DNA of 64,000 bases from Streptomyces sp. WMMB 322. GTDB lineage: Bacteria > Actinomycetota > Actinomycetes > Streptomycetales > Streptomycetaceae. A model generated the notes under the pieces. It was not told the DNA's origin, searched no databases, and saw only the letters and a program-made list of their open reading frames with translations. Position 1 is the first letter of the stretch; every line of letters begins with the position of its first letter. Shown in pieces: positions 1 to 64,000 of the stretch. The stretch is from NCBI RefSeq assembly GCF_900090145.1, contig NZ_FMHI01000002.1, positions 1 through 64,000 on the forward strand. Direction: 5' to 3'. Position numbers and translations under genes: made by a program.

Positions 1-139
1 GGACTGACGACTCACGCCGTGGATCAGAACAAAACGGCGTGTTGTGGATGAAAAGCTCGATTTCACGCCATACCGTTTGTCACTGCCTACATGCGATCGG
101 TTACTGATCGTGTCAAGCCCTCATGGAAGTGGAGATCAA

Positions 140-442
140 ATGCGCATGCTTCGCGAAGCTGCCGTCGTGGCCGCCGTGGTCGGCGGCGTCGGCATGGTCG
201 GTTCCGGCGTCGCCGCCGCCGGCGGGTGGGAGCCCCCGCAGCTCCCGAACGTCACCTGCACCCAGGCGAACGGCGACACCGTCACGAACGGTGACGTCGA
301 CCTGCCCGCCCTCGTCACGCTCACCGGCGGCGCCGGCGACGCCGACGCCCGCAACCAGCAGAACAACTGCGGCATCGGCATCATCGGCAACGACCAGACC
401 TCCGGCGACGCCACCGGCGGGACCGCCAACGGCCTCGCCTGA
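140..442 (+). CDS. Small secreted protein, tandem copy 1
   Basis: This gene encodes about 100 residues beginning MRMLREAAVV. A basic N-terminus, a hydrophobic Val/Ala/Gly core and an Ala-rich cleavage zone near residues 25-29 form a classic Sec signal peptide. The mature part is Gly/Asn/Asp-rich and has two cysteines, which could form one disulfide. I chose the ATG at 140 because GGAG lies just upstream and the same start is used by the homologous gene at 677. The two genes share similar upstream sequence, so they look like a tandem duplication. It is followed by a strong hairpin at 460. I do not recognise the family; it is neither a clear chaplin nor a clear rodlin. A cell-surface or aerial-growth role would be speculation. 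Confidence 0.75.
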   Translation: MRMLREAAVVAAVVGGVGMVGSGVAAAGGWEPPQLPNVTCTQANGDTVTNGDVDLPALVTLTGGAGDADARNQQNNCGIGIIGNDQTSGDATGGTANGLA

Positions 443-459
443 GGATCTCGTCGGCACAC

Positions 460-495
460 ATTCGGGGACCGGGCCCTCGGGCTCGGTCCCCGAAT
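460..495 (+). terminator. Hairpin terminator after secreted protein copy 1
   Basis: A nearly perfect inverted repeat starts ATTCGGGGACCG and closes CGGTCCCCGAAT. It begins 18 bases after the stop codon at 442. Streptomycete terminators often lack a T-run, as here. Confidence 0.75.
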
Positions 496-676
496 CATGT
501 CCCACCCGTTCACAACGCAAGGCCGAGGAACCCGGTTTGGGTGCCGGCCCGGCTTTCAGCGAGTGCAGAACGGCGTGTTGCAGGACGCTGTACACCATTC
601 GAGGAATATGGTTTTTCACTGCCCATCAGCGATCAATTTGCCGATCGCGTCAAGCCCTCATGGAAGTGGAGAGGAA

Positions 677-976
677 ATGCCCAAGCTTCGCGAAGCTGCT
701 CTTGTGGCGTCCGTGGTCGGTAGCGTCAGCATGCTCGGTGCCGGCGTCGCCGCCGCCGGCGGAGGAGAAGAGCCCCCGAAGAACGTGACGATCACCTGCG
801 TCCAGTCGAACGGCGACAACAACACGACGGACCTCGGCGGACTCGTCACTCTCAACGGTCCGCTCATCTCGCTGGCCGACTCCCGCAACATGCAGAACAT
901 CTGCGGCATCGCCAACAACGACAACGACCAGACCTCCGGTGACGCCAACGGCGGGGATTCCGGCCTCACCGGCTAG
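677..976 (+). CDS. Small secreted protein, tandem copy 2
   Basis: This protein of about 99 residues starts MPKLREAALVASVVG. It has a Sec signal peptide ending in an Ala-rich stretch and a short mature domain with two cysteines and a Gly/Asn-rich tail (the DQTSGDA motif is shared with copy 1). GAGG lies immediately before the ATG. The 100 or so bases upstream match the region upstream of copy 1, including TCAAGCCCTCATGGAAGTGG, so promoter and gene were probably duplicated together. Mature domains have diverged more than the signal peptides. Function unknown; exported surface or extracellular peptide is inferred only from the signal peptide. Confidence 0.75.
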   Translation: MPKLREAALVASVVGSVSMLGAGVAAAGGGEEPPKNVTITCVQSNGDNNTTDLGGLVTLNGPLISLADSRNMQNICGIANNDNDQTSGDANGGDSGLTG

Positions 977-996
977 ACGTCGAGAGCGGCCTCGTC

Positions 997-1040
997 GGGC
1001 AGCTCAGGAACCCGGTACTCATCCGGTTCCTGAGCTGCCC
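997..1040 (+). terminator. Hairpin terminator after secreted protein copy 2
   Basis: A perfect 16-base inverted repeat (arms GGGCAGCTCAGGAACC and its complement) is separated by 12 bases and starts 21 bases after the stop codon. It may also serve the convergent dehydrogenase gene ending at 1215. Confidence 0.75.
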
Positions 1041-1214
1041 GTCCGCATGTCGGGGCGGCGGAGGCGTGCGCGTGGTGAACACGACCGCCCGGCAACTGGT
1101 TCGAGGTCGCTTTCGACAACAGCGTCGGCAAACTTTGCGCCTGGCCACGGCCGGTGACAGCTCGTCAGTCCAGGCCGGACGGGGCTGGACGTCGGAGCGG
1201 CGCGGACCGGTCCG

Positions 1215-2444
1215 TCATGCGGCCTTCTGGTAGCGGTTCAGCGCACCGTGCGGGTTGAGGACGTACTTGCGGCTGGCGCCGCGGTCGAACTCCTCGTAGC
1301 CGCGCGGGGCTTCCTCCAGGGGGATGACCTGGGCGTTGACCGCCTTCGCGATCTGTACGCGGTCGTGGAGGATCGCCATGGCCAGCTGGCGGTGGTACTT
1401 CATCACCGGCGTCTGGCCCGTGGTGAAGTGGTGGGCCTTCGCCCAGCCCAGGCCGAGGCGGACCTTGAGCGAACCGGACTGGGCGTCGGCGTCGACGCCT
1501 CCGGGGTCCTCGGTGACGTACAGGCCGGGGATGCCCAGGGACGCGCCCGCCCTCGCCACGTCCATCACGGTGTTGAGGACGGTGGCCGGGGCCTCGCCGG
1601 CGCCCTTGCCGTGGCCCTTCGCCTCGAAGCCGACGGCGTCGACAGCGGCGTCCACCTCCGGTTCGCCGAGGATGTGCTCGATCTGGTCCGCGGGGGAGCC
1701 GCGGGTCAGGTCGATGGTCTCGCAGCCGAAGCTGCGGGCCTGGGCGAGGCGCTCCTGGTTGAGGTCGCCGACGATCACGACCGCCGCGCCCAGCAGTTGG
1801 GCCGAGGCCGCCGCGGCGAGGCCGACCGGGCCGGCGCCCGCGATGTAGACGGTGCTGCCCGGGCCGACTCCGGCGCTGACGCAGCCGTGGTAGCCGGTGG
1901 GGAAGATGTCCGAGAGCATCGTCAGGTCGAGGAGCTTGTCCAGGGCCTGATCGCGGTCGCGGAAGCGCAGCAGGTTGAAGTCCGCGTACGGAACCATCAC
2001 GTAGTCGGCCTGGCCGCCGACCCAGCCGCCCATGTCGACGTAGCCGTAGGCGGAGCCGGGACGGGCCGGGTTGACGTTGAGGCAGATGTGGGTCTTGCGT
2101 TCCTTGCAATTGCGGCATCGGCCGCAGGCGATGTTGAAGGGGACCGAGACGATGTCGCCGACCTCGATGAACTCGACGTCCGGTCCCTTCTCGATCACCT
2201 CGCCGGTGATCTCGTGGCCGAGGACGAGGTCCGAGGGTGCCGTGGTGCGTCCGCGCACCATGTGCTGGTCGCTGCCGCAGATGTTGCTCGCGAGCACCTT
2301 GACGATCACACCGTGCCGGACCTGGCGGCCGACGTTGCGGGGGTCCACTCCGGGACCGTCGTGCAGTTCGAGGTCAGGAAAATCGATCGTCTGGACTTCC
2401 ACGACGCCGGGTTCTATGTAGGCGACGGCCCTGTTTTCGCTCAT
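1215..2444 (-). CDS. fdhA: Glutathione-independent formaldehyde dehydrogenase (zinc, NAD)
   Basis: This 409-residue protein has the zinc medium-chain alcohol dehydrogenase layout. Catalytic-zinc residues are visible in the CGSDQHM motif (Cys56, His61) and GHE (76-78). Four structural-zinc cysteines sit at about 107, 110, 113 and 121. A GAGPVG nucleotide-binding loop lies in the middle. The early region resembles Pseudomonas putida formaldehyde dehydrogenase, which oxidises formaldehyde to formate with NAD and is slightly shorter (about 399 residues). The start at MSENRAV is preceded by AGGGAC; a longer reading upstream lacks a ribosome site. It stands alone on the minus strand, with its promoter presumably in 2445-2627. 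A broader aldehyde dismutase activity is possible in this family. Confidence 0.88.
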   Translation of the reverse strand: MSENRAVAYIEPGVVEVQTIDFPDLELHDGPGVDPRNVGRQVRHGVIVKVLASNICGSDQHMVRGRTTAPSDLVLGHEITGEVIEKGPDVEFIEVGDIVSVPFNIACGRCRNCKERKTHICLNVNPARPGSAYGYVDMGGWVGGQADYVMVPYADFNLLRFRDRDQALDKLLDLTMLSDIFPTGYHGCVSAGVGPGSTVYIAGAGPVGLAAAASAQLLGAAVVIVGDLNQERLAQARSFGCETIDLTRGSPADQIEHILGEPEVDAAVDAVGFEAKGHGKGAGEAPATVLNTVMDVARAGASLGIPGLYVTEDPGGVDADAQSGSLKVRLGLGWAKAHHFTTGQTPVMKYHRQLAMAILHDRVQIAKAVNAQVIPLEEAPRGYEEFDRGASRKYVLNPHGALNRYQKAA

Positions 2445-2627
2445 GAACTGTCCCTTCGACCACACGTACGGACGCTTTAATCCCCTTTGAGGCAGTTTGA
2501 GACACTTCGGGGGCAAGGGCCACCCGGGGGAGGAAAAAGCGTCGCCACCTGCGCGGATGCGCGGTTACGTGATCATGTCCGGACGACGGGCCGAGGGCGT
2601 TCTGGCCTGTCCGTTCAGGCCCTTCGT

Positions 2628-3413
2628 TCAGGCCGGCTCGGGCTGGCAGCGCGGGCACCACACCGTGCTGCGGCCCGCGGTGCGGCCCCGGTTCAGCTCC
2701 GTACCGCAGCGCGGGCACATGCCGTGCGGGTCGTCGCGGTGGCCGGTGAGCCAGGACTCCCGGGGCGGCACGCACTCAGCACGCACCGACGAGCGCAGCA
2801 CGGTGCGCATGTCGTCGTGGAGGCGGCAGCGTTCGCCGTCGGTGAGGCCGCCCGCCCGGCGGGCCGGGTGGAGGCGGGCGTGCCAGAGGATCTCGTCGGC
2901 GAGCAGGTTGCCGACCCCGGCGATCACCGACTGGTCGGTGAGGGCGGACTTGAGGCTTCCGCGGCGGCGCCGGATGCGGGAGTCGAAGTCCTCGCGGCCG
3001 ACGGCGGCGGCGTCGGGGCCCTGGGCGTCGAGCGTGCGGGCGAGTTCCGCATCGTCCGCGAGCCAGAGGCCCTTGAGCTTGCGCTGGTCGCGGTAGCGGA
3101 GCTGACGGTCGCTGCCGACGGTGAACGCGACGCGGTCGTGGGCGTGCCGTTCGTCTCCGGGGCGGCAGCACAGCAGTTGACCGGTCATGCCGAAGTGGAG
3201 CATCACCGTGGGTCCGCCGGTGGGTGCGAGGAGCCACTTGCCGTGGCGCTCGGCCCCGGTGAACCGGCGGCCTTCCAGCTCACGGCGGAGGCGCCCCTCG
3301 CTCACGCCGTGCAGTACGCCGGTGTCGTACACCTCGACCTGCTGGATGCGCCGGTCGCGGGCGCAGGAGTCGAGAACCTTGCGGAAGCCTTCGACGTCGG
3401 GCAGTTCAGGCAT
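2628..3413 (-). CDS. Fpg/Nei-family DNA glycosylase
   Basis: This 261-residue protein begins MPELPDVEGF. Removal of Met exposes the N-terminal proline nucleophile used by Fpg/Nei glycosylases to excise oxidised bases and nick the DNA (AP lyase). The family's catalytic Glu (PELPE) is replaced by Asp in PELPD, as in several actinobacterial Nei-like paralogues. A C-terminal zinc finger is present with two CPRC pairs at about 233/236 and 253/256. Helix-two-turn-helix residues (SVIAGVGNLLADEILW) are intact. The start was set at the proline-exposing Met, three codons inside the longest frame. Substrate (8-oxoguanine or oxidised pyrimidine) cannot be told from sequence alone. Confidence 0.88.
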   Translation of the reverse strand: MPELPDVEGFRKVLDSCARDRRIQQVEVYDTGVLHGVSEGRLRRELEGRRFTGAERHGKWLLAPTGGPTVMLHFGMTGQLLCCRPGDERHAHDRVAFTVGSDRQLRYRDQRKLKGLWLADDAELARTLDAQGPDAAAVGREDFDSRIRRRRGSLKSALTDQSVIAGVGNLLADEILWHARLHPARRAGGLTDGERCRLHDDMRTVLRSSVRAECVPPRESWLTGHRDDPHGMCPRCGTELNRGRTAGRSTVWCPRCQPEPA

Positions 3414-3649
3414 GCGCATCACCCCTGCTCAGCCGTCCACCACCGATCCGGGCAGCGTGAGGACCCGCTCGCGGGAACCCCTCGTGTCACGAGCGTAGCC
3501 GCGCGCCGTCGCCCCGGCACGGGACGGGACGGGAGGGACGGCACCGGACGCGAAGCACCCGGGGCGGCGCGGTGTTCCGGCCCTCCCCCGGTCCACCGGG
3601 CCGGAACACCGCTCCCCGCCGGGGAGGTTGCCGTGCGCGGGCCGGGCGT

Positions 3650-3681
3650 GCACCTCTTTCGGCACCAGCCGAAAGAGGTGC
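3650..3681 (-). terminator. Hairpin terminator of the FAD oxidase gene
   Basis: A perfect 14-base inverted repeat (GCACCTCTTTCGGC and complement, 4-base loop) lies 39 bases beyond the stop of the minus-strand oxidase at 3721. The rest of the 307-base gap 3414-3720 is GC-rich and shows nothing else I can name. Confidence 0.75.
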
Positions 3682-3720
3682 GGGGCAGGAAGCAGGGCGG
3701 TGCCGGAAGCGGGGGGCGGC

Positions 3721-5109
3721 TCAGGGGGTGAGGTAGCCCTCGAACAGGCCGGTGGGGTCCCAGCGTTCCCTCAGCAGCCGCAGCTGCTCCCAGTCGGCGG
3801 GGGTGAAGGAGCGGCGGGCGCGCGACGAGCCGGCTCCCAGGTCCGCCTCCCCGATGTAGTGGCTGCCGATGCCCTGCGGGTCCAGGGCGTCCATGCCCTG
3901 ACGCAGCCAGCGGGTGTTGGCCTCGTCGTCCGCCGGGTCGTCCCACACGGCGAACGCGGTGAGATAGGAGCTCCCCAGATCGGAGAAGGCCATGTGCCGC
4001 AGCCCGTCCGGGTCCGGGGCGACGGGCTCGACGGGGACGAGCACGTAGGAGTCCGGGGACGGCGCCCGGTCGATCAGGTGTGCGCTGCGGGCCAGTTGGG
4101 TTTCGTACGGTTCGGGCGACCACAGCGTGTCCACCGCGTACCGCTGCTCGGGGGGCCAGGTCGCTGCCCGGCCTCCGTACAGGTCCCTGAAGGTCGTCGG
4201 ATGCGGGGACTCCGAGTCGACGGCGCGGGAGGCGAAGGGGCAGTTGGCCAGTGGCGCGAGGGCGTCCGCGGCCTCCTGCCGGGACGGGGCGAAGGCGCTC
4301 GCCGCGATGCGCAGCCGGGGCCCCGGGCCGGACACTCCCCGCGCGGCGGCGGTCAGTACGAGGCTGACCTCGATGTTCGGCGGCCTCTCCAGTGCCGTGT
4401 GCAGCGCCCAGTTCCCCACGGGATCGGCCTCGGACAGCGGGAAGGTGAAGGAGACGGACATGATCGAACCCGGGTGCGGGAGCAGCCGCAGCTTGAAGCG
4501 GGTGGCGACGGCGAAGAATCCGGGTCCGGCTCCGCGCGCCGCCCAGAACAGGTCCGGGTTCTCGTTCTCGCTGCACCGGACCGTCCTGCCGTCGGCGGTG
4601 ACGGCCTCGATCTCCTCGACGTAGCTGCAGGCCGGCCCCAACTCGCGTGAGTTCCAGCCGAGTCCGCCGCTGAGCAGATAGCCGCCCAGGGCCACGGCCG
4701 GACTGTGCCCGAGGGGGAACGCGAGCCTGTGCCGGGCAAGTTCGGCGCCCAGCGTCCGGCCCGTGACGGCCGGGCCCACCACGGCCGTCGAGGAGTCCGG
4801 GTCGACGTCGCAGTGCTGAAGCCGGGAGAGGTCGAGCAGCAGGGCACCCTCGCGGAGCTGCGACCCGGACCAGTGGTGCCCGCCGGAACGCATCGACACC
4901 CGCAGCCCCTGTTCGCGTGCGTGAGCGAGGACTTGGGGAATCTCCTCCGCGGAAGCCACCCGCACGATCAGCTCGGGGAACCGCTCCGGCTTGAGGCCGT
5001 TCCAGACGGCCTCCGCCCGCTTGCGTTCGTAATCCGGGTCGCCGCGCCTGGAGACCTCCTCTTCGACCCCTTCGATGACGATCGGACTGCGGTTGCCGGA
5101 TCCACTCAT
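3721..5109 (-). CDS. FAD-linked oxidase, berberine-bridge-enzyme type
   Basis: This 462-residue protein has an N-terminal PCMH-type FAD-binding domain. The RSGGHHWSG motif (about 74-82) contains the His that usually carries the 8-alpha-histidyl FAD bond. LGGYLLSGGLGWNSRELG (about 140-158) is the second FAD-binding loop. The extreme C-terminus (WDPTGLFEGYL) is the typical BBE end. These enzymes oxidise sugars, alkaloids or polyketide intermediates and produce H2O2. There is no signal peptide. Its immediate neighbours suggest no pathway, so the substrate is unknown. The ATG is preceded by GAGAG-rich sequence. A homologous stand-alone oxidase is common in streptomycetes. Confidence 0.85.
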   Translation of the reverse strand: MSGSGNRSPIVIEGVEEEVSRRGDPDYERKRAEAVWNGLKPERFPELIVRVASAEEIPQVLAHAREQGLRVSMRSGGHHWSGSQLREGALLLDLSRLQHCDVDPDSSTAVVGPAVTGRTLGAELARHRLAFPLGHSPAVALGGYLLSGGLGWNSRELGPACSYVEEIEAVTADGRTVRCSENENPDLFWAARGAGPGFFAVATRFKLRLLPHPGSIMSVSFTFPLSEADPVGNWALHTALERPPNIEVSLVLTAAARGVSGPGPRLRIAASAFAPSRQEAADALAPLANCPFASRAVDSESPHPTTFRDLYGGRAATWPPEQRYAVDTLWSPEPYETQLARSAHLIDRAPSPDSYVLVPVEPVAPDPDGLRHMAFSDLGSSYLTAFAVWDDPADDEANTRWLRQGMDALDPQGIGSHYIGEADLGAGSSRARRSFTPADWEQLRLLRERWDPTGLFEGYLTP

Positions 5110-5451
5110 GTGGCACTCTCCACCGTCGGAACGCGGCTTGCGGGGGGACCTGTTTCGAGTAGCGTAGGCAGATGTGATTTTCGGTGCAACTCAGTCATAA
5201 CAGTATGGAACGGGCAGGTCACGCGTGGCCGCCGGACTCCCGGTTTCACTTCTCACGCGTACGATGCCTGCCTCGACCAGCCCGGCCGGCACCCTCGTTG
5301 GGGGTTCCGGTCTGCCGTCCGGACACCGGTCCGGACCCGGCGGCGGACCGTCCGCGGCCCTTCCGTGACACCGCGGAACGGTTCGCCGCCGCCATGCCCG
5401 ACGTGATCGGGCCGCTCGGGGCGTGTTCGGGCCGTTCGGGCCCCGGGCCGC
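5110..5451. other. Gene-free interval upstream of the FAD oxidase
   Basis: This 342-base interval contains the presumed oxidase promoter (AT-richer stretch at about 5160-5210) and then GC-rich sequence with CGGTCCGGA-type repeats at 5320-5360. No convincing coding frame or RNA gene is seen. Confidence 0.4.
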
Positions 5452-5688
5452 CTACGAACGGCCCGATCGGCTGGCCGCGTTCACCGCGGCGAGCGTCGCG
5501 TGCAGACGCTCGGCGGGCGTGGCCCTGCGCACCCGGGCGGGGTCCGCGGCCCATTCGCGGCCACCGCGCAAGGGCCGCAGCCGCAGCGCCCCGCCCGGCC
5601 CCCGGCCCGCCACCTCCCCGACCCGGCCCCGCTGCTCGTCGACGACGACGCTGCCCGGAACCGGCGGCGCGGCGGCCTCACGGCTCAA
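5452..5688 (-). CDS. Small conserved actinomycete protein
   Basis: This 78-residue protein is inferred to start at TTG 5688, overlapping the stop of the preceding gene (TTGA), with GGACGG upstream. The central part reads VVVDEQRGRVGEV and LRPLRGGREWAADPARVR, a pattern I know from small proteins next to XRE/DUF397 regulators in Streptomyces, of unknown function. No membrane segment or cysteine is present. It is translationally coupled to the 84-residue gene upstream, and both face away from the XRE regulator remnant at 6061, sharing its upstream region. The start is the weak point: a reading frame without a start codon continues further upstream. Confidence 0.6.
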   Translation of the reverse strand: MSREAAAPPVPGSVVVDEQRGRVGEVAGRGPGGALRLRPLRGGREWAADPARVRRATPAERLHATLAAVNAASRSGRS

Positions 5689-5939
5689 CCGTCCTGCACC
5701 CTGCGAAGGGCCTCGGTGAGCGCATCGGCCGTCTCCAGGTTGCAGCGCCCCAATTCGATGAGGGGACGAGGGTCCAGCGGCCGGCTGCACGAGAGCAGAT
5801 CGATGCCGAGGAACGGGAGGGTGACACCGACGCCGCCGAGGGCCTCCTGGAGCCGCACCACCGCCTCCGTCGATGTCGTGATGGCCTCGACGGCACGGTC
5901 GTCGAAGAAGTCCGGATACACGGAGTGCACTGCAATCAC
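5685..5939 (-). CDS. Small conserved hypothetical protein
   Basis: This protein has up to 84 residues and contains no recognisable domain. It is predicted mostly helical, with hydrophobic stretches (VGVTLPFLGIDLLS) too short for membrane segments. Two starts are possible: GTG 5939, and GTG 5930, which has AAAGG at good spacing and is my preference for the true start (MHSVYPDFF). It is the first gene of a two-gene operon with the 78-residue gene at 5452. It is divergent from the XRE/DUF5753 remnant 120 bases away, as often seen for regulator-linked small genes in streptomycetes. Function unknown. Confidence 0.6.
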   Translation of the reverse strand: MIAVHSVYPDFFDDRAVEAITTSTEAVVRLQEALGGVGVTLPFLGIDLLSCSRPLDPRPLIELGRCNLETADALTEALRRVQDG

Positions 5940-6060
5940 CTTTCACTGGTTGCCCGTTGTCACGGTTCGCCCTCACAGCGTGACCGGCGACGGCTACGCT
6001 GAGTAGGGAATCCGACCCAGCAAGCGATCTGCACGACAGCCGTACGACAGGGGAACCGGC

Positions 6061-6892
6061 GTGACCCAGCCCAAGGAACTCGACCCCTACACCTCGCCAC
6101 GAGCCTTCTACGGCGCGGAACTTCGCCGACTGCGCGAGCAAGCCGGGCTCTCGCAGGAGCAGTTGGGCGAGCGCGTCTTCTGCTCCGGCACGTACGTGGG
6201 GCAGTTCGAATCAGCGGTGCGCCGCCCGCAGACGGACGTCTCCAAACTCTTCGACGAAGTCCTCGGAAGCGGCGAGCACATCCAGCGCCTGTGCAGGCTG
6301 GCACGGCGGTCCAAGCACCCCGACTACTTCGCGGACGCCGGCGGAGCTGGAGAAGCTGGCCACCACCATCAGCGAGTACGCGCCGATGCTCGTGCCCGGG
6401 CTGCTTCAGACGGAGGCGTACGCGCGGGCGCTGACCAGGGCCACGCTGCCGTTCGCTCCGGAGGAGGAGATCGAGCAGCACGTACGCGCCCGACTCGAAA
6501 GGCAACGGCTGCTGGCCGACCCAACAACGCCTCAGTTGTGGGCGGTCATCCACGAGGCGGTTCTCCGCATTCCCATGGGCGGGCCGGCCGTCATGGCCGA
6601 ACAACTCCTGCACATCGCAGAGTTGGGGCGGACGCACCGAACGATGGTTCAGGTGCTCCCCTTCGAGTCCGCGGCGCAGGCCGTGCTGAACGGCATGGCG
6701 TCCGGCATGACCTTCAAGGACGCGCCGCCAGTCACCTACACCGAAGGTGCGGGTACCGGCCAACTCATCGACGAACCTTCGCTGGTTGAGCAGAACCAGA
6801 AGTCATACGATCTCGTCAGGGCAGCCGCGCTCACCCCGGCAGCCTCTCTGACTCTGCTCGAATCAGCGGCTGAGGACTACAAGAGACGATGA
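6061..6892 (+). pseudogene. XRE-family regulator with DUF5753 domain, frameshifted
   Basis: The first part (from 6061) encodes an XRE helix-turn-helix (LRRLREQAGLSQEQLGERV) and continues to HPDYFADAG. The second part, in the next frame, encodes a DUF5753 domain (APMLVPGLLQTEAYARALT through LESAAEDYKRR, stop 6890-6892). Joining them near 6336-6342 gives the family's expected YFA-AELEKLATTISEYAPMLVPG stretch. One extra base (GACGCCGGCGGAG where GACGCGGCGGAG is expected) therefore breaks the gene. It overlaps the DUF397 partner by ATGA. These regulators are paired with DUF397 proteins in streptomycetes. It could be a genuine pseudogene or a sequencing error in a GC-rich run. Confidence 0.8.
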
Positions 6893-7098
6893 GCACTGCA
6901 CACGATCTGGGCACGGCGGTCTGGCGGAAGTCCTCCTACAGCGACGGGCAAGGCGGAAGCTGCCTCGAAGTCGCTGACGGATTCGACGGTGTGATGCCTG
7001 TCCGCGACAGCAAGGTCCCGCACGGACCCGCGCTCGTGTTCCCGGCCGGGAGCTGGGCCGCTTTTGTGAGGTCCGTCAGGGCCGGGCGCCGCGCTTGA
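6889..7098 (+). CDS. DUF397-domain small protein
   Basis: This 69-residue protein contains the DUF397 signature: WRKSSYSDGQGGSCLEVAD near the N-terminus, VRDSK in the middle and the closing FPAGSWAAFVRSV. DUF397 proteins act with the adjacent XRE regulator (WhiJ/AbaA-like modules) in developmental or antibiotic regulation, inferred from family knowledge. Its ATG overlaps the stop of the upstream regulator (ATGA), so translation should be coupled. Because the upstream gene is frameshifted, ribosomes would end early and coupling could be disturbed. It is convergent with the ParA-like gene 25 bases away; no terminator is seen between them. Confidence 0.85.
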   Translation: MSTAHDLGTAVWRKSSYSDGQGGSCLEVADGFDGVMPVRDSKVPHGPALVFPAGSWAAFVRSVRAGRRA

Positions 7099-7122
7099 GC
7101 AGCGCAAACCTGAAGTCGGGTC

Positions 7123-8160
7123 CTAGTCGTGCTGCTCAAGGCGCGAAAGAACGGCTTCCGCCAAGTGCCGGAATTCGCGGAAGCAGGTCTGCACATACTG
7201 CTGTGTGCTGCCCAGCGCTCCGTCGGCGGGCTTGAGGTCGAACATCGGCTTGCGCGCATCGTGAGCCAGCGGCATCAGGCTGCGGTAGTTGCGGAGCGTG
7301 GCGATGCGGTGCCTGGCGTCGTCCTTGGAGGTCGGCTGCTGATCGAGCACGGCCACGCTGAAGACCCACGGAATTCGTTCCAGCCATCGTTCATAAGCCT
7401 TCACGGGCCGGTCGAGCCTCATTTCCGGCTGCATGATGACGTAGCCCAGCGGGCTCATGTCCGCCTGCGGCGCCTCGAACCCTTCAGGAATGCGGGGTAG
7501 CACGAGCTGCCGCCAGTCGTGCCGCCAAGTACGCAGGGTGGGGCCGAGGTTGGTCAGACCCTTGAGCGAGAACAGGTCGGCCGCGAGCGGCATCAGAACA
7601 GTGTCCGCGGCGATGAGCGCCGCCCGGTTGATGGCACCGAGGTTGGGGCCTACGTCGAGGAGCACGATGTCGGCCTGCACGTGCTCCCGCGCCTGGGCCA
7701 CAGAGCGGTGGAACGCTGTAGTCGTGCGAATCGCCGCGATGTCGCCGGCGAACGTCCTGGACCACTCCATCGACAGCTTGTCCTCGAACCGGCTCAGGTC
7801 GAGGCTGCCCGGCAGCAGCCACAACTCCTCCATCAGAGCCGCGGGTTCGACCGGGGCGATGTCACCTGTACCTTCGAGGATCGGTTTGACGGCATCGGCG
7901 ATGGTCTGGCCGGGACGAACCCGGCTGAAGCCCGGAAGCGCCGGCGGCACCGCCCCCTGTGCGATGAGTTCGGAGTCTCTGTCCTCCCACAGCTCTTCGA
8001 TCTCGGTCTCGTCCAGGCACATCGATGTCAGGTTGGCTTGTGGATCGAGGTCGACCGCCAGGACCCGAAGGCCCAGCCGCCGGAACATGTGCGCCAGGTG
8101 ATACGTGAGCGTCGTCTTGCCGACGCCGCCCTTGTTGTTGAAAAGCGCGATGGAGGTCAT
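7123..8160 (-). CDS. ParA/MinD-family ATPase
   Basis: This 345-residue protein starts MTSIALF. It has a deviant Walker A (NNKGGVGKTT, residues 8-17, with signature Lys10 and Lys15), a DLDPQANLT motif (about 41-49) and a Walker B-like DIVLLDVGPNLG. It is longer than typical chromosomal ParA and has a C-terminal extension after residue 240. There is no ParB gene nearby. Its ATG overlaps the TGA of the upstream AlbA_2/ATPase gene (ATGA), so the two are translationally coupled and probably form a functional pair. Stand-alone ParA-like ATPases paired with unusual partners occur in accessory loci; the role here is unknown. A partition function seems unlikely without ParB. Confidence 0.85.
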   Translation of the reverse strand: MTSIALFNNKGGVGKTTLTYHLAHMFRRLGLRVLAVDLDPQANLTSMCLDETEIEELWEDRDSELIAQGAVPPALPGFSRVRPGQTIADAVKPILEGTGDIAPVEPAALMEELWLLPGSLDLSRFEDKLSMEWSRTFAGDIAAIRTTTAFHRSVAQAREHVQADIVLLDVGPNLGAINRAALIAADTVLMPLAADLFSLKGLTNLGPTLRTWRHDWRQLVLPRIPEGFEAPQADMSPLGYVIMQPEMRLDRPVKAYERWLERIPWVFSVAVLDQQPTSKDDARHRIATLRNYRSLMPLAHDARKPMFDLKPADGALGSTQQYVQTCFREFRHLAEAVLSRLEQHD

Positions 8161-9350
8161 GCCGGAACCTTCCGGAGGACGACCGCCCAGGACGAGTCGT
8201 CGACTTGGAACTCTGCCGGCGGATTTCCGTTCCGTTTCAGCGCAGCTTGGATGCGTCCGATTCCGCGGCCGAAGCGGTTGACATAGCCGAGCCCTTTCAT
8301 CGCTGCGGCGAGGGACGGGTTCCGGTAGTCGGTCACGCGGTCGAAGTTGTCGTCCCGCACCTGCCCGTACGGGCCGCCCGGGTTGGTCACTTCGATCCTG
8401 TCGTCGAACCAGGCGATACGTGTCGGAGCATAGGAGGTCTCGTAATTGCGGTGCATCAACGCGTTCATGCACACCTCTCGAAGCGCCTCCAAGGGGTACT
8501 CCGGAAGCTGTGTCTCCCGGAATCCGTCCTCGACCAGGCGAGTATGCAGGTGCCCGCGCAGCACCGTCTCGAGCCGCGACGCCGTTCCTGCAAGGTTCTG
8601 CCGCAATTCTTGATCGTCTGCGACCGGAGCATCCAGGTCTGTGCCTTGATAGCGGATGAACTGCACATACGCACCGGGGATTCGGCTGCTGGGATCGAAA
8701 CCGACAGCGAGCAGCCCCAGCGCCGTAGGCGTCGCTTCCGGGCTGGTGAGATGCAGCGACGCCAGTTGCTGGGTCAACGGGCGACCGTTCTCGTCGATCA
8801 CGTCAGGGTCGACGAGCGAGGGCAGATAACTGCTGCGGAACAGCTCCAGGTCCAGGTCATCGAGATCTGAGCTGTGCACCGGCCGGCTGTCGAAGGGCCC
8901 GTCCAGAGCGCGTCGGCGTTCTGCCAGGACCCGCTCGTCGTCGCGCGTGGCCCGCCTGGTCGTGGGGCCCGGCCGGACCCACACAACGCCCTCGAAGCGA
9001 ACGGGAGGAGTGGTCGACGCCTCAACGTGCAGATGCACGACGGGTTTTCCCCGGTAGACGGCTGCTTGCACCGTGAACGAGGGCCTGTCGAGGAGACGGC
9101 CGTCGTCGCGGAGATCGGTGAGCGCGAGAAGGGCACGGTCGCCGGTGTCCACGCCGTCGACCGGGAGTCCGTCATCACCGACACCGACGAGAATGTCGCC
9201 ACCGCCCTTGCCGGGCAGATCGTTGGCCATCGCACAGACCGCGTTGCCGATGGCGTCACCGCGCTTGCCTTCACGTTTGGCAGTGCGCTTGAACTCAAGG
9301 GTCGGCGTCTCACGGGTGCCGAGTACGTCTGCCAGGTCCTGGGTGCTCAC
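8157..9350 (-). CDS. Schlafen AlbA_2 / HATPase_c_4 family protein
   Basis: This protein is about 397 residues from GTG 9350, chosen because GAGAGG sits nine bases upstream; ATG 9359 is an alternative. The N-terminal third matches the AlbA_2 (Schlafen-type) domain: LEFKRTAKR near the start, then GGGDILVGVGDDG. The C-terminal half matches the HATPase_c_4 ATP-binding domain: EVCMNALMHRNYE, RIAWFDDRIEVTNPGG and NRFGRGIGRIQAAL. Such proteins are usually called transcriptional regulators or helicase-like, and several occur in phage-defence loci. The coupling to a ParA-like ATPase is the distinctive context. Neither its partner binding nor its target is known. Confidence 0.8.
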   Translation of the reverse strand: MSTQDLADVLGTRETPTLEFKRTAKREGKRGDAIGNAVCAMANDLPGKGGGDILVGVGDDGLPVDGVDTGDRALLALTDLRDDGRLLDRPSFTVQAAVYRGKPVVHLHVEASTTPPVRFEGVVWVRPGPTTRRATRDDERVLAERRRALDGPFDSRPVHSSDLDDLDLELFRSSYLPSLVDPDVIDENGRPLTQQLASLHLTSPEATPTALGLLAVGFDPSSRIPGAYVQFIRYQGTDLDAPVADDQELRQNLAGTASRLETVLRGHLHTRLVEDGFRETQLPEYPLEALREVCMNALMHRNYETSYAPTRIAWFDDRIEVTNPGGPYGQVRDDNFDRVTDYRNPSLAAAMKGLGYVNRFGRGIGRIQAALKRNGNPPAEFQVDDSSWAVVLRKVPA

Positions 9351-9495
9351 GGCACCCATCCTCTCGTACGTGCTCGCCGCCGCCCGGCAAGTGCTTGCCG
9401 TCAGCTTCTCGGACCGTCCGTCCGCGTCGAGCATTCGGGCAGGACCAACGGAGAAGCGCACGCGCCGGGCCTGGGGGCTCACAGCGTGTCCGCCC

Positions 9496-11139
9496 TCAAG
9501 GGCGGCGTGGTCCGGCGCCGCTGAGCAGGTCCAAGTCTCCCGGGGCGACGGCCTGTTGGGGGTCCTGCGGGGCGGGCTCGGGCCGTGGTCGGCGGGTGAG
9601 GCGCGTGCCCGCCCAGGCGAGCAGGAATGCGAGCGCAACGCTCACCAGGCCCGGCGAGTAGAGCGGGAAGAGGGCCCAGTCCTCGTCCGGGAAGACGGAG
9701 TCCGGGCTGCCGGAGACCGCCGGTGAGACCGCGAGCAGCGTCAGGGTGACGAGCGTGCCCCCGTACACGCACCAGCGCAGCCCCCGCAGGGTGAAGTCCC
9801 GCCAGAGCAGGGCGCATCCGAGGGCGGGGAGTACGACGGTGGCGGCCTCGGTGTAGGTGAGGACGAGCCAGAACTGCGCGTCGGCGGAGCGTGCGAAGAC
9901 GGCCAGCGCGATGCAGGCGGCGCCGACGGCGACGAGTGCGGTCCTCGCGCGCAGCGGGCGGTGCGGGGCGACGCGGCCGGCCGGGGCGTGCCGGTGGCGT
10001 CCCATGTCGTGGACGATCGCGGCGGAGCCCGCCAGCAGCAGCACCGAGGCGGAGGCGAGCACGGTCAGGAACGCGGCGCAGGCGATGAAGGTGAGCAACG
10101 TGACCGGGCCGTGGGGGCTGTCGGGGTCGCTCCCGTCGAGTGACGCGGCGAGCATCAGCAGGTTGTTGCCGCCGCGCGGGCCCGCGTCGTCGAGTTGTTC
10201 CGCTCCGGCGAGCGCCTGCAGCCCGTAGCCGATGACTGCGACCGCGACGCAGATCAGGCAGATCGCGGCCACGGCCCAACTGCTCGCGCGGCGGGCGCTT
10301 TCGGCCGTGCGGCTCGTGGAGAGGCGCATCACCATGTGCGGCAGGAACGCGGTGCCGAGCAGCACGGTGACTGCGAGGCTGAGGGTGTCGAGGCGTCCGG
10401 CGATGCCGGTGCCGAACAGCTGCCCGGGGGCGAGGTAGGCGTCTCCGGCTCCGCTGCGCTGCGCGGCCTGCGAGAGCAACTGGCCGTGGTCCCAGTCGAA
10501 GTGGGCCAGCAGCAGCACGGCCAGCAGTGGCGCGATGAGGAGGAATCCGGTGGCCTTGACGATCTGGAGCAGCGTGGAGCCCCGTACGCCCCCGATGGCG
10601 GCGCAGGAGAGGATGAGGACTCCGACCAGCGCGATCCCGGCCATCTCGCCGTGCTCGCCCGGCAGTCCCATCAGCGCGGCGGTGATCCGGCCGACGGGGA
10701 CGAGCTGCGCGACGAGCAGCGGGACGGAGACCACGAGCGTCGCGAAGCCGGCGGCGCGGCGGGCGGGACCTGCGGGCAGCCGGCGGGAGAGCACGTCGCC
10801 GAGTGACCAGCCGGGCCCGCTGGGCAGGCGTTCGGCGAGCCATACCTTCATCAGGACGGGCGAGAGGGCCGTGGCGGCGATGACGAGGATGCCGTCCTGG
10901 CTGCCGACGGCGACGATGCCGCAGAGGTAGAGGACACCGGCCGCGGAGACGAAGTCGCCCGTGAAGGCCATCCCTTGGCGCAGGGGGCGTGGGCTGCCCT
11001 GGGAGCCCTGGGGCGCGAAGAAGTCGTCCATGCCCTCGTGCAGGTCGGGGCTGGTCAGCATGGAGATGAAGAGGCAGCCCGCGAGGAAGACGAGGAAGAG
11101 GGAGATCGCAAGGGCCCGTTCGTCGGCGAGTGAGCTCAC
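9496..11139 (-). CDS. Sodium:solute symporter (SSF family)
   Basis: This 547-residue integral membrane protein starts at GTG 11139. About 13 hydrophobic segments can be counted, as in the SSS/SSF family. Family-like segments include the early helix (ALAISLFLVFLAGCLFI), the GMAFTGDFVSAAGVLYLCG region with the conserved FxSAAx pattern of acetate/cation symporters (ActP-like), and LGTAFLPHMVMRLSTS. It would import a monocarboxylate or similar solute with sodium. The upstream gene encodes a DUF485-like membrane protein and overlaps it by GTGA, the standard ActP/DUF485 arrangement. The C-terminus is a proline-rich cytoplasmic tail. Substrate is not determinable here. Confidence 0.85.
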   Translation of the reverse strand: MSSLADERALAISLFLVFLAGCLFISMLTSPDLHEGMDDFFAPQGSQGSPRPLRQGMAFTGDFVSAAGVLYLCGIVAVGSQDGILVIAATALSPVLMKVWLAERLPSGPGWSLGDVLSRRLPAGPARRAAGFATLVVSVPLLVAQLVPVGRITAALMGLPGEHGEMAGIALVGVLILSCAAIGGVRGSTLLQIVKATGFLLIAPLLAVLLLAHFDWDHGQLLSQAAQRSGAGDAYLAPGQLFGTGIAGRLDTLSLAVTVLLGTAFLPHMVMRLSTSRTAESARRASSWAVAAICLICVAVAVIGYGLQALAGAEQLDDAGPRGGNNLLMLAASLDGSDPDSPHGPVTLLTFIACAAFLTVLASASVLLLAGSAAIVHDMGRHRHAPAGRVAPHRPLRARTALVAVGAACIALAVFARSADAQFWLVLTYTEAATVVLPALGCALLWRDFTLRGLRWCVYGGTLVTLTLLAVSPAVSGSPDSVFPDEDWALFPLYSPGLVSVALAFLLAWAGTRLTRRPRPEPAPQDPQQAVAPGDLDLLSGAGPRRP

Positions 11140-11672
11140 GTGGTCGCCCTCGCAGCGGCGCGGGCGCTGTGCGTCCGGCCGCCGCCGAAGGCGCGGGAGG
11201 AGTCGAAGGCGTTGAAGACGCCGGTCTGCTCCCGGGGGTCCGGGGCCTCGGCGCGGCCCGTCCACGGACCATTCAAGTCCGCTGCCTGTCCGGAGGGTTG
11301 GCGCCTCGCGATGCGCTGCGCGAGCGGTTCGACGTGCCGCCGGGCATGGCTGTCGTGGAGGAGCACCGCGACGGCGATGACCAGCACCTGGGCCGCGGCC
11401 GCCAGTTCGGCCACCCGGAAGGCGCCGACGACGTGCAGGGGCATCAGGCCGGGGAGCAGGACGGAGGCGAGCGCGTGGAGCGCGAAGACACCGAGGACGA
11501 GGCCGAGGCCCCGGCGGAGCTGGGTGCGGCGAGCGGCGGTCAGGGCCTGGCTGGAGGAGCCCGTGCGGTAGGCCGGCCGCATGGAGTCCCGTCGGAGAAA
11601 GCCCGAACTCCCCTGCAACACAGGGTCGTTGGGATGACTCTGCGGCGCCCGGCGGTGGGGGTGCGAAGACAT
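11136..11672 (-). CDS. DUF485-like small membrane protein, symporter partner
   Basis: This protein of about 178 residues starts at the ATG at 11672 (MSSHPHRRAP); a longer reading exists, but its N-terminus looks non-coding. It has two hydrophobic segments (LGLVLGVFALHALASVLL and ELAAAAQVLVIAVAVLL), the two-helix pattern of DUF485 proteins that accompany SSF symporters. The stop overlaps the symporter start (GTGA), so expression is coupled. Compared with the usual 100-residue DUF485 it carries an extra Arg/Pro-rich C-terminal tail of about 60 residues that may be disordered. Membership is inferred from context plus topology. Confidence 0.65.
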   Translation of the reverse strand: MSSHPHRRAPQSHPNDPVLQGSSGFLRRDSMRPAYRTGSSSQALTAARRTQLRRGLGLVLGVFALHALASVLLPGLMPLHVVGAFRVAELAAAAQVLVIAVAVLLHDSHARRHVEPLAQRIARRQPSGQAADLNGPWTGRAEAPDPREQTGVFNAFDSSRAFGGGRTHSARAAARATT

Positions 11673-12172
11673 GCCGGGGCGACGGGCGAAGGTCAAAGGG
11701 TTCTCCAGCTGGTCATGGGGGGAGGAGGGCAGCCTGAGACACCGGGACACGGGAGGCTGCGAGAAGCCGGTACTACCGGCAGTTACAGGAGTCTAGAGCC
11801 ACGGATGGTGATCACGGAAGGGCTCTCGGTGAGGTGCTACGTGAAGGTAACGTGCGCGAGTGCTCACCCGGCGGGCACTCTCTGACCAGCAACTCAGCCG
11901 TGCGGCAAGGCACTTGGCGAGCAGTCCGGAGGGACCGTGCGGCAAGGCACTTGGCGGGCAGTCCGGAGGGACCGTGCGGCACGGGACTTGGCGGGCAGTC
12001 CCGCGGGGCGGGTCACCCGGCCCGGGCGGCCTCCGCCGAAGGCCGACGCCCGGACGGTCAGGGGCCTCGCCGGCCCCGCCGGCCAAAGGCCCCCGGCGGC
12101 CCCTTCGGGCAGGCTCCCCCATCGGCCGCGGCGGCCCCGGGGAAGCCGTCCGCTCACAGGGGAAGTCGTCGC
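11673..12172. other. Intergenic region between symporter operon and glgC
   Basis: Five hundred bases contain the promoter side of the DUF485/symporter operon (11673-11830, AT-richer around 11770-11840). The 37-bp tandem repeat is listed separately, and GC-rich sequence leads to the end of glgC. No credible gene is seen despite several open frames in the repeat. Confidence 0.4.
11900..12010. repeat. 37-bp tandem repeat, three units
   Basis: Units occupy 11900-11936, 11937-11973 and 11974-12010. Each begins GTGCGGCAAGGCACTTGG or a close variant and ends with CAGTCCGGAGGGACC; the third unit diverges at its end. The unit length of 37 is not a multiple of three, so it is unlikely to be coding. 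Confidence 0.9.
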
Positions 12173-13393
12173 TCACAGCCGCACGTGCTGCCCCTTGCCC
12201 AGCGCGACGATGCCCTCGGCCGACACCGTGCAGTACTCGGCGTCGTGCTCGCTGTTGACGCCGACGGTCGCGCCCTCGGGCACCACCACGTTCTTGTCGA
12301 GGATCGACTGCCGGACCACCGCGCCGCGGCCCACCCGTACGCCCGGAAGCAGCACGGCGCCCTGCACGACGGCGCCCTCCTCGACGACGACACCGGGCGC
12401 CAGGACCGAGCCGGTGACCTGACCGGCGATTATCGACCCCGTACTGACCATCGACTCGCTGGCGATGCCGCCCGCCACGAACTTCGCGGGCGGCAGCTGC
12501 GCCTGGTTGGTGAAGATGGGCCAGGCACGGTTGTAGAGGTTGAACAGCGGCTCGGGCGAGATGAGGTCCATGTGGGCGTCGTAGTACGCGTCGAGGGTTC
12601 CGACGTCGCGCCAGTAGGCGTGGTCGCGTTCCCTCTCGCCGGGGACCTCGTTCTCGTCGAAGTCGTAGACCTGGGCCTGTCCACGCTCGGTGAGCAGCGG
12701 AAGGATGCTGCCGCCCATGTCGTGGACGGAGTCCTCGTCCTCCGCGTCGCGGCGCAGCGCATCGAGGAGGACGTCGGTGGAGAAGACGTAGTTGCCCATC
12801 GAGGCGAACACATGGTCCGGGTCACCGGCCAGCACGGGCGGGTCCTCGGGCTTCTCCAGGAACTCCCTGACGCGGTCGCTCCCCTGCTCCGTGTTGATCA
12901 CGCCGAACGAACTCGCCTGGTCGCGCGGCACCTTGATGCCCGCGACCGTCACGCCCGCACCGCCCGCGATGTGCTTGCGGAGCATCTGGCGCGGGTCCAT
13001 GCGGTAGACGTGGTCGGCGCCGAAGACGACGACGTGGTCCGGCTGTTCGTCGTGGATCAGGTTGAGCGACTGGTAGATCGCGTCGGCGCTGCCGAGGAAC
13101 CAGCGCGGCCCGAGCCGCTGCTGCGCGGGAACCGGCGTCACGTAGTCGCCCTGGAGGCTCGTGAGCCGCCACGTCGTCGAGATGTGCCGGTCGAGCGAGT
13201 GCGACTTGTACTGGGTGAGGACGGCGATGCGCGTGATCCCGCCGTTGACGAGGTTCGACAGTACGAAGTCGATCAGCCGGTAGACGCCGCCGAAGGGCAC
13301 CGCGGGCTTGGCGCGGTCAGCCGTGAGCGGCATCAGCCTCTTGCCCTCGCCGCCCGCCAGCACGATGCCCAGTACGCGCGGTCCTGCTGCCAT
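12173..13393 (-). CDS. glgC: Glucose-1-phosphate adenylyltransferase
   Basis: This 406-residue protein makes ADP-glucose from ATP and glucose-1-phosphate, the committed step of glycogen synthesis. The nucleotide-binding [11 protein letters not shown] (14-24) and the [10 protein letters not shown] motif (27-36) are intact, as is the regulatory/catalytic GSADAIYQ region and the [12 protein letters not shown] stretch. The C-terminal part carries hexapeptide repeats of the left-handed beta-helix. The start at 13393 has GGAGG eight bases upstream. Length matches the family. It stands alone, divergent from the response regulator gene at 13752; no other glycogen genes are within the window. Confidence 0.95.
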
Positions 13394-13751
13394 CCCGAAA
13401 CCTCCGCCGCCTGATCCTCCGGCCGTGCCCGCGCCCGGCCGCCGGTCACACCTCACCCGCCCCGAAGCCGGAGCCGGTGCCCGCCTCGCTCACCGCACGC
13501 CGCGCGCTGCCTGCTCCGCCCTTCGGGCTGCCTGCTCCGCGCTCCGTCCGGTGGGTTTCCGGGGCCGGCCGGTCCGTGTCCCGTAAACCCCTTGTACGCA
13601 CGATCGGGGGGCGGCAAACGTCGATCGGAGGGAAGGGCGTGACGAAGGGGGCTCGCGGGCCGGAAGGTGCACACGCCAGACTGCGCGGAGAAGCGGCGCA
13701 CGGCAGGCGGGCGGGCGGGGCGGGAGGCGGAGGGGGGAAGGTGAGGAGGGG
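13394..13751. other. Divergent promoter region between glgC and response regulator
   Basis: This 358-base interval must hold promoters for both divergent genes. A repeated CTGCCTGCTCCGC string occurs at about 13509 and 13530. The most AT-rich part (13580-13625) is a candidate promoter region. No gene is seen. Confidence 0.4.
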
Positions 13752-14579
13752 ATGGCGATGAGCGGGGACGCCGGCCCGGCGGGCGGCGAGCGCGGACGTG
13801 TCCTCGTCGTCGACGACGACGCGGCGATCCGGCGCTCCCTGCGCCGCGGCCTGCGGCTGAACGGCTTCGCCGTCGAACTGGCCGAGGGCGGGCGCGAAGC
13901 CCTCGCGCTCATGCGGGAGCGGCCGGCCGACGTCGTCGTGCTCGACATCTCGATGCCCGACGTGAGCGGAATCCAGGTGTGCCAGGCACTGCGTGACGGC
14001 GGCGACGACGTACCCGTGCTGATGCTCTCCGCGCTCGACGAGACCGCCGACCGCATCGCGGGCCTCCAGGCAGGCGGTGACGACTACCTGGTCAAACCGT
14101 TCGCCCTCCAGGAGCTGGTGCTGCGGCTGGACGCGCTGCTGCGCAGACGGGCGCCCGCGACGGGCCCGGCGGGGGCCGGGGGCGGCGGAGGCAGCGCGGG
14201 AGCCGGAACCGGGCCGGACGCCCCTCCCGGCGCCGGTCCCAGCACCAGTCCCGGCGCCGGCCCCGGCGCCGCCGAGGCCGTGCGCGTCGGCAGCCTCGAA
14301 CTGAACCCGGCCACCCGCGAAGCGCACCGCGACGGCGAGCAACTGCCGCTGACACGCCGGGAGTTCGAACTTCTCCTCGTACTCGCCCGCAACGCCGGCA
14401 TCGTCCTGACCAGGGACCAGCTGCTGGAGCGCGTCTGGGGCTACGACTTCGAGGTGCGCACCGACGCCGTCGACACCTTCGTCAGCTACGTACGCCGCAA
14501 GACCGAGAGCGGTGGACGGCCGCGGCTGCTGCAGACCGTGCGGGGCGTCGGCTTCGTACTTCGCGAGGAGAAGCAGTAG
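13752..14579 (+). CDS. OmpR/PhoB-family response regulator
   Basis: This 275-residue protein has a receiver domain with the acidic cluster at 21-23, phospho-acceptor Asp65 in VVLDISMPD, and the switch Lys in DDYLVKPF. It ends with a winged-helix DNA-binding domain (LTRREFELLLVLARN through VRGVGFVLR). Between them is an unusual 45-residue Gly/Pro/Ala-rich linker (about 130-175). GAGGAGGGG precedes the ATG. The downstream gene encodes its sensor kinase. The PRR/MprA-like arrangement suggests an envelope-stress or general signalling role, but the signal is unknown. Confidence 0.92.
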   Translation: MAMSGDAGPAGGERGRVLVVDDDAAIRRSLRRGLRLNGFAVELAEGGREALALMRERPADVVVLDISMPDVSGIQVCQALRDGGDDVPVLMLSALDETADRIAGLQAGGDDYLVKPFALQELVLRLDALLRRRAPATGPAGAGGGGGSAGAGTGPDAPPGAGPSTSPGAGPGAAEAVRVGSLELNPATREAHRDGEQLPLTRREFELLLVLARNAGIVLTRDQLLERVWGYDFEVRTDAVDTFVSYVRRKTESGGRPRLLQTVRGVGFVLREEKQ

Positions 14580-14656
14580 GCCGCGACGAAGAGCGGAAAG
14601 CACGCGAGGGGAAGCCGGAAGTACGCGAGGAGAAGCCGGAAGCAAGGGGCAGGCCC

Positions 14657-16231
14657 GTGAAGATGAAGCTCTCCACACGCATCGCGCTGGCGGTCGGCGT
14701 GACCGTGCCGCTGCTCGTACTCGCCTCCGGCTGGCTGCTGTTCGCGCTGGTCTCGCGCGACCTGCACGCCGAACAGGACGCGCATCTGCGCGAGCGCGCC
14801 GCCGTGGTGAAGAAGGACGCCCGGCGGCTGCTGCGCGTGACCGCGTCGGACAAGCCGCGCGCCGCACAGGTGCGGGAGCGGCGGCTCTACGCGGCGGCGC
14901 TGGACGTGGGCATCCGCGTCGTCGGCCCGCAGGGCACGTTCTCCGGGGGGCCGCAGCCCGACGCCCGTACGCGCCTGCCCAAGGCCGCGCCGCGTCCCGT
15001 CACCGTGCGTGAGCGGGGCAGCGGCACACCGGAGGGCATGCGGGGCAAGCGCAGGGTGGACAGCTGGCGGGTGCTCTCGGTGCCGGTGCAGGGCAGGCGG
15101 GCCGGAGTCGACGGGACGCTGTGGCTGTTCTCCCCCGACACCACCGGCAGGGACCGACTCGCGCTCGTACGGCGGCGGGTGGTGGGCGTCGCGATCGTCG
15201 CCGCCCCGGTCTCCGCGCTGCTGGCGTGGGCCGCGGCCTCCCGCGCCAGCCGGCCGCTGCGCAGGCTGCAACGGCGCACCAGCGGACTGGACCCGCGCTC
15301 CGACACCTCGCGCCTCGAACACGCCCCGACGGGAATCACCGAGGTCGACGACCTCGCGGAGACGCTGCGCACGGTGCTGGCGCGCTACGACGAGCAGGCC
15401 GGACGCACCCAACAGGCCCTGGCGACGGCTCGCTCCTTCTCCTCTGCGGCCGCGCACGAACTGCGTACACCCCTGATGAGCATGCAGACCAATCTGGAGA
15501 TCCTCTCCGCACACCCCGAACTGGCGGGCGAGGACCGCGACGAGTTGCTGGAGGACCTGCGGCGGGAGCACTCCCGGCTGCTGGGCCTGCTCGTGATGCT
15601 GCGGGAGCTGGGGCAGGGCGACCTCGTCGAGGCGGACGCGTTCGGGCCGCTGGACCTGGGCGAGGTGGCAGAGGCGGCCGTCGCGGACGCCCGTCGCCGT
15701 GACCGTACGGCGCCGGTGAGCCTCGCCGCCGCCGAACCCGGGCTGACCGTGCACGGGTGGGAGCCCGGCCTGCGCTCGCTGCTCGACAACCTCATCGCCA
15801 ACGCGCTGACGCACGGGCGCCGGCGCCGGGGCGGCGGAGCGCCGGGCGGGGGCGGAGCGCCGGGCGGGGTCGAGGTGGCGGTGCGGCCGTATGCCTCGCC
15901 GGCCGGCCCCGTCGCGATCCTCACCGTCGACGACGAGGGGCCGGGCATCCCCGAGGAGCAGCGCGCGGCGGTCTTCCAGCGCTTCCGGCGCGGTGCGGAC
16001 AGCGGCGGTTCGGGGCTCGGCCTGACGCTCGTCGCGCAGCAGGCGGCGCTGCACCGGGCGACGGTCGAAATACGGGAGCGGCCGGACGGCGGGGAAGGCA
16101 CGCGCGTCGAGGTGCGCATCCCTCTGGCACCTCGCGAGCAGACCGCTGCCGGACCGCACCTTCCGGAGCAGCGCGACTGGCTGATCGGAACGGCACCCGG
16201 ATCACAGGGAATTCACAAAGACGGCCTCTAA
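14657..16231 (+). CDS. Sensor histidine kinase
   Basis: This 524-residue protein has an N-terminal transmembrane helix (IALAVGVTVPLLVLASGWLLFAL) and an extracytoplasmic sensor domain to about residue 165. A second helix (GVAIVAAPVSALLAWAAA) leads to a HAMP-like region, then a dimerisation domain with phospho-acceptor His267 in AAAHELRTPLMS. The ATPase domain shows N box (NLIANALTH), G1 (DDEGPGIPEEQ) and G2 (GSGLGLTL). A glycine-rich insert follows the N box. It starts at GTG 14657, 77 bases after the response regulator, with which it forms a two-component system. The gap between them contains a short purine-rich repeat. Confidence 0.92.
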   Translation: MKMKLSTRIALAVGVTVPLLVLASGWLLFALVSRDLHAEQDAHLRERAAVVKKDARRLLRVTASDKPRAAQVRERRLYAAALDVGIRVVGPQGTFSGGPQPDARTRLPKAAPRPVTVRERGSGTPEGMRGKRRVDSWRVLSVPVQGRRAGVDGTLWLFSPDTTGRDRLALVRRRVVGVAIVAAPVSALLAWAAASRASRPLRRLQRRTSGLDPRSDTSRLEHAPTGITEVDDLAETLRTVLARYDEQAGRTQQALATARSFSSAAAHELRTPLMSMQTNLEILSAHPELAGEDRDELLEDLRREHSRLLGLLVMLRELGQGDLVEADAFGPLDLGEVAEAAVADARRRDRTAPVSLAAAEPGLTVHGWEPGLRSLLDNLIANALTHGRRRRGGGAPGGGGAPGGVEVAVRPYASPAGPVAILTVDDEGPGIPEEQRAAVFQRFRRGADSGGSGLGLTLVAQQAALHRATVEIRERPDGGEGTRVEVRIPLAPREQTAAGPHLPEQRDWLIGTAPGSQGIHKDGL

Positions 16232-16291
16232 CGTCCGGGACCGCGCGGGCGATCCGCACTCGTGCCGTTCCGACAAGGAGGAGAGTCCGTC

Positions 16292-16804
16292 ATGAGGAGA
16301 ACGAAGAGCACCGTCGTCGCCCTGTCCACCGTCGCGGCGCTGATCGCGACGGGCGGCGCCGCCGCGGCGGTCGCCGGCAGCGATGCCGCTCCGGTGTCCG
16401 CCGACACCTCGCAGACGCAGGCGCAGAGCGCGAAGGACCGCAAGGACCGCCACCACAAGGCCAAGAAGCGGCTGGCGAAGCACGCGCCGAAGGGCGACGG
16501 CTCGAAGGTGCTGTGCAAACGCGCCCCGAAGATCGACAAGCGCATCGACCGCGTCCAGAACCGGCTCGACGGGGGTCTGCGCACCCGCGGATCCATCGAC
16601 CGCCTGGAGAAGCGCATCGAGAACGCGAAGGAGGCCGACCACGGCGTCATCGCCGACTTCCTGGGCGACCGGCTCGACGACCGCCGCGAACTCAAGGTCA
16701 GGCTGAAGGACCGCGAAGAGGGCCTGAAGAAGGTCCGTGCCTGGTGTGCCACGCAGGACGACGGCAAGAGCGAGAAGAACAGCAGCGGCGAGAGCGCCGG
16801 CTGA
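16292..16804 (+). CDS. Secreted charged helical protein
   Basis: This 170-residue protein starts MRRTKSTVVALSTVAAL. A Sec signal peptide ends in an Ala-rich region near 27-32. The mature part is rich in Lys, Arg, Asp and Glu, predicted almost wholly alpha-helical, and contains two cysteines (about 75 and 152). AAGGAGGAGAG precedes the ATG. It lies 60 bases after the histidine kinase and may belong to its regulon or operon. I do not recognise a named domain, although similar secreted helical proteins follow two-component systems in other streptomycetes. Function unknown. Confidence 0.75.
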   Translation: MRRTKSTVVALSTVAALIATGGAAAAVAGSDAAPVSADTSQTQAQSAKDRKDRHHKAKKRLAKHAPKGDGSKVLCKRAPKIDKRIDRVQNRLDGGLRTRGSIDRLEKRIENAKEADHGVIADFLGDRLDDRRELKVRLKDREEGLKKVRAWCATQDDGKSEKNSSGESAG

Positions 16805-16821
16805 CGCCCGGACCGGGGGCA

Positions 16822-16857
16822 GGCGCCCGTCCACGCCACGGGGGGCGGACGGGCGCC
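16822..16857. terminator. Hairpin terminator between convergent genes
   Basis: Perfect 11-base arms (GGCGCCCGTCC and complement) flank a 14-base loop, placed 18 bases after the secreted protein stop and upstream of the convergent geosmin synthase stop at 16991. Confidence 0.7.
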
Positions 16858-16990
16858 CGCCCCCGGCACCGTCGCAGACGCACGCCAAGAACGTACTCGG
16901 CGCATCCGAGCCGGCCGCCGCAGCCCTTCACGGGTCACGGGAACAACCCTCGGGCCGGGCACTGGTTTCGTGACAGCGAGGGCCGCACAG

Positions 16991-19609
<2,619 letters not shown>

Positions 19610-19734
19610 TCATATGAGCCCACGTACTGCCGTCCGGAAGGAGCACAGGGGCAGCCCTCGCACCCGCCTCAACTCCCGTGCCTCGCAGCGGAATTCACTT
19701 CCGCATCACTCAACCCGTCCGCCCCGCCGTGCGT

Positions 19735-19766
19735 CTATGCACGCGATGTATACACCCTGTGCATAG
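19735..19766. promoter_or_regulatory. 32-bp nested palindrome, probable operator
   Basis: Arms CTATGCAC (19735-19742) and GTGCATAG (19759-19766) are symmetric around a perfect inner palindrome TGTATACA (19747-19754). The site lies 47 bases upstream of the TPR gene start and in the divergent region shared with geosmin synthase. Symmetry of this kind is typical of a dimeric regulator site. Confidence 0.65.
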
Positions 19767-19812
19767 CAGGGACCACGATCGGGCCCCGCACGGGACCGCG
19801 GAAGGGACGGGC

Positions 19813-20907
19813 ATGTACGGCAAGGCATTCGCGCCCGAGTACCAGGGCACCCTCGAATCGCTGTCGGTCAACTCCTCGCTCGCGGACGTACTCGCCCGCG
19901 CGACCGAGCAGTTGCGCACCGCCGAACGCGAAGGCACCCGGCAGGACGCGGCACGCTGCCGGCTCGCCGTCGCCGAGGCACACCGCCGCCTCGGCAACAC
20001 CGGGGAGGCGGACCGGGCGTGGAAGGCGAGCTACCGTACGGCCCGCGGCGCCGGCGACGCCGGCGCGATGGCCTGGGCCGCATGGAGCGGAGGCACCCTC
20101 GCCCGCCAGCGCGGCGCGATGCCGCTCGCCCGCAGACTGCTCGCCCTCTCCGCCGAACTGGCCCAGCGCGGCGGCGACTTGCTCGCGCGCGGATACGCGC
20201 TCGCCGGCCTGGCCGAGACCGGTCGCATCCAGGGCGACTACGAGGCCGTCGACGCGCTGCACGAGCAACTGCTCGCCGAGGCACGCGAACGCGGCGAGTC
20301 CCGCCACATGGTGTGGGCACTGGAGGGCCTGGCGCAGATGCGGCGCAACACCGGCGCCCACGACTCCGCGCTGGCCATGTTCGAGGAGGCGGCGGCGATC
20401 GCCGAGGCGGCGGACGACCGGCGCGGCCGCGCATGGGCGCTCCGCGGCGTCGCCGACCTCGTCTCCCTCCGCGACGGCGACACGGAGCGCGCGCTCGCGC
20501 TGCTCTCCGAGGCCGCCGGGCTGTGCCGCGCCATGAACCTCGCGAGCGCGCTCGCCTACAACCACAAGATGCGCGGCAACGTCCTCTACCGGGCCCGCCG
20601 TTACTCCGAGGCCCGCGCGATGTACGAGCGGGCGCGGTCGGAGTTCCTCGCCATCGGCGAGCCGAGGGGGGAGGCGCTGGCGCGACTGGGGCTGGTCAAG
20701 TCCCACTCGCGGCTCGGCCGTGAACCCGGCCGCACCTCCGCCGACCTCGACGAGCTCCGAAACGCCCTGGAGGCGATCGGCCTGCGCCACGCACGCCGGC
20801 TGACGGACGACGCCCGCAGGGAACTGGGCCTCGCACCCGCCGCGGACGACGGGACGGCACGGGAGCCGGAGGACGGGAACCCGGCGGACCCGGCGGTGGC
20901 GGCCTGA
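19813..20907 (+). CDS. Tetratricopeptide-repeat protein
   Basis: This 364-residue protein is almost entirely helical TPR-like repeats (for example ARCRLAVAEAHRRLGNTGEADRAW, EALARLGLVKSHSRLG), with six or more units between residues 40 and 320 and a Pro/Asp-rich tail. No catalytic or DNA-binding domain is visible. The ATG at 19813 is preceded by GAAGGGA. It is divergent from geosmin synthase, with a conspicuous palindrome between them. TPR proteins act as scaffolds; the partner is unknown. A stand-alone actinomycete TPR protein of signalling type is the best description. Confidence 0.8.
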   Translation: MYGKAFAPEYQGTLESLSVNSSLADVLARATEQLRTAEREGTRQDAARCRLAVAEAHRRLGNTGEADRAWKASYRTARGAGDAGAMAWAAWSGGTLARQRGAMPLARRLLALSAELAQRGGDLLARGYALAGLAETGRIQGDYEAVDALHEQLLAEARERGESRHMVWALEGLAQMRRNTGAHDSALAMFEEAAAIAEAADDRRGRAWALRGVADLVSLRDGDTERALALLSEAAGLCRAMNLASALAYNHKMRGNVLYRARRYSEARAMYERARSEFLAIGEPRGEALARLGLVKSHSRLGREPGRTSADLDELRNALEAIGLRHARRLTDDARRELGLAPAADDGTAREPEDGNPADPAVAA

Positions 20908-21412
20908 GGCGAACCCCGCGAGGGGGCGTTCGGGCCGGGAAGTCCGAGCGGAAGCGGGGCGGAGGCCGGGCGGACCGGACGGAAGCCGAGCGGACCGAGC
21001 GGACCGGACGGAAGCCCGGCGGTGTCCGACCGGTATCCGAGCGGTATCCGAGCAGCGAGGGCATCGGCAGGGACGAGCGACGAGAGAATGCGGAGCCGTG
21101 CAGAACTGGGCCGTGCAGAACTGGGAGGCACGGAACCGGCGTTCGTGGGAACACGTATTCCATGACTCTGACACGAGTGCGACGAACCCCCGACCTTCGG
21201 AAGAGACGCACCCGGCCCGTCCCCGTCCGCCCCTTCCCCGATCCGGCCGGCAACGCGACAACTGACGCGGCAGAACTTCTGTGGCGTCAGAAACAGTCCT
21301 TGCAGGGCGAATTTGCGAGCTCTGGCAGCACTATTACAGTGAGGCCGATGCGCCTCCGCTCTCCCCTCACCGCTCCGGCCCGCTATTCCGCACGGCCTCC
21401 CAGGGAGGTCCC
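20908..21412. other. Intergenic region upstream of acyltransferase
   Basis: The 505 bases begin with a low-complexity stretch of GAGCGGACCG/GGACGGAAGC-type repeats (20935-21055), then a less biased segment. An AT-richer stretch at 21255-21345 is the likely promoter of the acyltransferase. I see no gene. Confidence 0.4.
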
Positions 21413-22600
21413 GTGAGACAGGAACTCCACCCGGGCACCGCCGCCCGGACACCCCTCCCCCCGGCCGAAGGCGCCGCAACCTCCCGCCCGGAGGACGCCG
21501 GGAAACTGCACGGGCCGGAAGGCGGCAGGCCTCCCCGGCCGGCCGCGGCGCAACAGCCGAAGCAGAAGCAGAAGCAGCGCGACCCGTACTTCGACAACGC
21601 CAAATACCTGGCGATCGTGCTCGTCGCGCTCGGCCACTCCTGGGAGCCGCTGCGTGACGGCTCGCGTGCCGCGGGTGCCCTCTACATCTTCGTCTACACC
21701 TTCCACATGCCGGCGTTCATGGTGATCTCCGGCTACTTCTCACGCAGCTTCCAGGGCAAACCGCACCAGCTCAAGCGGCTGTTGACGGGCGTGGCCGTGC
21801 CGTACGTCCTCTTCGAGGTCGCCTACACCTTCTTCAAGCGCTGGGCCGACGACGACCCCTCGTACCCGATCAGCCTGCTCGACCCCTGGTATCTGACCTG
21901 GTTCCTGGGCGCGTTGTTCATCTGGCGCCTGACGACGCCGCTGTGGAAGACGGTGCGCTGGCCCGTGGCGCTCGCCCTCGCGGTCGCCGTCCTCGCGTCC
22001 GTCTCGCCCGACATCGGCGACGACATGGACCTGCAACGCGTGCTGCAGTTCCTGCCGTTCTTCGTCATCGGGCTCTTCCTCAAGCCCGAGCACTTCGACC
22101 TGGTGCGCAGCCGCCGGGCACGGCTGCTGTCGCTGCCCGTGCTGGCCGTGGCCCTGGTCGTGGCGTACTGGGCGGTCGAACGCATGAACTCCGCGTGGTT
22201 CTACCACTACAACAGCGCCCAGGAGATGGGCGCCCCGTGGTGGATCGGCGTCATCATGACCTTCGCGCTCTTCGGGTGCTCCATGGTGCTCACCGCGTGC
22301 TTCCTGGCGTGGGTTCCGCGCCGCAACCTGTGGTTCACGGCCCTGGGCGCCGGCACGCTGTACGGCTACCTGCTCCACGGCTTCGTCGCCAAGGGGTCCC
22401 GCTTCTGGGACTGGTACGAAGTCGACTGGGTGCACACGCCGTTGGGCGCGATCGGCGTGACCTGCATCGCGGCCGCGCTGATCACCGCATTGTGCACACC
22501 GCCGGTGCAGCGGGTCTTCCGCTTCGCGATGGAGCCGAAGATGAAGTGGGCCTTCAAGGAGGACGCGGCTGCGGCCGCCCGCACCCGCGCGAAGACCTGA
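21413..22600 (+). CDS. Acyltransferase family 3 membrane protein
   Basis: This protein of about 395 residues starts at GTG 21413 with GGGAGG upstream. A Pro/Gln/Lys-rich cytoplasmic N-terminus of about 60 residues is followed by a multi-pass membrane domain. The family signature is at the first membrane segment (YFDNAKYLAIVLVALGHSWEPL, with the catalytic-type His), then FHMPAFMVISGYFS. About ten hydrophobic segments follow. Such O-acyltransferases (OafA/NodX type, fucose 4-O-acetylase-like) acetylate exported glycans or polymers. The neighbour is a TPR protein; no glycan cluster is visible, so the substrate is unknown. Confidence 0.88.
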   Translation: MRQELHPGTAARTPLPPAEGAATSRPEDAGKLHGPEGGRPPRPAAAQQPKQKQKQRDPYFDNAKYLAIVLVALGHSWEPLRDGSRAAGALYIFVYTFHMPAFMVISGYFSRSFQGKPHQLKRLLTGVAVPYVLFEVAYTFFKRWADDDPSYPISLLDPWYLTWFLGALFIWRLTTPLWKTVRWPVALALAVAVLASVSPDIGDDMDLQRVLQFLPFFVIGLFLKPEHFDLVRSRRARLLSLPVLAVALVVAYWAVERMNSAWFYHYNSAQEMGAPWWIGVIMTFALFGCSMVLTACFLAWVPRRNLWFTALGAGTLYGYLLHGFVAKGSRFWDWYEVDWVHTPLGAIGVTCIAAALITALCTPPVQRVFRFAMEPKMKWAFKEDAAAAARTRAKT

Positions 22601-22624
22601 CGCGGCAGCGGACGAACGACCCCC

Positions 22625-22659
22625 GAGGCCCGTGGCGCGCAGACCGCGCCACGGGCCTC
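22625..22659 (+). terminator. Hairpin terminator of acyltransferase gene
   Basis: Perfect 15-base arms GAGGCCCGTGGCGCG and complement with a 5-base loop start 25 bases after the stop codon. The remaining gap to 23030 contains short tandem GACGCAACG-like repeats at 22815-22870 and the promoter of the peptidase gene. Confidence 0.8.
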
Positions 22660-23030
22660 GTCCGTCGTCGGGGGTGCCGCAACGCCGGACACCGCCGTAC
22701 GCCGCCGGACGCCGCCGTACGACCAGGGTCGCTCAGCCGTCTGCGGGACGCGTGCGGGCGCCCGCCGGCTGACGGTGCTGCGGCACGGAGCAGGAGCGCG
22801 GGGCGCGTCCGCCCGGCGCAACGGGCGACGCAACGGACGACGCAACGGACGACACGGCGGGCGACACAGCGGATCAGGGCCAAGTGCCGCACAAGCGTTC
22901 CCTGTTGGCGCCGCGCCCGCTAGCTTTCGGTACGACACGTCCGCAACCCGGACATGGCGCACATCGGACCGGACGCCTCGGGGCCCGTTGTGTGCCGCCT
23001 GCCGCCGTACGCACCGGAAGGACCCCGACA

Positions 23031-24620
23031 GTGCACGTACCGCCTCGAACAGCCGGTTCGCCCGCGAGACCCCTCTCCGGGCCGGGCCGACGGCTCGGAC
23101 GCCGCTCCCTCGCCGCACTGGCCGCCACCGCCCTGGCCACGCCGCTGCTGCTGACCGCCGCCGCCTCACCCGCGGCGGCGGACCCGTCCGCGGCTGCCAA
23201 GGCATCCGCGCCGGGCGCCGCGAAGGCCGCCGCGTCCAAGGAGGGCGACCGCCTGGCGAAGAAGCTCGTCCGCCGGACGGGCGCCAAGGGCGCGATGAAG
23301 CACCTCAAGGCCCTCCAGGCCATCGCACGCCACAGCGACGGACACCGCGCCGCCGGGTCGAAGGGGCACGAACTCTCCGCGAAGTACGCCGGCACGCTGC
23401 TCAAGGCCGCCGGCTACGAAGTCACCTACCAGAACTTCGACTTCATCTACCGCGAGACCCTCGCGGAGAAGATGACGGTCACCTCGCCCGACGAGCGCGA
23501 CGTGCCGGTCAAGCTGATGACGTACACCAAGAGCACCCCCGAGGGCGGCACGGAGGCCGCCGTGGCCCCGGCCCCCGAGGACGAGGACGGAAGCTCGGGC
23601 TGCACGGCGGACGACTACGCCTCCGGCGACTTCGACGGCAGGATCGCCCTGATCCAGCGCGGCGGCTGCACCTTCGCGGAGAAGCAGAAGGCGGCCGCCG
23701 AGGCGGGCGCGGTCGCGGCGGTCATCTACAACAACACCGACGGCGAACTGAACGGCACCCTCGGAGACCCGGCCGCCGGCGTCATCCCGACCGGCGGCAT
23801 CAGCAAGGAGGACGGCGATGCGCTCGCAGCCGAGGCCGGCTCGGGCGAGGTCACGGCGAACGTCGAACTGCGCGAGTTCCAGGAGGAGCGCAGCACCCCC
23901 AACGTCATCGCGGAGACCCCGGGCGGCGACGAGAACCGCGTGGCGATGTTCGGCGCACACCTCGACTCGGTGAGCGAGGGCCCCGGCATCAACGACAACG
24001 CCTCGGGCTCGGCCGGAATCCTGGAGACCGCCCTCCAGTTCGCCGCCGCCGGGGGAACCAGGACCGGAGGCGGTCACGGCCACGAAGGCAACAAGGTGCG
24101 GTTCGCGCTGTGGACGGCCGAGGAGGTCGGCCTCCAGGGCGCCGAGCACTACGTCTCCGAACTCTCCGACGCCGAACGCGACAAGATCGCCCTCTACCTC
24201 AACTTCGACATGATCGCCTCTCCGAACTACGGCCTGTTCGTCTACGACGGCGACGACTCCGACGGCGAGGGCAGCGGCCCCGGCCCGGAGGGCTCCGCCC
24301 AACTGGAGAGCGACATCGTCGACTTCATCGAGTCGCGAGGCGAAGAGGCGAGGGGCGCCGACTTCGACGGCCGCTCCGACTACGGCCCCTTCATCGAGGC
24401 GGGCATCGCGGCGGGCGGCTCGAAGACCGGTGCCGAGGGCATCAAGTCCGCGGAGGAGCAGGAACTGTGGGGCGGCGAGGCCGGAGCCGCGTACGACGGC
24501 TGCTACCACCAGAAGTGCGACGACCTCGGCAACATCAACAAGAAGGCCTTCGACCTGAACATCAAGGTGATCGCCAACGCCGTCGGCCACTACTCGCGGG
24601 ATGTCGGCGACCTGCCCTGA
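23031..24620 (+). CDS. Secreted M28-family metallo-aminopeptidase with PA domain
   Basis: This 529-residue protein starts at GTG 23031, with GGAAGGA upstream. The N-terminus has a twin-arginine-like GRRLGRRSLAALAATALATPLLL signal ending in AAA, so export by Sec or Tat is expected. A protease-associated (PA) domain spans about residues 150-290 (IALIQRGGCTFAEKQKAAAEAGA). The M28 domain has di-zinc ligands and catalytic residues in AHLDS, NDNASGSAG, WTAEEVG, FDMIAS and CYHQKCD. It resembles Streptomyces griseus aminopeptidase, releasing N-terminal hydrophobic residues from peptides. A terminator hairpin follows. It is monocistronic. Confidence 0.92.
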   Translation: MHVPPRTAGSPARPLSGPGRRLGRRSLAALAATALATPLLLTAAASPAAADPSAAAKASAPGAAKAAASKEGDRLAKKLVRRTGAKGAMKHLKALQAIARHSDGHRAAGSKGHELSAKYAGTLLKAAGYEVTYQNFDFIYRETLAEKMTVTSPDERDVPVKLMTYTKSTPEGGTEAAVAPAPEDEDGSSGCTADDYASGDFDGRIALIQRGGCTFAEKQKAAAEAGAVAAVIYNNTDGELNGTLGDPAAGVIPTGGISKEDGDALAAEAGSGEVTANVELREFQEERSTPNVIAETPGGDENRVAMFGAHLDSVSEGPGINDNASGSAGILETALQFAAAGGTRTGGGHGHEGNKVRFALWTAEEVGLQGAEHYVSELSDAERDKIALYLNFDMIASPNYGLFVYDGDDSDGEGSGPGPEGSAQLESDIVDFIESRGEEARGADFDGRSDYGPFIEAGIAAGGSKTGAEGIKSAEEQELWGGEAGAAYDGCYHQKCDDLGNINKKAFDLNIKVIANAVGHYSRDVGDLP

Positions 24621-24636
24621 CGGAGCTGACGCAGAA

Positions 24637-24675
24637 GCACGGGCGCACCGGGGCTCTTCCCTGGCGCGCCCGTGC
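24637..24675 (+). terminator. Hairpin terminator of M28 peptidase gene
   Basis: Arms GCACGGGCGC and complement are separated by about 19 bases, starting 17 bases after the stop codon. Confidence 0.65.
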
Positions 24676-24905
24676 ACTTCCCGGCGTCCGCCGCCCCGTG
24701 CCCGCCCGTGCGATACCTCGTAACCCTTCGCGCGGCGCAGGCACCGGGCGCGTGCGCCCCGCACTGCTCCGGCGCCGCCGCCCGTTCCGGCCCCGGCAGG
24801 CCTCCGCGCCACCCCCGTACCGTCGCAGTCCACGGCCCCGCCACGTGCACCTGTAAGAACCAGAGGAAGCTGCGCCCGGAGCCGATGGGCCGGTAGGCTT
24901 TCCGT

Positions 24906-25202
24906 GTGATCTTCAAGCGAATCGGAAACGGGCGGCCGTACCCCGACCACGGCCGGGAAAGCACCCGCCAGTGGGCGGACGTCGCCCCACGACCGGTGCG
25001 CCTCGACCAGCTCGTCACCACGAAGGGCCAACTCGACCTCGAGACCCTCCTGGCGGAGGATTCGACGTTCTACGGGGACCTCTTCGCGCACGTCGTGAAG
25101 TGGAACGGCGACCTCTATCTGGAGGACGGGCTGCACCGCGCGGTCCGCGCCGCCCTGCAACAGCGACAAGTGCTCCACGCCCGCGTGTTGGAACTTGACT
25201 GA
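24906..25202 (+). CDS. Small conserved protein, VapB-antitoxin-like
   Basis: This 98-residue protein starts MIFKRIGNGRPYPDHGRES at GTG 24906. In related Streptomyces genomes this highly conserved protein is, from memory, often labelled a type II VapB-family antitoxin. It always sits beside the LytR C-terminal-domain gene that follows here. No toxin gene is nearby, so a true toxin-antitoxin function is doubtful. Sequence is mixed helix/strand with no membrane segment. It precedes the next gene by 95 bases and both are likely part of a conserved core locus. Confidence 0.75.
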   Translation: MIFKRIGNGRPYPDHGRESTRQWADVAPRPVRLDQLVTTKGQLDLETLLAEDSTFYGDLFAHVVKWNGDLYLEDGLHRAVRAALQQRQVLHARVLELD

Positions 25203-25297
25203 ACCGGCACCGGCCGCACTAGGCCTTTCAGGGTCATCACGTCACAACCATTGATCATCTAGTAGGCATCGCCTTCGTCCCGCACTACTCTGCGCCC

Positions 25298-25975
25298 ATG
25301 AGCATGCTGACTCCCCCCGGCATGGGCGGAAAGTACCGCATCACGGGAAATCGCTACCCCCGGATGCGCCGCCCCCGAAACCGTCGCAGGATCGTGCTCG
25401 CCTCACTCACCTCCGTCTGCGTGCTCTCACTCGGCGGATGGGGAACGCTCCAGCTCATCGACATCTTCTCGGGCGGCACCTCCGCGAACGCCGCAGGCAG
25501 CAGCAGCAAGGGCAAGGAAGGCGCGGACTGCGCCCCCGAAACGAATGCGGAAGGGCAGAGCCCGAAGAACGACGGCAAGCAGGCCGAATATCCCGAGCCC
25601 GGCGCGGTCGAGGTCAACGTGCTCAACGCCACGGACCGCAGCGGCCTCGCCAGGTCCATCGCCGACGAACTGAAGAAGCGCGGGTTCAAGATCGGCGAGG
25701 TGAAGAACGCGCCGGCCGAGTTCGACAAGAAGGTCGAGAACACCGGAATCCTGATGGGGGCCCAGGGGGAGGACGGCGACGCCCGTCTGAAGGTGCTGAG
25801 CACCCAGTTCGCAGAGGACCCCGAGACCCGGTTCGACGACCGCAAGGGCGAAGACGTCGACTTCATCATCGGCAAGAAGTACGAAAAGCTCGTCAAGGAG
25901 AAGGAAGCCGATGCCGCGCTGACGGCTCTGTACGACCCGAAGCCGTCACCTTCCCGCAGCCACTGCAAGGACTGA
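25298..25975 (+). CDS. LytR C-terminal-domain membrane-anchored protein
   Basis: This 225-residue protein has a cytoplasmic basic N-terminus (GNRYPRMRRPRNRRR), one transmembrane helix (IVLASLTSVCVLSLGGWGTLQLI, about 36-58), a disordered Lys/Glu-rich spacer and a LytR_C domain from about residue 105 (VEVNVLNATDRSGLARSIADELKKRGFKIGEV). LytR_C is often attached to wall-polymer ligases, but here stands without the catalytic LCP domain, so a cell-wall accessory role is inferred. The start at 25298 precedes a basic stretch typical of the family. It neighbours the VapB-like gene and faces upp. Confidence 0.8.
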   Translation: MSMLTPPGMGGKYRITGNRYPRMRRPRNRRRIVLASLTSVCVLSLGGWGTLQLIDIFSGGTSANAAGSSSKGKEGADCAPETNAEGQSPKNDGKQAEYPEPGAVEVNVLNATDRSGLARSIADELKKRGFKIGEVKNAPAEFDKKVENTGILMGAQGEDGDARLKVLSTQFAEDPETRFDDRKGEDVDFIIGKKYEKLVKEKEADAALTALYDPKPSPSRSHCKD

Positions 25976-26130
25976 CACCGCCGCCGTCGCACCGGTGGGC
26001 CCCGGCGAAGCCGGCGCACAAGCGGAGCGGCCGGGGAAGGCGTTGCATCGGCTGCCGGGGAAGCCGGCGCATCGGCTGCCGGCCGGGGAAGCGAAGCCGC
26101 CCGGAGCCTCGCGCGCAGGTCCCGGCAGCG

Positions 26131-26766
26131 TCAGCCGGCGGTGCCGTACATCCGGTCGCCCGCGTCGCCGAGTCCCGGAACGATGTAGCCGTTCTCGTTG
26201 AGCCGTTCGTCGATCGAGGCCGTCACGACGGTCACGGGAGTCCCGGCCAGCTCTCGCTCCATGAGGCGGACGCCCTCGGGTGCGGCCAGCAGACAGATCG
26301 CCGTCACGTCGTCGGCGCCGCGCCGGATCAGCTCGTCTATCGCGGCTACGAGCGTCCCGCCGGTCGCCAGCATCGGGTCGAGGACGTACACCTGCCGTCC
26401 CGAGAGGTCGTCCGGCATCCGGTTGGCGTAGGTGGACGCCTGAAGGGTCTCCTCGTCGCGGATCATGCCGAGGAAGCCGACCTCGGCGGTCGGCAGCAGC
26501 CGCACCATGCCGTCGAGCATTCCCAGACCGGCCCGCAGGATCGGCACGACAAGGGGCCGCGGGTGCGACAGACGCACACCGGTGGTGGCGGTGACGGGGG
26601 TGGTGAGGTCGACCGTCTCGGTACGCACGTCCCTCGTCGCCTCGTAGGCGAGGAGCGTGACCAACTCGTCGGCGAGGCGCCGGAACGTCGGTGAGTCGGT
26701 GCGCTCGTCGCGCAGCGTGGAGAGCTTGTGTGCCACCAGCGGGTGGTCGACGGCGTGGATCCGCAT
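26131..26766 (-). CDS. upp: Uracil phosphoribosyltransferase
   Basis: This 211-residue enzyme forms UMP from uracil and PRPP in pyrimidine salvage. The PRPP-binding loop is visible as [11 protein letters not shown] (about 128-138), the uracil-binding C-terminal segment as [19 protein letters not shown], and the family start as [16 protein letters not shown]. Length is the family's usual size. It is transcribed alone on the minus strand, divergent from the small charged protein gene at 26859 with about 90 bases between start codons. Confidence 0.96.
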
Positions 26767-26858
26767 GGGCCCGACACTAGCGGAGGCATGAGTACGGCTC
26801 GCACTGGCGTACCACTGTGCGACGGGGGAAAGTGGTCAGGTATGCCGGAGGTGTACAG

Positions 26859-27149
26859 ATGTCCGACTCGCAGAATCCCGGTGGTACCAGCGGCTCCCGC
26901 CCGGCCGGTGACCCCGGGCACGCCCGCGCCCGGAAGGTGAGCGTGGCCCGCAACGAGGCCAAGTCCCGCGGCAGCGAAGCCGCCGAGGATCCGCCGGACG
27001 CGGAGCCGGACGCGGAGCGGCTGCGCCGCCGGGCCCGCTTCCTGCGCGAACGGAACGAGGCGAAAGAGCTGCGCGACCGCGTGCAGCCGCGCCGCAGCCG
27101 AACCGCACGCATGCGCCAGGCGATGCGGATGCGCACGTTCCGTTGGTAG
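26859..27149 (+). CDS. Small highly charged conserved hypothetical
   Basis: This 96-residue protein starts MSDSQNPGGTSG, with GGAGG seven bases upstream. It is strongly charged (Arg/Glu/Asp-rich, RLRRRARFLRERNEAKELRDR), likely helical or disordered, and ends with an Arg/Met-rich tail. No domain is recognised. It is divergent from upp, and I recall a similar small gene at this place in other Streptomyces genomes, which supports it being real. Function unknown. Confidence 0.6.
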   Translation: MSDSQNPGGTSGSRPAGDPGHARARKVSVARNEAKSRGSEAAEDPPDAEPDAERLRRRARFLRERNEAKELRDRVQPRRSRTARMRQAMRMRTFRW

Positions 27150-27396
27150 AGCGATGATGTGCAGGCCGTGAAATCTTCGCGAGCACAGACGCGATCAAAT
27201 CGCAACACCTGGTCCGTAATCGGTCACGCAGGGTTCTCATCACACGGTCCGCACAAGAGATCTGCGCAAACACCCGCACGACGCACTGTCGAAGACCCTT
27301 CGCACAGCCGCGGTTTCTGCCACGATGCCGATTGGGGCGGGGCGAAGTCCTCGTCAGCAGCCATCGGGCACCTCAGAAACCAGTGGGAGAGTCACG

Positions 27397-27942
27397 GTGT
27401 ATTTCGCCGCACTGCTCGCGCGCACCGAAGACGGGTGGGAAGCGAGCGACACAGAGCTCGACGATGTGGAGACCCTGGCCGACCTGGCCGACCTGGCCCG
27501 GGAGGCCGCAACCGACGACGAGCCTGTGCTGGTCTGCATCGAGCAGGAAGGTGCATGGTTCGGAGTCGTAAGAATCGAGGGCGAGGACGACCCGCGCGTC
27601 TTCGTCTCCAACGCGGCCGCTGCCATGCGCAGCTCGTACGGCGAGATCCTCCTCTCGGACGAACTCCTCGGCCGCGAGCCGGAGAACCCCGACGCGCTGG
27701 ACCAGCTCGTGGACCTGGACGGCACCGAGGACGGTGAACCGGAGACCAAGGAGACGGCCGACGGCGACGAGAGCGGCCCGGAGGCCCCGGAAGGGGCGCC
27801 CATCGGTCCGCTGGGCGACACCGGTCTGCTCGCCGACCTCGGATTGGAGGACAAGGCCCTGCTCTCCCTCGCTCCCGAGGACGCACTGAGCGAGATCGCG
27901 GACGCGCTGGGCTGCACCGACGTGCTGGAGGCAGTGCGGTAG
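27397..27942 (+). CDS. tRNA adenosine deaminase-associated protein
   Basis: This 181-residue acidic protein starts MYFAALLARTEDGWEASDTEL at GTG 27397, with GGGAG eight bases upstream. The family is found immediately before tadA in actinomycetes and is labelled tRNA adenosine deaminase-associated protein, but its biochemistry is not established. The central region (VFVSNAAAAMRSSYGEIL) is conserved; a low-complexity acidic linker (about 110-135) separates it from a C-terminal helical part. It ends 34 bases before tadA, so co-transcription is likely. Confidence 0.88.
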   Translation: MYFAALLARTEDGWEASDTELDDVETLADLADLAREAATDDEPVLVCIEQEGAWFGVVRIEGEDDPRVFVSNAAAAMRSSYGEILLSDELLGREPENPDALDQLVDLDGTEDGEPETKETADGDESGPEAPEGAPIGPLGDTGLLADLGLEDKALLSLAPEDALSEIADALGCTDVLEAVR

Positions 27943-27976
27943 CCCCGGTCTCGCGGGGCGGTAGGAAACTGGCTGC

Positions 27977-28474
27977 ATGACCGACGCCTCTTCCGTGCCC
28001 GATCCCGTCCGCGACCGCTGGCGGGAGCCGATGCGCCGCGCCCTCGACGAGGCCGAACGGGCACGGGAGAGCGGCGACGTACCGGTGGGAGCGGTCGTAC
28101 TCGGCCCCGGCGGCGACGTGATCGGAAGCGGCCACAACGCACGCGAGGCCTGGGGCGACCCCACGGCCCACGCGGAGATCGTCGCGATCCGCGCCGCGGC
28201 GGCCGCCCTGCCCGGCGAATGGCGACTGGAAGGCTGCACCCTCCTCGTCACGCTGGAACCTTGCACGATGTGCGCGGGTGCGGCCGTGCTCTCACGCCTG
28301 GAGCGGGTCGTCTACGGCGCGGTGGACCCCAAGGCCGGCGCGGCCGGATCGCTGTGGGACGTCGTACGCGATCGCCGGCTCAACCACCGGCCGGAGGTGA
28401 TCCACGGCGTACTGGCCGGCGAATGCGCGGCGCTGCTCACGGATTTCTTCCGCGGCTCCCCCGGCCCCTGTTGA
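27977..28474 (+). CDS. tadA: tRNA-specific adenosine-34 deaminase
   Basis: This 165-residue enzyme deaminates A34 of tRNA-Arg(ACG) to inosine. The zinc-site His and catalytic Glu lie in TAHAEIVAI, and the two zinc Cys in LEPCTMCAGA. Length and order match TadA. It is followed 132 bases later by tRNA-Ser(CGA), which forms the integration site of the large element. The intervening 28475-28606 contains a GGCGGCGAGCTC short tandem repeat and the tRNA promoter. Confidence 0.95.
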   Translation: MTDASSVPDPVRDRWREPMRRALDEAERARESGDVPVGAVVLGPGGDVIGSGHNAREAWGDPTAHAEIVAIRAAAAALPGEWRLEGCTLLVTLEPCTMCAGAAVLSRLERVVYGAVDPKAGAAGSLWDVVRDRRLNHRPEVIHGVLAGECAALLTDFFRGSPGPC

Positions 28475-28606
28475 GGGCCTTCTGCCCGCCGGCCCGGGCG
28501 GGGCGATCTCGGCGGCGAGCTCGGCGGCGAGCTCGGCGCGGATGTCCCGCGCTCCTGTCCCGAACGGATTTCGGCACACGGCCACCATTGGGCTAGAGTG
28601 CGTCTC

Positions 28607-28691
28607 GGTAGCGTGTCCGAGCGGCCGAAGGAGCTCGCCTCGAAAGCGAGTGAGGGGCAACCCTCCGTGGGTTCAAATCCCACCGCTACCG
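28607..28691 (+). tRNA. tRNA-Ser (anticodon CGA)
   Basis: The acceptor stem GGTAGCG pairs with CGCTACC, and a G discriminator is at 28691. The anticodon stem CTCGC/GCGAG encloses loop CTCGAAA (anticodon CGA). The long variable arm (GAGGG/CCCTC) is typical of class II tRNA-Ser, and the T arm is GTGGG/CCCAC. The gene is complete, so integration of the downstream element left a functional tRNA at the left end. CCA is not encoded. A strong terminator hairpin follows at 28700. Confidence 0.95.
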
Positions 28692-28738
28692 CAGGTCAGA
28701 AGGGCCGGACCCCCAGCGGGGGTCCGGCCCTTCGGCGT
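28638..28738. repeat. attL: 101-bp direct repeat in tRNA-Ser 3' half
   Basis: A perfect 101-base repeat of 61604-61704, starting at the anticodon-loop edge (CCTCGAAAGC), running through the tRNA 3' end and its terminator, and ending TTCGGCGT. Both copies are in the same orientation. The two copies are offset by 32,966 bases. Repeats starting in the anticodon loop of a tRNA are the usual target of tyrosine integrases. Confidence 0.92.
28700..28732 (+). terminator. Terminator of tRNA-Ser
   Basis: A perfect inverted repeat AAGGGCCGGACCCCC / AGC loop / complement lies 9 bases after the tRNA. An identical copy lies within the right att repeat at 61666-61698. Confidence 0.88.
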
Positions 28739-28740
28739 TC

Positions 28741-28760
28741 CGTCTCAGTTTTCGTCTCAG
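28741..28760. promoter_or_regulatory. Candidate integrase arm-type repeats, left end
   Basis: Two direct CGTCTCAG repeats 12 bases apart (28741 and 28753) sit just inside the left att repeat. The same pair at the same spacing occurs near the right end (61470 and 61482). Arm-type binding sites for a tyrosine recombinase are a plausible reading. Bases 28761-28912 between here and array 1 show nothing else. Confidence 0.45.
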
Positions 28761-28912
28761 TTGCGCTCCTGGCTTTCGGCGTGGGTCGCCACGAGAGTGC
28801 CCAGCACGGGCAAGACCGAGGTGTCCCACCTCGGGCCCATGTCTCGGCGTAGTGGCCAGTCTCTGCTCGCGCTTCCCGCCGATCTCGTCCCTGCAAGCGG
28901 CGCAACATCTTG

Positions 28913-30121
28913 TGGGGCGCCCCTCCAGGGTGGATGACGACCGCGATGTCGCTGCTGTCCGAGGCGGCCGACTTCATGTTGCGAGCCCTCCAGGGCTGGG
29001 CTGATGACGACCGGGAGCCTGACGGCCTCCGCCGGATGGTGCGCCCCGTCGTTGCGAGCCCTCCAGGGCTGATGACGACGACGCACAACGCCAACGGAAA
29101 CGGGAACTTTCAGTACGTTGCGAGCCCTCCAGGGCTGATGACGACAGGACCGCACCAGTTCCCGCCTGAACATCCCCCGCGGTTGCGAGCCCTCCAGGGC
29201 TGATGACGACATGGATCACGGCACTATCGGGCATCTGACGATGTTGTTGCGAGCCCTCCAGGGCTGATGACGACTTGAGGTGCTTGACATCGCGACCCGG
29301 AGCGCTTCGGTTGCGAGCCCTCCAGGGCTGATGACGACGCCTTCCGAGCGCGTGCGGCACGACGGCGTTCCTTCTGTTGCGAGCCCTCCAGGGCTGATGA
29401 CGACGGCGCTCTACAAGCTCCCGAAGGCGGTCGGGTACGTCGTTGCGAGCCCTCCAGGGCTGATGACGACGCGGAGGCTGCGTTCTTGATCCAGCCCCAG
29501 CCCTTGTGTTGCGAGCCCTCCAGGGCTGATGACGACGTGTCCGGCGACGTTCACACGGGCCCGCTGACCATGTTGCGAGCCCTCCAGGGCTGATGACGAC
29601 ACCCCTCGCCGCCACCTGGGCCCTCTGGCGGGCCACAGTTGCGAGCCCTCCAGGGCTGATGACGACCCGTCCCCGCCTGGGAGGCCGTTGGCCTGCTCAG
29701 GTTGCGAGCCCTCCAGGGCTGATGACGACACAAGCTGGACGAGCTGGTTGCGTCCGTCGACGGCGTTGCGAGCCCTCCAGGGCTGATGACGACCTCGCCC
29801 TGTACGGGCCGGACGCGGTGCTCTGACCTGTTGCGAGCCCTCCAGGGCTGATGACGACGCCGCGGCCCCACAGACCGCCGCACTCGACCCTGCCGTTGCG
29901 AGCCCTCCAGGGCTGATGACGACTCAGGTCGTCGTCGTAGCTGGCGGCCTTGCTCCGGGCCATGTTGCGAGCCCTCCAGGGCTGATGACGACTGGAGTTC
30001 TTCGCCAGGCCGGTGCGCATCATCTGGTTGCGAGCCCTCCAGGGCTGATGACGACTGGTTCGGGCCGTCCCGGAACACCGTCCCGACCTGCCGTTGCGAG
30101 CCCTCCAGGGCTGATGACGAC
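28913..30121 (-). CRISPR. CRISPR array 1: 19 repeats, 18 spacers
   Basis: The repeat is 29 bp; on the plus strand it begins GTTGCGAGCCCTCCAGG and ends GCTGATGACGAC. Full repeats start at 29051, 29117, 29182, 29246, 29310, 29376, 29442, 29508, 29572, 29638, 29701, 29765, 29830, 29895, 29964, 30027 and 30093. The two left-most units are degenerate: 28913 (diverged 5' half) and 28978 (5-base insertion), marking the trailer end. Spacers are about 34-40 bp. Transcription should run on the minus strand from the leader at the right, directly downstream of cas2. No spacer target could be identified by eye. Confidence 0.97.
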
Positions 30122-30210
30122 CCGAGGGTAAAGTCGCAGGTCAGACCCGCTCGGGAACCTCCGTTCGCCGGGCCTTTTGCAGCGACTCGCCGGTAGTGCA
30201 TCTCCGCAGG
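30122..30210 (-). promoter_or_regulatory. Leader of CRISPR array 1
   Basis: This spacer between cas2 and the first repeat shares two blocks with the leaders of arrays 2 and 3: CTTTACCCTCGG directly against the repeat, and ATGCACTACCGGCGAGTCGC starting exactly 80 bases from the repeat in all three. The middle part is diverged here. Confidence 0.8.
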
Positions 30211-30534
30211 TCAAAGGATGTCTCCGGGCCCACCCAACCAGGCGCCCAGCGAGCCGGTCTCGACTAGATCCGGGGACCTGACCGAGTACGTAAGGATGCT
30301 GTCATAGTCCGGGTCGATGGTCTCCTTCAACTCCGCAGTAAGCGCGCGGTATTGGGCGGATGAGAGTTCGCCCTGGAAGACGCTGCGTTGCGTCCAGTGA
30401 AGATACTTTCGACACGTCTTGAGAACCTTCGGGTTGCGTTCGACTGCCGTGTCGTAGACAAGGACGACGAAGATGGGATCTCCACCATGGACGGAAAGGC
30501 TTGTAAGGGGTGCCCTCGAGACAGAGTCGGACAA
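30211..30534 (-). CDS. cas2: CRISPR-associated endonuclease Cas2
   Basis: The conserved part starts at DPIFVVLVYDTA, with the catalytic-type Asp in VYDTA, and continues KVLKTCRKYLHWTQRSVFQGELS, typical Cas2. It ends 89 bases before array 1. Cas2 forms the Cas1-Cas2 integrase that inserts new spacers. The only canonical in-frame start upstream is TTG 30534, inside the cas1 coding region and without a good ribosome site. That would add about 17 atypical residues. The normal start seems altered by a small change at the cas1 end; see the finding on this junction. Coordinates use the TTG. Confidence 0.85.
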   Translation of the reverse strand: MSDSVSRAPLTSLSVHGGDPIFVVLVYDTAVERNPKVLKTCRKYLHWTQRSVFQGELSSAQYRALTAELKETIDPDYDSILTYSVRSPDLVETGSLGAWLGGPGDIL

Positions 30535-31456
30535 GCTTCAAAGCTTCGAGGTGGATGAGCTCCTCGTAGGTGATTTTCCGTTTCAGGGAGCGGTGATAGA
30601 TCGTCGTGGCAAGTTCCGCCTTCATCAGGGCGGATACCTTCTTCCGGCCCTCCTTGCTGAGCGACGCTCTGCCGACTTCGGTTTCGAAATCCGACGGCTT
30701 GAGCGTCTTCTGTGCTGCCGCTCTCTTGAGCAGGCGTTCGGCGAAGAGAGGCTTGAAGGGCTCCGCCAGGTCCAGGGCGAGGGTGTTGCGCCGCCTGTCC
30801 GTGTCCGCGTGGAGGAAGCCGATGGCGGGGTGAAGCGGCGTACTTCGCAAGGCTGTCAGCGCCCGGGCGTACACCAGAGCGTTGAGATAGCTGATGAAGG
30901 CATTGCCCGCGTTGGTGGGGGGCCGGCGACTACGTCCCTCAAGCCTTAGCCAAGAGGGAAGTTGCGTGTCCAGGACCGACCACCCTGTACGCCTGAAGTT
31001 TCCTTCCTGACCCATGATCTGAGCACTGTCCTCGCACTCTTCCAGCGCTGTCCTCAGTGCGTTCAGAGGCTGGTCGAGGCCTTCACCCAGCACCCATCGG
31101 AGATTCTCCGCCGTGGCGAGCACCAGGGACCTGGCAATCGGCAAACAGGTCTGCCGGACGGACGTCAGCTCGGCCTGCCGCCGAACAACACCCGCGCTGG
31201 ACATGGACTCCGAGGGAGCGAAGTGACCGGCGTGGTTCCCATAGTGGTCAAGCACGTGGAGAATCACTCCGTGCCTGCTGAGCAGGGACATCACCGATGT
31301 GTTGATGTCAACGTGGTCGAAAGCGACCAGGTCACGAATGTCGGTGACCGGGATACGGACGGGACTGCCGTCGGGGCGTTCGATGCGGACGCTGTTGTCC
31401 TCGCGACGGATACGACAGGGTTCCGTCAACCAATAGGTGCGGCCGACAGCAGGCAT
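30302..31456 (-). CDS. cas1: CRISPR-associated integrase Cas1
   Basis: ATG 31456 overlaps the Cas4 stop by one base (TGATG). The conserved protein (about 326 residues) includes DHVDINTSVMSLLSRHGV, NAGNAFISYLNALVYARAL, the catalytic-type His/acidic pair in GFLHADTDRRRNTLALDLAEPF, and the typical end YKPFRPWW near 30480. The frame then stays open for a further 58 or so residues, entirely overlapping cas2, to 30302. That tail looks like cas2 read in the wrong frame. Cas1 inserts protospacers into the array with Cas2. It is in a tight operon with cas4 and cas2. Confidence 0.9.
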   Translation of the reverse strand: MPAVGRTYWLTEPCRIRREDNSVRIERPDGSPVRIPVTDIRDLVAFDHVDINTSVMSLLSRHGVILHVLDHYGNHAGHFAPSESMSSAGVVRRQAELTSVRQTCLPIARSLVLATAENLRWVLGEGLDQPLNALRTALEECEDSAQIMGQEGNFRRTGWSVLDTQLPSWLRLEGRSRRPPTNAGNAFISYLNALVYARALTALRSTPLHPAIGFLHADTDRRRNTLALDLAEPFKPLFAERLLKRAAAQKTLKPSDFETEVGRASLSKEGRKKVSALMKAELATTIYHRSLKRKITYEELIHLEALKLVRLCLEGTPYKPFRPWWRSHLRRPCLRHGSRTQPEGSQDVSKVSSLDATQRLPGRTLIRPIPRAYCGVEGDHRPGL

Positions 31457-31971
31457 CAGTCCCCCCAGCAGTAGTCGAGGTAGGAACACTTACGGCATTC
31501 GCCTCGCGGCAGCCTCGCCTGCGGACCCGGGGCCGCCATGACCTCCGCCGCCTCCGCCTCGGCTTGTTCCGCTTGGCTGCGGGCGGCAGAGTCCCAGGGA
31601 ACATCCACGGTTCTGCGGATCAGCGGATAGTGCACCGTCCCTCCCCTGACCGTTACTCCCCGGCGCTCGAGCAGCAAGCAGTAGTGGCGTACTTGAGCTG
31701 CATGAGCCGGCGCCGGTGAGCGGGAGGATTTCGTCTCATGCACCACCGCCCCAGTCGTCACCCAGTCGACCTTGGCCTCGCCCAAGTCGAGGTCACGTCT
31801 GCGGGTGTACGTCGTGGCGTCCACAACCTCGCCGAACGCGACATCCTCGCTTCGTCGTTCGGGCCGGTAGCCTCGGCTGTACAGCCACAACTGCCTGCGG
31901 CAGTGCAGCAGGTACTTGATGTGAACGCCGCCCACCTGACCCTGGTGCCCGCTTGCTGCCCTCTCGCTCAC
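31456..31971 (-). CDS. cas4: CRISPR-associated exonuclease Cas4
   Basis: This 171-residue protein has the four cysteines of the Cas4 iron-sulfur cluster: Cys24 in LLHCRRQLW and Cys159, Cys162, Cys168 in CRKCSYLDYC. The RecB-nuclease core is visible around GEVVDATTY, LDLGEAKVDWV and VVHETKSSR (catalytic-type Glu and Lys). It processes prespacers and helps select PAMs in type I-B systems. GTG 31971 overlaps the Cas3 stop (GTGA), and its own stop overlaps the cas1 start by one base. Confidence 0.93.
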   Translation of the reverse strand: MSERAASGHQGQVGGVHIKYLLHCRRQLWLYSRGYRPERRSEDVAFGEVVDATTYTRRRDLDLGEAKVDWVTTGAVVHETKSSRSPAPAHAAQVRHYCLLLERRGVTVRGGTVHYPLIRRTVDVPWDSAARSQAEQAEAEAAEVMAAPGPQARLPRGECRKCSYLDYCWGD

Positions 31972-34376
31972 AGGATCGTCTCCGGAGCGGACGGCGGAGC
32001 CAGCTGGTCCGGGCGTTGGAGACCCATCGCCGTGTATGGAGCGTGAACTACTCGAATTCCGAGGTGACGGTCGAACTCCGCTTCAAAAGCCTTGAGTTGG
32101 CCATACCTGAGCGGGATCAGCAACTCGGCGGCCAGGAGCGGATCGCCTTCTCGCCCTTTCGTCCGTTCACGGTAGGTGTCCACGTCGTCCACGTGCACCA
32201 CTTCGACGCCGTCGAACTCTCTGCTGAGCTTCTCGGCGAACTCGCTGCGGTCGTGGAACGGCTGGTCGAAGGTGAGAAAGGTACGGGCGAATGCGTCGCG
32301 CGCCATTCGCGCTCTGGCGACCCAGTCCTCGCCCCAGGCCGTGTCATAGGCATCGGCGAGGAGCCTGTCGATGTCCTGCTCGCTGAGCGTGCCGGTGCCG
32401 GCTACCGTATGGGCGCTCAATGCTGCCCAGGCCGCCGCGACTGCTGCCTCCTCATAGGGCTCGTGGCCCGCAGGCTGGTGCACATGGAACTCGACCGGGC
32501 CCTCAGGGTGAAGACCGCGGCGATTCACACGACCTGCGCGTTGAGCAACTGCCTCCACCGGCGCGGCCTCCACCGCTCCGCGGTCGAAGTCGAGTTGGAG
32601 AGAGACCTCAACGGTCTGTGTGGCGACGACCAAGCCCCCCCGTCGGGCAGGGTCTCCGGCTTTCCGCTCTCGGTGGCGTTCGAGGAGGCGCTTCTCGATG
32701 GCCGCACGGTCCTGGTTCTTGAACCGCGAGTGCAGCAGGAGCGCGGCATCTGGGTCGTCAGGTACGGCCTCTCGGGCATCGCCGGCCAGGAGTTCGAAGA
32801 GTTCCTGTGCGGTGGCGACCTTGTTCACGACAGCGAGGACGCTGTAGCCCTGCTGAATCCACGCACGAAGCGCGGCCAGAGAGGGCGGGGCCGTCATCAG
32901 TTGGTCATCCAGGACGACGCGATGCCGATCAGGGCTCGTTCCAGGTGCTGCCCGGTGGGTTGAGACCCGCTGCTCTACGAGGCTCTCTTCGATGATTTCC
33001 GTCATCTGCGGAGCGAGGGTCGCGGACAGCACGGCGACGCGACTGCCGAGCCGCTCCCATAGGCGCAAAGTGGCGCAGAGCCGTCCAAAGGTCTCAGGTG
33101 CGTAGGCGTGCAGTTCGTCGAGAACGAAGAGCGCATTGGCCTGTTCCAGCAGCACCGACGAGTGCGAGGGCCCTGCCACCGCGCCGTTGAGGAGTTGGTG
33201 GGGCGTTGCTACGCGCGCACGCTGTACGAAGAGCCTCATGGCCGCGGCCCGGCTGCGGGCCTGACGTGCGAGAGCGGCACCCGGCTCGGCCTCGCCAGGT
33301 GTGCATTCGTCCTCAAGTGACTCCCGTAGCAGCGTGCTCGCCAGGGTGCCGTGCAGCAAGCCGATGTCGGGTTGCCGCTCTCCTTCGGCTGCTTGCAAGT
33401 CGCGCCGCAGTCTGTCCCTGGCGGCATTGAGCGAGGCCCGGTAAGGGAGCGTCCATACAAGTCGGGGCTGAGCAGGCATGGTCCGCAATTGGCGGGCTGC
33501 CCATGCCAGGCCGCCTTCGGTCTTACCGCTGCCAGTAGGCGCAACCAGGATGAGATGGCCGTCCGTACCCGCCGCCAGCCGCTGATGATCGTGCGGGGTG
33601 TACGGGAAGCGCTGCATATAGTCCGCGGGCAACGGCATGTGTGTCTGAAGATCCCGGTGAGCAGAGCCGGCGTGGTCCGCCAGGGTGAGTGCGCCCTGTG
33701 CCAGGACAGCGGACAGCCCTCGGACGGGGTCGACCGGACGGCGCCACTCCTCATAGAGCTCGTTCAGAACTCGCCGGGCCCGATTTGCGAGTTTGATGCC
33801 GTCGCCCGCGTCCTCCGGTAGAGGCGGCGCGATGCGGAGCTCACGCGCCAACCATGCGACCAGCTCTTCGTGTACGGATCGGGTCACCTGGACCTGCCGG
33901 GAGCCCAGGTGATGCCTGACGGTGAAGGCTTCTGCCCAGTCCGTAGTGTCGTTGTACTGCTGGGAGATGGCCGGCTTGGAGGGCGGCTCACTGCCGGGGA
34001 ATAGGGCTCGGTGATGGGTCGCCACGAGCGTGGCGACCAGGAGGCGTTCCTCTGTACTCCAACCGGCAGTTCGGGCCAGGATGTCCACGTAGGCCAGCGA
34101 CAGCACCTCGTGCCGCTCTCCCCAGCGCGGTTCCCCGGGCAGGAGTTGCTGCTGGAATCCGGCCGCGACCTTCCCCGCATCATGCAGAAGTGCCGCGGCG
34201 CGCACGCATTCCCACATGCGTGTATCTGCAGCCAGCGCCGGGGGTATGCCGATCCGTTTTCTGATCTGCTCGGAGCTGGAGCGCACCGTCAGCGAATGCG
34301 CGGTGAGACGTTCAGGATCGTGGGCTGGCTTGGACTTGGCCCGCACGTCAACGAGCCGTCTTGCGTGCCTGTTCAC
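31968..34376 (-). CDS. cas3: CRISPR-associated helicase-nuclease Cas3
   Basis: This protein is about 802 residues from GTG 34376, which overlaps the cas5 stop (GTGA); ATG 34391 is an alternative. The N-terminal HD nuclease has His27 and the HD pair at 65-66 (ALLHDAGK), with further His in THHRALF. The superfamily 2 helicase shows APTGSGKTEG (Walker A), VLDELHAY (DEAH-like box), SATLAP and the C-terminal AQRAGRVNRRG. It degrades DNA bound by the Cascade complex. The nuclease and helicase are fused in one chain, as is usual for type I-B. No truncation or missing motif is apparent. Confidence 0.95.
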   Translation of the reverse strand: MNRHARRLVDVRAKSKPAHDPERLTAHSLTVRSSSEQIRKRIGIPPALAADTRMWECVRAAALLHDAGKVAAGFQQQLLPGEPRWGERHEVLSLAYVDILARTAGWSTEERLLVATLVATHHRALFPGSEPPSKPAISQQYNDTTDWAEAFTVRHHLGSRQVQVTRSVHEELVAWLARELRIAPPLPEDAGDGIKLANRARRVLNELYEEWRRPVDPVRGLSAVLAQGALTLADHAGSAHRDLQTHMPLPADYMQRFPYTPHDHQRLAAGTDGHLILVAPTGSGKTEGGLAWAARQLRTMPAQPRLVWTLPYRASLNAARDRLRRDLQAAEGERQPDIGLLHGTLASTLLRESLEDECTPGEAEPGAALARQARSRAAAMRLFVQRARVATPHQLLNGAVAGPSHSSVLLEQANALFVLDELHAYAPETFGRLCATLRLWERLGSRVAVLSATLAPQMTEIIEESLVEQRVSTHRAAPGTSPDRHRVVLDDQLMTAPPSLAALRAWIQQGYSVLAVVNKVATAQELFELLAGDAREAVPDDPDAALLLHSRFKNQDRAAIEKRLLERHRERKAGDPARRGGLVVATQTVEVSLQLDFDRGAVEAAPVEAVAQRAGRVNRRGLHPEGPVEFHVHQPAGHEPYEEAAVAAAWAALSAHTVAGTGTLSEQDIDRLLADAYDTAWGEDWVARARMARDAFARTFLTFDQPFHDRSEFAEKLSREFDGVEVVHVDDVDTYRERTKGREGDPLLAAELLIPLRYGQLKAFEAEFDRHLGIRVVHAPYTAMGLQRPDQLAPPSAPETIL

Positions 34377-35065
34377 GGGGCCAGCAGCCATACCGCCTGT
34401 CCGTCCTCGTCCCGGAAAGCGCCCGTAACCTGATGGATTCCGGCCGACTCCTCGCACCAAAGAATCTCCGTCAACCGAGTGGCAAGACGATCCGGCGAAA
34501 TGCTGGAGGCCATGCGGTGGAGCGTTGCCTGCGGTGCGTCGTGCCCGCCGGCCGGCGCCAGAGCGTGCCCCACCACCGCCTCGTCGGCGGCCTCCAGCCG
34601 CGTCCGATGGAGGCCGAGGGGATGGACGATGTCCTGGGACCGCCCCAGACGCAGCGGCCAGCGCGGACGACGTAGGGCCGTTGCCAGCCGGTCCCCGTCC
34701 GGGCCGGTCATCCAGACCGTCAGTCGGACTCCGGTGAGGAACGGTCGGTCGCGAATGGTCATGCCTCCCTTGACCGCACGCACCCGCCCCGAGAAGGCGG
34801 GATTGCTGCCGTCGGCTGCGATCGGGTGGTAAGTCTCAGCGTCCACTCCACTCCCCTGCGGCCAACTCGCCAGCCCCACGGGCAGGTTCTCCACGTCCTC
34901 GCCGCTCGCGGCGGCCAGGAGGCCACGGACGGTCGAGGGCGGCGGCACGGGAAGGCCGTGCGTCATTCCCGGAAACAGAGGGTCGCGGAAGGAGGCGACG
35001 GGGGCGAAGAAGTCCGCCCGCCACCCCCTTCGGCTGCCGGTCGCGTCGTCAGCGCTCGGGATCAT
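34373..35065 (-). CDS. cas5: CRISPR-associated protein Cas5
   Basis: This 230-residue protein has the typical Cas5 start WRADFFAPVASFRDPLFPG, followed by LPVPPPSTVRGLLAAASG, a conserved early segment of type I-B Cas5. It caps the 5' handle of crRNA in Cascade. ATG 35065 overlaps the 3' end of cas7 by 17 bases. It ends by overlapping the cas3 start. The C-terminal part (VTGAFRDEDGQAVWLLAP) is diverged, as expected for the family. Confidence 0.9.
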   Translation of the reverse strand: MIPSADDATGSRRGWRADFFAPVASFRDPLFPGMTHGLPVPPPSTVRGLLAAASGEDVENLPVGLASWPQGSGVDAETYHPIAADGSNPAFSGRVRAVKGGMTIRDRPFLTGVRLTVWMTGPDGDRLATALRRPRWPLRLGRSQDIVHPLGLHRTRLEAADEAVVGHALAPAGGHDAPQATLHRMASSISPDRLATRLTEILWCEESAGIHQVTGAFRDEDGQAVWLLAP

Positions 35066-36107
35066 CGAACCAGCCGTCCAGCTTTCCTTCGCGAATCTCC
35101 GCGGCGAGGTCGCGGAGCATCGTCCGGGGGTGCTCGATGACGATCTTCCCCTCGTCCAACTCCTGAGCGCAGTCTTTACGGAAGGCCTCCCTCAGCTCAT
35201 CGCGGAAGCCGGGGCGCCATCCGACGCGGACGGGAGATTCCCACTCGCTCTCCCACGCCTTCAATTCGTCCAGCAGGACCTTGCCACGCACGCGTAGCCC
35301 CGAGCCGGGCTCCCCGTCGATGCAGTTGGCGAGCGGATTGATGCCGCCCTTGAACGGGACGAGCATCATCAGCGACGGCACCCGGTCCCCGTAGTGCAGA
35401 GCCTGCTTCGCACCGCCGCTCAAATGCGCCAGCGATTCAAGCAGCAGCGCCGCCCGGTGGCGGCGTTCCTCAATCGGCAGCCGAACTGCCCCCTGCCCTC
35501 GGAAGTCCACGGGTACGGCGCCGGCCTGAGCAGCCTTCGCCACCTCCATCGCCTGCTCCTGGCTGAGGTAGTTCGGCCGGCCCACTCCCTTGTCGCTGGG
35601 CAGCGTGAACGTACCGATGCGCGGTACGTCCAGCAAGAACGGAGCGGCAAGATCCGCGGTGTAGAACTCGTGGCCGTGCAGCACGGGCTCGGTTACGCCC
35701 CGGGACATCACACCGAAGTCCTCCGTGGGATAGACCGGTTCGACCGACATCAGGGTTCCGAGCATGAACGGGCTGTCGCGGAGCGTCGTGGCCGCATCGT
35801 CCTTCTTCGCTCCGGCCCGCATGTACCCGAAGAGGTCGTCATCGGCGTAACGAACAGGGTCGGCCGCGGTGTTCGCCTTCTGCGCCTTGCCTTGGGCTTT
35901 GCCCACCCGCTCGACTGGAGACGGAACAGCTCCAAGCTCGACCATGCCGTCCCGTGCCCAGCGACGAGCGGCCTGAGCCGAGATGTAGGGGTGCATCTTC
36001 CCGCGGACACGGGCGTACTTGACCTTCGCCTTGGTCTCTTCGCCCCTGCCGTTGTTGGGCGCTCCGGCCTCAACGGCCAGAACCATTTTGCCTGCCAGAA
36101 ACGCCAT
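35049..36107 (-). CDS. cas7: CRISPR-associated Cas7 (DevR/Cst2 type)
   Basis: This 352-residue protein forms the helical backbone of Cascade. Family features: KVKYARVRGKMHPYISAQAARRW in the N-terminal part, SVEPVYPTEDFGVMSRG in the middle, and the SGGAKQALHYGDRVPSLMMLV segment. These match the Cas7/Cst2/DevR group found with type I-B systems. ATG 36107 overlaps the cas8 stop by one base (TAATG). The central loop (GKAQGKAQKANTAAD) is Ala/Lys-rich and probably flexible. It is coupled to cas5 downstream. Confidence 0.92.
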   Translation of the reverse strand: MAFLAGKMVLAVEAGAPNNGRGEETKAKVKYARVRGKMHPYISAQAARRWARDGMVELGAVPSPVERVGKAQGKAQKANTAADPVRYADDDLFGYMRAGAKKDDAATTLRDSPFMLGTLMSVEPVYPTEDFGVMSRGVTEPVLHGHEFYTADLAAPFLLDVPRIGTFTLPSDKGVGRPNYLSQEQAMEVAKAAQAGAVPVDFRGQGAVRLPIEERRHRAALLLESLAHLSGGAKQALHYGDRVPSLMMLVPFKGGINPLANCIDGEPGSGLRVRGKVLLDELKAWESEWESPVRVGWRPGFRDELREAFRKDCAQELDEGKIVIEHPRTMLRDLAAEIREGKLDGWFDDPER

Positions 36108-37543
36108 TACATCGGCTCCTCGTCGTACGCGGTGATGATCGGCTCCTCGATGAGCCGCTCGACCTCTTCGTCTTCTTCCTCGTCCATCCCTTGCTTCTCG
36201 CCGATGGCCACCCCGCGCTGCTGCAGCATCTGCAAGACACCGGCAAACAGGAGCATGCGCTGCTCCCAGGCCCGCGGCCGTTGCTGGATGAGCGGTGCCC
36301 AGTCCTCGGGCCCCGCCGCCACCTCCCGGCCGTCCAAGCAGAGACGCGAGTGGGCCTTCATGAGCAACAGGCCGAGCTTGTAGTCGCTGAGAGCGACGGA
36401 TCGGTATTCGGCAACGCGGCCCCGTGGACTGCCGCTGCCGTGTTCGATCCAGTCCGCCAGCAGCGACGCGACCGGCGACGGCTTGTGCGGGTCCACGTCC
36501 ATGCCGAGTACCTCCTTGGCGTAGTCAAAGGCGAGTTGGGTGAGTGCGGCACGGTTCTCCAGGCGCCAGGACTCCACGTTCAGGAGCATCCGCGCGAGCT
36601 GATCGAGGAATGAACGGGATCGACCGTCGTCGGCTTCGAACAACAGCCTTGCCGCCTCAGTGCGGCCGTCTTTCAGGGGCTTCCCTTGCTTGTCCCGCTC
36701 GGTCATGGCTGCAACGAGCAGTCCCCAGCCCCGTCGCAGGGGAGCGTTGGCCTCAATGCGCGCCAGGAATCTCGGGATGGTCCGGCGAGACCTGGTGATT
36801 CGCAGCCAGGGCTCCTGGTTGTCGTTCTTGAAGGTCCACAGTGTCGCTGCTGCGGGCAGACCAGCGCCGAGCGTCCTCAAGGCCGCAAGGATCACCCTTT
36901 CCGGCCGTGCACCTGCCGGTTCGCCCTTGGATCCGAAGCCGACCTGGAGCAGCCATTCGGACCGACGGATATTGCTCCGTACAAACCCCTGCTCGACCTT
37001 TGCCCGTTCGCACGAGAGGACCGTGGCCGAGCCGGCGGTGACCCAGGCTCCATAGGGCAGCGTCCAGGCTGCGAGGCGGCACCCACGGCAGACGGGCCAG
37101 CCCGGCGAACCTGGAGGCAGCGTGTTCAACGCCTTGTTCGTATCGAACATAGGCAGATGGGACTTCGTCCAGGTCTTCCTCGTCGATGCCCCGCAGAATG
37201 TGCAAGGCCATCGCTCGAGCCCGCCCTGACGATCGGCCTCGAACCATCCAGCGACCTCGGCTTCCAGCACCGCCCGGTCGCGTGGTCTTTTCGCGTGAGT
37301 GGGCTTGGAGTTGGGGTAAAGCGCGAACAGCACCTTCCACCAGTCGTATGCGGGATCGTCCTTGCTCGCCGTTGCTGCGGTACAGACGTCCTGCACGACG
37401 CGGGCCGCCACGGCGTCGAGATCCGAGTCGGTCACTTCCTCTGCTGACTGCTTCCCGGCCATGGCCACAACCGCCCATGCGCCGGCACGTTGCAGCGGAT
37501 GACCGGTGACGGTCAAAGGGGAGGCCGTGGTCGTGGCATTCAT
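36107..37543 (-). CDS. cas8: CRISPR-associated large subunit Cas8 (Cas8a1/Cst1-like)
   Basis: This 478-residue protein starts MNATTTASPLTV and overlaps the cas6 stop (ATGA). A zinc-ribbon-like pair of Cys motifs is present in PCTFCG and VCRGC, as in the Cas8a1/Cst1 large subunits of type I-B systems that recognise PAM. The C-terminus ends in a strongly acidic stretch (MDEEEDEEVERLIEE). Sequence outside the zinc motif is diverged, as is usual for Cas8, so assignment rests on operon position, size and the zinc motif. Start chosen for the overlap; a longer frame upstream lies inside cas6. Confidence 0.82.
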   Translation of the reverse strand: MNATTTASPLTVTGHPLQRAGAWAVVAMAGKQSAEEVTDSDLDAVAARVVQDVCTAATASKDDPAYDWWKVLFALYPNSKPTHAKRPRDRAVLEAEVAGWFEADRQGGLERWPCTFCGASTRKTWTKSHLPMFDTNKALNTLPPGSPGWPVCRGCRLAAWTLPYGAWVTAGSATVLSCERAKVEQGFVRSNIRRSEWLLQVGFGSKGEPAGARPERVILAALRTLGAGLPAAATLWTFKNDNQEPWLRITRSRRTIPRFLARIEANAPLRRGWGLLVAAMTERDKQGKPLKDGRTEAARLLFEADDGRSRSFLDQLARMLLNVESWRLENRAALTQLAFDYAKEVLGMDVDPHKPSPVASLLADWIEHGSGSPRGRVAEYRSVALSDYKLGLLLMKAHSRLCLDGREVAAGPEDWAPLIQQRPRAWEQRMLLFAGVLQMLQQRGVAIGEKQGMDEEEDEEVERLIEEPIITAYDEEPM

Positions 37544-38229
37544 CGAACCCACCCGAATCCCTGCAACGTGTCCAGACCGAGGCCCCACGAGCGCAAAGCG
37601 TCGACCAGTCGCGGATCAGCAGACAGCGCCACTCTCACCTGAGCACCGATCCGAGGAGACCCCCGCACCATGAACCTTCGTTGGGGACCGGCCTCCAGCA
37701 CCCGCAGGGCACCGGGAGCGGGAAGACTCAGCACATCCGCTTTGTGCCAGAGGTTGTGCCGGAGCCGCTCCACGTAGTGCTCATCCCCGGGCAGGAGATA
37801 GCGCGAATCGTGCTTAAGGATCACGGGAGTCGCTGTGGAGAGCTCCACCTCGTCACCGGCAGGTGGAGCATCAATGTCGAGGGTGAACCCCCGGATTCGC
37901 AGCTTTGCCGGGCCCCAGGCGAGTTCCTTACGTGTCGCCAGACCGGTCACAAGTGCAGATGCGATCTCCGGTACTGGTGAGCCGAACCACACGGACCCGT
38001 CCCGGGAAGTCGTATACACGCCCGCCTTCTTCGGCGCTCCGCGGAACTGTGGGCTGGTGAGACCGACAGGCTTCACGCGATGTCCCGCCCAGCCCGCATC
38101 GTGCAACTTGCCTGCCAACTCGGCATCAGCTGTCCGGAGCACAGAGTAGAGCACGCCCCTTGCAGGCCCGTGCACGTCCTTCCAGTGCAGACTCGGCACG
38201 TCGGCTTCGACGTCGACCCTGACCCGCAT
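37540..38229 (-). CDS. cas6: CRISPR RNA endonuclease Cas6
   Basis: This 229-residue protein is the first gene of the operon. The C-terminal glycine-rich loop GLGLDTLQGFGWV is the Cas6 signature, and a candidate catalytic His lies in LHDAGWAGHRVKP. Cas6 cuts pre-crRNA within the repeat and keeps the 3' handle. ATG 38229 has GGGGGTG upstream. The operon order cas6-cas8-cas7-cas5-cas3-cas4-cas1-cas2 is the type I-B order. Its promoter must lie in 38230-38505, which it shares with the leader of array 2. Confidence 0.88.
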   Translation of the reverse strand: MRVRVDVEADVPSLHWKDVHGPARGVLYSVLRTADAELAGKLHDAGWAGHRVKPVGLTSPQFRGAPKKAGVYTTSRDGSVWFGSPVPEIASALVTGLATRKELAWGPAKLRIRGFTLDIDAPPAGDEVELSTATPVILKHDSRYLLPGDEHYVERLRHNLWHKADVLSLPAPGALRVLEAGPQRRFMVRGSPRIGAQVRVALSADPRLVDALRSWGLGLDTLQGFGWVR

Positions 38230-38600
38230 GTCACCCCCACCAAGCGACGACCGGTCATAGGCCGCGCTGTGAACTGCTTTCTCTCATCAAGGAGTCGGAC
38301 CGTACGCGACGGCAGACGCAGCGCCGAGTCACCTTTCAGCCATTGTGTGGGAGATTCGATCTATTTGATACTGAATCTACGAATGGCTCGACTATGCGTG
38401 GCACACGACGGACCGACCCCTGCGACGCTAGCGGGCAGCACTGACAGCCCGGCATGATGGAAGCTGCGGCTGATCAGGCGACTCCGCCAAGACGCATGGC
38501 TGAGGCTCTGACCAGGGCAGATGCACTACCGCCGAGTCGCTGCAGAATCGCGCCGTCCGCAGTGCTTCAAAGGCGGCGTGAGCTGGGGCTTTACCATCGG
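38230..38600. promoter_or_regulatory. Divergent cas operon promoter and leader of array 2
   Basis: The left part (38230-38505) holds the presumed cas operon promoter; 38340-38400 is AT-rich. The leader proper (38506-38600, plus strand) is 95 bases from CTCTGACCAGGGCAGATGC to the first repeat and closely resembles the leader of array 3 (59786-59880) over its whole length. It also shares two blocks with the array 1 leader. Confidence 0.75.
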
Positions 38601-39017
38601 GTCGTCATCAGCCCTGGAGGGTTCGCAACGAACCAGCTGTAGGGGCGAACCCCTTTGGCGGAGGTCGTCATCAGCCCTGGAGGGTTCGCAACGACACTCG
38701 CACCGGGGCTTCGCGACAGAGATCAGCCAGTCGTCATCAGCCCTGGAGGGTTCGCAACTAGGTCTCCTTGAAGTACGCGGACGCCTTCCAGGTCGTCGTC
38801 ATCAGCCCTGGAGGGTTCGCAACAGGGACGCGAGCATGTAGACGGGGAAGCTGCCGTGGTCGTCATCAGCCCTGGAGGGTTCGCAACTCGTTCGCCGGGG
38901 CGCCGTTCGCTTCTGCCTGCGGGGTCGTCATCAGCCCTGGAGGGTTCGCAACTTGTACTGCCGGTTGATTCCGAGGATGTCCTGCATGGTCGTCATCAGC
39001 CCTGGAGTGGCTGAGAA
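38601..39017 (+). CRISPR. CRISPR array 2: 7 repeats, 6 spacers
   Basis: Repeats start at 38601, 38664, 38730, 38795, 38859, 38924 and 38989. The 29-bp unit begins GTCGTCATCAGCCCTGGAGG and ends GTTCGCAAC, where arrays 1 and 3 have GCTCGCAAC. All six full repeats carry this T. The seventh is degenerate (GTGGCTGAGAAC at its end). Spacers are 34-37 bp. The leader is on the left, so transcription is plus strand, divergent from the cas operon. Confidence 0.96.
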
Positions 39018-39169
39018 CTGAAAAAACCATGCCGTCCTGTGCTCTGGCGCACCCCCAGTCACCATCCGCCCGTGGCGGTCCACGACTGACTCGGGTAGCT
39101 ACCGACGGGCGGGGGCGGACCAACAACCCACCCCCGCCCAAAAACCCCATTCAGGAGTGTCATCCCGGC

Positions 39170-40393
39170 CTACGGCTCCTGCTCCCACAGGAGACCGTTG
39201 ACCTGCTCGGCGATGTTGTTCCGTACTGAGTCGACCATGTGTTGGTAGCGGGCAGCCATCGACGTCGACGACCAGCCCATGAGGCCCATCACCGCCCGTT
39301 CCGGCACTCCCAGGATCAGCAGCACCGTCGCCGCGGTGTGCCGGGCGTCGTGGAGGCGGCCGTCACGTACCTTCGCGTCGCGCAGCAACTCCTTCCATTC
39401 GTCATAGTCGACGCGGGTCGATGTCCCGCGTCCTGTCTTGGTCGCGAAGAGCCAGCCCTCGTCGTGCCAATCGGTGTCGGCCGATGCCCGTTCGGTCTCC
39501 TGCCGCACCTCGTGCCTGCGGAGAAGCTCCACAAGCTGTGGAGGCAGGCCCACCGCACGGCGGCCCGCGCGGGATTTCGTAGCCGCCGTCTCCGGATTCG
39601 TACGGCGTCGTTGTGGGCAGTAGCCGGCCTTCCGGCCACACGTGTCTCCGCAACCGTGCCCGTAACGGGGTCGGCGGCGACTGCGACGGACCAAGAGGAC
39701 TCCGTTGTTCAGGTCGACGTCAGACCACTTGAGGCCCAGTGCCTCGCCCTGGCGAAGACCGAGAGCGAGAGCGACAGCCCAACGAGCCGAGTTTCTGCGC
39801 CCCTCCGAGGCCTGGAGGATTCGACGTACCTCCTCCACCGTGAACGGTTCGACCTCCTCCTCGTCGAGTCGCGGGGCCTTGGCCAGCCGCACCGGGTTCT
39901 TCCCCAAGTGGCCACGCCGCACAGCCTCATTGAGCGCCGTGCGCAACGTGCGGTGCACCTGATGTGCTGTGGCGGGCTTGCTGCCGTTGGCCTGCATCTT
40001 GGCGTAGAAACGCTCGATGTGTTCCGGGGTGAGTCGGTCGAGGCGATGAGCCCCCAGGCCCGGGATCAAGTGGACCCGTACGGCGACGCCATAGCCGACC
40101 ATCGTGTTCTCGCCGACGGCGAGCGGTGCGATGGTGTCCACCCAATGCGTGAGCCAGGCCTTCACAGTCCATGTCCTGCCGGGCTTCCGTACGGTCTTGG
40201 AATCGCGTTGCTTCTCCAGTTCCCGTACGGCTGCGGCGACTTCTGCCTTGGTCTTGCGCTCGATGTGCCTGCGGTCCGGGCGGCCGTCGTCACGGACACC
40301 GATCGAGACGCGGCCGTGCCAAGTTCCGTCCTTTCCTCGGTAGATGGAGGAACGGCCGTTGGGCTGGCGAGTGCGCTTCTTCTGCTCTCCCAT
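39170..40393 (-). CDS. Tyrosine recombinase / integrase
   Basis: This 407-residue protein has an N-terminal arm-binding region, a core-binding SAM-like domain (about 70-170) and a catalytic domain with LGLRQGEAL (Arg), HDARH (His348, Arg351) and the nucleophile Tyr383 in AARYQHM. A Cys-rich insert (GHGCGDTCGRKAGYC) sits in the middle of the catalytic domain; streptomycete element integrases often have one. It should catalyse integration into, and with its partner excision from, tRNA-Ser. It lies beside the excisionase-like gene, but 10 kb from the nearest att repeat. The 152 bases 39018-39169 contain a G/C-rich hairpin and no gene. Confidence 0.94.
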   Translation of the reverse strand: MGEQKKRTRQPNGRSSIYRGKDGTWHGRVSIGVRDDGRPDRRHIERKTKAEVAAAVRELEKQRDSKTVRKPGRTWTVKAWLTHWVDTIAPLAVGENTMVGYGVAVRVHLIPGLGAHRLDRLTPEHIERFYAKMQANGSKPATAHQVHRTLRTALNEAVRRGHLGKNPVRLAKAPRLDEEEVEPFTVEEVRRILQASEGRRNSARWAVALALGLRQGEALGLKWSDVDLNNGVLLVRRSRRRPRYGHGCGDTCGRKAGYCPQRRRTNPETAATKSRAGRRAVGLPPQLVELLRRHEVRQETERASADTDWHDEGWLFATKTGRGTSTRVDYDEWKELLRDAKVRDGRLHDARHTAATVLLILGVPERAVMGLMGWSSTSMAARYQHMVDSVRNNIAEQVNGLLWEQEP

Positions 40394-40403
40394 GGCTGTC
40401 CTC

Positions 40404-41006
40404 TCAGGCTGCGTTACGGACGTCGGATCGGTTGTTGTTGTTGCGGAGGCGGGCGACGTATTCAGGCACGGCCTCAGCCGGAACCTTGCGGAGCCGTCCG
40501 AGGGTGACCGACTCCAGTTCGCCGGAACTGATGAGCCGGTAGCAGACAGTTCGTCCGATGCCGAGGCGCCGGGCTGCTTCCTCGACGGTCAGGAGAACCA
40601 GCGTCGTGTCGATCGGCAGACCCACTTCATCCGGAGTCGGTACGGAGTCGGTGCTCGGTACGGACTGCACGATGCTCCCTTCGAGACGATGGGCGGGGTG
40701 CTCGCCCGCGGAAACCGCAGAATCCGCGGAAACCGCCAAGGCTTCCGTCTGACCTGCGGTGTCGAAGCGGTCAGGGTGGCCGCCGCACAATCCGGCGGAG
40801 TCGCCGCACAAATCTGTATCGCCGCAGTGGACGGATTGCGGAAGCGCAGCTGCATGGGCTTTTTGCGGCGCCTTCGCAGCTTTCTGCGAGCAACCGGGGT
40901 CGGTTTCAACCGGGTTGAATCGCTGCTGGTCAGCGCCGTCGGATCGGCCTTTCTGCGGATTCGGCGGTTTGTGCGGCGAGTTGTCTGCGCTCATGCGGCG
41001 TGTCAT
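40404..41006 (-). CDS. Excisionase-like helix-turn-helix protein
   Basis: This 200-residue protein starts MTRRMSADNSPHKPP at ATG 41006, overlapping the replication gene stop (ATGA). The C-terminal 60 residues are an excisionase/MerR-like HTH (LLTVEEAARRLGIGRTVCYRLISSGELESVTLGRLRKVP), the domain that steers integrase toward excision. The N-terminal 130 residues are low complexity with Cys/Gly/Asp pieces (HCGDTDLCGDSAGLCGG), unusually long for an excisionase. It lies 10 bases from int, and the three-gene block rep-xis-int is the standard AICE order. DNA encoding the N-terminal part contains iteron-like repeats. Confidence 0.85.
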   Translation of the reverse strand: MTRRMSADNSPHKPPNPQKGRSDGADQQRFNPVETDPGCSQKAAKAPQKAHAAALPQSVHCGDTDLCGDSAGLCGGHPDRFDTAGQTEALAVSADSAVSAGEHPAHRLEGSIVQSVPSTDSVPTPDEVGLPIDTTLVLLTVEEAARRLGIGRTVCYRLISSGELESVTLGRLRKVPAEAVPEYVARLRNNNNRSDVRNAA

Positions 41007-42979
41007 GCCTGGCCCTCCCTCACCTGTGGGTGGATGAGGTAGCGAGGTGCCGGCGGGCGGCCGCGTTTGCCGGTGCGGGGTGGGGTGTGGCTGCGGAGGT
41101 AGCCGTGCTCTTCGAGGAGGGCGACGGCCGGTTCCATGTCGGCGACCGTGGGGAACTCCGAGCGGGAGAGCTTCGCGAACAGGTCGCGGCGCGAGACCGT
41201 GTCCCACCCGTTCGCACGGAGCACCTCCAGGAGCGTCTGCGCCCGCGCCTGCGCCGCGTCGGCTCCCATGAGATCGAAGACCGTCAGCGCGTGGTCGGCG
41301 AAGTAGTCCGCGATCTCGATGGCCGCCGTCATCGTCTCCGGCTCTACGGGCGTGCCGTAGCCGTCCTCAAGGTGGGCGGCGACGTGAAGCAGTCCGGCGA
41401 TACGGGCTGCGGTGCCCACCAGCTTGCCCGCCCACTTGCCGACATGGCCGAGCTTGCCGCCCCTGGCCCGGAGTTGGGGCTCGATCCGCTCCTCGAAGCC
41501 GAGCAGCTCGCCGCCCGCGTTCGGGGTGAGGTGGAGGACGTACGGCTCGGACTGCTCGGCGAGCGACAGCGTCAGCGCGGTGACGTTGCGCTCGTACCGC
41601 GCCGCGACCGACTCCGGCACCGGCGCCGGGCCGATCTTGCGGTAGCCGACGAGCGATTCAGGCAGCGCGTACAGGAATCGGGCGAGAAGGCCGCGGCCGT
41701 CGAAGCCGCGGTTCTTGCCGATGTCCTCCAACACGGACGGCTGGACGGCCAGGCCCATGGTCAGCGCGGGGGCTTCCATAAACTCCTCGCGGTTGCGGCG
41801 GTCGACCTTGAGCCGGTCGCCGGCGTGGCCCTTGAGGAAGACCTCCATGTTCGGAGCGCCCGAGTAGCGCCCGGCGATGATGTCGAAGATGCCTCCCTCC
41901 GCGGACATCACCGCCAACCTGCCGCCCTGCTCGGCCATGAGCGAGGTCACCGTCTCCGGAGTGGAGTCGTCCGCCAGCAGCCGCGGCTTCGGCGGGACCG
42001 TCAACTCCTCGGCCTGCTGGGCCAGGTCGATAGCCTCGGCGACGAGGCTGTCCCGCTCCGGCCCCTCCGCCGACGACGCGCGGGTAGCTGCCTTGTCGGC
42101 GGCCTCCTGGGCCATCTTCCGGGTCAACTCGGCCTCGACGATGCGCCCGGCGGCCTGGTTCGCGAGATGCTTCTCCGCCTCGTAGAGCGGACCGGTCATG
42201 GCGGAGAAGACCGCGGACTTGCGGTTCGCCGGAGGCAGCGCGACCACGACGTAGAGGTTGGTCGGCTCGTGCCAGCGTCCGCGTACGCGGACGACGACGC
42301 GCCCGCCCGCCCCTGTGGCGAGCACGCTCAGCGCCAGCGCGGCGGCCATGTCCGGCGGCGTCTGCGTCTCCTCCGCCAGCGCCGCGCAGAAGTCCCCGAG
42401 CCAGGACGGCAGCGCGTGCAGTGGGAAGCGGGGAAGCTGTGGACGGGTGTTGAGCGGAATCGGTTCCGACCACGCCTCGGGCAGCTTCTCCTCCCCGAGC
42501 GCGAGAGCCTCGCGCACCTCGTCGGCGGTGGCGTCCGGTGTGGAGGCCGCCTGCACGAGACGAGTCCCGGCCTGGATCAGACGGCGCCGCTCGGCGAGTT
42601 CGTGGACGATCTCCGCGTAGTAGCCGGCGTTCGCTGTCGTCGGTACGGCTTGGATGAGGCCGTGGACGTAGGCGGGTCCGCCGACCCTGCGCAGGTCGCC
42701 GGTCTGTCCGAGGAAGTGGGTCAGGGTGATCGGGTCGACTGGCTTGCCCTGGCCGTGCAGGACGGTGATGGAGCGGTGGATGGTCTCGTGTGCGGGTCGG
42801 TAGTAGTCCTCGGCGCTGAGCGTGGCCTGCACCTCGGCGATCACCTCGGCTGCGAGCATCATCGAGCCGAGGACTGCCTGTTCGGCTTCGAGGTCGCACG
42901 GTGCCGCCCCGTTCCGCTCGGGGGCGGAGTGCAGGGGCAGCACGTTGTCCCCGCGGGATGCCTGGGGCTGCTCGGTCAT
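41003..42979 (-). CDS. Replication protein with DnaB-N and DUF3987 domains
   Basis: This 658-residue protein begins with a DnaB N-terminal domain (DLEAEQAVLGSMMLAAEVI through about residue 130). A DUF3987/YfjI-type region follows from about 175 (PPDMAAALALSVLATGAGGRV). Segments EPTNLYVVVALPPANRKSA (P-loop-like, lacking a canonical GKT) and STPETVTSLMAEQGGRLAVMSAEGG match DUF3987. The C-terminal part looks like a winged helix (FPTVADMEPAVALLEEHGYLRS). In AICEs the gene before xis-int is the replication initiator. This would be a DnaB-like/DUF3987 variant rather than RepSA, RepAM or Prim-Pol. Helicase activity is not certain without an intact Walker A. Confidence 0.8.
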   Translation of the reverse strand: MTEQPQASRGDNVLPLHSAPERNGAAPCDLEAEQAVLGSMMLAAEVIAEVQATLSAEDYYRPAHETIHRSITVLHGQGKPVDPITLTHFLGQTGDLRRVGGPAYVHGLIQAVPTTANAGYYAEIVHELAERRRLIQAGTRLVQAASTPDATADEVREALALGEEKLPEAWSEPIPLNTRPQLPRFPLHALPSWLGDFCAALAEETQTPPDMAAALALSVLATGAGGRVVVRVRGRWHEPTNLYVVVALPPANRKSAVFSAMTGPLYEAEKHLANQAAGRIVEAELTRKMAQEAADKAATRASSAEGPERDSLVAEAIDLAQQAEELTVPPKPRLLADDSTPETVTSLMAEQGGRLAVMSAEGGIFDIIAGRYSGAPNMEVFLKGHAGDRLKVDRRNREEFMEAPALTMGLAVQPSVLEDIGKNRGFDGRGLLARFLYALPESLVGYRKIGPAPVPESVAARYERNVTALTLSLAEQSEPYVLHLTPNAGGELLGFEERIEPQLRARGGKLGHVGKWAGKLVGTAARIAGLLHVAAHLEDGYGTPVEPETMTAAIEIADYFADHALTVFDLMGADAAQARAQTLLEVLRANGWDTVSRRDLFAKLSRSEFPTVADMEPAVALLEEHGYLRSHTPPRTGKRGRPPAPRYLIHPQVREGQA

Positions 42980-43098
42980 CGTGCGGCCTCTCCGGCGTAC
43001 GGCTGAGCCTGAGCGCCTACGTGTCGCCGACCCTGCGCAGGGCGGGGCAGCGGGCGGTACCTGGTTTGAGGCATGCTGTTCGCACCTCCTGTTTCTTC

Positions 43099-43154
43099 GT
43101 GGGATGGGAGGCCGGGGCAGCGGGCTTCCTGATCCGTTGGCCGCTGCCCCGGGC
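43099..43154. repeat. Hairpin repeat, copy A
   Basis: The block GGGGCAGCGGGCTTCCTGAT with flanks recurs nearly unchanged at 48782-48837. It forms a hairpin (GGGGCAGCGG with CCGCTGCCCC). Copy A sits between two element genes and could be a terminator for the minus-strand 115-residue gene (stop at 43159). Confidence 0.75.
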
Positions 43155-43158
43155 GTCT

Positions 43159-43506
43159 TCAGGAGTCCTCGGTGAGGCTCCAGCGGCGGTACTCGTTGCG
43201 TACGTACTCGCGGCTGCCGTGCTTCGCGTCGTACGCGATCAGCTGTACGGCCGCCGCTTCTGCCGCCTGTATCGCCGACTTCGCGAGTTCGGGCCCGTAC
43301 GTTGAGACTTCCGTCAGCGCGATGCGATCCACTAAGGCCGCCTTCCGCAGCCAGAACTCGCGGGGCAGCGCGCTGTCGTGCGAGTACCGTTCGCTCAACT
43401 CGGCGAGTGAGGCGATCTCCCGCTCGATGCTCGGCGCATCGGCGTACACCTCATCGGTCGAGACCCTGTGATGTGTGGTGGTGGCGGTGTCGGTCGTCTG
43501 CGGCAT
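43159..43506 (-). CDS. Hypothetical AICE protein
   Basis: This 115-residue acidic helical protein starts MPQTTDTATTTHHRVS. No membrane segment, cysteine pair or named domain is seen. ATG 43506 overlaps the stop of the upstream 219-residue gene by one base (TAATG), so the two are coupled. It lies in the block of small genes between traB and the replication gene, the place where AICEs keep short uncharacterised accessory genes. A hairpin repeat follows its stop. Function unknown. Confidence 0.65.
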   Translation of the reverse strand: MPQTTDTATTTHHRVSTDEVYADAPSIEREIASLAELSERYSHDSALPREFWLRKAALVDRIALTEVSTYGPELAKSAIQAAEAAAVQLIAYDAKHGSREYVRNEYRRWSLTEDS

Positions 43507-44165
43507 TACTGAACGTCCTTCGGGAGCCGGTTTGTGCGTGCCCTGTCGATGGCGAAGTGCAGGGCGTTCTCGGCGAGTTCGCCGTAGTCGTACGCGGTCT
43601 GGGCGAGGGCCTCGGCCGAGTCCAGGGCAGCCGCGAGGGCGGCGGACTCGTGTGCTTTGAGGTGCTGTTCGGCGGAGAGGGAGTCGGCTGCGTGGCGGGC
43701 GCTCTCCCGGTAGAGGAGATCCTCACGGAGGGCGTGCAGCCGCTTTCCGCCACTCCAACGGGCGAGCCCCTCGCTGAGGTCGGGCATCTCGCCCATGAAC
43801 AGGTACTCGCCGTGCTCGCGGTGCAGCAGCACGCGCGACGGCTCCTTGCCGCGGAGCACGGAGCGGATGGCCCAGGCGGCGCCATGTGCGTAAGCCCGTG
43901 CCGCGTTCTCGTACAGGCGGCGGACCTGCTTCTCCAGGTCGGTGTAGAGGTCGCTGACGGATACCAGGGCGACGTCGTGCGGGCGGTGGAACGGCGTGCC
44001 GGGGACGGCGAGTTCGCCGAGGTGGTGGTGGGTGCGGGACGGGTCGGTGTTGGAGATGCCGAGCTTGGCCGTGTGGAGAGCGAGGCGGTACTCGCGGGCG
44101 GCGGCGCCCAGCGCGTACACGCTCTCGGGCAGTGTGCGGAACCAGGTCGTCTTGGTGTCAGCCAT
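43506..44165 (-). CDS. Hypothetical AICE protein
   Basis: This 219-residue protein starts MADTKTTWFRTLPESV. It is predicted largely alpha-helical and Ala/Leu/His-rich; it has no membrane segment and no motif I recognise. ATG 44165 follows TTCCATG with GAGAACTTCC upstream. It is coupled to the downstream 115-residue gene. It belongs to the minus-strand series running from traB toward int, so co-transcription with element genes is likely. Homologues of this kind, as I recall them, sit on other streptomycete AICEs without assigned roles. Confidence 0.7.
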   Translation of the reverse strand: MADTKTTWFRTLPESVYALGAAAREYRLALHTAKLGISNTDPSRTHHHLGELAVPGTPFHRPHDVALVSVSDLYTDLEKQVRRLYENAARAYAHGAAWAIRSVLRGKEPSRVLLHREHGEYLFMGEMPDLSEGLARWSGGKRLHALREDLLYRESARHAADSLSAEQHLKAHESAALAAALDSAEALAQTAYDYGELAENALHFAIDRARTNRLPKDVQ

Positions 44166-44241
44166 GGAAGTTCTCCAGGTGGCAGGTGCAGGGAACGAGG
44201 TGCTCCCGTACGGCCGATGACGGTCGGCCGTACGGGAGCGG

Positions 44242-44505
44242 TCAGTGCAGAGGCAGCCGCACGGGCGTGTTCTCGCCTGCGGCTTCGAGGAGTTCGCGGA
44301 GGTCTCCGCCGACGGCGGCCAGGCGCGCTTCCATGGCGGCCCACGACTCGGCGTCGATGGCCATGAGCGCGGAGACGGCGACCGGGGCGTTGCCGCGCTG
44401 CAACGCGCTGAGTGCGTCGCGCAGTTCGCCGGCGGCCGTCAGCGAGATCTGGGACGAGGGCGACGCGGACGACGTGCGTGAGGCGGTGCTGATCGAGTTG
44501 CACAT
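44242..44505 (-). CDS. Small hypothetical AICE protein
   Basis: This 87-residue protein starts MCNSISTASRTSSASPSS. The Ser-rich N-terminus is followed by a helical region (GELRDALSALQRGNAPVAVSALMAID). No domain is recognised. AAGGAG-like sequence (GAAGGAGTTCG) lies upstream of ATG 44505. It lies in the same minus-strand block as its neighbours, about 76 bases from the next gene. Function unknown; assignment as a gene rests on codon bias, ribosome site and context. Confidence 0.6.
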   Translation of the reverse strand: MCNSISTASRTSSASPSSQISLTAAGELRDALSALQRGNAPVAVSALMAIDAESWAAMEARLAAVGGDLRELLEAAGENTPVRLPLH

Positions 44506-44523
44506 GATCGAACTCCTTCGGTG

Positions 44524-44706
44524 TCAGTTGCCGATGGCGTGTACGAGGGCGGTCATGACCTGGTTGATGGGCCCGGCGGCGGGCGTGTTGGCGAGGTAGA
44601 AGCCGAAGAGCAGCGATGCGACGGCCGCACCGGCGCTGACCGCGCGGAACCTGAGCAGCAGCGCGACGATGAAGCCGAAGAGGATTACGAGCGAGAGCGT
44701 GACCAC
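44524..44706 (-). CDS. Small membrane protein
   Basis: This protein has about 60 residues from GTG 44706, with AAAGGA upstream; a longer open frame exists but its N-terminus is low complexity. Two hydrophobic stretches (LSLVILFGFIVALLLRF and GAAVASLLFGFYLA) could form two membrane helices. Short membrane proteins near traB are common in streptomycete conjugative elements (Spd-type spread proteins), so a role in mycelial spreading is inferred from context only. Confidence 0.65.
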   Translation of the reverse strand: MVTLSLVILFGFIVALLLRFRAVSAGAAVASLLFGFYLANTPAAGPINQVMTALVHAIGN

Positions 44707-44740
44707 GGGTCGGGTCCTTTCTGCCGGGGTGGCCTGGCGG

Positions 44741-44998
44741 TCAGAGCGTCTGGGAGTGGTCGCGGTGCAGTCGGGCGACGAGGTTGTAGAGGTGCCGGCC
44801 GATCCGGATGCGCTTGCCGTGGCCGCGGCAGCGGCGGCAGTCGGGCCCGCGTTTGATGCGTCCACGGCGGTTGCGGCGGACGTGGAAGCCGAAGCCGCGG
44901 CACTTGCGGCAGTCGCCGAACGGCGAGACGGTGCACAGTGCTGCGTAGCTGAGAGTGATGAAGAGCAGGCTGGCGATAGCGTCGAGCGTCGAGGTCAT
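44741..44998 (-). CDS. Small membrane protein with CxxCxGxG zinc-like motifs
   Basis: This 85-residue protein starts MTSTLDAIASLLFITLSY at ATG 44998, with GGGGAG upstream. An N-terminal membrane helix (IASLLFITLSYAALCTV) is followed by two CxxCxG motifs (CRKCRGFGF and CRRCRGHGK) like half of a DnaJ zinc-binding region, with Arg/Lys-rich spacing that could touch nucleic acid. It lies immediately before a cluster of GCTAGC repeats and traB. Likely an element mobilisation accessory; function unknown. Confidence 0.65.
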   Translation of the reverse strand: MTSTLDAIASLLFITLSYAALCTVSPFGDCRKCRGFGFHVRRNRRGRIKRGPDCRRCRGHGKRIRIGRHLYNLVARLHRDHSQTL

Positions 44999-45041
44999 GA
45001 ACTCCCCCTGAGCGGCGGTTGAAGGGTGTCCCCGGGCCAGG

Positions 45042-45123
45042 CCGCTATCCGCTAGCGGCCTGGTCACTGGGGGAATGGCGCGCTAGCGGGGCCGCTAACG
45101 TTAGCGAGGCGTGCTGCTAGCGG
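45042..45123. promoter_or_regulatory. GCTAGC-type repeat cluster, candidate clt/TRS or operator
   Basis: Five related motifs occur in 82 bases: CCGCTA (45042), the perfect palindrome CCGCTAGCGG (45049-45058), CGCTAGCGG (45081-45089), the perfect palindrome CGCTAACGTTAGCG (45093-45106) and GCTAGCGG (45116-45123). The cluster lies 16 bases beyond the traB stop. In Streptomyces plasmids TraB recognises 8-bp repeats in clt near traB, so a clt-like role is possible; a regulator operator is the alternative. Confidence 0.5.
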
Positions 45124-45138
45124 AAGCGGCTCCGACCG

Positions 45139-47328
45139 TCATGCGGCGTCGGGCTTTCCGTCACGTTCCGCGACGGTTTTGGCGATGTCGGCACGGGCGA
45201 TGCCTCGCCGGTTGACGACCTTGCCGTCCACACGGCGGCCGATCTGGATGGTGTTGATCCCGTACGGCTTGAGCGCCGAGGTGAGCTGCTCGGCGCCCCA
45301 CTCGCCGTAGATCTCCGGCCGCAACTCGGCCAGCCGCGAGGCGACTTCCTCGGACCACAGCTTGGATTCCTTGCGGCTGAGGACGGCGAGGATGTCGGTG
45401 AGCAGGTCGTACGAGGCGGCGGGATCGGCTTCCAGCTCCTCGCCGAGCGCGTGCCCGGCGAGGGTTCCGGCGTCTTCCCGCAGCTTCCGCCCCCGCAGCG
45501 CGATGCGTTCGGCGATGACGGCGTCCGCGTACACGGAGCGGACGATGCGGGCGTCGGCGCCCTCCCCTACGAAGTAGTGGATGCCCTTGTCCGCCCAGGC
45601 GAACATGGTGGCCCGTACGCCGCGCTTGTACGCGCCGGTGCCGAGCACCATGTCGTTCTCGATCTGGCCCAGGACCTTGAGGCAGAACCGCGCGGAGGCG
45701 TTGGCGCCGATCCCCGGCGGCAGAGCGTCCTTGTCCGGGCGCTGTGTGGAGAGGAGCTGCACGAAGCCGAGCGCCGGGCCGCGCTTGGTGATGTCGGTGC
45801 AGATCTCCTTGATCTCCTCGCCGTACTTGGGGTGTTCGAAGAGGACTTGGCACTCGTCGACGCCGACCACGACCGGGTGCAGCCCCAGGGACTTCTTCGA
45901 CGCCAGGTCGCTGGTCACCTTCGACTCCGGGCACAGGTCGCGCGGAAGAGAGCGGATTACCTTCGCCCGGCGCCGCAGTTCGCCGCGCAGTTCCCGAAGG
46001 TCGGCGAGGATGTAGAGGATGTCCTCGTCGTCGTCTCCTGCCCGGTAGCGGTAGGCCACCTGTTCCAACGGCCCAAGGTCGCCGGTGCCTTTGAGGTCGA
46101 ACAGGTGCAGTTCGGCCCGGGGGTCGAGTGCCGCGATCAGGAGCAGCAGGCGCAGGAGGAACGTCTTGCCCATGCGCGGGATCGCCCCGATCACTCCCGC
46201 GATGTACATGAGCGTGATCTCCACCCAGCGGCCCCGCTGGTCGGTGCCGAAGGCGACGGGCTTGAACAGGTCGACGGAGCCGGACTTCGCGAGCGGCCAA
46301 GTCGGCTGCTTGGCCTTCGACATGTCCTGATCCCCGACCCACAGCACCAGACGGCCGGTGTGCTCGTCCGGCACGGAGTCCGGCCACACGCAGCCCAGCG
46401 GACGGCGCAGGCCGGACGCGAGCTTGTCCCGCTTGTCGACGACGTCGGCCACCGTCACGCCGAACGGAAGGTCGCCCTCTGCGCGCCAGCCGGGCCCGTC
46501 CCTGGTGATCGGTGCGGTGAACGTCAGCGGCTCGCGCCCCTTGGCGATGGCCTGGTTGATCTGCCCGATTCCCAGCGAACCGAGCGCCCTGAGCACGATG
46601 TCGCTGGTCAGCTTCTGGACCTTCGGGATCTCCACAGCCCGGTGGACCACCGGGGCGTCGGCGGGCTGACCGAGCCAGCCGAGGGCCAGCGTCACCATCG
46701 CGCCGGAGAGGGCGAGCAGCCAGGCGGACGCGAGTACGTACAGGGACATCGCCGTGGACATCCCGACGATCGAGGCCGCGACGGCGACGAGCGTGCGCCA
46801 GCGGACGCGGCGGTCGCGCTGCCGGCTGAGCTTCAGGTACTCCGCGACGTCTTCGCGCCTGGCGGCAGCCGCACGCAGCGGGTCGCCTTCCCGGTCGGCG
46901 AGCCAACGCATCGTCCCGCCGACGAACTGAGCTGCGCCGTGCGGAGATTGAGCCGTCAGCCGCACCCCGTACCAGGGAAGGCGCACCGCGTGGTACGCGG
47001 CGGTGTGCCAGGTGTGGCCCGCGAGCCACCCGGCAGCGGTGACGAACTCCGGCTTGGAGCTGGCCCACGCCGGGAGCACCGGCCGACGCTTGGCGCCGCG
47101 CACCCGATCCATGAAGCTGGGGCCCGACGGACCGCCGGGCCTGTCGACCGTCAGCCGCGTCGTCGGGTCACCGGACTCGTCGGGGGCATCCTCGGCGGAT
47201 GTCGCCGACTCGGTCGGCTCCGAGCGGACCGACCGCTTCTCGTTCAGGTCGACCACGTCGTTGGATTCTTCGACCGCCATTTCTGATTCGAGTCGTTCGA
47301 AGTGTTCGTTCTCGTCGTCATGGTTCAC
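45139..47328 (-). CDS. FtsK/SpoIIIE-type TraB conjugal DNA translocase
   Basis: This protein has about 729 residues from GTG 47328 (AGGAAGG eight bases upstream; GTG 47334 is the alternative). The N-terminal region is acidic (NEHFERLESEMAVEESND). Two hydrophobic helices (VAVAASIVGMSTAMSLYVLASAWLLAL) anchor it to the membrane. The motor domain has Walker A GAIPRMGKTFLL and Walker B VVVGVDECQVLF, and its C-terminal winged helix probably recognises clt. TraB alone moves double-stranded DNA between hyphae in streptomycete elements. A GCTAGC cluster lies just downstream. Confidence 0.92.
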   Translation of the reverse strand: MNHDDENEHFERLESEMAVEESNDVVDLNEKRSVRSEPTESATSAEDAPDESGDPTTRLTVDRPGGPSGPSFMDRVRGAKRRPVLPAWASSKPEFVTAAGWLAGHTWHTAAYHAVRLPWYGVRLTAQSPHGAAQFVGGTMRWLADREGDPLRAAAARREDVAEYLKLSRQRDRRVRWRTLVAVAASIVGMSTAMSLYVLASAWLLALSGAMVTLALGWLGQPADAPVVHRAVEIPKVQKLTSDIVLRALGSLGIGQINQAIAKGREPLTFTAPITRDGPGWRAEGDLPFGVTVADVVDKRDKLASGLRRPLGCVWPDSVPDEHTGRLVLWVGDQDMSKAKQPTWPLAKSGSVDLFKPVAFGTDQRGRWVEITLMYIAGVIGAIPRMGKTFLLRLLLLIAALDPRAELHLFDLKGTGDLGPLEQVAYRYRAGDDDEDILYILADLRELRGELRRRAKVIRSLPRDLCPESKVTSDLASKKSLGLHPVVVGVDECQVLFEHPKYGEEIKEICTDITKRGPALGFVQLLSTQRPDKDALPPGIGANASARFCLKVLGQIENDMVLGTGAYKRGVRATMFAWADKGIHYFVGEGADARIVRSVYADAVIAERIALRGRKLREDAGTLAGHALGEELEADPAASYDLLTDILAVLSRKESKLWSEEVASRLAELRPEIYGEWGAEQLTSALKPYGINTIQIGRRVDGKVVNRRGIARADIAKTVAERDGKPDAA

Positions 47329-47472
47329 TGGCACGTCCTTCCTGTTGGGAGGGCCGGGCCCGGCTGCTGCTGTGGTAGGTACGTCAGCCGGGCCCGGCGC
47401 ATGAGCGGTTGCGAGTACGCGAGTTGAGCCGCGGACGTCGGCCGACCCGGTCGGCCGACCGAGCTCCATGAA

Positions 47473-48456
47473 TCAGCTCGCCGCTGTCGGCTCCAGCTCC
47501 GGGAGCTGTTCCTCTTCGTCCGTGCGCTGTCGGCGCTCCGCCTTCAGCTCCTCTCGGAGCTCGCGGGAGCGGGACTGTCCACAGCCGACGGCGTCACGGA
47601 TGCGCTCCGCGGTGAGTGCTGAGTCGGGCCAATCGGCTGTCGCCTCACGGGCCTTGACCAAGTGCTGCTCGAAGGAAGGCCACGCCTTGCTGCCCGACGA
47701 CTTGCGCCGAGCAGACCGTCGGCGAGGCGGACGGCCCGCCTTCGGTCCCGCGCCCGACTCCTCCTCGCCGCCTTCGCCCTTCGCGTCGTCGTCCTGCTCG
47801 GCAAGCGCCCCGTCCGGAGCGACGTCCCCGAGCTTGAGCAGTACGCGCTCCCGCAACGGCGCTTCACGGCGCCAGCGCCGCCCGTACCGTTCGCGAAGCC
47901 CGGCGCGAGCGAGCTGCCGGTCCTTCTCCCGCTCCAGCGCCTCGCGGTAACTGGTGATCTCCCACAGCGTCATGCGGCGCCACAGGGAGAACGTCGAGCG
48001 GGGAGCGAGCAGCCACCGGGAGCGCCGAATGCGTTCCATCCGGGCGCCGGTGGCGGCTCCGATACGTACGGCGTAGACATGCGCGACGACTTCGGACAGG
48101 CCGACCCAGAGCAGCGGCATCGTGCCGTGCGCGACCTTCGCGGAGAGGCTGTCACCGGCCGCGACGTTGAGCCAGCACGTGACGAACGTGAGCGCCCACG
48201 GCACCCAACGCACCCACGACAGACGCATGTCCAGCCTGATGAGCAGCAGATTCGCCGCGGTGAAGACGGGGATCGCCGCGTCGATCCCGACCGGCAGCAT
48301 CCACGGGTGGACGAAGCCCCAGCGTTCGGCGGCGCGAGCGACGGAACCGAACGACGTCGCCAGCCCGAGGCCGCCGACTCCGACGCCCGCCGGCACCACC
48401 GCGACGAGCAGTGCCTTCTCCGCCTTGCCGAAGGGCGGAGGCTCAGGGGCGGTCAC
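47473..48456 (-). CDS. DUF2637 membrane protein (SpdB-like spread protein)
   Basis: This protein has about 327 residues from GTG 48456, overlapping the upstream gene stop (GTGA). Four or so hydrophobic segments span residues 10-120 (LLVAVVPAGVGVGGLGLATSF, MLPVGIDAAIPVFTAANLLLI, WVPWALTFVTCWLNVAAG, LLWVGLSEVVAHVYAV), the DUF2637 topology. The C-terminal half is charged and cytoplasmic, with an Arg/Lys-rich stretch and a terminal HTH-like segment (LTAERIRDAVGCGQSRSRELREEL). DUF2637 proteins in conjugative elements act in intramycelial spread. It precedes traB on the same strand. Confidence 0.85.
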   Translation of the reverse strand: MTAPEPPPFGKAEKALLVAVVPAGVGVGGLGLATSFGSVARAAERWGFVHPWMLPVGIDAAIPVFTAANLLLIRLDMRLSWVRWVPWALTFVTCWLNVAAGDSLSAKVAHGTMPLLWVGLSEVVAHVYAVRIGAATGARMERIRRSRWLLAPRSTFSLWRRMTLWEITSYREALEREKDRQLARAGLRERYGRRWRREAPLRERVLLKLGDVAPDGALAEQDDDAKGEGGEEESGAGPKAGRPPRRRSARRKSSGSKAWPSFEQHLVKAREATADWPDSALTAERIRDAVGCGQSRSRELREELKAERRQRTDEEEQLPELEPTAAS

Positions 48457-48761
48457 GCCGCTCCCTTGGTCCACGGCATCCACGCCCGCTTCGACCGGCG
48501 GCCCCACAACGGCGCGACGTCGCGGAGCGCCGCGGCATACTCGGCGTTCACCCGGGCGATCTCGTCGTGCTGCCCCAGCTCGTCGAGCTCCGCGAGCACG
48601 TCACGAGCTGCAGCCAGTCGGGCCTCCCGAACCTCGTGCGGCTCACCGGGGAAGCCAAGGAACAAGTCCCGAAAGGACTCGGCGGGTTCCTCGAAACTCA
48701 GGGCCAGTTCCTCGAACTCGGAGGCCTGCCAGGCCTCCTGATCGCCTGCGTAGGCACGCAT
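48453..48761 (-). CDS. Small hypothetical AICE protein
   Basis: This 102-residue protein starts MRAYAGDQEAWQASEF at ATG 48761, with GAGGAGAG upstream. It is acidic and helical (EVREARLAAARDVLAELDELGQHDEIARVNAEYAAALRDV) with a Trp-rich basic tail (RRSKRAWMPWTKG). No domain is recognised. The stop overlaps the start of the DUF2637 gene (GTGA), so it is the first coupled gene of the spread/transfer operon. Such short genes precede SpdB-type genes in other elements. Function unknown. Confidence 0.7.
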   Translation of the reverse strand: MRAYAGDQEAWQASEFEELALSFEEPAESFRDLFLGFPGEPHEVREARLAAARDVLAELDELGQHDEIARVNAEYAAALRDVAPLWGRRSKRAWMPWTKGAA

Positions 48762-48781
48762 GCTCTCTCCTCGTCGTGTCG

Positions 48782-48837
48782 GTGGGATGGGGCTCGGGGC
48801 AGCGGGCTTCCTGATCCGTTGGCCGCTCCCCTGGGCG
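48782..48837. repeat. Hairpin repeat, copy B
   Basis: A near copy of 43099-43154 (same GGGGCAGCGGGCTTCCTGAT core). Pairing of the arms is weaker here because CCGCTGCCCC has become CCGCTCCCCT. It lies just upstream of the 102-residue gene, so unlike copy A it may be an attenuator or a relic. Confidence 0.65.
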
Positions 48838-49090
48838 CGATCAGCACGGCTGTGCCGTCGCGCGTGGCTTTCGCAGGGACCACTCACCTCGTCGGCGAAC
48901 GAGTGGTCATGACCTCCGACATGCCTTCACGAAGGCGATGCCGGAGATCAAAAGCACTCATTCGTCCAGGTGCACTCTGTTGAGTTCTCAAGCCACAGGC
49001 GCTTCCTTCGGGCCTCTGTCACCAGGCCCCCCGGGCGCTTCCCGGCCGCGGGCCCATCCCGGAGGTGGGCATGATGCGGTCAAGTCGCCA

Positions 49091-49171
49091 TCAAGATGTC
49101 TTGTCCTCAAGTCTTCTTGATAACTTGCTTCGACTATGACGTCCCTCTCCCCACTCGTCAAGTCCTCTTGA
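49091..49171. promoter_or_regulatory. Three TCAAG-N4-CTTGA operators upstream of GntR gene
   Basis: Inverted repeats TCAAG-N4-CTTG(A) occur at 49091-49103 (last base imperfect), 49107-49120 and 49158-49171. They sit in the 458-base gap 48762-49219 between the minus-strand spread operon and the plus-strand GntR gene, so one regulator could control both. The AT-richer stretch 49090-49200 probably also holds both promoters. No other feature is seen in the gap. Confidence 0.65.
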
Positions 49172-49219
49172 TGACACGTAAGGTTTGACTAGCTTCCCCA
49201 GAGAGAGCGGTGACCGGCC

Positions 49220-50008
49220 ATGGCGAAGGCGTACGAGCGGATCGCGGATGACTTCCGGCGTCCCATCCGCGCAGGTGAGCTCAAGCCGGGCGACAAGCTG
49301 CCCACCGAGGCCAAGCTCGCGGAGCGCTACAACAAGGGGCTGCCGACGGTGCGCCAGGCGCTCGCGCAGCTGGAGGCCGAAGGGCTCGTCGAGAAGAAGC
49401 ACGGCCGAGGCACCTTCGTACGTACGCCGCGCAAGCTGGTATCACGCAGCAACGAGCGTCACCAGTGGGAGAAGGACCGTGCTCGCGAGCCGGAAAAGCA
49501 GCGGCTGCAAACGGGGTCGACGGAGCACGACACCGGGCTGACCGTCGACGACCTGGTCTTCCACGCGCACTACGCGGAGATCACCGCGAACGAAGACCTC
49601 GCGACGTCGTTCGGCGTACCCGAGGGCACGGCAATGCTGGAGCGCACGTACCGGACGCGCTACAGCGCCGAGCCTGCGCCCTTCACGCTGGTGACCTCAT
49701 ACCTCGTCCGCGACATGGTCGCGAAGAACCCCGACCTGCTCGACGAGACGAACGAGCCGTGGCCCGGCGGCACTCAGAACCAGCTCTACACGGTCGGCAT
49801 CGAGCTCGACCGCATAGAGGAACGAGTCACCGCACGCCCGCCCTCCGCCGAAGAGGCCGAGGAGCTTGAACTGCCGCCCGGCACCGCTGTGATCGTCCTC
49901 CGCAAGTCCTCGTACGACACCCGAGACCGCCTCGTGGAGATGTCGGACGTCATCCTCCCCGGAGACCGCACCGAAATGACCTTCGTGACCCCACTGGATC
50001 GGTGGTAA
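49220..50008 (+). CDS. GntR-family regulator (HutC/UTRA type), KorSA-like
   Basis: This 262-residue protein has an N-terminal winged HTH (YERIADDFRRPIRAGELKPGDKLPTEAKLAERYNKGLPTVRQALAQLEAEGL) and a UTRA ligand-binding domain from about residue 95 to the end. GntR/UTRA regulators such as KorSA repress replication and transfer genes of pSAM2-type AICEs. It is divergent from the spread/transfer operon, with three palindromic candidate operators between. GAGAGCGG lies upstream of the ATG. It overlaps the following glycosyltransferase gene by 7 bases, so the two are co-transcribed. Confidence 0.9.
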   Translation: MAKAYERIADDFRRPIRAGELKPGDKLPTEAKLAERYNKGLPTVRQALAQLEAEGLVEKKHGRGTFVRTPRKLVSRSNERHQWEKDRAREPEKQRLQTGSTEHDTGLTVDDLVFHAHYAEITANEDLATSFGVPEGTAMLERTYRTRYSAEPAPFTLVTSYLVRDMVAKNPDLLDETNEPWPGGTQNQLYTVGIELDRIEERVTARPPSAEEAEELELPPGTAVIVLRKSSYDTRDRLVEMSDVILPGDRTEMTFVTPLDRW

Positions 50009-50766
50009 CCACCTTGCAGCAGCGCATCGTTGTGCTCACGGCAGTCCACGCACCCGGCGCCCACCACCTGCCGGACGCATACCGGTCGCTCCAGGAGCAG
50101 GAGCTGCCGCACGGGTGGGAATGGCAGTGGGTCATCCAGGAGGATGGCGAGACGGACGCGGTCGCCGAACTCGTCCCCGACGACCCGCGGGTGAGCTTCG
50201 CGCAGGGGCGGCGTGGGGGCCCTGGCGTCGCCCGGACCATGGGACTCGCCCGCGCACGGGGCGAGTTGGTCAAGGTCCTCGACGCCGACGACATGCTCAC
50301 CCCGGGCGCTCTCGCCCGTGACATCGCCGTCTTTGAGCGCGAACCGGACATCGCCTGGACGACCTCACGCGTACTCGACGCCATGCCGGACGGCTCCACG
50401 GTCGGCTTCGACGGCGACCCCGACGAGGGCCCCATCGAGCGCGGTTCCGTCCACGAGCACTGGAAGGCCCACGACTACCGCGCCCAGGTCCACCCCGCGA
50501 CCCTCTGCGTGCGCCGAGACCTCCTGCTGGCGCTGGGCGGCTGGATGGCGTTGCCGGCATCCGAAGACACCGGGCTCCTGCTCGCCCTGAACGCGGTCAG
50601 CCGCGGCTACTTCACCCGCGAGGTCGGGCTGATGTATCGCAAGTGGCCTGGCCAGGCGACGAACCAGGCAGCGCATGCACACAAGGACGAGCGCGAGGCG
50701 CGGATGGCGGTGATCGAGGCGCGGGCGCGGGAGCTGGTCGAGCTGAAGTGGCGATACTCGCCGTGA
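50002..50766 (+). CDS. Family 2 glycosyltransferase
   Basis: This 254-residue GT-A-fold protein has an early strand VVLTAVHAPGAHHLPDAYRSL, the nucleotide/metal motif VKVLDADDML (DxD-like DADD, about 91-95) and a later acceptor region with ASEDTGLLLAL. It lacks membrane segments. GTG 50002 overlaps the end of the GntR gene. It probably transfers a sugar in the cytoplasm to an unknown acceptor. Its location inside the element, coupled to the regulator, makes it cargo. A surface or cell-wall modification role would fit entry exclusion or host interaction but is speculative. Confidence 0.85.
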   Translation: MVTTLQQRIVVLTAVHAPGAHHLPDAYRSLQEQELPHGWEWQWVIQEDGETDAVAELVPDDPRVSFAQGRRGGPGVARTMGLARARGELVKVLDADDMLTPGALARDIAVFEREPDIAWTTSRVLDAMPDGSTVGFDGDPDEGPIERGSVHEHWKAHDYRAQVHPATLCVRRDLLLALGGWMALPASEDTGLLLALNAVSRGYFTREVGLMYRKWPGQATNQAAHAHKDEREARMAVIEARARELVELKWRYSP

Positions 50767-50805
50767 CCCCTGTCGGCGCCCTCTTGAGCAGCGTCCACGG
50801 AGATC

Positions 50806-51096
50806 TCACCATCCGTGCAGCAGCTGGATCGCAGTGATCACAAGAGCGATCACGGACACGATGACCCCTGCGACCGTCCACCCGTGCGTCGAATTTTCGG
50901 GGGTGGAGCCCGCAGCACTCGCACCGCCCTGCCTAGCTCCCCGGGACACGAGCACCAACGCGAAGGCAGCGAAGGCCGCAAACACAATGAGAAGGACCGT
51001 GAGCGTGACCTGGCTGTACACGAACTCGCCTGAGGCGGCGGTCACTTCTAGGGAAGCGGCCTCCGCCGCCATGGAGAACATCATGCCGAGGAGCAT
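50806..51096 (-). CDS. Small two-helix membrane protein
   Basis: This protein has up to 96 residues with two membrane helices: VTLTVLLIVFAAFAAFALVLV (about 31-51) and TVAGVIVSVIALVITAIQLL (about 74-93), separated by a short polar loop. Starts at 51096 or 51084 are possible; neither has a strong ribosome site. It is convergent with the glycosyltransferase gene and has no recognised domain. Small paired-helix proteins are frequent on streptomycete elements; an entry or spread role is only a guess. Confidence 0.55.
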   Translation of the reverse strand: MLLGMMFSMAAEAASLEVTAASGEFVYSQVTLTVLLIVFAAFAAFALVLVSRGARQGGASAAGSTPENSTHGWTVAGVIVSVIALVITAIQLLHGW

Positions 51097-51159
51097 CCAG
51101 GTCTACAGGTAAGCGTGGTATCCGGGGCACGATGTTCAATTGATGCAACACTTAGGGGT

Positions 51160-51612
51160 GTGAGTCGAGGGCCTGGGGTTGTGCAGCGGCGTATCTTGGA
51201 CGCGCTGAGGAACGTTGAGCGAGAGTTTCCCGGAGCGTGGGTACTTCGCAGCGGGCTCGTCTCACCGAAAGAGGGCCAGAGGGTTGAGCGATCGGACCGC
51301 TCGAGTACAAGACGGGCCATCAACGGGTTGGCCGGAAGAGGACTCGTCGAGCTCAAAGAGGCCGCCTACGGCGAGCACGGCGTCCAGTCCGTTGTTCGGC
51401 TGATCAATGAAGACCGACCTCCTCTGATGAGCCCGGAACAAGACCTCAAGATTCGTATGAAGCTGGACCCTGACCTCCGGCTGCTCAACGACGCACTGCG
51501 GAGCCACGGGTCACGGGTCCGGGTCGATCTGGTCGACGCCGAGAAGGTGGAGCGCACAACCGTCCTCGACTTGCAGACCAGGACGTCGTATCGAGCCGTC
51601 TACCTCGTCTGA
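51160..51612 (+). CDS. Small winged-helix-like protein
   Basis: This 150-residue protein starts at GTG 51160 (MSRGPGVVQRRILDAL), with AGGGG upstream. The N-terminal 75 residues resemble a winged helix (RRILDALRNVEREFPGAWVLRSGL followed by RSSTRRAINGLAGRGLVELKE). The C-terminal part has no known match. It could bind DNA as an element regulator. It is divergent from the two-helix membrane gene and followed by a 1.3-kb gene-poor region. The assignment to the winged-helix fold is by secondary-structure feel only. Confidence 0.65.
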   Translation: MSRGPGVVQRRILDALRNVEREFPGAWVLRSGLVSPKEGQRVERSDRSSTRRAINGLAGRGLVELKEAAYGEHGVQSVVRLINEDRPPLMSPEQDLKIRMKLDPDLRLLNDALRSHGSRVRVDLVDAEKVERTTVLDLQTRTSYRAVYLV

Positions 51613-52921
51613 CGCTCAACCGAACGAGGCACATCCGTCCACCAGGACGACGAAGGGCTTCGGGTTCTCTCCTCAACTCACTCCAGAATCTGCAAACCCG
51701 TCGATTTCACGCTGCGGAGACTGGTGCATCATGAGCGACGGCAAGCGTTTCCTGTGGACCCGTGAACGGCACTTCAGGGCCCCTCGGCGCCTGAAGCGGA
51801 GCCATTTGTGCAAGCGGACACCGACGTGTAATCGACGTCACTGACGAGGACGCCCATCACGTCATCAGGACAACGGAGAAACACCAGGTAGCAAGACGGT
51901 CGAAATCGTGTCTCGTAGGGCTGTGGCCCAGTAGTCGGCGTCCGTCGCGGGCGTACTCGCGGCCACGGACCCTGCGCTTATCCACGCAGTCATCACACTG
52001 TTGGTCCTCAACGTCGTCGACGACGTTGTGACTCTCGCCCTTGTCGAAAAATGCACAATCGGTGCGTGCGCGGCACGACAGCCACTCTCGCGAATGCCCT
52101 GCACGCAGATCGGAGACGCGCTATGGGGCTTCTCAAGGAGGGAGACGAGTCCCGGATGTCGATGAAGCCGCCCAGAAGGCCGTGGAGGCTACGCCTCTGA
52201 GGTGCATCTTTGCAGGAAAGGGTAGACGTAGTTTCCAGGTTTCCAGCGTTGCTGCTTGTTTCTTTCCGCTGTTTCGCGACCTCAAGTGTTTCCAATTTGC
52301 GAGAAAGATTGGAAACCCTCGGAGAGGCGCCTCTCGGAAACCTCCAGCTAGCAGGTCTTTCAAGTTTCCTGCGTTACCTCTGACCTGCGGAAATGTGCCG
52401 GAAAGGTGTCACTTGCACTTCTCGATCTATCCAACTCATAGTGAATTCAGCAACGGATCGGAACGAGACCGAGAGCGGAGGTGGGGAAGAGATGACTGGA
52501 ATCGATGCAGTCGTTTTCATCGTGGGAATGTGTGTTACGCTTAAGTTGCTCAACTGCGGCAGGCGATAACGCATTTGCGTGACCGTTCTGTCTCTCTATT
52601 CGGGAGACAGAACGGGAAGCGCGCGCACGGTGCGGCCCCTTCTGCGCACGGGGGCCAGAGTCCTAGCCCTCCGACTGCGCGCCAGGGCGTGACGTCGGCC
52701 GTACGCGCAGCCAGTCCCGTAATGCGGGCAGAGTTGCGCCTCCCAAGGTATTGCGCCACCCAACTCCAGCCTTTCGGGGGCCTCCGTGCGAGGAGTGTCT
52801 CGCCATCCCCCCTGCTGCCAGCCGGCCCCGGGTTAAGTCGATCCAGCCCTCTTCAACACGTTGTTAGTGCATGCAGGACCCTGGTCCCCGACACCCGCGT
52901 GTTCGGGGCAGGGTGCTCATC
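51613..52921. other. Gene-free region with low G+C and dyad symmetry
   Basis: This 1.3-kb stretch has clearly lower G+C around 52200-52600. It holds repeated TTTCC/GGAAA motifs, an interrupted dyad GTTTCCAAT/ATTGGAAAC (52288-52316), a perfect palindrome GAGAGGCGCCTCTC (52322-52335) and a strong hairpin (52583-52615). Open frames here lack ribosome sites and codon bias. A tiny frame from ATG 51732 (37 codons) may be a relic. A replication origin, transfer locus or gene remnant are all possible. Confidence 0.6.
52583..52615. repeat. Perfect 12-bp-arm hairpin
   Basis: CCGTTCTGTCTC and its complement flank a 9-base loop. It is the strongest hairpin in the gene-free region; a terminator or a DNA-processing structure are alternatives. 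Confidence 0.75.
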
Positions 52922-53698
52922 TCAAATGGGCGTTGCGCAGTCGGTCCGACTCACCGGGATCTCGTACACGAGCTCGCACAACGCCGCCGGCACCACGATG
53001 TCCGCCGTCTCCACCGGCCGTCCCTCGTCGCTGTAGTACGTCCGCTGGATCTGCGTCACCAGCGCGCCGCGCGGCAGGCTGAGCAGGGCGAGCTCCTCGG
53101 CCGTCGCGAGGCGCGGCTCCGGTCGCTCTACGGCGTGGGTGACGGTGACGCCGATCTCGGCCATGCGCTCGACCACGCCGCGGCCGGCGTGTGGCCCGCC
53201 CTCGGGTAGCAGCACGATCGTCCGGCTAGTGAGGTCGTACGGTTCCCAACTGGTAGACAGCTGCACGGGTTTGCCGTCGGCCATGAACTCGTACCGAGTG
53301 TGGACGCCGAGCGCTCCCTCGTCGATGTCGAGGCGCGCGGCGATGTCCGTCGGCACAGGGGCCTTCGCCTCGGTGTGGCTCTCCCAGGTGCCCTGCTTGC
53401 CGAGTGCTGCCATGTTCGCGCGAAACGGGGAGCCTCCCTGCTGCTCCCGAATCGGCGAGCGCATCATGCGGATGCGTGCCCGAGGTTGGGCGACGTACGT
53501 GCCCGAGCCGGTGCGCCCTTCGAGATGACCTTCAGCGATCAGCACGTTGTTCGCGCGCCTGACGATCGCCGGTCCGACCCCGTACTCCTCAGCGAGGCGG
53601 GCACGTGACGGCAGCTTCTCCCCAACTTCCCACTCACCACTGGCGATACGCGCCCGGAGCAAGTCGGCGATGCGCAGGTACGGCGGCTGCTCAGGCAT
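52922..53698 (-). CDS. GntR-family regulator (UTRA type)
   Basis: This 258-residue protein has a GntR winged helix (YLRIADLLRARIASGEWEVGEKLPSRARLAEEYGVGPAIVRRANNVL) and a UTRA domain from about residue 90, including FMADGKPVQLSTSWEPYDLT. ATG 53698 has TTCCATATG-like context. It is divergent from the small gene at 53776, with a 77-base intergenic that has TGACTA direct repeats (about 53729 and 53742). It is one of three GntR proteins on this element, probably controlling a different promoter from the copy at 49220. Ligand unknown. Confidence 0.9.
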   Translation of the reverse strand: MPEQPPYLRIADLLRARIASGEWEVGEKLPSRARLAEEYGVGPAIVRRANNVLIAEGHLEGRTGSGTYVAQPRARIRMMRSPIREQQGGSPFRANMAALGKQGTWESHTEAKAPVPTDIAARLDIDEGALGVHTRYEFMADGKPVQLSTSWEPYDLTSRTIVLLPEGGPHAGRGVVERMAEIGVTVTHAVERPEPRLATAEELALLSLPRGALVTQIQRTYYSDEGRPVETADIVVPAALCELVYEIPVSRTDCATPI

Positions 53699-53775
53699 AT
53701 GGAAAATCTAACCGACCATGCTAAGCTGACTAGCCACCTTGACTATCTGTATTCGTAGGGTCGGGGGCCACCGCA

Positions 53776-54057
53776 ATGTCGACACCTGCGTCCCGCGCCC
53801 GCGAGATGGCGGAGTGCCTGACCGCTGCCGGCTTCAGCCCGACGGTGCAGGACCACGAGGACCACATCCGCGTGGAAGCCAAGGCGCCTGACGGGACCTC
53901 CGAAGAGTCCTGGATGGCGGCGTTACGCGCGCTCACATCGGTCGACCGTCTCGGCCAGGACGAGGACGACAGCGGCAACAAGACCGTGTGGGCCGTCGTA
54001 TTCAAAGAGACCCCCGCGACAGCGCCGGCTGCCCGGGGGCGTGGCCGTCAGCTTTAG
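53776..54057 (+). CDS. Small hypothetical protein
   Basis: This 93-residue protein starts MSTPASRAREMAECLTAAGFSPTVQ, with GGGTCGGGGG upstream. It reads as a small alpha/beta protein (FSPTVQDHEDHIRVEAKAP then SWMAALRALTSVDRLGQD). No family is known to me. It is divergent from the GntR gene at 53698 and precedes another GntR gene by about 94 bases, so it may be regulated by either. Real-gene status is supported by codon bias and placement. Confidence 0.65.
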   Translation: MSTPASRAREMAECLTAAGFSPTVQDHEDHIRVEAKAPDGTSEESWMAALRALTSVDRLGQDEDDSGNKTVWAVVFKETPATAPAARGRGRQL

Positions 54058-54150
54058 GGAGCTGAGCGACATGATGAACCGTAGCCACTACACCAGCGAG
54101 CAGCCACGGTGCGTTCCTCACGCACCGGCCCGCGGCACGAAGGGCCGGTG

Positions 54151-54894
54151 ATGTGTGTGGCGCGCTACCAGCAAGTCGCCGATTCGATCCGCGGGCAGAT
54201 CGCCGACGGAACACTGAGCGCCGGGGACAGACTGCCGACGGAGCCGGAGCTCGTCGACGAGTACGCAGTGAGCAGACTGACCGTCCGTCACGCCCTCGAC
54301 GTCCTCCAGGCCGAAGGGCTCGTGGAGAAGTTCCACGGCCGAGGCACCTTCGTCCGCCGGCCGCCGCAGCGAGTGGCGTACGTCAGCGCATGCAGCGATG
54401 GTCTCCCGCAGCCGCAAGCGGAGAACGTCGAGATCGAGACGTACGTCAGGCCGGGCTCGGTTCTCGCCGAGGCGCCGCTGACGGCCCTGATGCAGGTGGA
54501 GCGGGGGACCGAACTCGCGGAGTACCTGTACTTCAGCCGGAGAGACAAGCGTCCGTACAGCCTGGCGCGCATTCACGTCCCTCTCGACCTGGCGGAACTT
54601 CTCGACACCCCTACGGCGAGGCTGCCTTGGGGCGCCGAGATCCCCCACGGCTTACAGGCCGCCGGCGTCCGCCTGGCGCACATCACCGAGCGGGTCACCA
54701 CGCGACCGCCGACGCAGGATGAGGCGGACCATCTGAATCTGCCGGCCGGAGCGACCGTGCTGGAGGTCGAGCGGACCTCGGTCGACGATCGCGGCCGGGT
54801 CGTTGAAGGTGCGCAACTCGTGGCCCCGCAGGACCGCATCGAGGTCGTCTTCTCGAAGGCCCTCCCCGGGTCGGAAGGCGGTGATCTGCGGTGA
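54151..54894 (+). CDS. GntR-family regulator (UTRA type)
   Basis: This protein has about 247 residues from ATG 54151 (AAGGG upstream; GTG 54148 is adjacent). It has a GntR winged helix (YQQVADSIRGQIADGTLSAGDRLPTEPELVDEYAVSRLTVRHALDVLQAEGLVEKFHGRGTFV) and a UTRA domain to the end. This is the third such regulator in the element. The next gene, a small Cys-rich protein, overlaps its stop (GTGA), so the two are coupled. Target and ligand unknown. Confidence 0.9.
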   Translation: MCVARYQQVADSIRGQIADGTLSAGDRLPTEPELVDEYAVSRLTVRHALDVLQAEGLVEKFHGRGTFVRRPPQRVAYVSACSDGLPQPQAENVEIETYVRPGSVLAEAPLTALMQVERGTELAEYLYFSRRDKRPYSLARIHVPLDLAELLDTPTARLPWGAEIPHGLQAAGVRLAHITERVTTRPPTQDEADHLNLPAGATVLEVERTSVDDRGRVVEGAQLVAPQDRIEVVFSKALPGSEGGDLR

Positions 54895-55097
54895 TGTTCG
54901 GCAAGCCGTGCTGCCTCTGCGATGAGAAGCAGGGGGAGAAGGTGCTCGTCCAGTGCATCGAGAGTGGTTCGGGGCCCGGTTGGAGCCTCTACGCCTGCCC
55001 CACACCGTGCGCGCAGCAGTACGCGACACGCTCCTACGCCCCGGACTGGCTGCCTGACGAGCTGGCCAAGTTAGGGCTGTGGCCCCCGGAGAGCTGA
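54891..55097 (+). CDS. Small Cys-rich protein, probable zinc binder
   Basis: This protein has about 68 residues from GTG 54891 (or ATG 54894), coupled to the GntR gene. Cysteines are in CCLCDEK near the N-terminus, VQCIE, and ACPTPCAQQ in the middle, consistent with a small zinc-ribbon-like fold. Similar small proteins follow GntR regulators in other streptomycetes, as I recall. It ends 26 bases before a strong bidirectional hairpin. Function unknown. Confidence 0.7.
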   Translation: MMFGKPCCLCDEKQGEKVLVQCIESGSGPGWSLYACPTPCAQQYATRSYAPDWLPDELAKLGLWPPES

Positions 55098-55122
55098 CCG
55101 CGAATGGAATGGATGGAGCGGC

Positions 55123-55153
55123 GGAGCCCTCACGCGAGATGCGTGAGGGCTCC
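55123..55153. terminator. Bidirectional hairpin terminator
   Basis: Perfect 13-base arms GGAGCCCTCACGC and complement with a 5-base loop lie between the convergent small Cys-rich gene and FkbM methyltransferase gene. Confidence 0.85.
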
Positions 55154-55161
55154 GTCGGCGT

Positions 55162-56082
55162 TCAGGCCAGCGATTCGGCGTCGACGCGGGAGAAGACCAG
55201 ATCCATCTCCTCGCTGACGGGCTGGCGCCAACGTCTCGGCGGCAGGGGACGACGGATGGCCGACGGATAGCTCCCCGGGTCGTAGTCGTTGACCAGCCGG
55301 TACGCGTGAAAGCCGGCCTCGGTGAACGACGTGAGCAGCTCCTCTGCCGAGTCCCCCAGTGCGCGCATGCGCTCGGGCGTCACCTCGACCACCACCTCCG
55401 CGTCCTCCCGCAGACGCGCGAAGGCGGGCTTCAGCCCTCGTACGGCGGCTCCTTCGGCCCCTTCGACGTCGATCTTGATCACGCGGGCGCGTTCAATCTC
55501 CTGCTCACTGAGCAGCATGGTCAACGGGTGGGCGTCCACCTCGAATTCGGCCAGTGCCGGGCCGGAGTAGGGGACGGTGCTGGTCGCGCCGGTGTTGCGT
55601 GAGCTCGCCTGGACGAACGTCACGGTCTCGTCCTTGTCGGAGACCGCGGCATTGACCGTACGGAGGTTCCGGCAGCGGTTCATCTGGGCTTGCTGCACAA
55701 GCTGGCGATGGAACGTCGACGAGGCCTCGATGGCGACGACCGTCCCTTCCGGACCGACCAGAGACGAGCCGAGCACGCTGAAGTAGCCGACGTTGGCGCC
55801 CACATCCACAAAGACGTCCCCCGGCTTCAGCCGCTGCTTGAGCCAGTGGGTGAGGTGCGGTTCCCAGACGCCGAAGAGGTACAGGTGCCTCTGGATCAAG
55901 TCCTCGGTGTCGACCAGGAATCGGGCACCGGAGCGTGTCCGGGCAGGTCGCCGTACGGGATGCTCGCGGAGCTGGGGCACCAGGTAGTTCCGCGCGAGTG
56001 CCCTCTTGCCCAGCACTCCGGGCGCGTGGCGGACATAGCCCCGTCCGAGGACATGGAAGAGCCGCCGACCGTCCACGTTCAT
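55162..56082 (-). CDS. FkbM-family methyltransferase
   Basis: This 306-residue protein has a SAM-binding core: VFVDVGANVGYFSVLGSSL (motif I, about 90-108), VVAIEASSTFHRQL (motif II) and IKIDVEGAEGAAVRGL (FkbM motif). These enzymes O-methylate sugars, glycans or polyketides. The N-terminus lacks a signal peptide or membrane helix. Within the element it is cargo, 4.4 kb from the glycosyltransferase; both hint at glycan modification. A terminator hairpin lies at its 3' end. The start at 56082 is preceded by GGGGGAG. Confidence 0.88.
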   Translation of the reverse strand: MNVDGRRLFHVLGRGYVRHAPGVLGKRALARNYLVPQLREHPVRRPARTRSGARFLVDTEDLIQRHLYLFGVWEPHLTHWLKQRLKPGDVFVDVGANVGYFSVLGSSLVGPEGTVVAIEASSTFHRQLVQQAQMNRCRNLRTVNAAVSDKDETVTFVQASSRNTGATSTVPYSGPALAEFEVDAHPLTMLLSEQEIERARVIKIDVEGAEGAAVRGLKPAFARLREDAEVVVEVTPERMRALGDSAEELLTSFTEAGFHAYRLVNDYDPGSYPSAIRRPLPPRRWRQPVSEEMDLVFSRVDAESLA

Positions 56083-56223
56083 CCAGCTCCCCCACCTCGT
56101 CGCAGGTCATCAACGTACCGGCAGGTTCGAGCCGCACTCTTCCGGCCCGCTGGGTCGGCGCGGCATTCACCCCGTACAGTCCTCTGGACATCTGGACGAC
56201 AAGTTCCGTGCCTGGGGGATGAG

Positions 56224-56859
56224 TTGGACACCGGCGAGCAGCTCGTGACGATCAGCGCCGTCTTATTGGGCGCCGTGATGACGCACGTGACGAACTACAT
56301 GCTGGAGCGGAGTCGCAACCGGCACGAGCTGCTGACGCGCTGGGACGACAAGAAGCTCGACGCGTACGAGGGCTACGTCGACCGCGTTCGCGCGGGCATC
56401 TTCCTCGCCGTCCAGCTCTACGAGGACAAAGAAGGCATACGCGAGAGCCACAAGCAGGAGTCGGAGATGCTCGCCGAGATGTACGAGGCGGGCCGGCTGC
56501 GCGGCCGTGCCTTCGAGCGGGTCATGCTGCTCGGCGGTGACGAGGTGGTGGAAGCGGGTCACCGCCTCAACGCGGCGGCGAACAAGGTCGATTGGCAGGC
56601 AACGGGCAGGGAGTCCGGAACGCTGGCCGAGTGGCGCGCAAAGCATCGGGCGGCCTTCGAAGCGATCAATCAGTTCCACGACGCTGCACGGGTGGATCTC
56701 GGCGTGCAGGGCAACGTGACGGGTGAGAGCCACCCGGAGAGGGATCTCCTGCTACCGCCGGCTCAGCGCAGCAGCGACAAGCCGCCCTCAGACGAGCAGG
56801 GGCCCAGCTCAGGCGGCTCGCCCCGGGACGCGTCTGACCCCGGGGCGAGCACTGGGTGA
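56224..56859 (+). CDS. Membrane-anchored coiled protein of unknown function
   Basis: This protein has about 211 residues from TTG 56224, with GGGGGA at good spacing; no ATG or GTG lies in this frame nearby. A single N-terminal membrane helix (LVTISAVLLGAVMTHVTNYML) is followed by a long cytoplasmic, charged helical domain (RSRNRHELLTRWDDKKLDAYEGYVDRVRAG) and a disordered Pro/Ser-rich tail. This topology is typical of small streptomycete proteins of unknown function. It is divergent from the FkbM gene and convergent with the zinc-ribbon gene. Function not known. Confidence 0.7.
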   Translation: MDTGEQLVTISAVLLGAVMTHVTNYMLERSRNRHELLTRWDDKKLDAYEGYVDRVRAGIFLAVQLYEDKEGIRESHKQESEMLAEMYEAGRLRGRAFERVMLLGGDEVVEAGHRLNAAANKVDWQATGRESGTLAEWRAKHRAAFEAINQFHDAARVDLGVQGNVTGESHPERDLLLPPAQRSSDKPPSDEQGPSSGGSPRDASDPGASTG

Positions 56860-56861
56860 GG

Positions 56862-56963
56862 TCACTTCCGGGTCGTGACCCTCTTGCAGCGCGGACAGTG
56901 GAAGAGGCCGTTGCCGAGCTGCTTCGTCTTCGCGCCGCAGCGGCACCGGGGCGGGTCAGGCAT
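56862..56963 (-). CDS. Very small zinc-ribbon protein
   Basis: This 33-residue protein reads MPDPPRCRCGAKTKQLG in its first half and ends with FHCPRCKRVTTRK. It has two CxC/CxxC pairs (CRC and CPRC), enough for a zinc ribbon. GAGGA lies eight bases upstream of ATG 56963, and the frame shows normal third-position bias. It is convergent with, and only two bases from, the gene at 56224. It is far below the usual gene-finder size limit. Zinc-ribbon microproteins of this kind occur in actinomycete accessory regions; function unknown. Confidence 0.6.
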   Translation of the reverse strand: MPDPPRCRCGAKTKQLGNGLFHCPRCKRVTTRK

Positions 56964-57131
56964 CACTCGTTCCTCGGGAGTGCCGGCATGGCCGGAGGCG
57001 AGGCACAGCCGGGGGTTGACCGGGCCAAACCGCCAGGAGCGCCGGCGACATCAACTGCGGATGGGTGGACTTCGCGGCGTCATCCCGTCCCGGGGGTGTG
57101 GACGTCCCCGGGACGGGGGTCTCGTCGGTAC

Positions 57132-57221
57132 TCACGGCGTGGCCCTCCCGCTGTACAGGAGCGGGATGATGACTGCGGCGGTCAGAATCCAGATGCCGAC
57201 CACCATGAGGATCTGCTTCAT
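57132..57221 (-). CDS. Very small single-helix membrane peptide
   Basis: This 29-residue peptide reads MKQILMVVGIWILTAAVII then PLLYSGRATP. One membrane helix spans almost the whole peptide. Its ATG overlaps the stop of the upstream gene (ATGA at 57218-57221), so it is translationally coupled to the 51-residue gene. The coupling and a hydrophobic profile support a real gene, though none of this size is certain. The 168 bases to the zinc-ribbon gene contain nothing obvious. Confidence 0.5.
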   Translation of the reverse strand: MKQILMVVGIWILTAAVIIPLLYSGRATP

Positions 57222-57373
57222 GACGTCCGCACCCCCACCGCGCGCTCCTCCAGCGCCTTGACGTGCTGCGTGAACCGTGCCGCGGCGCCGCAGCGGTCGT
57301 CGTCGGCTGGCACTGCGTCCTCGGACAACTCGCCGTGTACGGCGCAGGGACCGGGTGACCTGTCGCCGCTCAC
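57218..57373 (-). CDS. Small hypothetical protein
   Basis: This protein has about 51 residues from GTG 57373 (VSGDRSPGPCAVHGELS), overlapping the stop of the upstream gene (GTGA). The second half is helical (GAAARFTQHVKALEERAVGV) and could be coiled-coil or HTH-like. It is coupled on both sides in a chain of four minus-strand genes (58121 to 57132). No family is recognised. A longer frame upstream exists but overlaps the neighbour by 50 bases and lacks a better site. Confidence 0.55.
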   Translation of the reverse strand: MSGDRSPGPCAVHGELSEDAVPADDDRCGAAARFTQHVKALEERAVGVRTS

Positions 57374-57714
57374 CGGAGAACCTGCCGAAGTGCGTCCAGT
57401 AACCGCGTCGCCGGCGTGCACCGCTGCGCCGCGGTGCGGGTCCAGTGCGGGCCCGGCGGAGTGGTCACCTTGTCGGCGGGGATGAGGACGTGGTCACCGC
57501 GCAGGTACGAGGTGACGCCGGGCATGTCCAGCCCGTGCCCCTCTCCGGGGTACACGAAGAACCACATGCTTCGGCCGTCGGCCACCACCCCGCCGCAGGC
57601 ACCGCCGAGCTTCTTCATGACCTGCGTGCCGACATTCGTCGAGACTCGTACGGCATCCCAACGGTCGCCGGCCTGGGCGAGGGTGAGACGCATCTGCGCT
57701 GAGGGGATCGTCAC
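57370..57714 (-). CDS. Conserved hypothetical, paralogue of next upstream gene
   Basis: This protein has about 114 residues from GTG 57714, overlapping the upstream stop (GTGA). The pattern WDAVRVSTNVGTQVMKKLGGACGGVVAD then MWFFVYPGEG matches the neighbour's WDAVRLPAYLGDRVLARLGDDCGAVIRD and LYWLIKPG, so the two genes are diverged tandem paralogues. Such pairs accompany small XRE-regulated gene sets in streptomycetes. Function unknown. It is the second gene of the coupled chain. Confidence 0.7.
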   Translation of the reverse strand: MTIPSAQMRLTLAQAGDRWDAVRVSTNVGTQVMKKLGGACGGVVADGRSMWFFVYPGEGHGLDMPGVTSYLRGDHVLIPADKVTTPPGPHWTRTAAQRCTPATRLLDALRQVLR

Positions 57715-58121
57715 TGCGCCACCCCCGCGCGGATAACCGTCCGCACGGCGGCATACAGCGGCCAGGAACTGGTCAGTATCCGGCCGTTGACGATCGGACG
57801 CGCCCAGTACACGACGGCCGAGCGGTCGCAATCCACTGGTGGAACCACGACGCAGCTGCCCTTGCCGAGGATGCGCACCTGCGCCTCGTCCGAGAACGAC
57901 CAGTCGTCAGCGGTTCCGGGCTTGATCAGCCAGTACAGGAGATGGGCGTACGGGTCGCGAATCACCGCGCCGCAGTCGTCGCCGAGTCTGGCCAGCACCC
58001 GGTCACCGAGATAGGCAGGCAGACGTACAGCGTCCCAGTCCACCCCCGCATCCCTCGGCTCCGGACTGGGCCTGGCCGGTAAGGGGGTACGCAGCACGGG
58101 GATTCTGCGCATGGAGAGCAC
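57711..58121 (-). CDS. Conserved hypothetical, first gene of small-gene operon
   Basis: This protein has about 136 residues from GTG 58121, chosen because GAGGAG lies nine bases upstream; ATG 58112 is an alternative. It contains WDAVRLPAYLGDRVLARLGDDCGAVIRDP followed by LYWLIKPGTADDW, paralogous to the next gene. The 94 bases upstream include the inverted pair GAGTGATCA/TTACTCAC near 58146, a possible promoter or operator region for this operon. It runs in the same direction as the XRE/TPR gene at 59454 and lies 95 bases after it. Function unknown. Confidence 0.72.
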   Translation of the reverse strand: MLSMRRIPVLRTPLPARPSPEPRDAGVDWDAVRLPAYLGDRVLARLGDDCGAVIRDPYAHLLYWLIKPGTADDWSFSDEAQVRILGKGSCVVVPPVDCDRSAVVYWARPIVNGRILTSSWPLYAAVRTVIRAGVAQ

Positions 58122-58215
58122 GGAGACACACTCCTCGGTCGCGTGAGTGATCAGTTACTCACTGACGGTAAGAGTGCCTACCGTGGAGCAGGGGCAGGAT
58201 TTCTGCCCCTTGCCA

Positions 58216-59454
58216 TCAGGCCGCCAACACGCCGACCTTTACGGCGAGTTCGGATGCGCGGCGCCGCCGTTCAGGCGCCTTCGCTTCCGTCTCCTCCAGG
58301 ATGATGCGGCGCGCGTAGCCGTTGTACCGGATCGTCTCCGGAGCGTTGGCGTACGCCTTGTCCAGAGTCTCCAGAGCCGTCTCGGGCTTCCCGTCCAGCT
58401 GGTAGGCGCGGGCCTCTTCGATGCGGTGACGAGCCCGGCGCGGTCGGGAAGGGATCGAGCCCGCATCGGCTCGTGTGGCCTGACGCACGCTCTCGTTGCC
58501 GGCATGCAACTCCACGGCGAGCGTGACTGCGTGGGCTCCCATCACCGCCCGGGAGAAGCTGGTGACGGGGTGGTAGTAGTCGGTGGGAAGGCGCGCGGCG
58601 GCTCGGTCGGCCTTGTCCCACCAGCCCCAGGCGCTGCCGGTGTCCCCGCGGCGCGCCGCCGTGTAGCCGGCCGCCATCTCCAACGCTCCCGCGATGGCCC
58701 GCACTTCATCGTCGGCATCCGGCAGTCGGGCCTCAAGCCACCGCAAGGCCTTCATGGTCACCGCGTCCGCGCCGTCGTAATGTCCGGCATCGCGGTGCGC
58801 CTCGGCCGTCAGCCATGCAGCCATGCCCAGCGCGTGGGGGTCCTCCGACTCCTGGGCCGCGACAATGCCGCGCTCCGCCACCCGCCACAGCAGCGCCGAA
58901 TCGGGCTGGTAGGCAAGGAAGAACTGAGCGAGGCAGTACACCTCGGCGAGCGCAGCCTGAGCGGAGCGCCGCTCCGCAGACGTTCGGGCCTGCCGCACTG
59001 CAAGCTGCCCGTCGCGGATCAGATCAGGCAGCAACGTCCCGATGACGTCCCGGTGGTTCGGGGCAGAATGCCGGGCGCTCCATGCGTGGGCGATACGCGC
59101 CTGAAGGTGCGCAGCCTCCGGAGCCGGCCGATCGTCGCCGGCGAGGGGGAAGGCGTCCACGGCCGCCCGCACACCAGACAGGCGCGGATGACCCGGACCG
59201 ACGAACAGGGCCGTAGGCACGCGGGCGTCCCCGGTGAGGTCCGACAGGTCCCGCACTCGCAGCACCTCTGCCATGCGCAGCACCATCGGCAGCGCAGGAA
59301 TGTGAAGGTCCCCGCGCTCCACCTGCTTCAACCACGACGGCGACTTGCCCAACAGCCCCGCGAGCACCGGACGCGTCATGCCGCGACGCGTTCTCAGGAT
59401 GCGCAAGCGCTCCCCGAATGCGATGGGTTCAGGGGTGGTGTCGGGGTGCGACAT
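58216..59454 (-). CDS. XRE-family regulator with TPR-like C-terminal domain
   Basis: This 412-residue protein starts MSHPDTTPEPIAFGERLRIL at ATG 59454 (GAGAGGGG upstream). An XRE HTH covers about residues 10-70 (RLRILRTRRGMTRPVLAGLLGKSPSWLKQVERGDL). The rest is a helical solenoid with TPR-like repeats (AQAALAEVYCLAQFFLAYQPDSALL, AYQLDGKPETALETLDKAYANAP). Such proteins sense peptides or internal state in streptomycetes (BldD-unrelated type). It probably controls the downstream small-gene operon 58121-57132 and sits at the right end of the element, next to the array 3 leader. Confidence 0.85.
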   Translation of the reverse strand: MSHPDTTPEPIAFGERLRILRTRRGMTRPVLAGLLGKSPSWLKQVERGDLHIPALPMVLRMAEVLRVRDLSDLTGDARVPTALFVGPGHPRLSGVRAAVDAFPLAGDDRPAPEAAHLQARIAHAWSARHSAPNHRDVIGTLLPDLIRDGQLAVRQARTSAERRSAQAALAEVYCLAQFFLAYQPDSALLWRVAERGIVAAQESEDPHALGMAAWLTAEAHRDAGHYDGADAVTMKALRWLEARLPDADDEVRAIAGALEMAAGYTAARRGDTGSAWGWWDKADRAAARLPTDYYHPVTSFSRAVMGAHAVTLAVELHAGNESVRQATRADAGSIPSRPRRARHRIEEARAYQLDGKPETALETLDKAYANAPETIRYNGYARRIILEETEAKAPERRRRASELAVKVGVLAA

Positions 59455-59880
59455 GGCTCTGGCCCCTCTCCGGTGTGGCGGCGGCACTCAACAGAGTATG
59501 AGGCAGAGTCAGTTTTGTGTCTCCGGAGTACAACTCGCTGTAGCGTCTTCACGCGTGCTGCATCTCCTTGACTGGACCCCGCCAGCAGGGGATCTCGCCG
59601 ACGTCGCCAGGAACGGACAATGTGAGTGCCTCTCATAACGACGGCGGCCGTTTGGCTCACGGATGGGCTACCGCGCAGTGACAGCAGCCCGGACAACCTA
59701 CGCGCAGCACCCACGCTAGCCAGCGCCAGAATGGAGTGGACGCCCGCAGATGCGGCTGCTCCGACAAAAGGGGACGCGGGCAACGCTCTGACCAGGGCAG
59801 ATACACTACCGACGAGTCGCTGCAGAATCGCACCGTCCGCGTTCCTGCAAAGGCAGCGTGACCTGGCGCTTTACCCTCGG
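59455..59880 (+). promoter_or_regulatory. Region upstream of array 3 and its leader
   Basis: The first 330 bases hold the XRE/TPR gene promoter and no gene. The leader proper spans 59786-59880 (CTCTGACCAGGGCAGATAC onwards) and is closely similar to 38506-38600 in length and sequence; ATACACTACCGACGAG lies 80 bases from the first repeat, and CTTTACCCTCGG abuts it. Confidence 0.8.
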
Positions 59881-61216
59881 GTCGTCATCAGCCCTGGAGG
59901 GCTCGCAACGCGCTTCCGGTCACAGCACGGCCCTACGACTACCGCACGTCGTCATCAGCCCTGGAGGGCTCGCAACACCTGCGGCTGATCTCGTCGGAGA
60001 AGCTCTCCGAAGAGTCGTCATCAGCCCTGGAGGGCTCGCAACGGCCCCTTTGCGGGTGGCTTTCTCGACGCGGGCTACGTCGGGTCGTCATCAGCCCTGG
60101 AGGGCTCGCAACCTGGCCTCGCCCGGTTGGGTGGTGGCTGCTCCTCCTCGTCGTCATCAGCCCTGGAGGGCTCGCAACACGAGCTGCCCGGTCACGAACC
60201 ACAGGTCCGTGATGGTCGTCATCAGCCCTGGAGGGCTCGCAACGCCTTGGTGGGCGGGCCGACGGGCGCGGGCTCCGGTCGTCATCAGCCCTGGAGGGCT
60301 CGCAACCGTGGGTGCGGAGCCAGCAGCAGGGGGCGGCCGGTAGTCGTCATCAGCCCTGGAGGGCTCGCAACAAGCGTTTCTCGCCGCCGTCCGCCGCGCC
60401 AACCGGTCGTCATCAGCCCTGGAGGGCTCGCAACCGTGGGTGCGGAGCCAGCAGCAGGGGGCGGCCGGTAGTCGTCATCAGCCCTGGAGGGCTCGCAACA
60501 AGCGTTTCTCGCCGCCGTCCGCCGCGCCAACCGGTCGTCATCAGCCCTGGAGGGCTCGCAACCGCTCCTTGGCACCCAGACAGATGCGCTCGAACAGCAG
60601 TCGTCATCAGCCCTGGAGGGCTCGCAACGTGGACATCAATGCCAGCCTCCGCAACGCGGACGTCGTCATCAGCCCTGGAGGGCTCGCAACGGCGGCCTGG
60701 AACGGGCCATCTCACACGCCGTGGATCTCGTGTCGTCATCAGCCCTGGAGGGCTCGCAACTGCCCCTCGTCGGCGTCCTACTGCCGGTCATCATCATGTC
60801 GTCATCAGCCCTGGAGGGCTCGCAACTTGTCCGGGTCGGTACGCTCCGTGCGGGCCTGCCGTGTCGTCATCAGCCCTGGAGGGCTCGCAACAGGCAGTCG
60901 TACTGCCCGGCCGGCAGGGTGGTGCGGGTCGTCATCAGCCCTGGAGGGCTCGCAACTGGCTGCAACGCCACATCAAGCGGCTGCCGCACACCGGTCGTCA
61001 TCAGCCCTGGAGGGCTCGCAACACGGGGTGGTGGACCAGGCCAAGAGTGCCGCCCAGGTCGTCATCAGCCCTGGAGGGCTCGCAACCTGTGTGTTCAGGC
61101 GCTGTTCGGGCAGGCCGCCGTCGTCGTCATCAGCCCTGGAGGGCTCGCAACACAGGACGCGCCGCCAGCCGTCGGCGCCGAACACTTGTCGTCATCAGCC
61201 CTGGAGGGCTCGTAGA
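59881..61216 (+). CRISPR. CRISPR array 3: 21 repeats, 20 spacers
   Basis: Repeats of 29 bp (GTCGTCATCAGCCCTGG ... GCTCGCAAC) start at 59881, 59948, 60014, 60084, 60150, 60215, 60278, 60343, 60406, 60471, 60534, 60600, 60662, 60732, 60798, 60863, 60928, 60994, 61058, 61123 and 61188. The last is degenerate (ends GCTCGTAGA). Spacers are 33-41 bp. Two consecutive repeat-spacer pairs are duplicated: 60278-60405 equals 60406-60533. Same repeat as array 1, so the same Cas6 should process both. No cas gene lies nearby; the cas operon is over 21 kb away. Confidence 0.97.
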
Positions 61217-61603
61217 CCCCAGCATCGGGAGCGTGCTGGCCACCTCCCCGCGCCGCGGCCAAGCGCTCCCTCGCTTTGGGCTTTCCTCGGTCTCTTGGAC
61301 CGCCGACCGCTGCCCCCAGCCGGTTACGGCGGTTACGCACAGAAGGCGAGTTCCGCGTGCTCAGCCGAGGCGTCGGTCCTCCCCCGCAGCGCATCCGGTA
61401 GCGCGGGCCACCAGCCTTCTCGTCCAGCGCCGTCGGACGCCACTTTCGGGACGTGCTGCGCCCTGTCTCCGTCTCAGTTTCCGTCTCATTCACCCCCGTA
61501 CACGAGCATCCGCAGCCGTTCATCCGTTGCCGCAGGCACTGGCAAAGACCTGGCCGGACGCTCGCGAACTTCCGCGAACGACACCCTCACCAGCGCGAAC
61601 AGA
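61217..61603. other. Right end of element between array 3 and att
   Basis: 387 bases with no convincing gene. The CGTCTCA direct repeat pair at 61470 and 61482 mirrors the pair next to the left att (28741 and 28753) with the same 12-base spacing. Confidence 0.5.
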
Positions 61604-61704
61604 CCTCGAAAGCGAGTGAGGGGCAACCCTCCGTGGGTTCAAATCCCACCGCTACCGCAGGTCAGAAGGGCCGGACCCCCAGCGGGGGTCCGGCCCTTCG
61701 GCGT
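61604..61704. repeat. attR: second copy of 101-bp tRNA-Ser repeat
   Basis: A perfect copy of 28638-28738: tRNA-Ser from the anticodon loop to the 3' end, plus its terminator hairpin (61666-61698). The 5' half of the tRNA is absent (61603 and upstream do not match), so this is a remnant, not a second tRNA gene. Confidence 0.92.
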
Positions 61705-61754
61705 GGGCGCCCAGGTGGGTGGGCACCCTTCCGCCCTGCGGTCTCCGCAGGGAG

Positions 61755-62588
61755 TCAGGCCGCGGCGAGTTCCCGTTCGCTCCGGGGTTCGAGGTCGGCG
61801 TCGACCTCTTCACGGAGCCGGCGGCAGGTGCGGCTGAGCAGCCGGGAGACGTGCATCTGTGAGACGCCGAGCTGGTCGGCGATCTTCGTCTGCGTCATGT
61901 CGCAGAAGAAGCGCATGTACAGGATGCGGCGCTCCCGTTCGGGCAGCCGCTTCAGTCGTGGCTTGACCGCCTCACGGAAGACGACGCGGTCGAAGCCCGG
62001 CTCGGCGCGGCCGAGGGTGTCAGCCAGGGTGTATCCGTCGTCGGAGCCCGGCAGTTCGGCGTCCAGGGAAAGGGCGGAGTAGCTCTCCAGCGCCTCCAGC
62101 CCGACCAGTACGTCCTCCTCGGACATGCGGGCGTGCTCGGCAATCTGCGCGACGGTGGGGCTGCGGTCACCCGCCTCCAGGCTCAACTCGCGGCGGCTCG
62201 TACGCACGCGGTTGCGCAACTCCTGTACGCGGCGCGGCACATGCAGCCCCCACGTGTGATCACGGAAGTGACGCTTGAGTTCGCCGACGATGGTGGGGAT
62301 CGCGAAGCTCTCGAAGGCGCACCCGCGGTCGGGGTCGTAGCGGTCGACGGCCTTCACCAGCCCCAGCGAGGCGACCTGCTGCAAGTCCTCCAGCGACTCC
62401 CCGCGATTACGGAACCGCTGCGCGAGACGCTCCGCCATCGGCATCCATGCCTCGACCACCTGCTGCTTGAGCCTTACCTTCTCCGGCCCTTCGGGGAGCG
62501 CCACGATGCGGCTGAAGTCCGCAGTGGTGTCAGGAGCGTCATGGTGGGGGTGACGGGCTCGCCGAGTGCGCATCTGTACAGGTGACAT
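61755..62588 (-). CDS. RNA polymerase sigma factor, SigB/SigF family
   Basis: This 277-residue protein starts MSPVQMRTRRARHPHH at ATG 62588 (AAGGACG upstream). Region 2 is clear (LQQVASLGLVKAVDRYDPDRGCAFESFAIPTIVGELKRHFRD). Region 3 is THRR-like with VRTSRRELSLEAGDRSPTVAQIAEHARM, and region 4 ends with TKIADQLGVSQMHVSRLLSRTCRRLRE. This family controls sporulation and stress genes in streptomycetes and is regulated by anti-sigma factors. As I recall, sigF lies between tadA and this position in S. coelicolor, in which case the element interrupts a conserved neighbourhood. Confidence 0.92.
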   Translation of the reverse strand: MSPVQMRTRRARHPHHDAPDTTADFSRIVALPEGPEKVRLKQQVVEAWMPMAERLAQRFRNRGESLEDLQQVASLGLVKAVDRYDPDRGCAFESFAIPTIVGELKRHFRDHTWGLHVPRRVQELRNRVRTSRRELSLEAGDRSPTVAQIAEHARMSEEDVLVGLEALESYSALSLDAELPGSDDGYTLADTLGRAEPGFDRVVFREAVKPRLKRLPERERRILYMRFFCDMTQTKIADQLGVSQMHVSRLLSRTCRRLREEVDADLEPRSERELAAA

Positions 62589-63106
62589 CGTCCTTGTGTC
62601 CTCTTCCCTCCGGTGTACTGCGTCCGAGCGGACACCGCGGGAGAAGGACACGAGCGGGCCGGACCGCTTCACGGTCCGGGGCCGGGACAGAGTCCCGCTC
62701 CCGCGGATGTGCCTTCTTGCCGAAGCACTGCTGGTCGCCGTCTGCCCGGGTCCGTCACCGGCAAACGTGAGCGATCCGAATTCGTGTTGCCGCGTCATAT
62801 TGCCCTGGCCAGAAGGGTGTTGAGCACTCGCCTCGTCTTGCACGGCTCCTGGACGGGCACTCGACGAGTGCACGGCGACGACCCGTGCCGCGGCTGCCTC
62901 CGGGGAGTCGGAACCGGCGGTGCGGGGCGGGGATTTCGGCCAGATCGCGGTCGGCTGCGCGCGACCGGTTTCCGCTGAAGCAGGTGAGTCACCCGGAGGT
63001 CCGGTTCTCAACCGGACCGTCGAGAAGGGGCGTTGTGCGGTCCCGGAACTGACCGACAGGCCGCCGACAGGCCGACAGGCCAACAGGACGAACCAAGGGG
63101 GTACTC
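62589..63106. other. Gene-free divergent region between sigma factor and hemerythrin gene
   Basis: 518 bases with promoters for both directions; AT-richer around 62750-62810. No gene, RNA or clear operator is seen. SigB-type promoters may be present but cannot be assigned confidently by eye. Confidence 0.4.
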
Positions 63107-63733
63107 GTGAGCAACGCGGCCCAGGAACGCGCGGAAGCGGCGCTGCTTCCGGAGGACGACGTCATCGGAATCCTGCTGAGCCAGCATGCCCGCATCCGGG
63201 ACCTGTTCACCGACGTGCACAGGGCGCAGGGCGAGGCGAAGAGGGCGAAGTTCGACGAGTTGCGGGCGCTGCTGGCCGTCCACGAGACGGCCGAGGAGAT
63301 GATCCTGCGCCCGGTCGCCGAGAAGGAAGCCGGAGAGAAGGAGGCGGACGCCCGCAACGAGGAGGAGGCGGAAGCGAACAGGGCGCTGGCCGAGTTGGAG
63401 CGGCTGGACATCGCCGGCCCCCGATTCGAGGCGAAGCTGGGCGAGTTGGAGAGGGCCGTCGGCGAACACGCCGGTCGCGAGGAGCACGAGGAGTTCCCGC
63501 CCCTGCGTGCCGGGTGTTCGGCCGAGCAGTTGCGGAGCATGGGCAGGAGGCTGCTGACGGCGGAGAAGGCCGCCCCGACGCATCCGCACCCGGCCGCGGC
63601 CGGTTCCCCCGCCGCCCAGTGGGCCGTCGGCCCGTTCGCCTCTCTGCTGGACCGGGCGAGGGACGCGCTCTCGTCGCCGTCGGAGGGCCTGATGGGTACG
63701 GGCCCGGCCTCGCTCGGCCGGGAGGACCGCTGA
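63107..63733 (+). CDS. Hemerythrin HHE domain protein
   Basis: This 208-residue protein starts at GTG 63107 (AAGGGGG upstream). The N-terminal half matches the hemerythrin-like HHE family: LLSQHARIRDLFTDVHRAQGEAKRAKFDELRALLAVHETAEEMILRPVA supplies His/Glu iron ligands (HAR, HET..EE), and EHAGREEHEEFPPL supplies the later pair. Such proteins bind di-iron and oxygen or sense redox. A Pro/His-rich spacer and a short C-terminal region follow. It is divergent from the sigma factor, a pairing seen with stress-regulated genes. Confidence 0.85.
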   Translation: MSNAAQERAEAALLPEDDVIGILLSQHARIRDLFTDVHRAQGEAKRAKFDELRALLAVHETAEEMILRPVAEKEAGEKEADARNEEEAEANRALAELERLDIAGPRFEAKLGELERAVGEHAGREEHEEFPPLRAGCSAEQLRSMGRRLLTAEKAAPTHPHPAAAGSPAAQWAVGPFASLLDRARDALSSPSEGLMGTGPASLGREDR

Positions 63734-63756
63734 CCGGCCCACGGGGAACGCCGACG

Positions 63757-63799
63757 GCCGGGCCCGCGGCATCCGGCCCGCGATGTGCGCGGGCCCGGC
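63757..63799 (+). terminator. Hairpin terminator of hemerythrin gene
   Basis: 12-base arms GCCGGGCCCGCG and complement flank a 19-base loop, starting 23 bases after the stop codon. The loop contains an inner GGCCCG pair. Confidence 0.65.
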
Positions 63800-63924
63800 G
63801 CCCCGCGCACGCCTGATGCCGGTCTCCCGTGGTACCCGGAGGGTCTCCTGCGGCACCTGGTCGTGGAGGCAGTCCACCGGACCGGTCGGGGCCGGCGTCC
63901 GCGGGCCGGACGAAGGAGGGTGTC

Positions 63925-64000
63925 ATGACGGTGCCGGTGCCGCACGGCGCGGCGGAGACCCACTTCGTGGGCAACGCGACCCTGCTGCTGCGCTACGGAC
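63925..64000 (+). CDS. Start of metallo-beta-lactamase-fold protein (cut by window end)
   Basis: ATG 63925 is preceded by GAAGGAGGG (63912-63920). The 25 visible residues, ending THFVGNATLLLRYG, match the opening of MBL-fold hydrolases (family pattern FxGNATxLLRxGG). The metal-binding HxHxDH motif lies beyond the window, so the assignment is provisional. Confidence 0.6.
   Translation, partial: MTVPVPHGAAETHFVGNATLLLRYG

Follow-up and report, generated by a model that had tools for sequence, protein, structure and literature searches.

A CRISPR-Cas system within an AICE-type element

In the genome of Streptomyces sp. WMMB 322, a complete type I-B CRISPR-Cas system and its arrays are very probably the cargo of a single AICE-type element integrated at a tRNA-Ser gene, with which they likely move. 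We analysed a 64,000-nucleotide stretch of contig NZ_FMHI01000002.1 (hereafter the window), and we infer the mobility and immunity of the element from this sequence; the reading rests on one genome carrying the element. Because the complete system and its memory banks lie inside an AICE-like element, acquired immunity is likely transferable as one package. In a survey recounted in PMC12231136, CRISPR-Cas was found in 26 of 70 Streptomyces genomes and was nearly always of type I-E. A conjugative element with operon, adaptation genes, and arrays would offer a direct, testable path for the spread of CRISPR-Cas in Streptomyces, and one strain is enough to ask whether phage memory passes sideways through double-stranded DNA conjugation.

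Borders of the integrated element

The 33-kb element is bounded by a perfect direct repeat of 101 bp, present in two copies in the 6.6-Mb genome: attL (28638..28738, + strand), consisting of the 3' part of the tRNA gene plus terminator and identified by repeat comparison and genome search, and attR (61604..61704, + strand), identified by repeat comparison. The copies are 100% identical and lie 32,966 bp apart from start to start, confirming what the initial annotation had stated, and the integrated element is contained in one contig. The integration site, a tRNA-Ser(CGA) gene (28607..28692, + strand), was the only tRNA found by ARAGORN in the window. When a 132-bp query covering the tRNA and att was compared with the whole genome, six places were obtained, namely the two att copies and four weak matches (one 73% tRNA match and three to the terminator part). 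The element thus shows the tRNA-gene integration with flanking att direct repeats expected of an AICE.

A motif scan revealed two copies of CGTCTCAGTT, 12 bp apart, beside attL (28739..28763, + strand), where the GTCTCA pair is located at offsets +73/+85 from the tRNA motif, and a second GTCTCA pair, also spaced by 12 bp, on the inner side of attR (61470..61492, + strand). CGTCTCAGTT occurred three times in the window, each at the att ends. We read these conserved motif pairs as putative integrase arm sites. The sigma factor gene (61755) had been proposed as the ancestral right neighbour, which did not hold: in two empty-site relatives, it is not beside the tRNA, which instead adjoins genes found 10 kb further right in WMMB 322, corresponding to approximately 10 kb of additional extra DNA to the right of attR.

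The type I-B operon and its arrays

The eight type I-B cas genes are open frames on the minus strand (30211..38229), and the cassette is ordered array 1 - cas2-1-4-3-5-7-8-6 - array 2. Profile matches identified cas2 (30211..30534, with homology from about residue 20), cas4b (31456..31971), cas3 with HD and helicase parts (31968..34460), cas5b (34373..35065), and cas6b (37540..38229), while cas1b (30302..31489) and cas7b (Cst2/DevR, 35049..36107) scored above the cut-offs of TIGR03641 and TIGR02585, respectively. The type I-B assignment draws on the presence of cas3, cas5b, cas7b, and cas6 together with the adaptation genes cas1b, cas2, and cas4, and on arrays lying beside the operon. The remaining gene (36107..37588) encodes a putative Cas8b-like large subunit (Cst1) of 493 aa, whose single family match was weak (PADLOC Cas8b, 6.9e-9). 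The same single PADLOC family was matched by all five aligned Cas8 members (best 3.8e-9), some homologues are named Cst1 and many 'hypothetical protein', and a Cas8 profile had no match among solved structures.

The repeat search yielded array 1 (28978..30121, - strand, 17 spacers, leader side beside cas2), array 2 (38601..39017, + strand, 6 spacers, leader side beside cas6), and array 3 (59881..61216, + strand, 20 spacers, 18 unique), totalling 43 spacers, 41 of them unique. The leader plus first repeat of array 3 is 90% like those of array 2. A genome-wide search with the repeat of these arrays (up to 3 mismatches) gave 44 matches, all inside the element, and none for the backwards control; likewise, the Cas1 of the element was the only Cas1 found in the genome. 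The CRISPR-Cas DNA at both element ends amounts to about 11.5 kb. All eight cas frames and 43 spacers lie between the att copies, in agreement with the earlier claim of a full operon and three arrays inside the element.

Backbone genes

Adjacent to the cassette is a tyrosine integrase gene (39170..40393, - strand; PF00589), with relatives at tRNA-Ser. Its frame is full-length with HxxR; a GWSSTSMAARY stretch was read in the protein, and the scripted pattern for that stretch gave no match. It is accompanied by Pfam-assigned genes for an HTH_17 protein, excisionase-like in its C-terminal part (40404..41207, - strand), and a DnaB_N + DUF3987 protein (41003..42979, - strand). Replication initiators of AICEs are RepSA, RepAM, or Prim-Pol; the DnaB_N-DUF3987 protein matches none of these families, and a replication function is predicted for it; other AICEs have relatives of this protein in the corresponding position. 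The TraB-like FtsK-family DNA translocase (45139..47469, - strand) carries a GKT Walker A motif and has relatives in S. winkii (94%) and S. daqingensis (86%). It had no match in Pfam or NCBIfam and was assigned by profile search and homologue names: a profile from three TraB homologues matched FtsK chains at 1.9e-6, and homologues are named FtsK.

Further Pfam assignments were a Spd-like DUF2637 protein (47473..48507, - strand), a GntR/UTRA regulator in a KorSA-like position (49220..50008, + strand), a family 2 glycosyltransferase (50002..50766, + strand), two further GntR regulators with an FkbM methyltransferase (52922..56082, no strand assigned), and an HTH_31 (XRE-type) regulator (58216..59487, - strand). 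No T4SS or relaxase domain was detected with Pfam in the 20 non-cas element proteins scanned. The element therefore combines the tyrosine integrase and Xis-like HTH, the lone FtsK-like TraB, and the Spd and GntR proteins of an AICE. The integrase, transfer, and spread genes named in the initial annotation were recovered through Pfam domains and the TraB profile match, together with a predicted replication gene.

Comparison with CRISPR-less AICEs

The tRNA att repeats, tyrosine integrase, HTH/Xis-like protein, FtsK-like TraB, Spd/DUF2637, and GntR are shared with known AICEs of the pSAM2/SLP1 type, and gene content or order is common to CRISPR-less AICEs in two genomes, G073 and G344. The G073 element occupies the same tRNA (integrase 84%, rep 74%, and traB 57%; att copies 17 kb apart). 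The G344 element, at tRNA-Ser(GGA), is syntenic from the integrase to FkbM, including the glycosyltransferase and GntR genes, and has a 99-bp repeat 28.8 kb apart. What distinguishes the WMMB 322 element from AICEs is its CRISPR-Cas DNA, its displaced integrase, and its predicted replication protein of DnaB_N-DUF3987 type.

Among 41 AICE-type stretches scanned, 24 contained an att-like site (35 sites in total). On the tRNA side, the 12-bp-spaced motif pair was present in 11 of 14 sites, 9 of them lying no more than 3 bp from +73/+85, and on the far side in 17 of 21. This agreement of att ends and motif geometry with related AICEs supports the CRISPR system as cargo within one element. A tRNA was in view at 18 of 29 related integrase loci, 0.1-1.4 kb from the integrase; the distance to integrase homology was about 0.12-0.14 kb in 8 of the 18 and 0.8-1.4 kb in the other 10, so that a constant gap of about 0.13 kb was rejected. 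In five relatives inspected, the att-integrase gaps hold differing small open frames. The gap in WMMB 322 is occupied by the 10-kb array-cas-array cassette, and unlike in relatives, 10.4 kb separate the integrase from attP. None of the 41 stretches (up to 20 kb) had a cas match at 1e-8, and no second AICE with CRISPR-Cas cargo was found among them or in a Cas8 search of 391 other genomes of the genus.

Related cas operons elsewhere

Close Cas8 relatives (55-62%) were present in 4 of these 391 genomes, and 18 of 32 sister operon rows had an array on both sides. ARAGORN found no tRNA at 30 named sister cas loci; the S. specialis locus has a 21-bp tRNA-like fragment. HMMs for AICE int, traB, rep, and spd, built from 40, 29, 10, and 4 seeds, respectively, and apt to miss unlike elements, matched none of 37 stretches around sister operons, whereas two positive controls matched. 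In 2 of the 30 loci, other element genes had weak relatives (32-38%). S. winkii did not appear among the 120 listed of 274 Cas8 relatives, no Cas7 was confirmed in viral contigs, and the cassette DNA had no near match in plasmids, where Cas7 gave two distant matches at 1e-30 (46% and 35%). The case named in advance as contradicting the reading, the same CRISPR locus at the tRNA without integrase/tra genes and a second repeat, was encountered neither in the 391 genomes nor in the 30 sister loci or the 37 stretches around sister operons.

Spacer targets

Three of the 43 spacers had near-matches in phage genes, none exact (E 7e-4 to 0.3), with the 5' flanks TCG/TCC; for a type I-B system from an actinomycete, these flanks are described as PAMs that function (PMC12231136). 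In total, 17 phage records were matched, and flanks were examined in five. The best matches were lysin, capsid, and glycosyltransferase genes; spacer A3_5 mismatches phage Kromp at the first two bases. A3_5 also resembles a stretch found on three Pseudonocardia plasmids; the one of these that was examined showed 31/36 identity and a 5' TCG. Other plasmid matches were judged to be chance, as they extend into repeats (by coordinate reckoning) or concern unrelated hosts; of four P. fungorum matches, the single one examined had a GGC flank. Against the 41 AICE stretches, the spacers reached at best 27 identical bases, compared with 29 for shuffled and 30 for reversed spacers, and self-targeting in the window reached 26 (shuffled 30, reversed 24). 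Viral contigs contained no match to three exact spacer pieces of 20-22 bases or to two longer degenerate patterns, which together represent 5 of the 41 unique spacers.

Proposed mechanism and alternatives

In the proposed mechanism, the integrase and Xis-like protein would recombine attL with attR, producing a circle with a single block that runs from array 3 through attP, array 1, and the operon to array 2. With CRISPR DNA on both sides of the att site, immune memory and mobility would be physically interlocked. The DnaB_N-DUF3987 protein would assist replication, and TraB would pump double-stranded DNA into the recipient, where Spd would then spread the element; the recipient would acquire phage immunity, in turn favouring the element. 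The probable source of the cassette is an I-B locus like those of other actinomycetes, from which an ancestral AICE would have acquired it. We put at about even the chances of the broader proposal, in which a self-transmissible double-stranded DNA AICE carries whole adaptive immunity, CRISPR-Cas and phage memory are gained or lost in one site-specific step, the att-integrase gap is a cargo slot for module exchange, and att lies mid-block in the circle.

The element may instead be immobile, its CRISPR cargo in effect part of the chromosome and retained to defend the host, with integrase or transfer functions that have decayed or lost their linkage to attP. Although the distant integrase, the lack of a second cargo-bearing element in the Cas8 search, and integration within a single contig would fit this, we regard it as unlikely given the full-length integrase with HxxR, the Walker A of TraB, the att core and motif pairs, and the still identical att repeats. 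It is highly improbable that a CRISPR-Cas locus lies beside an AICE by chance, with the outer repeats merely flanking a composite. No att-like copy between array 2 and the integrase was found by genome search with the tRNA+att query or by motif scan, the attR motif pair is external to array 3, and the left motif pair adjoins attL, on the far side of the CRISPR block from the integrase, as an insertion of the block into the element would predict; CRISPR DNA at both ends, the absence of AICE genes by HMM around sister loci, and the extra DNA right of attR nevertheless count in its favour. Very unlikely, too, is a system with which the element would chiefly fight other AICEs and plasmids rather than phages. 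Such a role has been proposed for CampyICE1 (PMC8743540) and would agree with the plasmid resemblance of A3_5, but the AICE comparison did not exceed its controls and the best matches fall in phage genes.

Relation to known systems

Literature searches gave no report of a complete CRISPR-Cas system on an AICE. Complete systems on ICEs are already known: Pseudomonas aeruginosa ST277 has an intact type I-C system with array on the pKLC102-like ICE PAGI-34 (PMC7092672), which differs from the I-B system on an AICE in WMMB 322 in its subtype and Gram-negative ICE carrier. The initial annotation's view that CRISPR-Cas on mobile elements is often reduced stands for plasmids, for which adaptation modules are given for 36% of systems vs 88% of chromosomal ones (PMC9071438), but ICEs such as PAGI-34 can carry complete systems. 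The Frankia ICE Fcci3350 is likewise an actinobacterial conjugative element with cas genes, but it is T4SS-like and no AICE, and its CRISPR-Cas components are called likely not functional (PMC3218068). The Streptomyces linear plasmid pSHK1 also carries a mobile CRISPR-Cas system with arrays beside the operon plus others, but is a plasmid with subtype I-E, for which the account in PMC12231136 relates that no activity was seen. CampyICE1 shares three CRISPR arrays on an ICE and differs in having a sole Cas9 and spacers predicted to target mostly plasmids (PMC8743540).

Type I-B CRISPR-Cas system on a tRNA-Ser-integrated element

The complete type I-B CRISPR-Cas system that the initial annotation had placed, with its arrays, on a tRNA-Ser-integrated AICE (actinomycete integrative and conjugative element) at 28638..61704 proved to be real and correctly located, the 101-bp repeats, cas operon, three arrays, and AICE backbone all being present. 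The perfect direct repeats, attL (28638-28738) and attR (61604-61704), both lie within one 549-kb contig, and the tRNA-Ser(CGA) gene at 28607-28692 is the single tRNA of the window. A search of the 6.6-Mb, 32-contig genome with a 132-bp query detected two copies of the repeat and no third; of the four other hits, one matched the tRNA at 73% and the rest matched the terminator part. The backbone comprises an integrase (39170-40393), TraB (45139-47469), an HTH_17 protein, a DnaB_N+DUF3987 protein, a Spd-like DUF2637 protein, and GntR/UTRA regulators. TraB had no match in Pfam or NCBIfam; a profile of three TraB homologues matched FtsK at 1.9e-6, many close homologues are named FtsK, and the closest among the matches listed were from Streptomyces winkii (94%) and S. 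daqingensis (86%).

Directly after attL come two CGTCTCAGTT motifs with a 12-bp spacing, and a GTCTCA pair spaced likewise lies ~0.12 kb inside attR; all three occurrences of CGTCTCAGTT in the 64-kb window are at these two pairs. Counted from the GGGTTCAAATCCC of the tRNA, their offsets are +73/+85 and -164/-152. Among 41 AICE-type stretches, 24 contained att-like sites (35 in total). The 12-bp pair was present in 11 of the 14 sites on the tRNA side, its first motif falling between +73 and +84, and in 17 of the 21 on the far side, mostly at -155/-143. We infer that the pairs are integrase arm sites, and the recombination site looks intact. The CRISPR cassette (array 1, the cas operon, and array 2; ~10 kb) is located inside the element, between the attL motif pair and the integrase. 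Most likely the element is an AICE, potentially mobile, that carries complete I-B cargo; its movement, replication, and immunity are predicted functions.

cas operon and arrays

The operon runs cas6-cas8-cas7-cas5-cas3-cas4-cas1-cas2 on the minus strand, from 38229 to 30211. Cas1 and Cas7 passed the NCBIfam type I-B and Cst2/DevR models, respectively, and the best PADLOC matches of Cas4, Cas3, Cas5, and Cas6 were I-B models. At the Cas8 position, a 493-aa protein was recognised by PADLOC Cas8b alone (6.9e-9), which was the single family found in all five aligned members; some sources name such proteins Cst1. Invariant columns numbered 110 of 393 in Cas1 and 76 of 171 in Cas4 (each against 29 sister loci, i.e., related operons elsewhere), and 194 of 830 in Cas3 (against 30). 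The cas1 and cas2 frames share up to 0.23 kb (30302-30534), and the extra cas1 tail has matches in sister loci too.

Arrays 1 (28978-30121), 2 (38601-39017), and 3 (59881-61216) hold 17, 6, and 20 spacers, respectively, 41 of the 43 being unique. A pattern search for the repeat found 44 copies in the genome, all within the element, and none for the backwards-repeat control; a family search counted one Cas1. The leaders of arrays 3 and 2, taken with the first repeat, are 90% alike, and the array 3 repeat is that of array 1. The repeats of array 2 and of arrays 1 and 3 are one base apart (GGGTTCGC vs GGGCTCGC). In array 3, two spacer-repeat units are duplicated in tandem (60278-60533; spacers 7-8 = 9-10).

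Spacer targets

Near-matches were found for array 3 spacer 5 (phage Kromp glycosyltransferase and a Pseudonocardia plasmid, 31/36 each), array 3 spacer 20 (phage Dubu lysin, 30/36), and array 1 spacer 17 (Streptomyces and Mycobacterium phage capsid genes, 32-36/44), and no phage match for array 2 spacers. These few, inexact matches (3 of 43 spacers) lend phage targeting only modest support. The six protospacer 5' flanks read were TCG (four) and TCC (two); the functional PAMs of the Saccharopolyspora spinosa type I-B system are TCG, CCG, TCC, TCT, and CCT, according to a review, which also gives 99.5% of 2104 Streptomyces spacers as lacking a phage or plasmid match (PMC12231136). Against the 41 AICE stretches, the spacers matched no better than shuffled or reversed ones.

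Empty sites and CRISPR-less AICEs

Among 149 other genomes searched, 29 tRNA-Ser loci were retrieved, 24 of which had no relative of the integrase within 1.5 kb; the left neighbours (27325-28474) were conserved at nearly all 29. The sigma-factor gene at 61755 had been taken as the empty-site neighbour of the tRNA, but in the two empty-site relatives compared further (G089 and G043) the tRNA adjoins two sigma-factor genes 85-89% like those at 72.0 and 72.9 kb of our contig. The stretch from 61705 to about 71900, the 61755 gene included, is therefore likely also extra. No further att copy was found in this ~10 kb, which (contig C20, locus L163) encodes sigma-factor, haem-oxygenase-like, GCS2, methyltransferase, and hemerythrin proteins.

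Integrase relatives (E <= 1e-80) occurred in 123 of 392 same-genus genomes, our own included. At 18 of 29 other integrase loci fetched, tRNA-Ser was in view, about 0.12-0.14 kb (8 loci) or 0.8-1.4 kb (10 loci) from the integrase homology; in the window, the att-integrase gap is 10.4 kb and is occupied by the cas cassette. Genome G073 carries a CRISPR-less AICE at the same tRNA; its att copies are separated by 17 kb, and its integrase, rep, and traB are 84%, 74%, and 57% like ours. Another, G344, carries a syntenic CRISPR-less AICE at tRNA-Ser(GGA), bounded by 99-bp repeats 28.8 kb apart (integrase 64%, rep 47%, traB 68%, spd 61%, GntR 73%, glycosyltransferase 69%, second GntR 68%, and FkbM 61%). 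None of the 41 AICE-type stretches (each up to 20 kb) had a cas match at 1e-8. The tRNA-Ser-integrase gap is possibly a cargo slot. At five loci (L027, L032, L033, L035, and L037), it holds differing small open frames where the window has the cassette. In G088 (L162), att-like copies at the same tRNA-Ser enclose a GntR gene (68% like ours) and 61 residues of an integrase (91% like ours), which may be what is left of a sibling element.

Origin of the CRISPR cargo

Intact I-C systems have been described on a pKLC102-like ICE (PMC7092672), cas genes on a T4SS ICE of Frankia (PMC3218068), type I-E on plasmid pSHK1 (PMC12231136), and type IV-B on ICEs (PMC11656645); CampyICE1 is another precedent (PMC8743540). 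ICE/IME spacers in ESKAPE bacteria favour prophages (PMC9841420), and AICEs with cargo tied to defence islands, a dinuclease, are known (PMC11706625). Literature searches on AICEs, covering mainly open-access papers, listed no description of CRISPR-Cas on such an element.

Cas8 relatives occurred in 14 of 392 same-genus genomes (our own included), close ones (55-62%) in 4 of the 391 others. Scanning GTDB species genomes for Cas7 returned 30 loci, of which 15 are titled Streptomyces and the remaining 15 come from other actinomycetes. HMMs for AICE integrase, TraB, rep, and Spd (built from 40, 29, 10, and 4 seeds) scored on two positive controls and in none of 37 stretches around sister operons, which represent about 31 distinct loci with flanks of at most 10 kb, some truncated at contig ends, and ARAGORN detected no tRNA in 30 sister cas loci. 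An array stood on both sides of the operon in 18 of 32 rows (two rows being one locus), as arrays 1 and 2 do here. Against this apparent lack of AICE features at sister loci stand a 21-bp tRNA-like fragment at the S. specialis locus (L068, L056), 95% like the tRNA-Ser 3' part and ~0.65 kb beyond cas4, and two sister loci at which other genes of the element have weak relatives (32-38%). We conclude that an AICE most likely captured a cassette of broadly this type. Array 3, which in the predicted circle would lie across attP from array 1, falls outside the captured-cassette account. At the S. specialis locus, cas4-cas1-cas2 is inverted, with an array between it and cas3.
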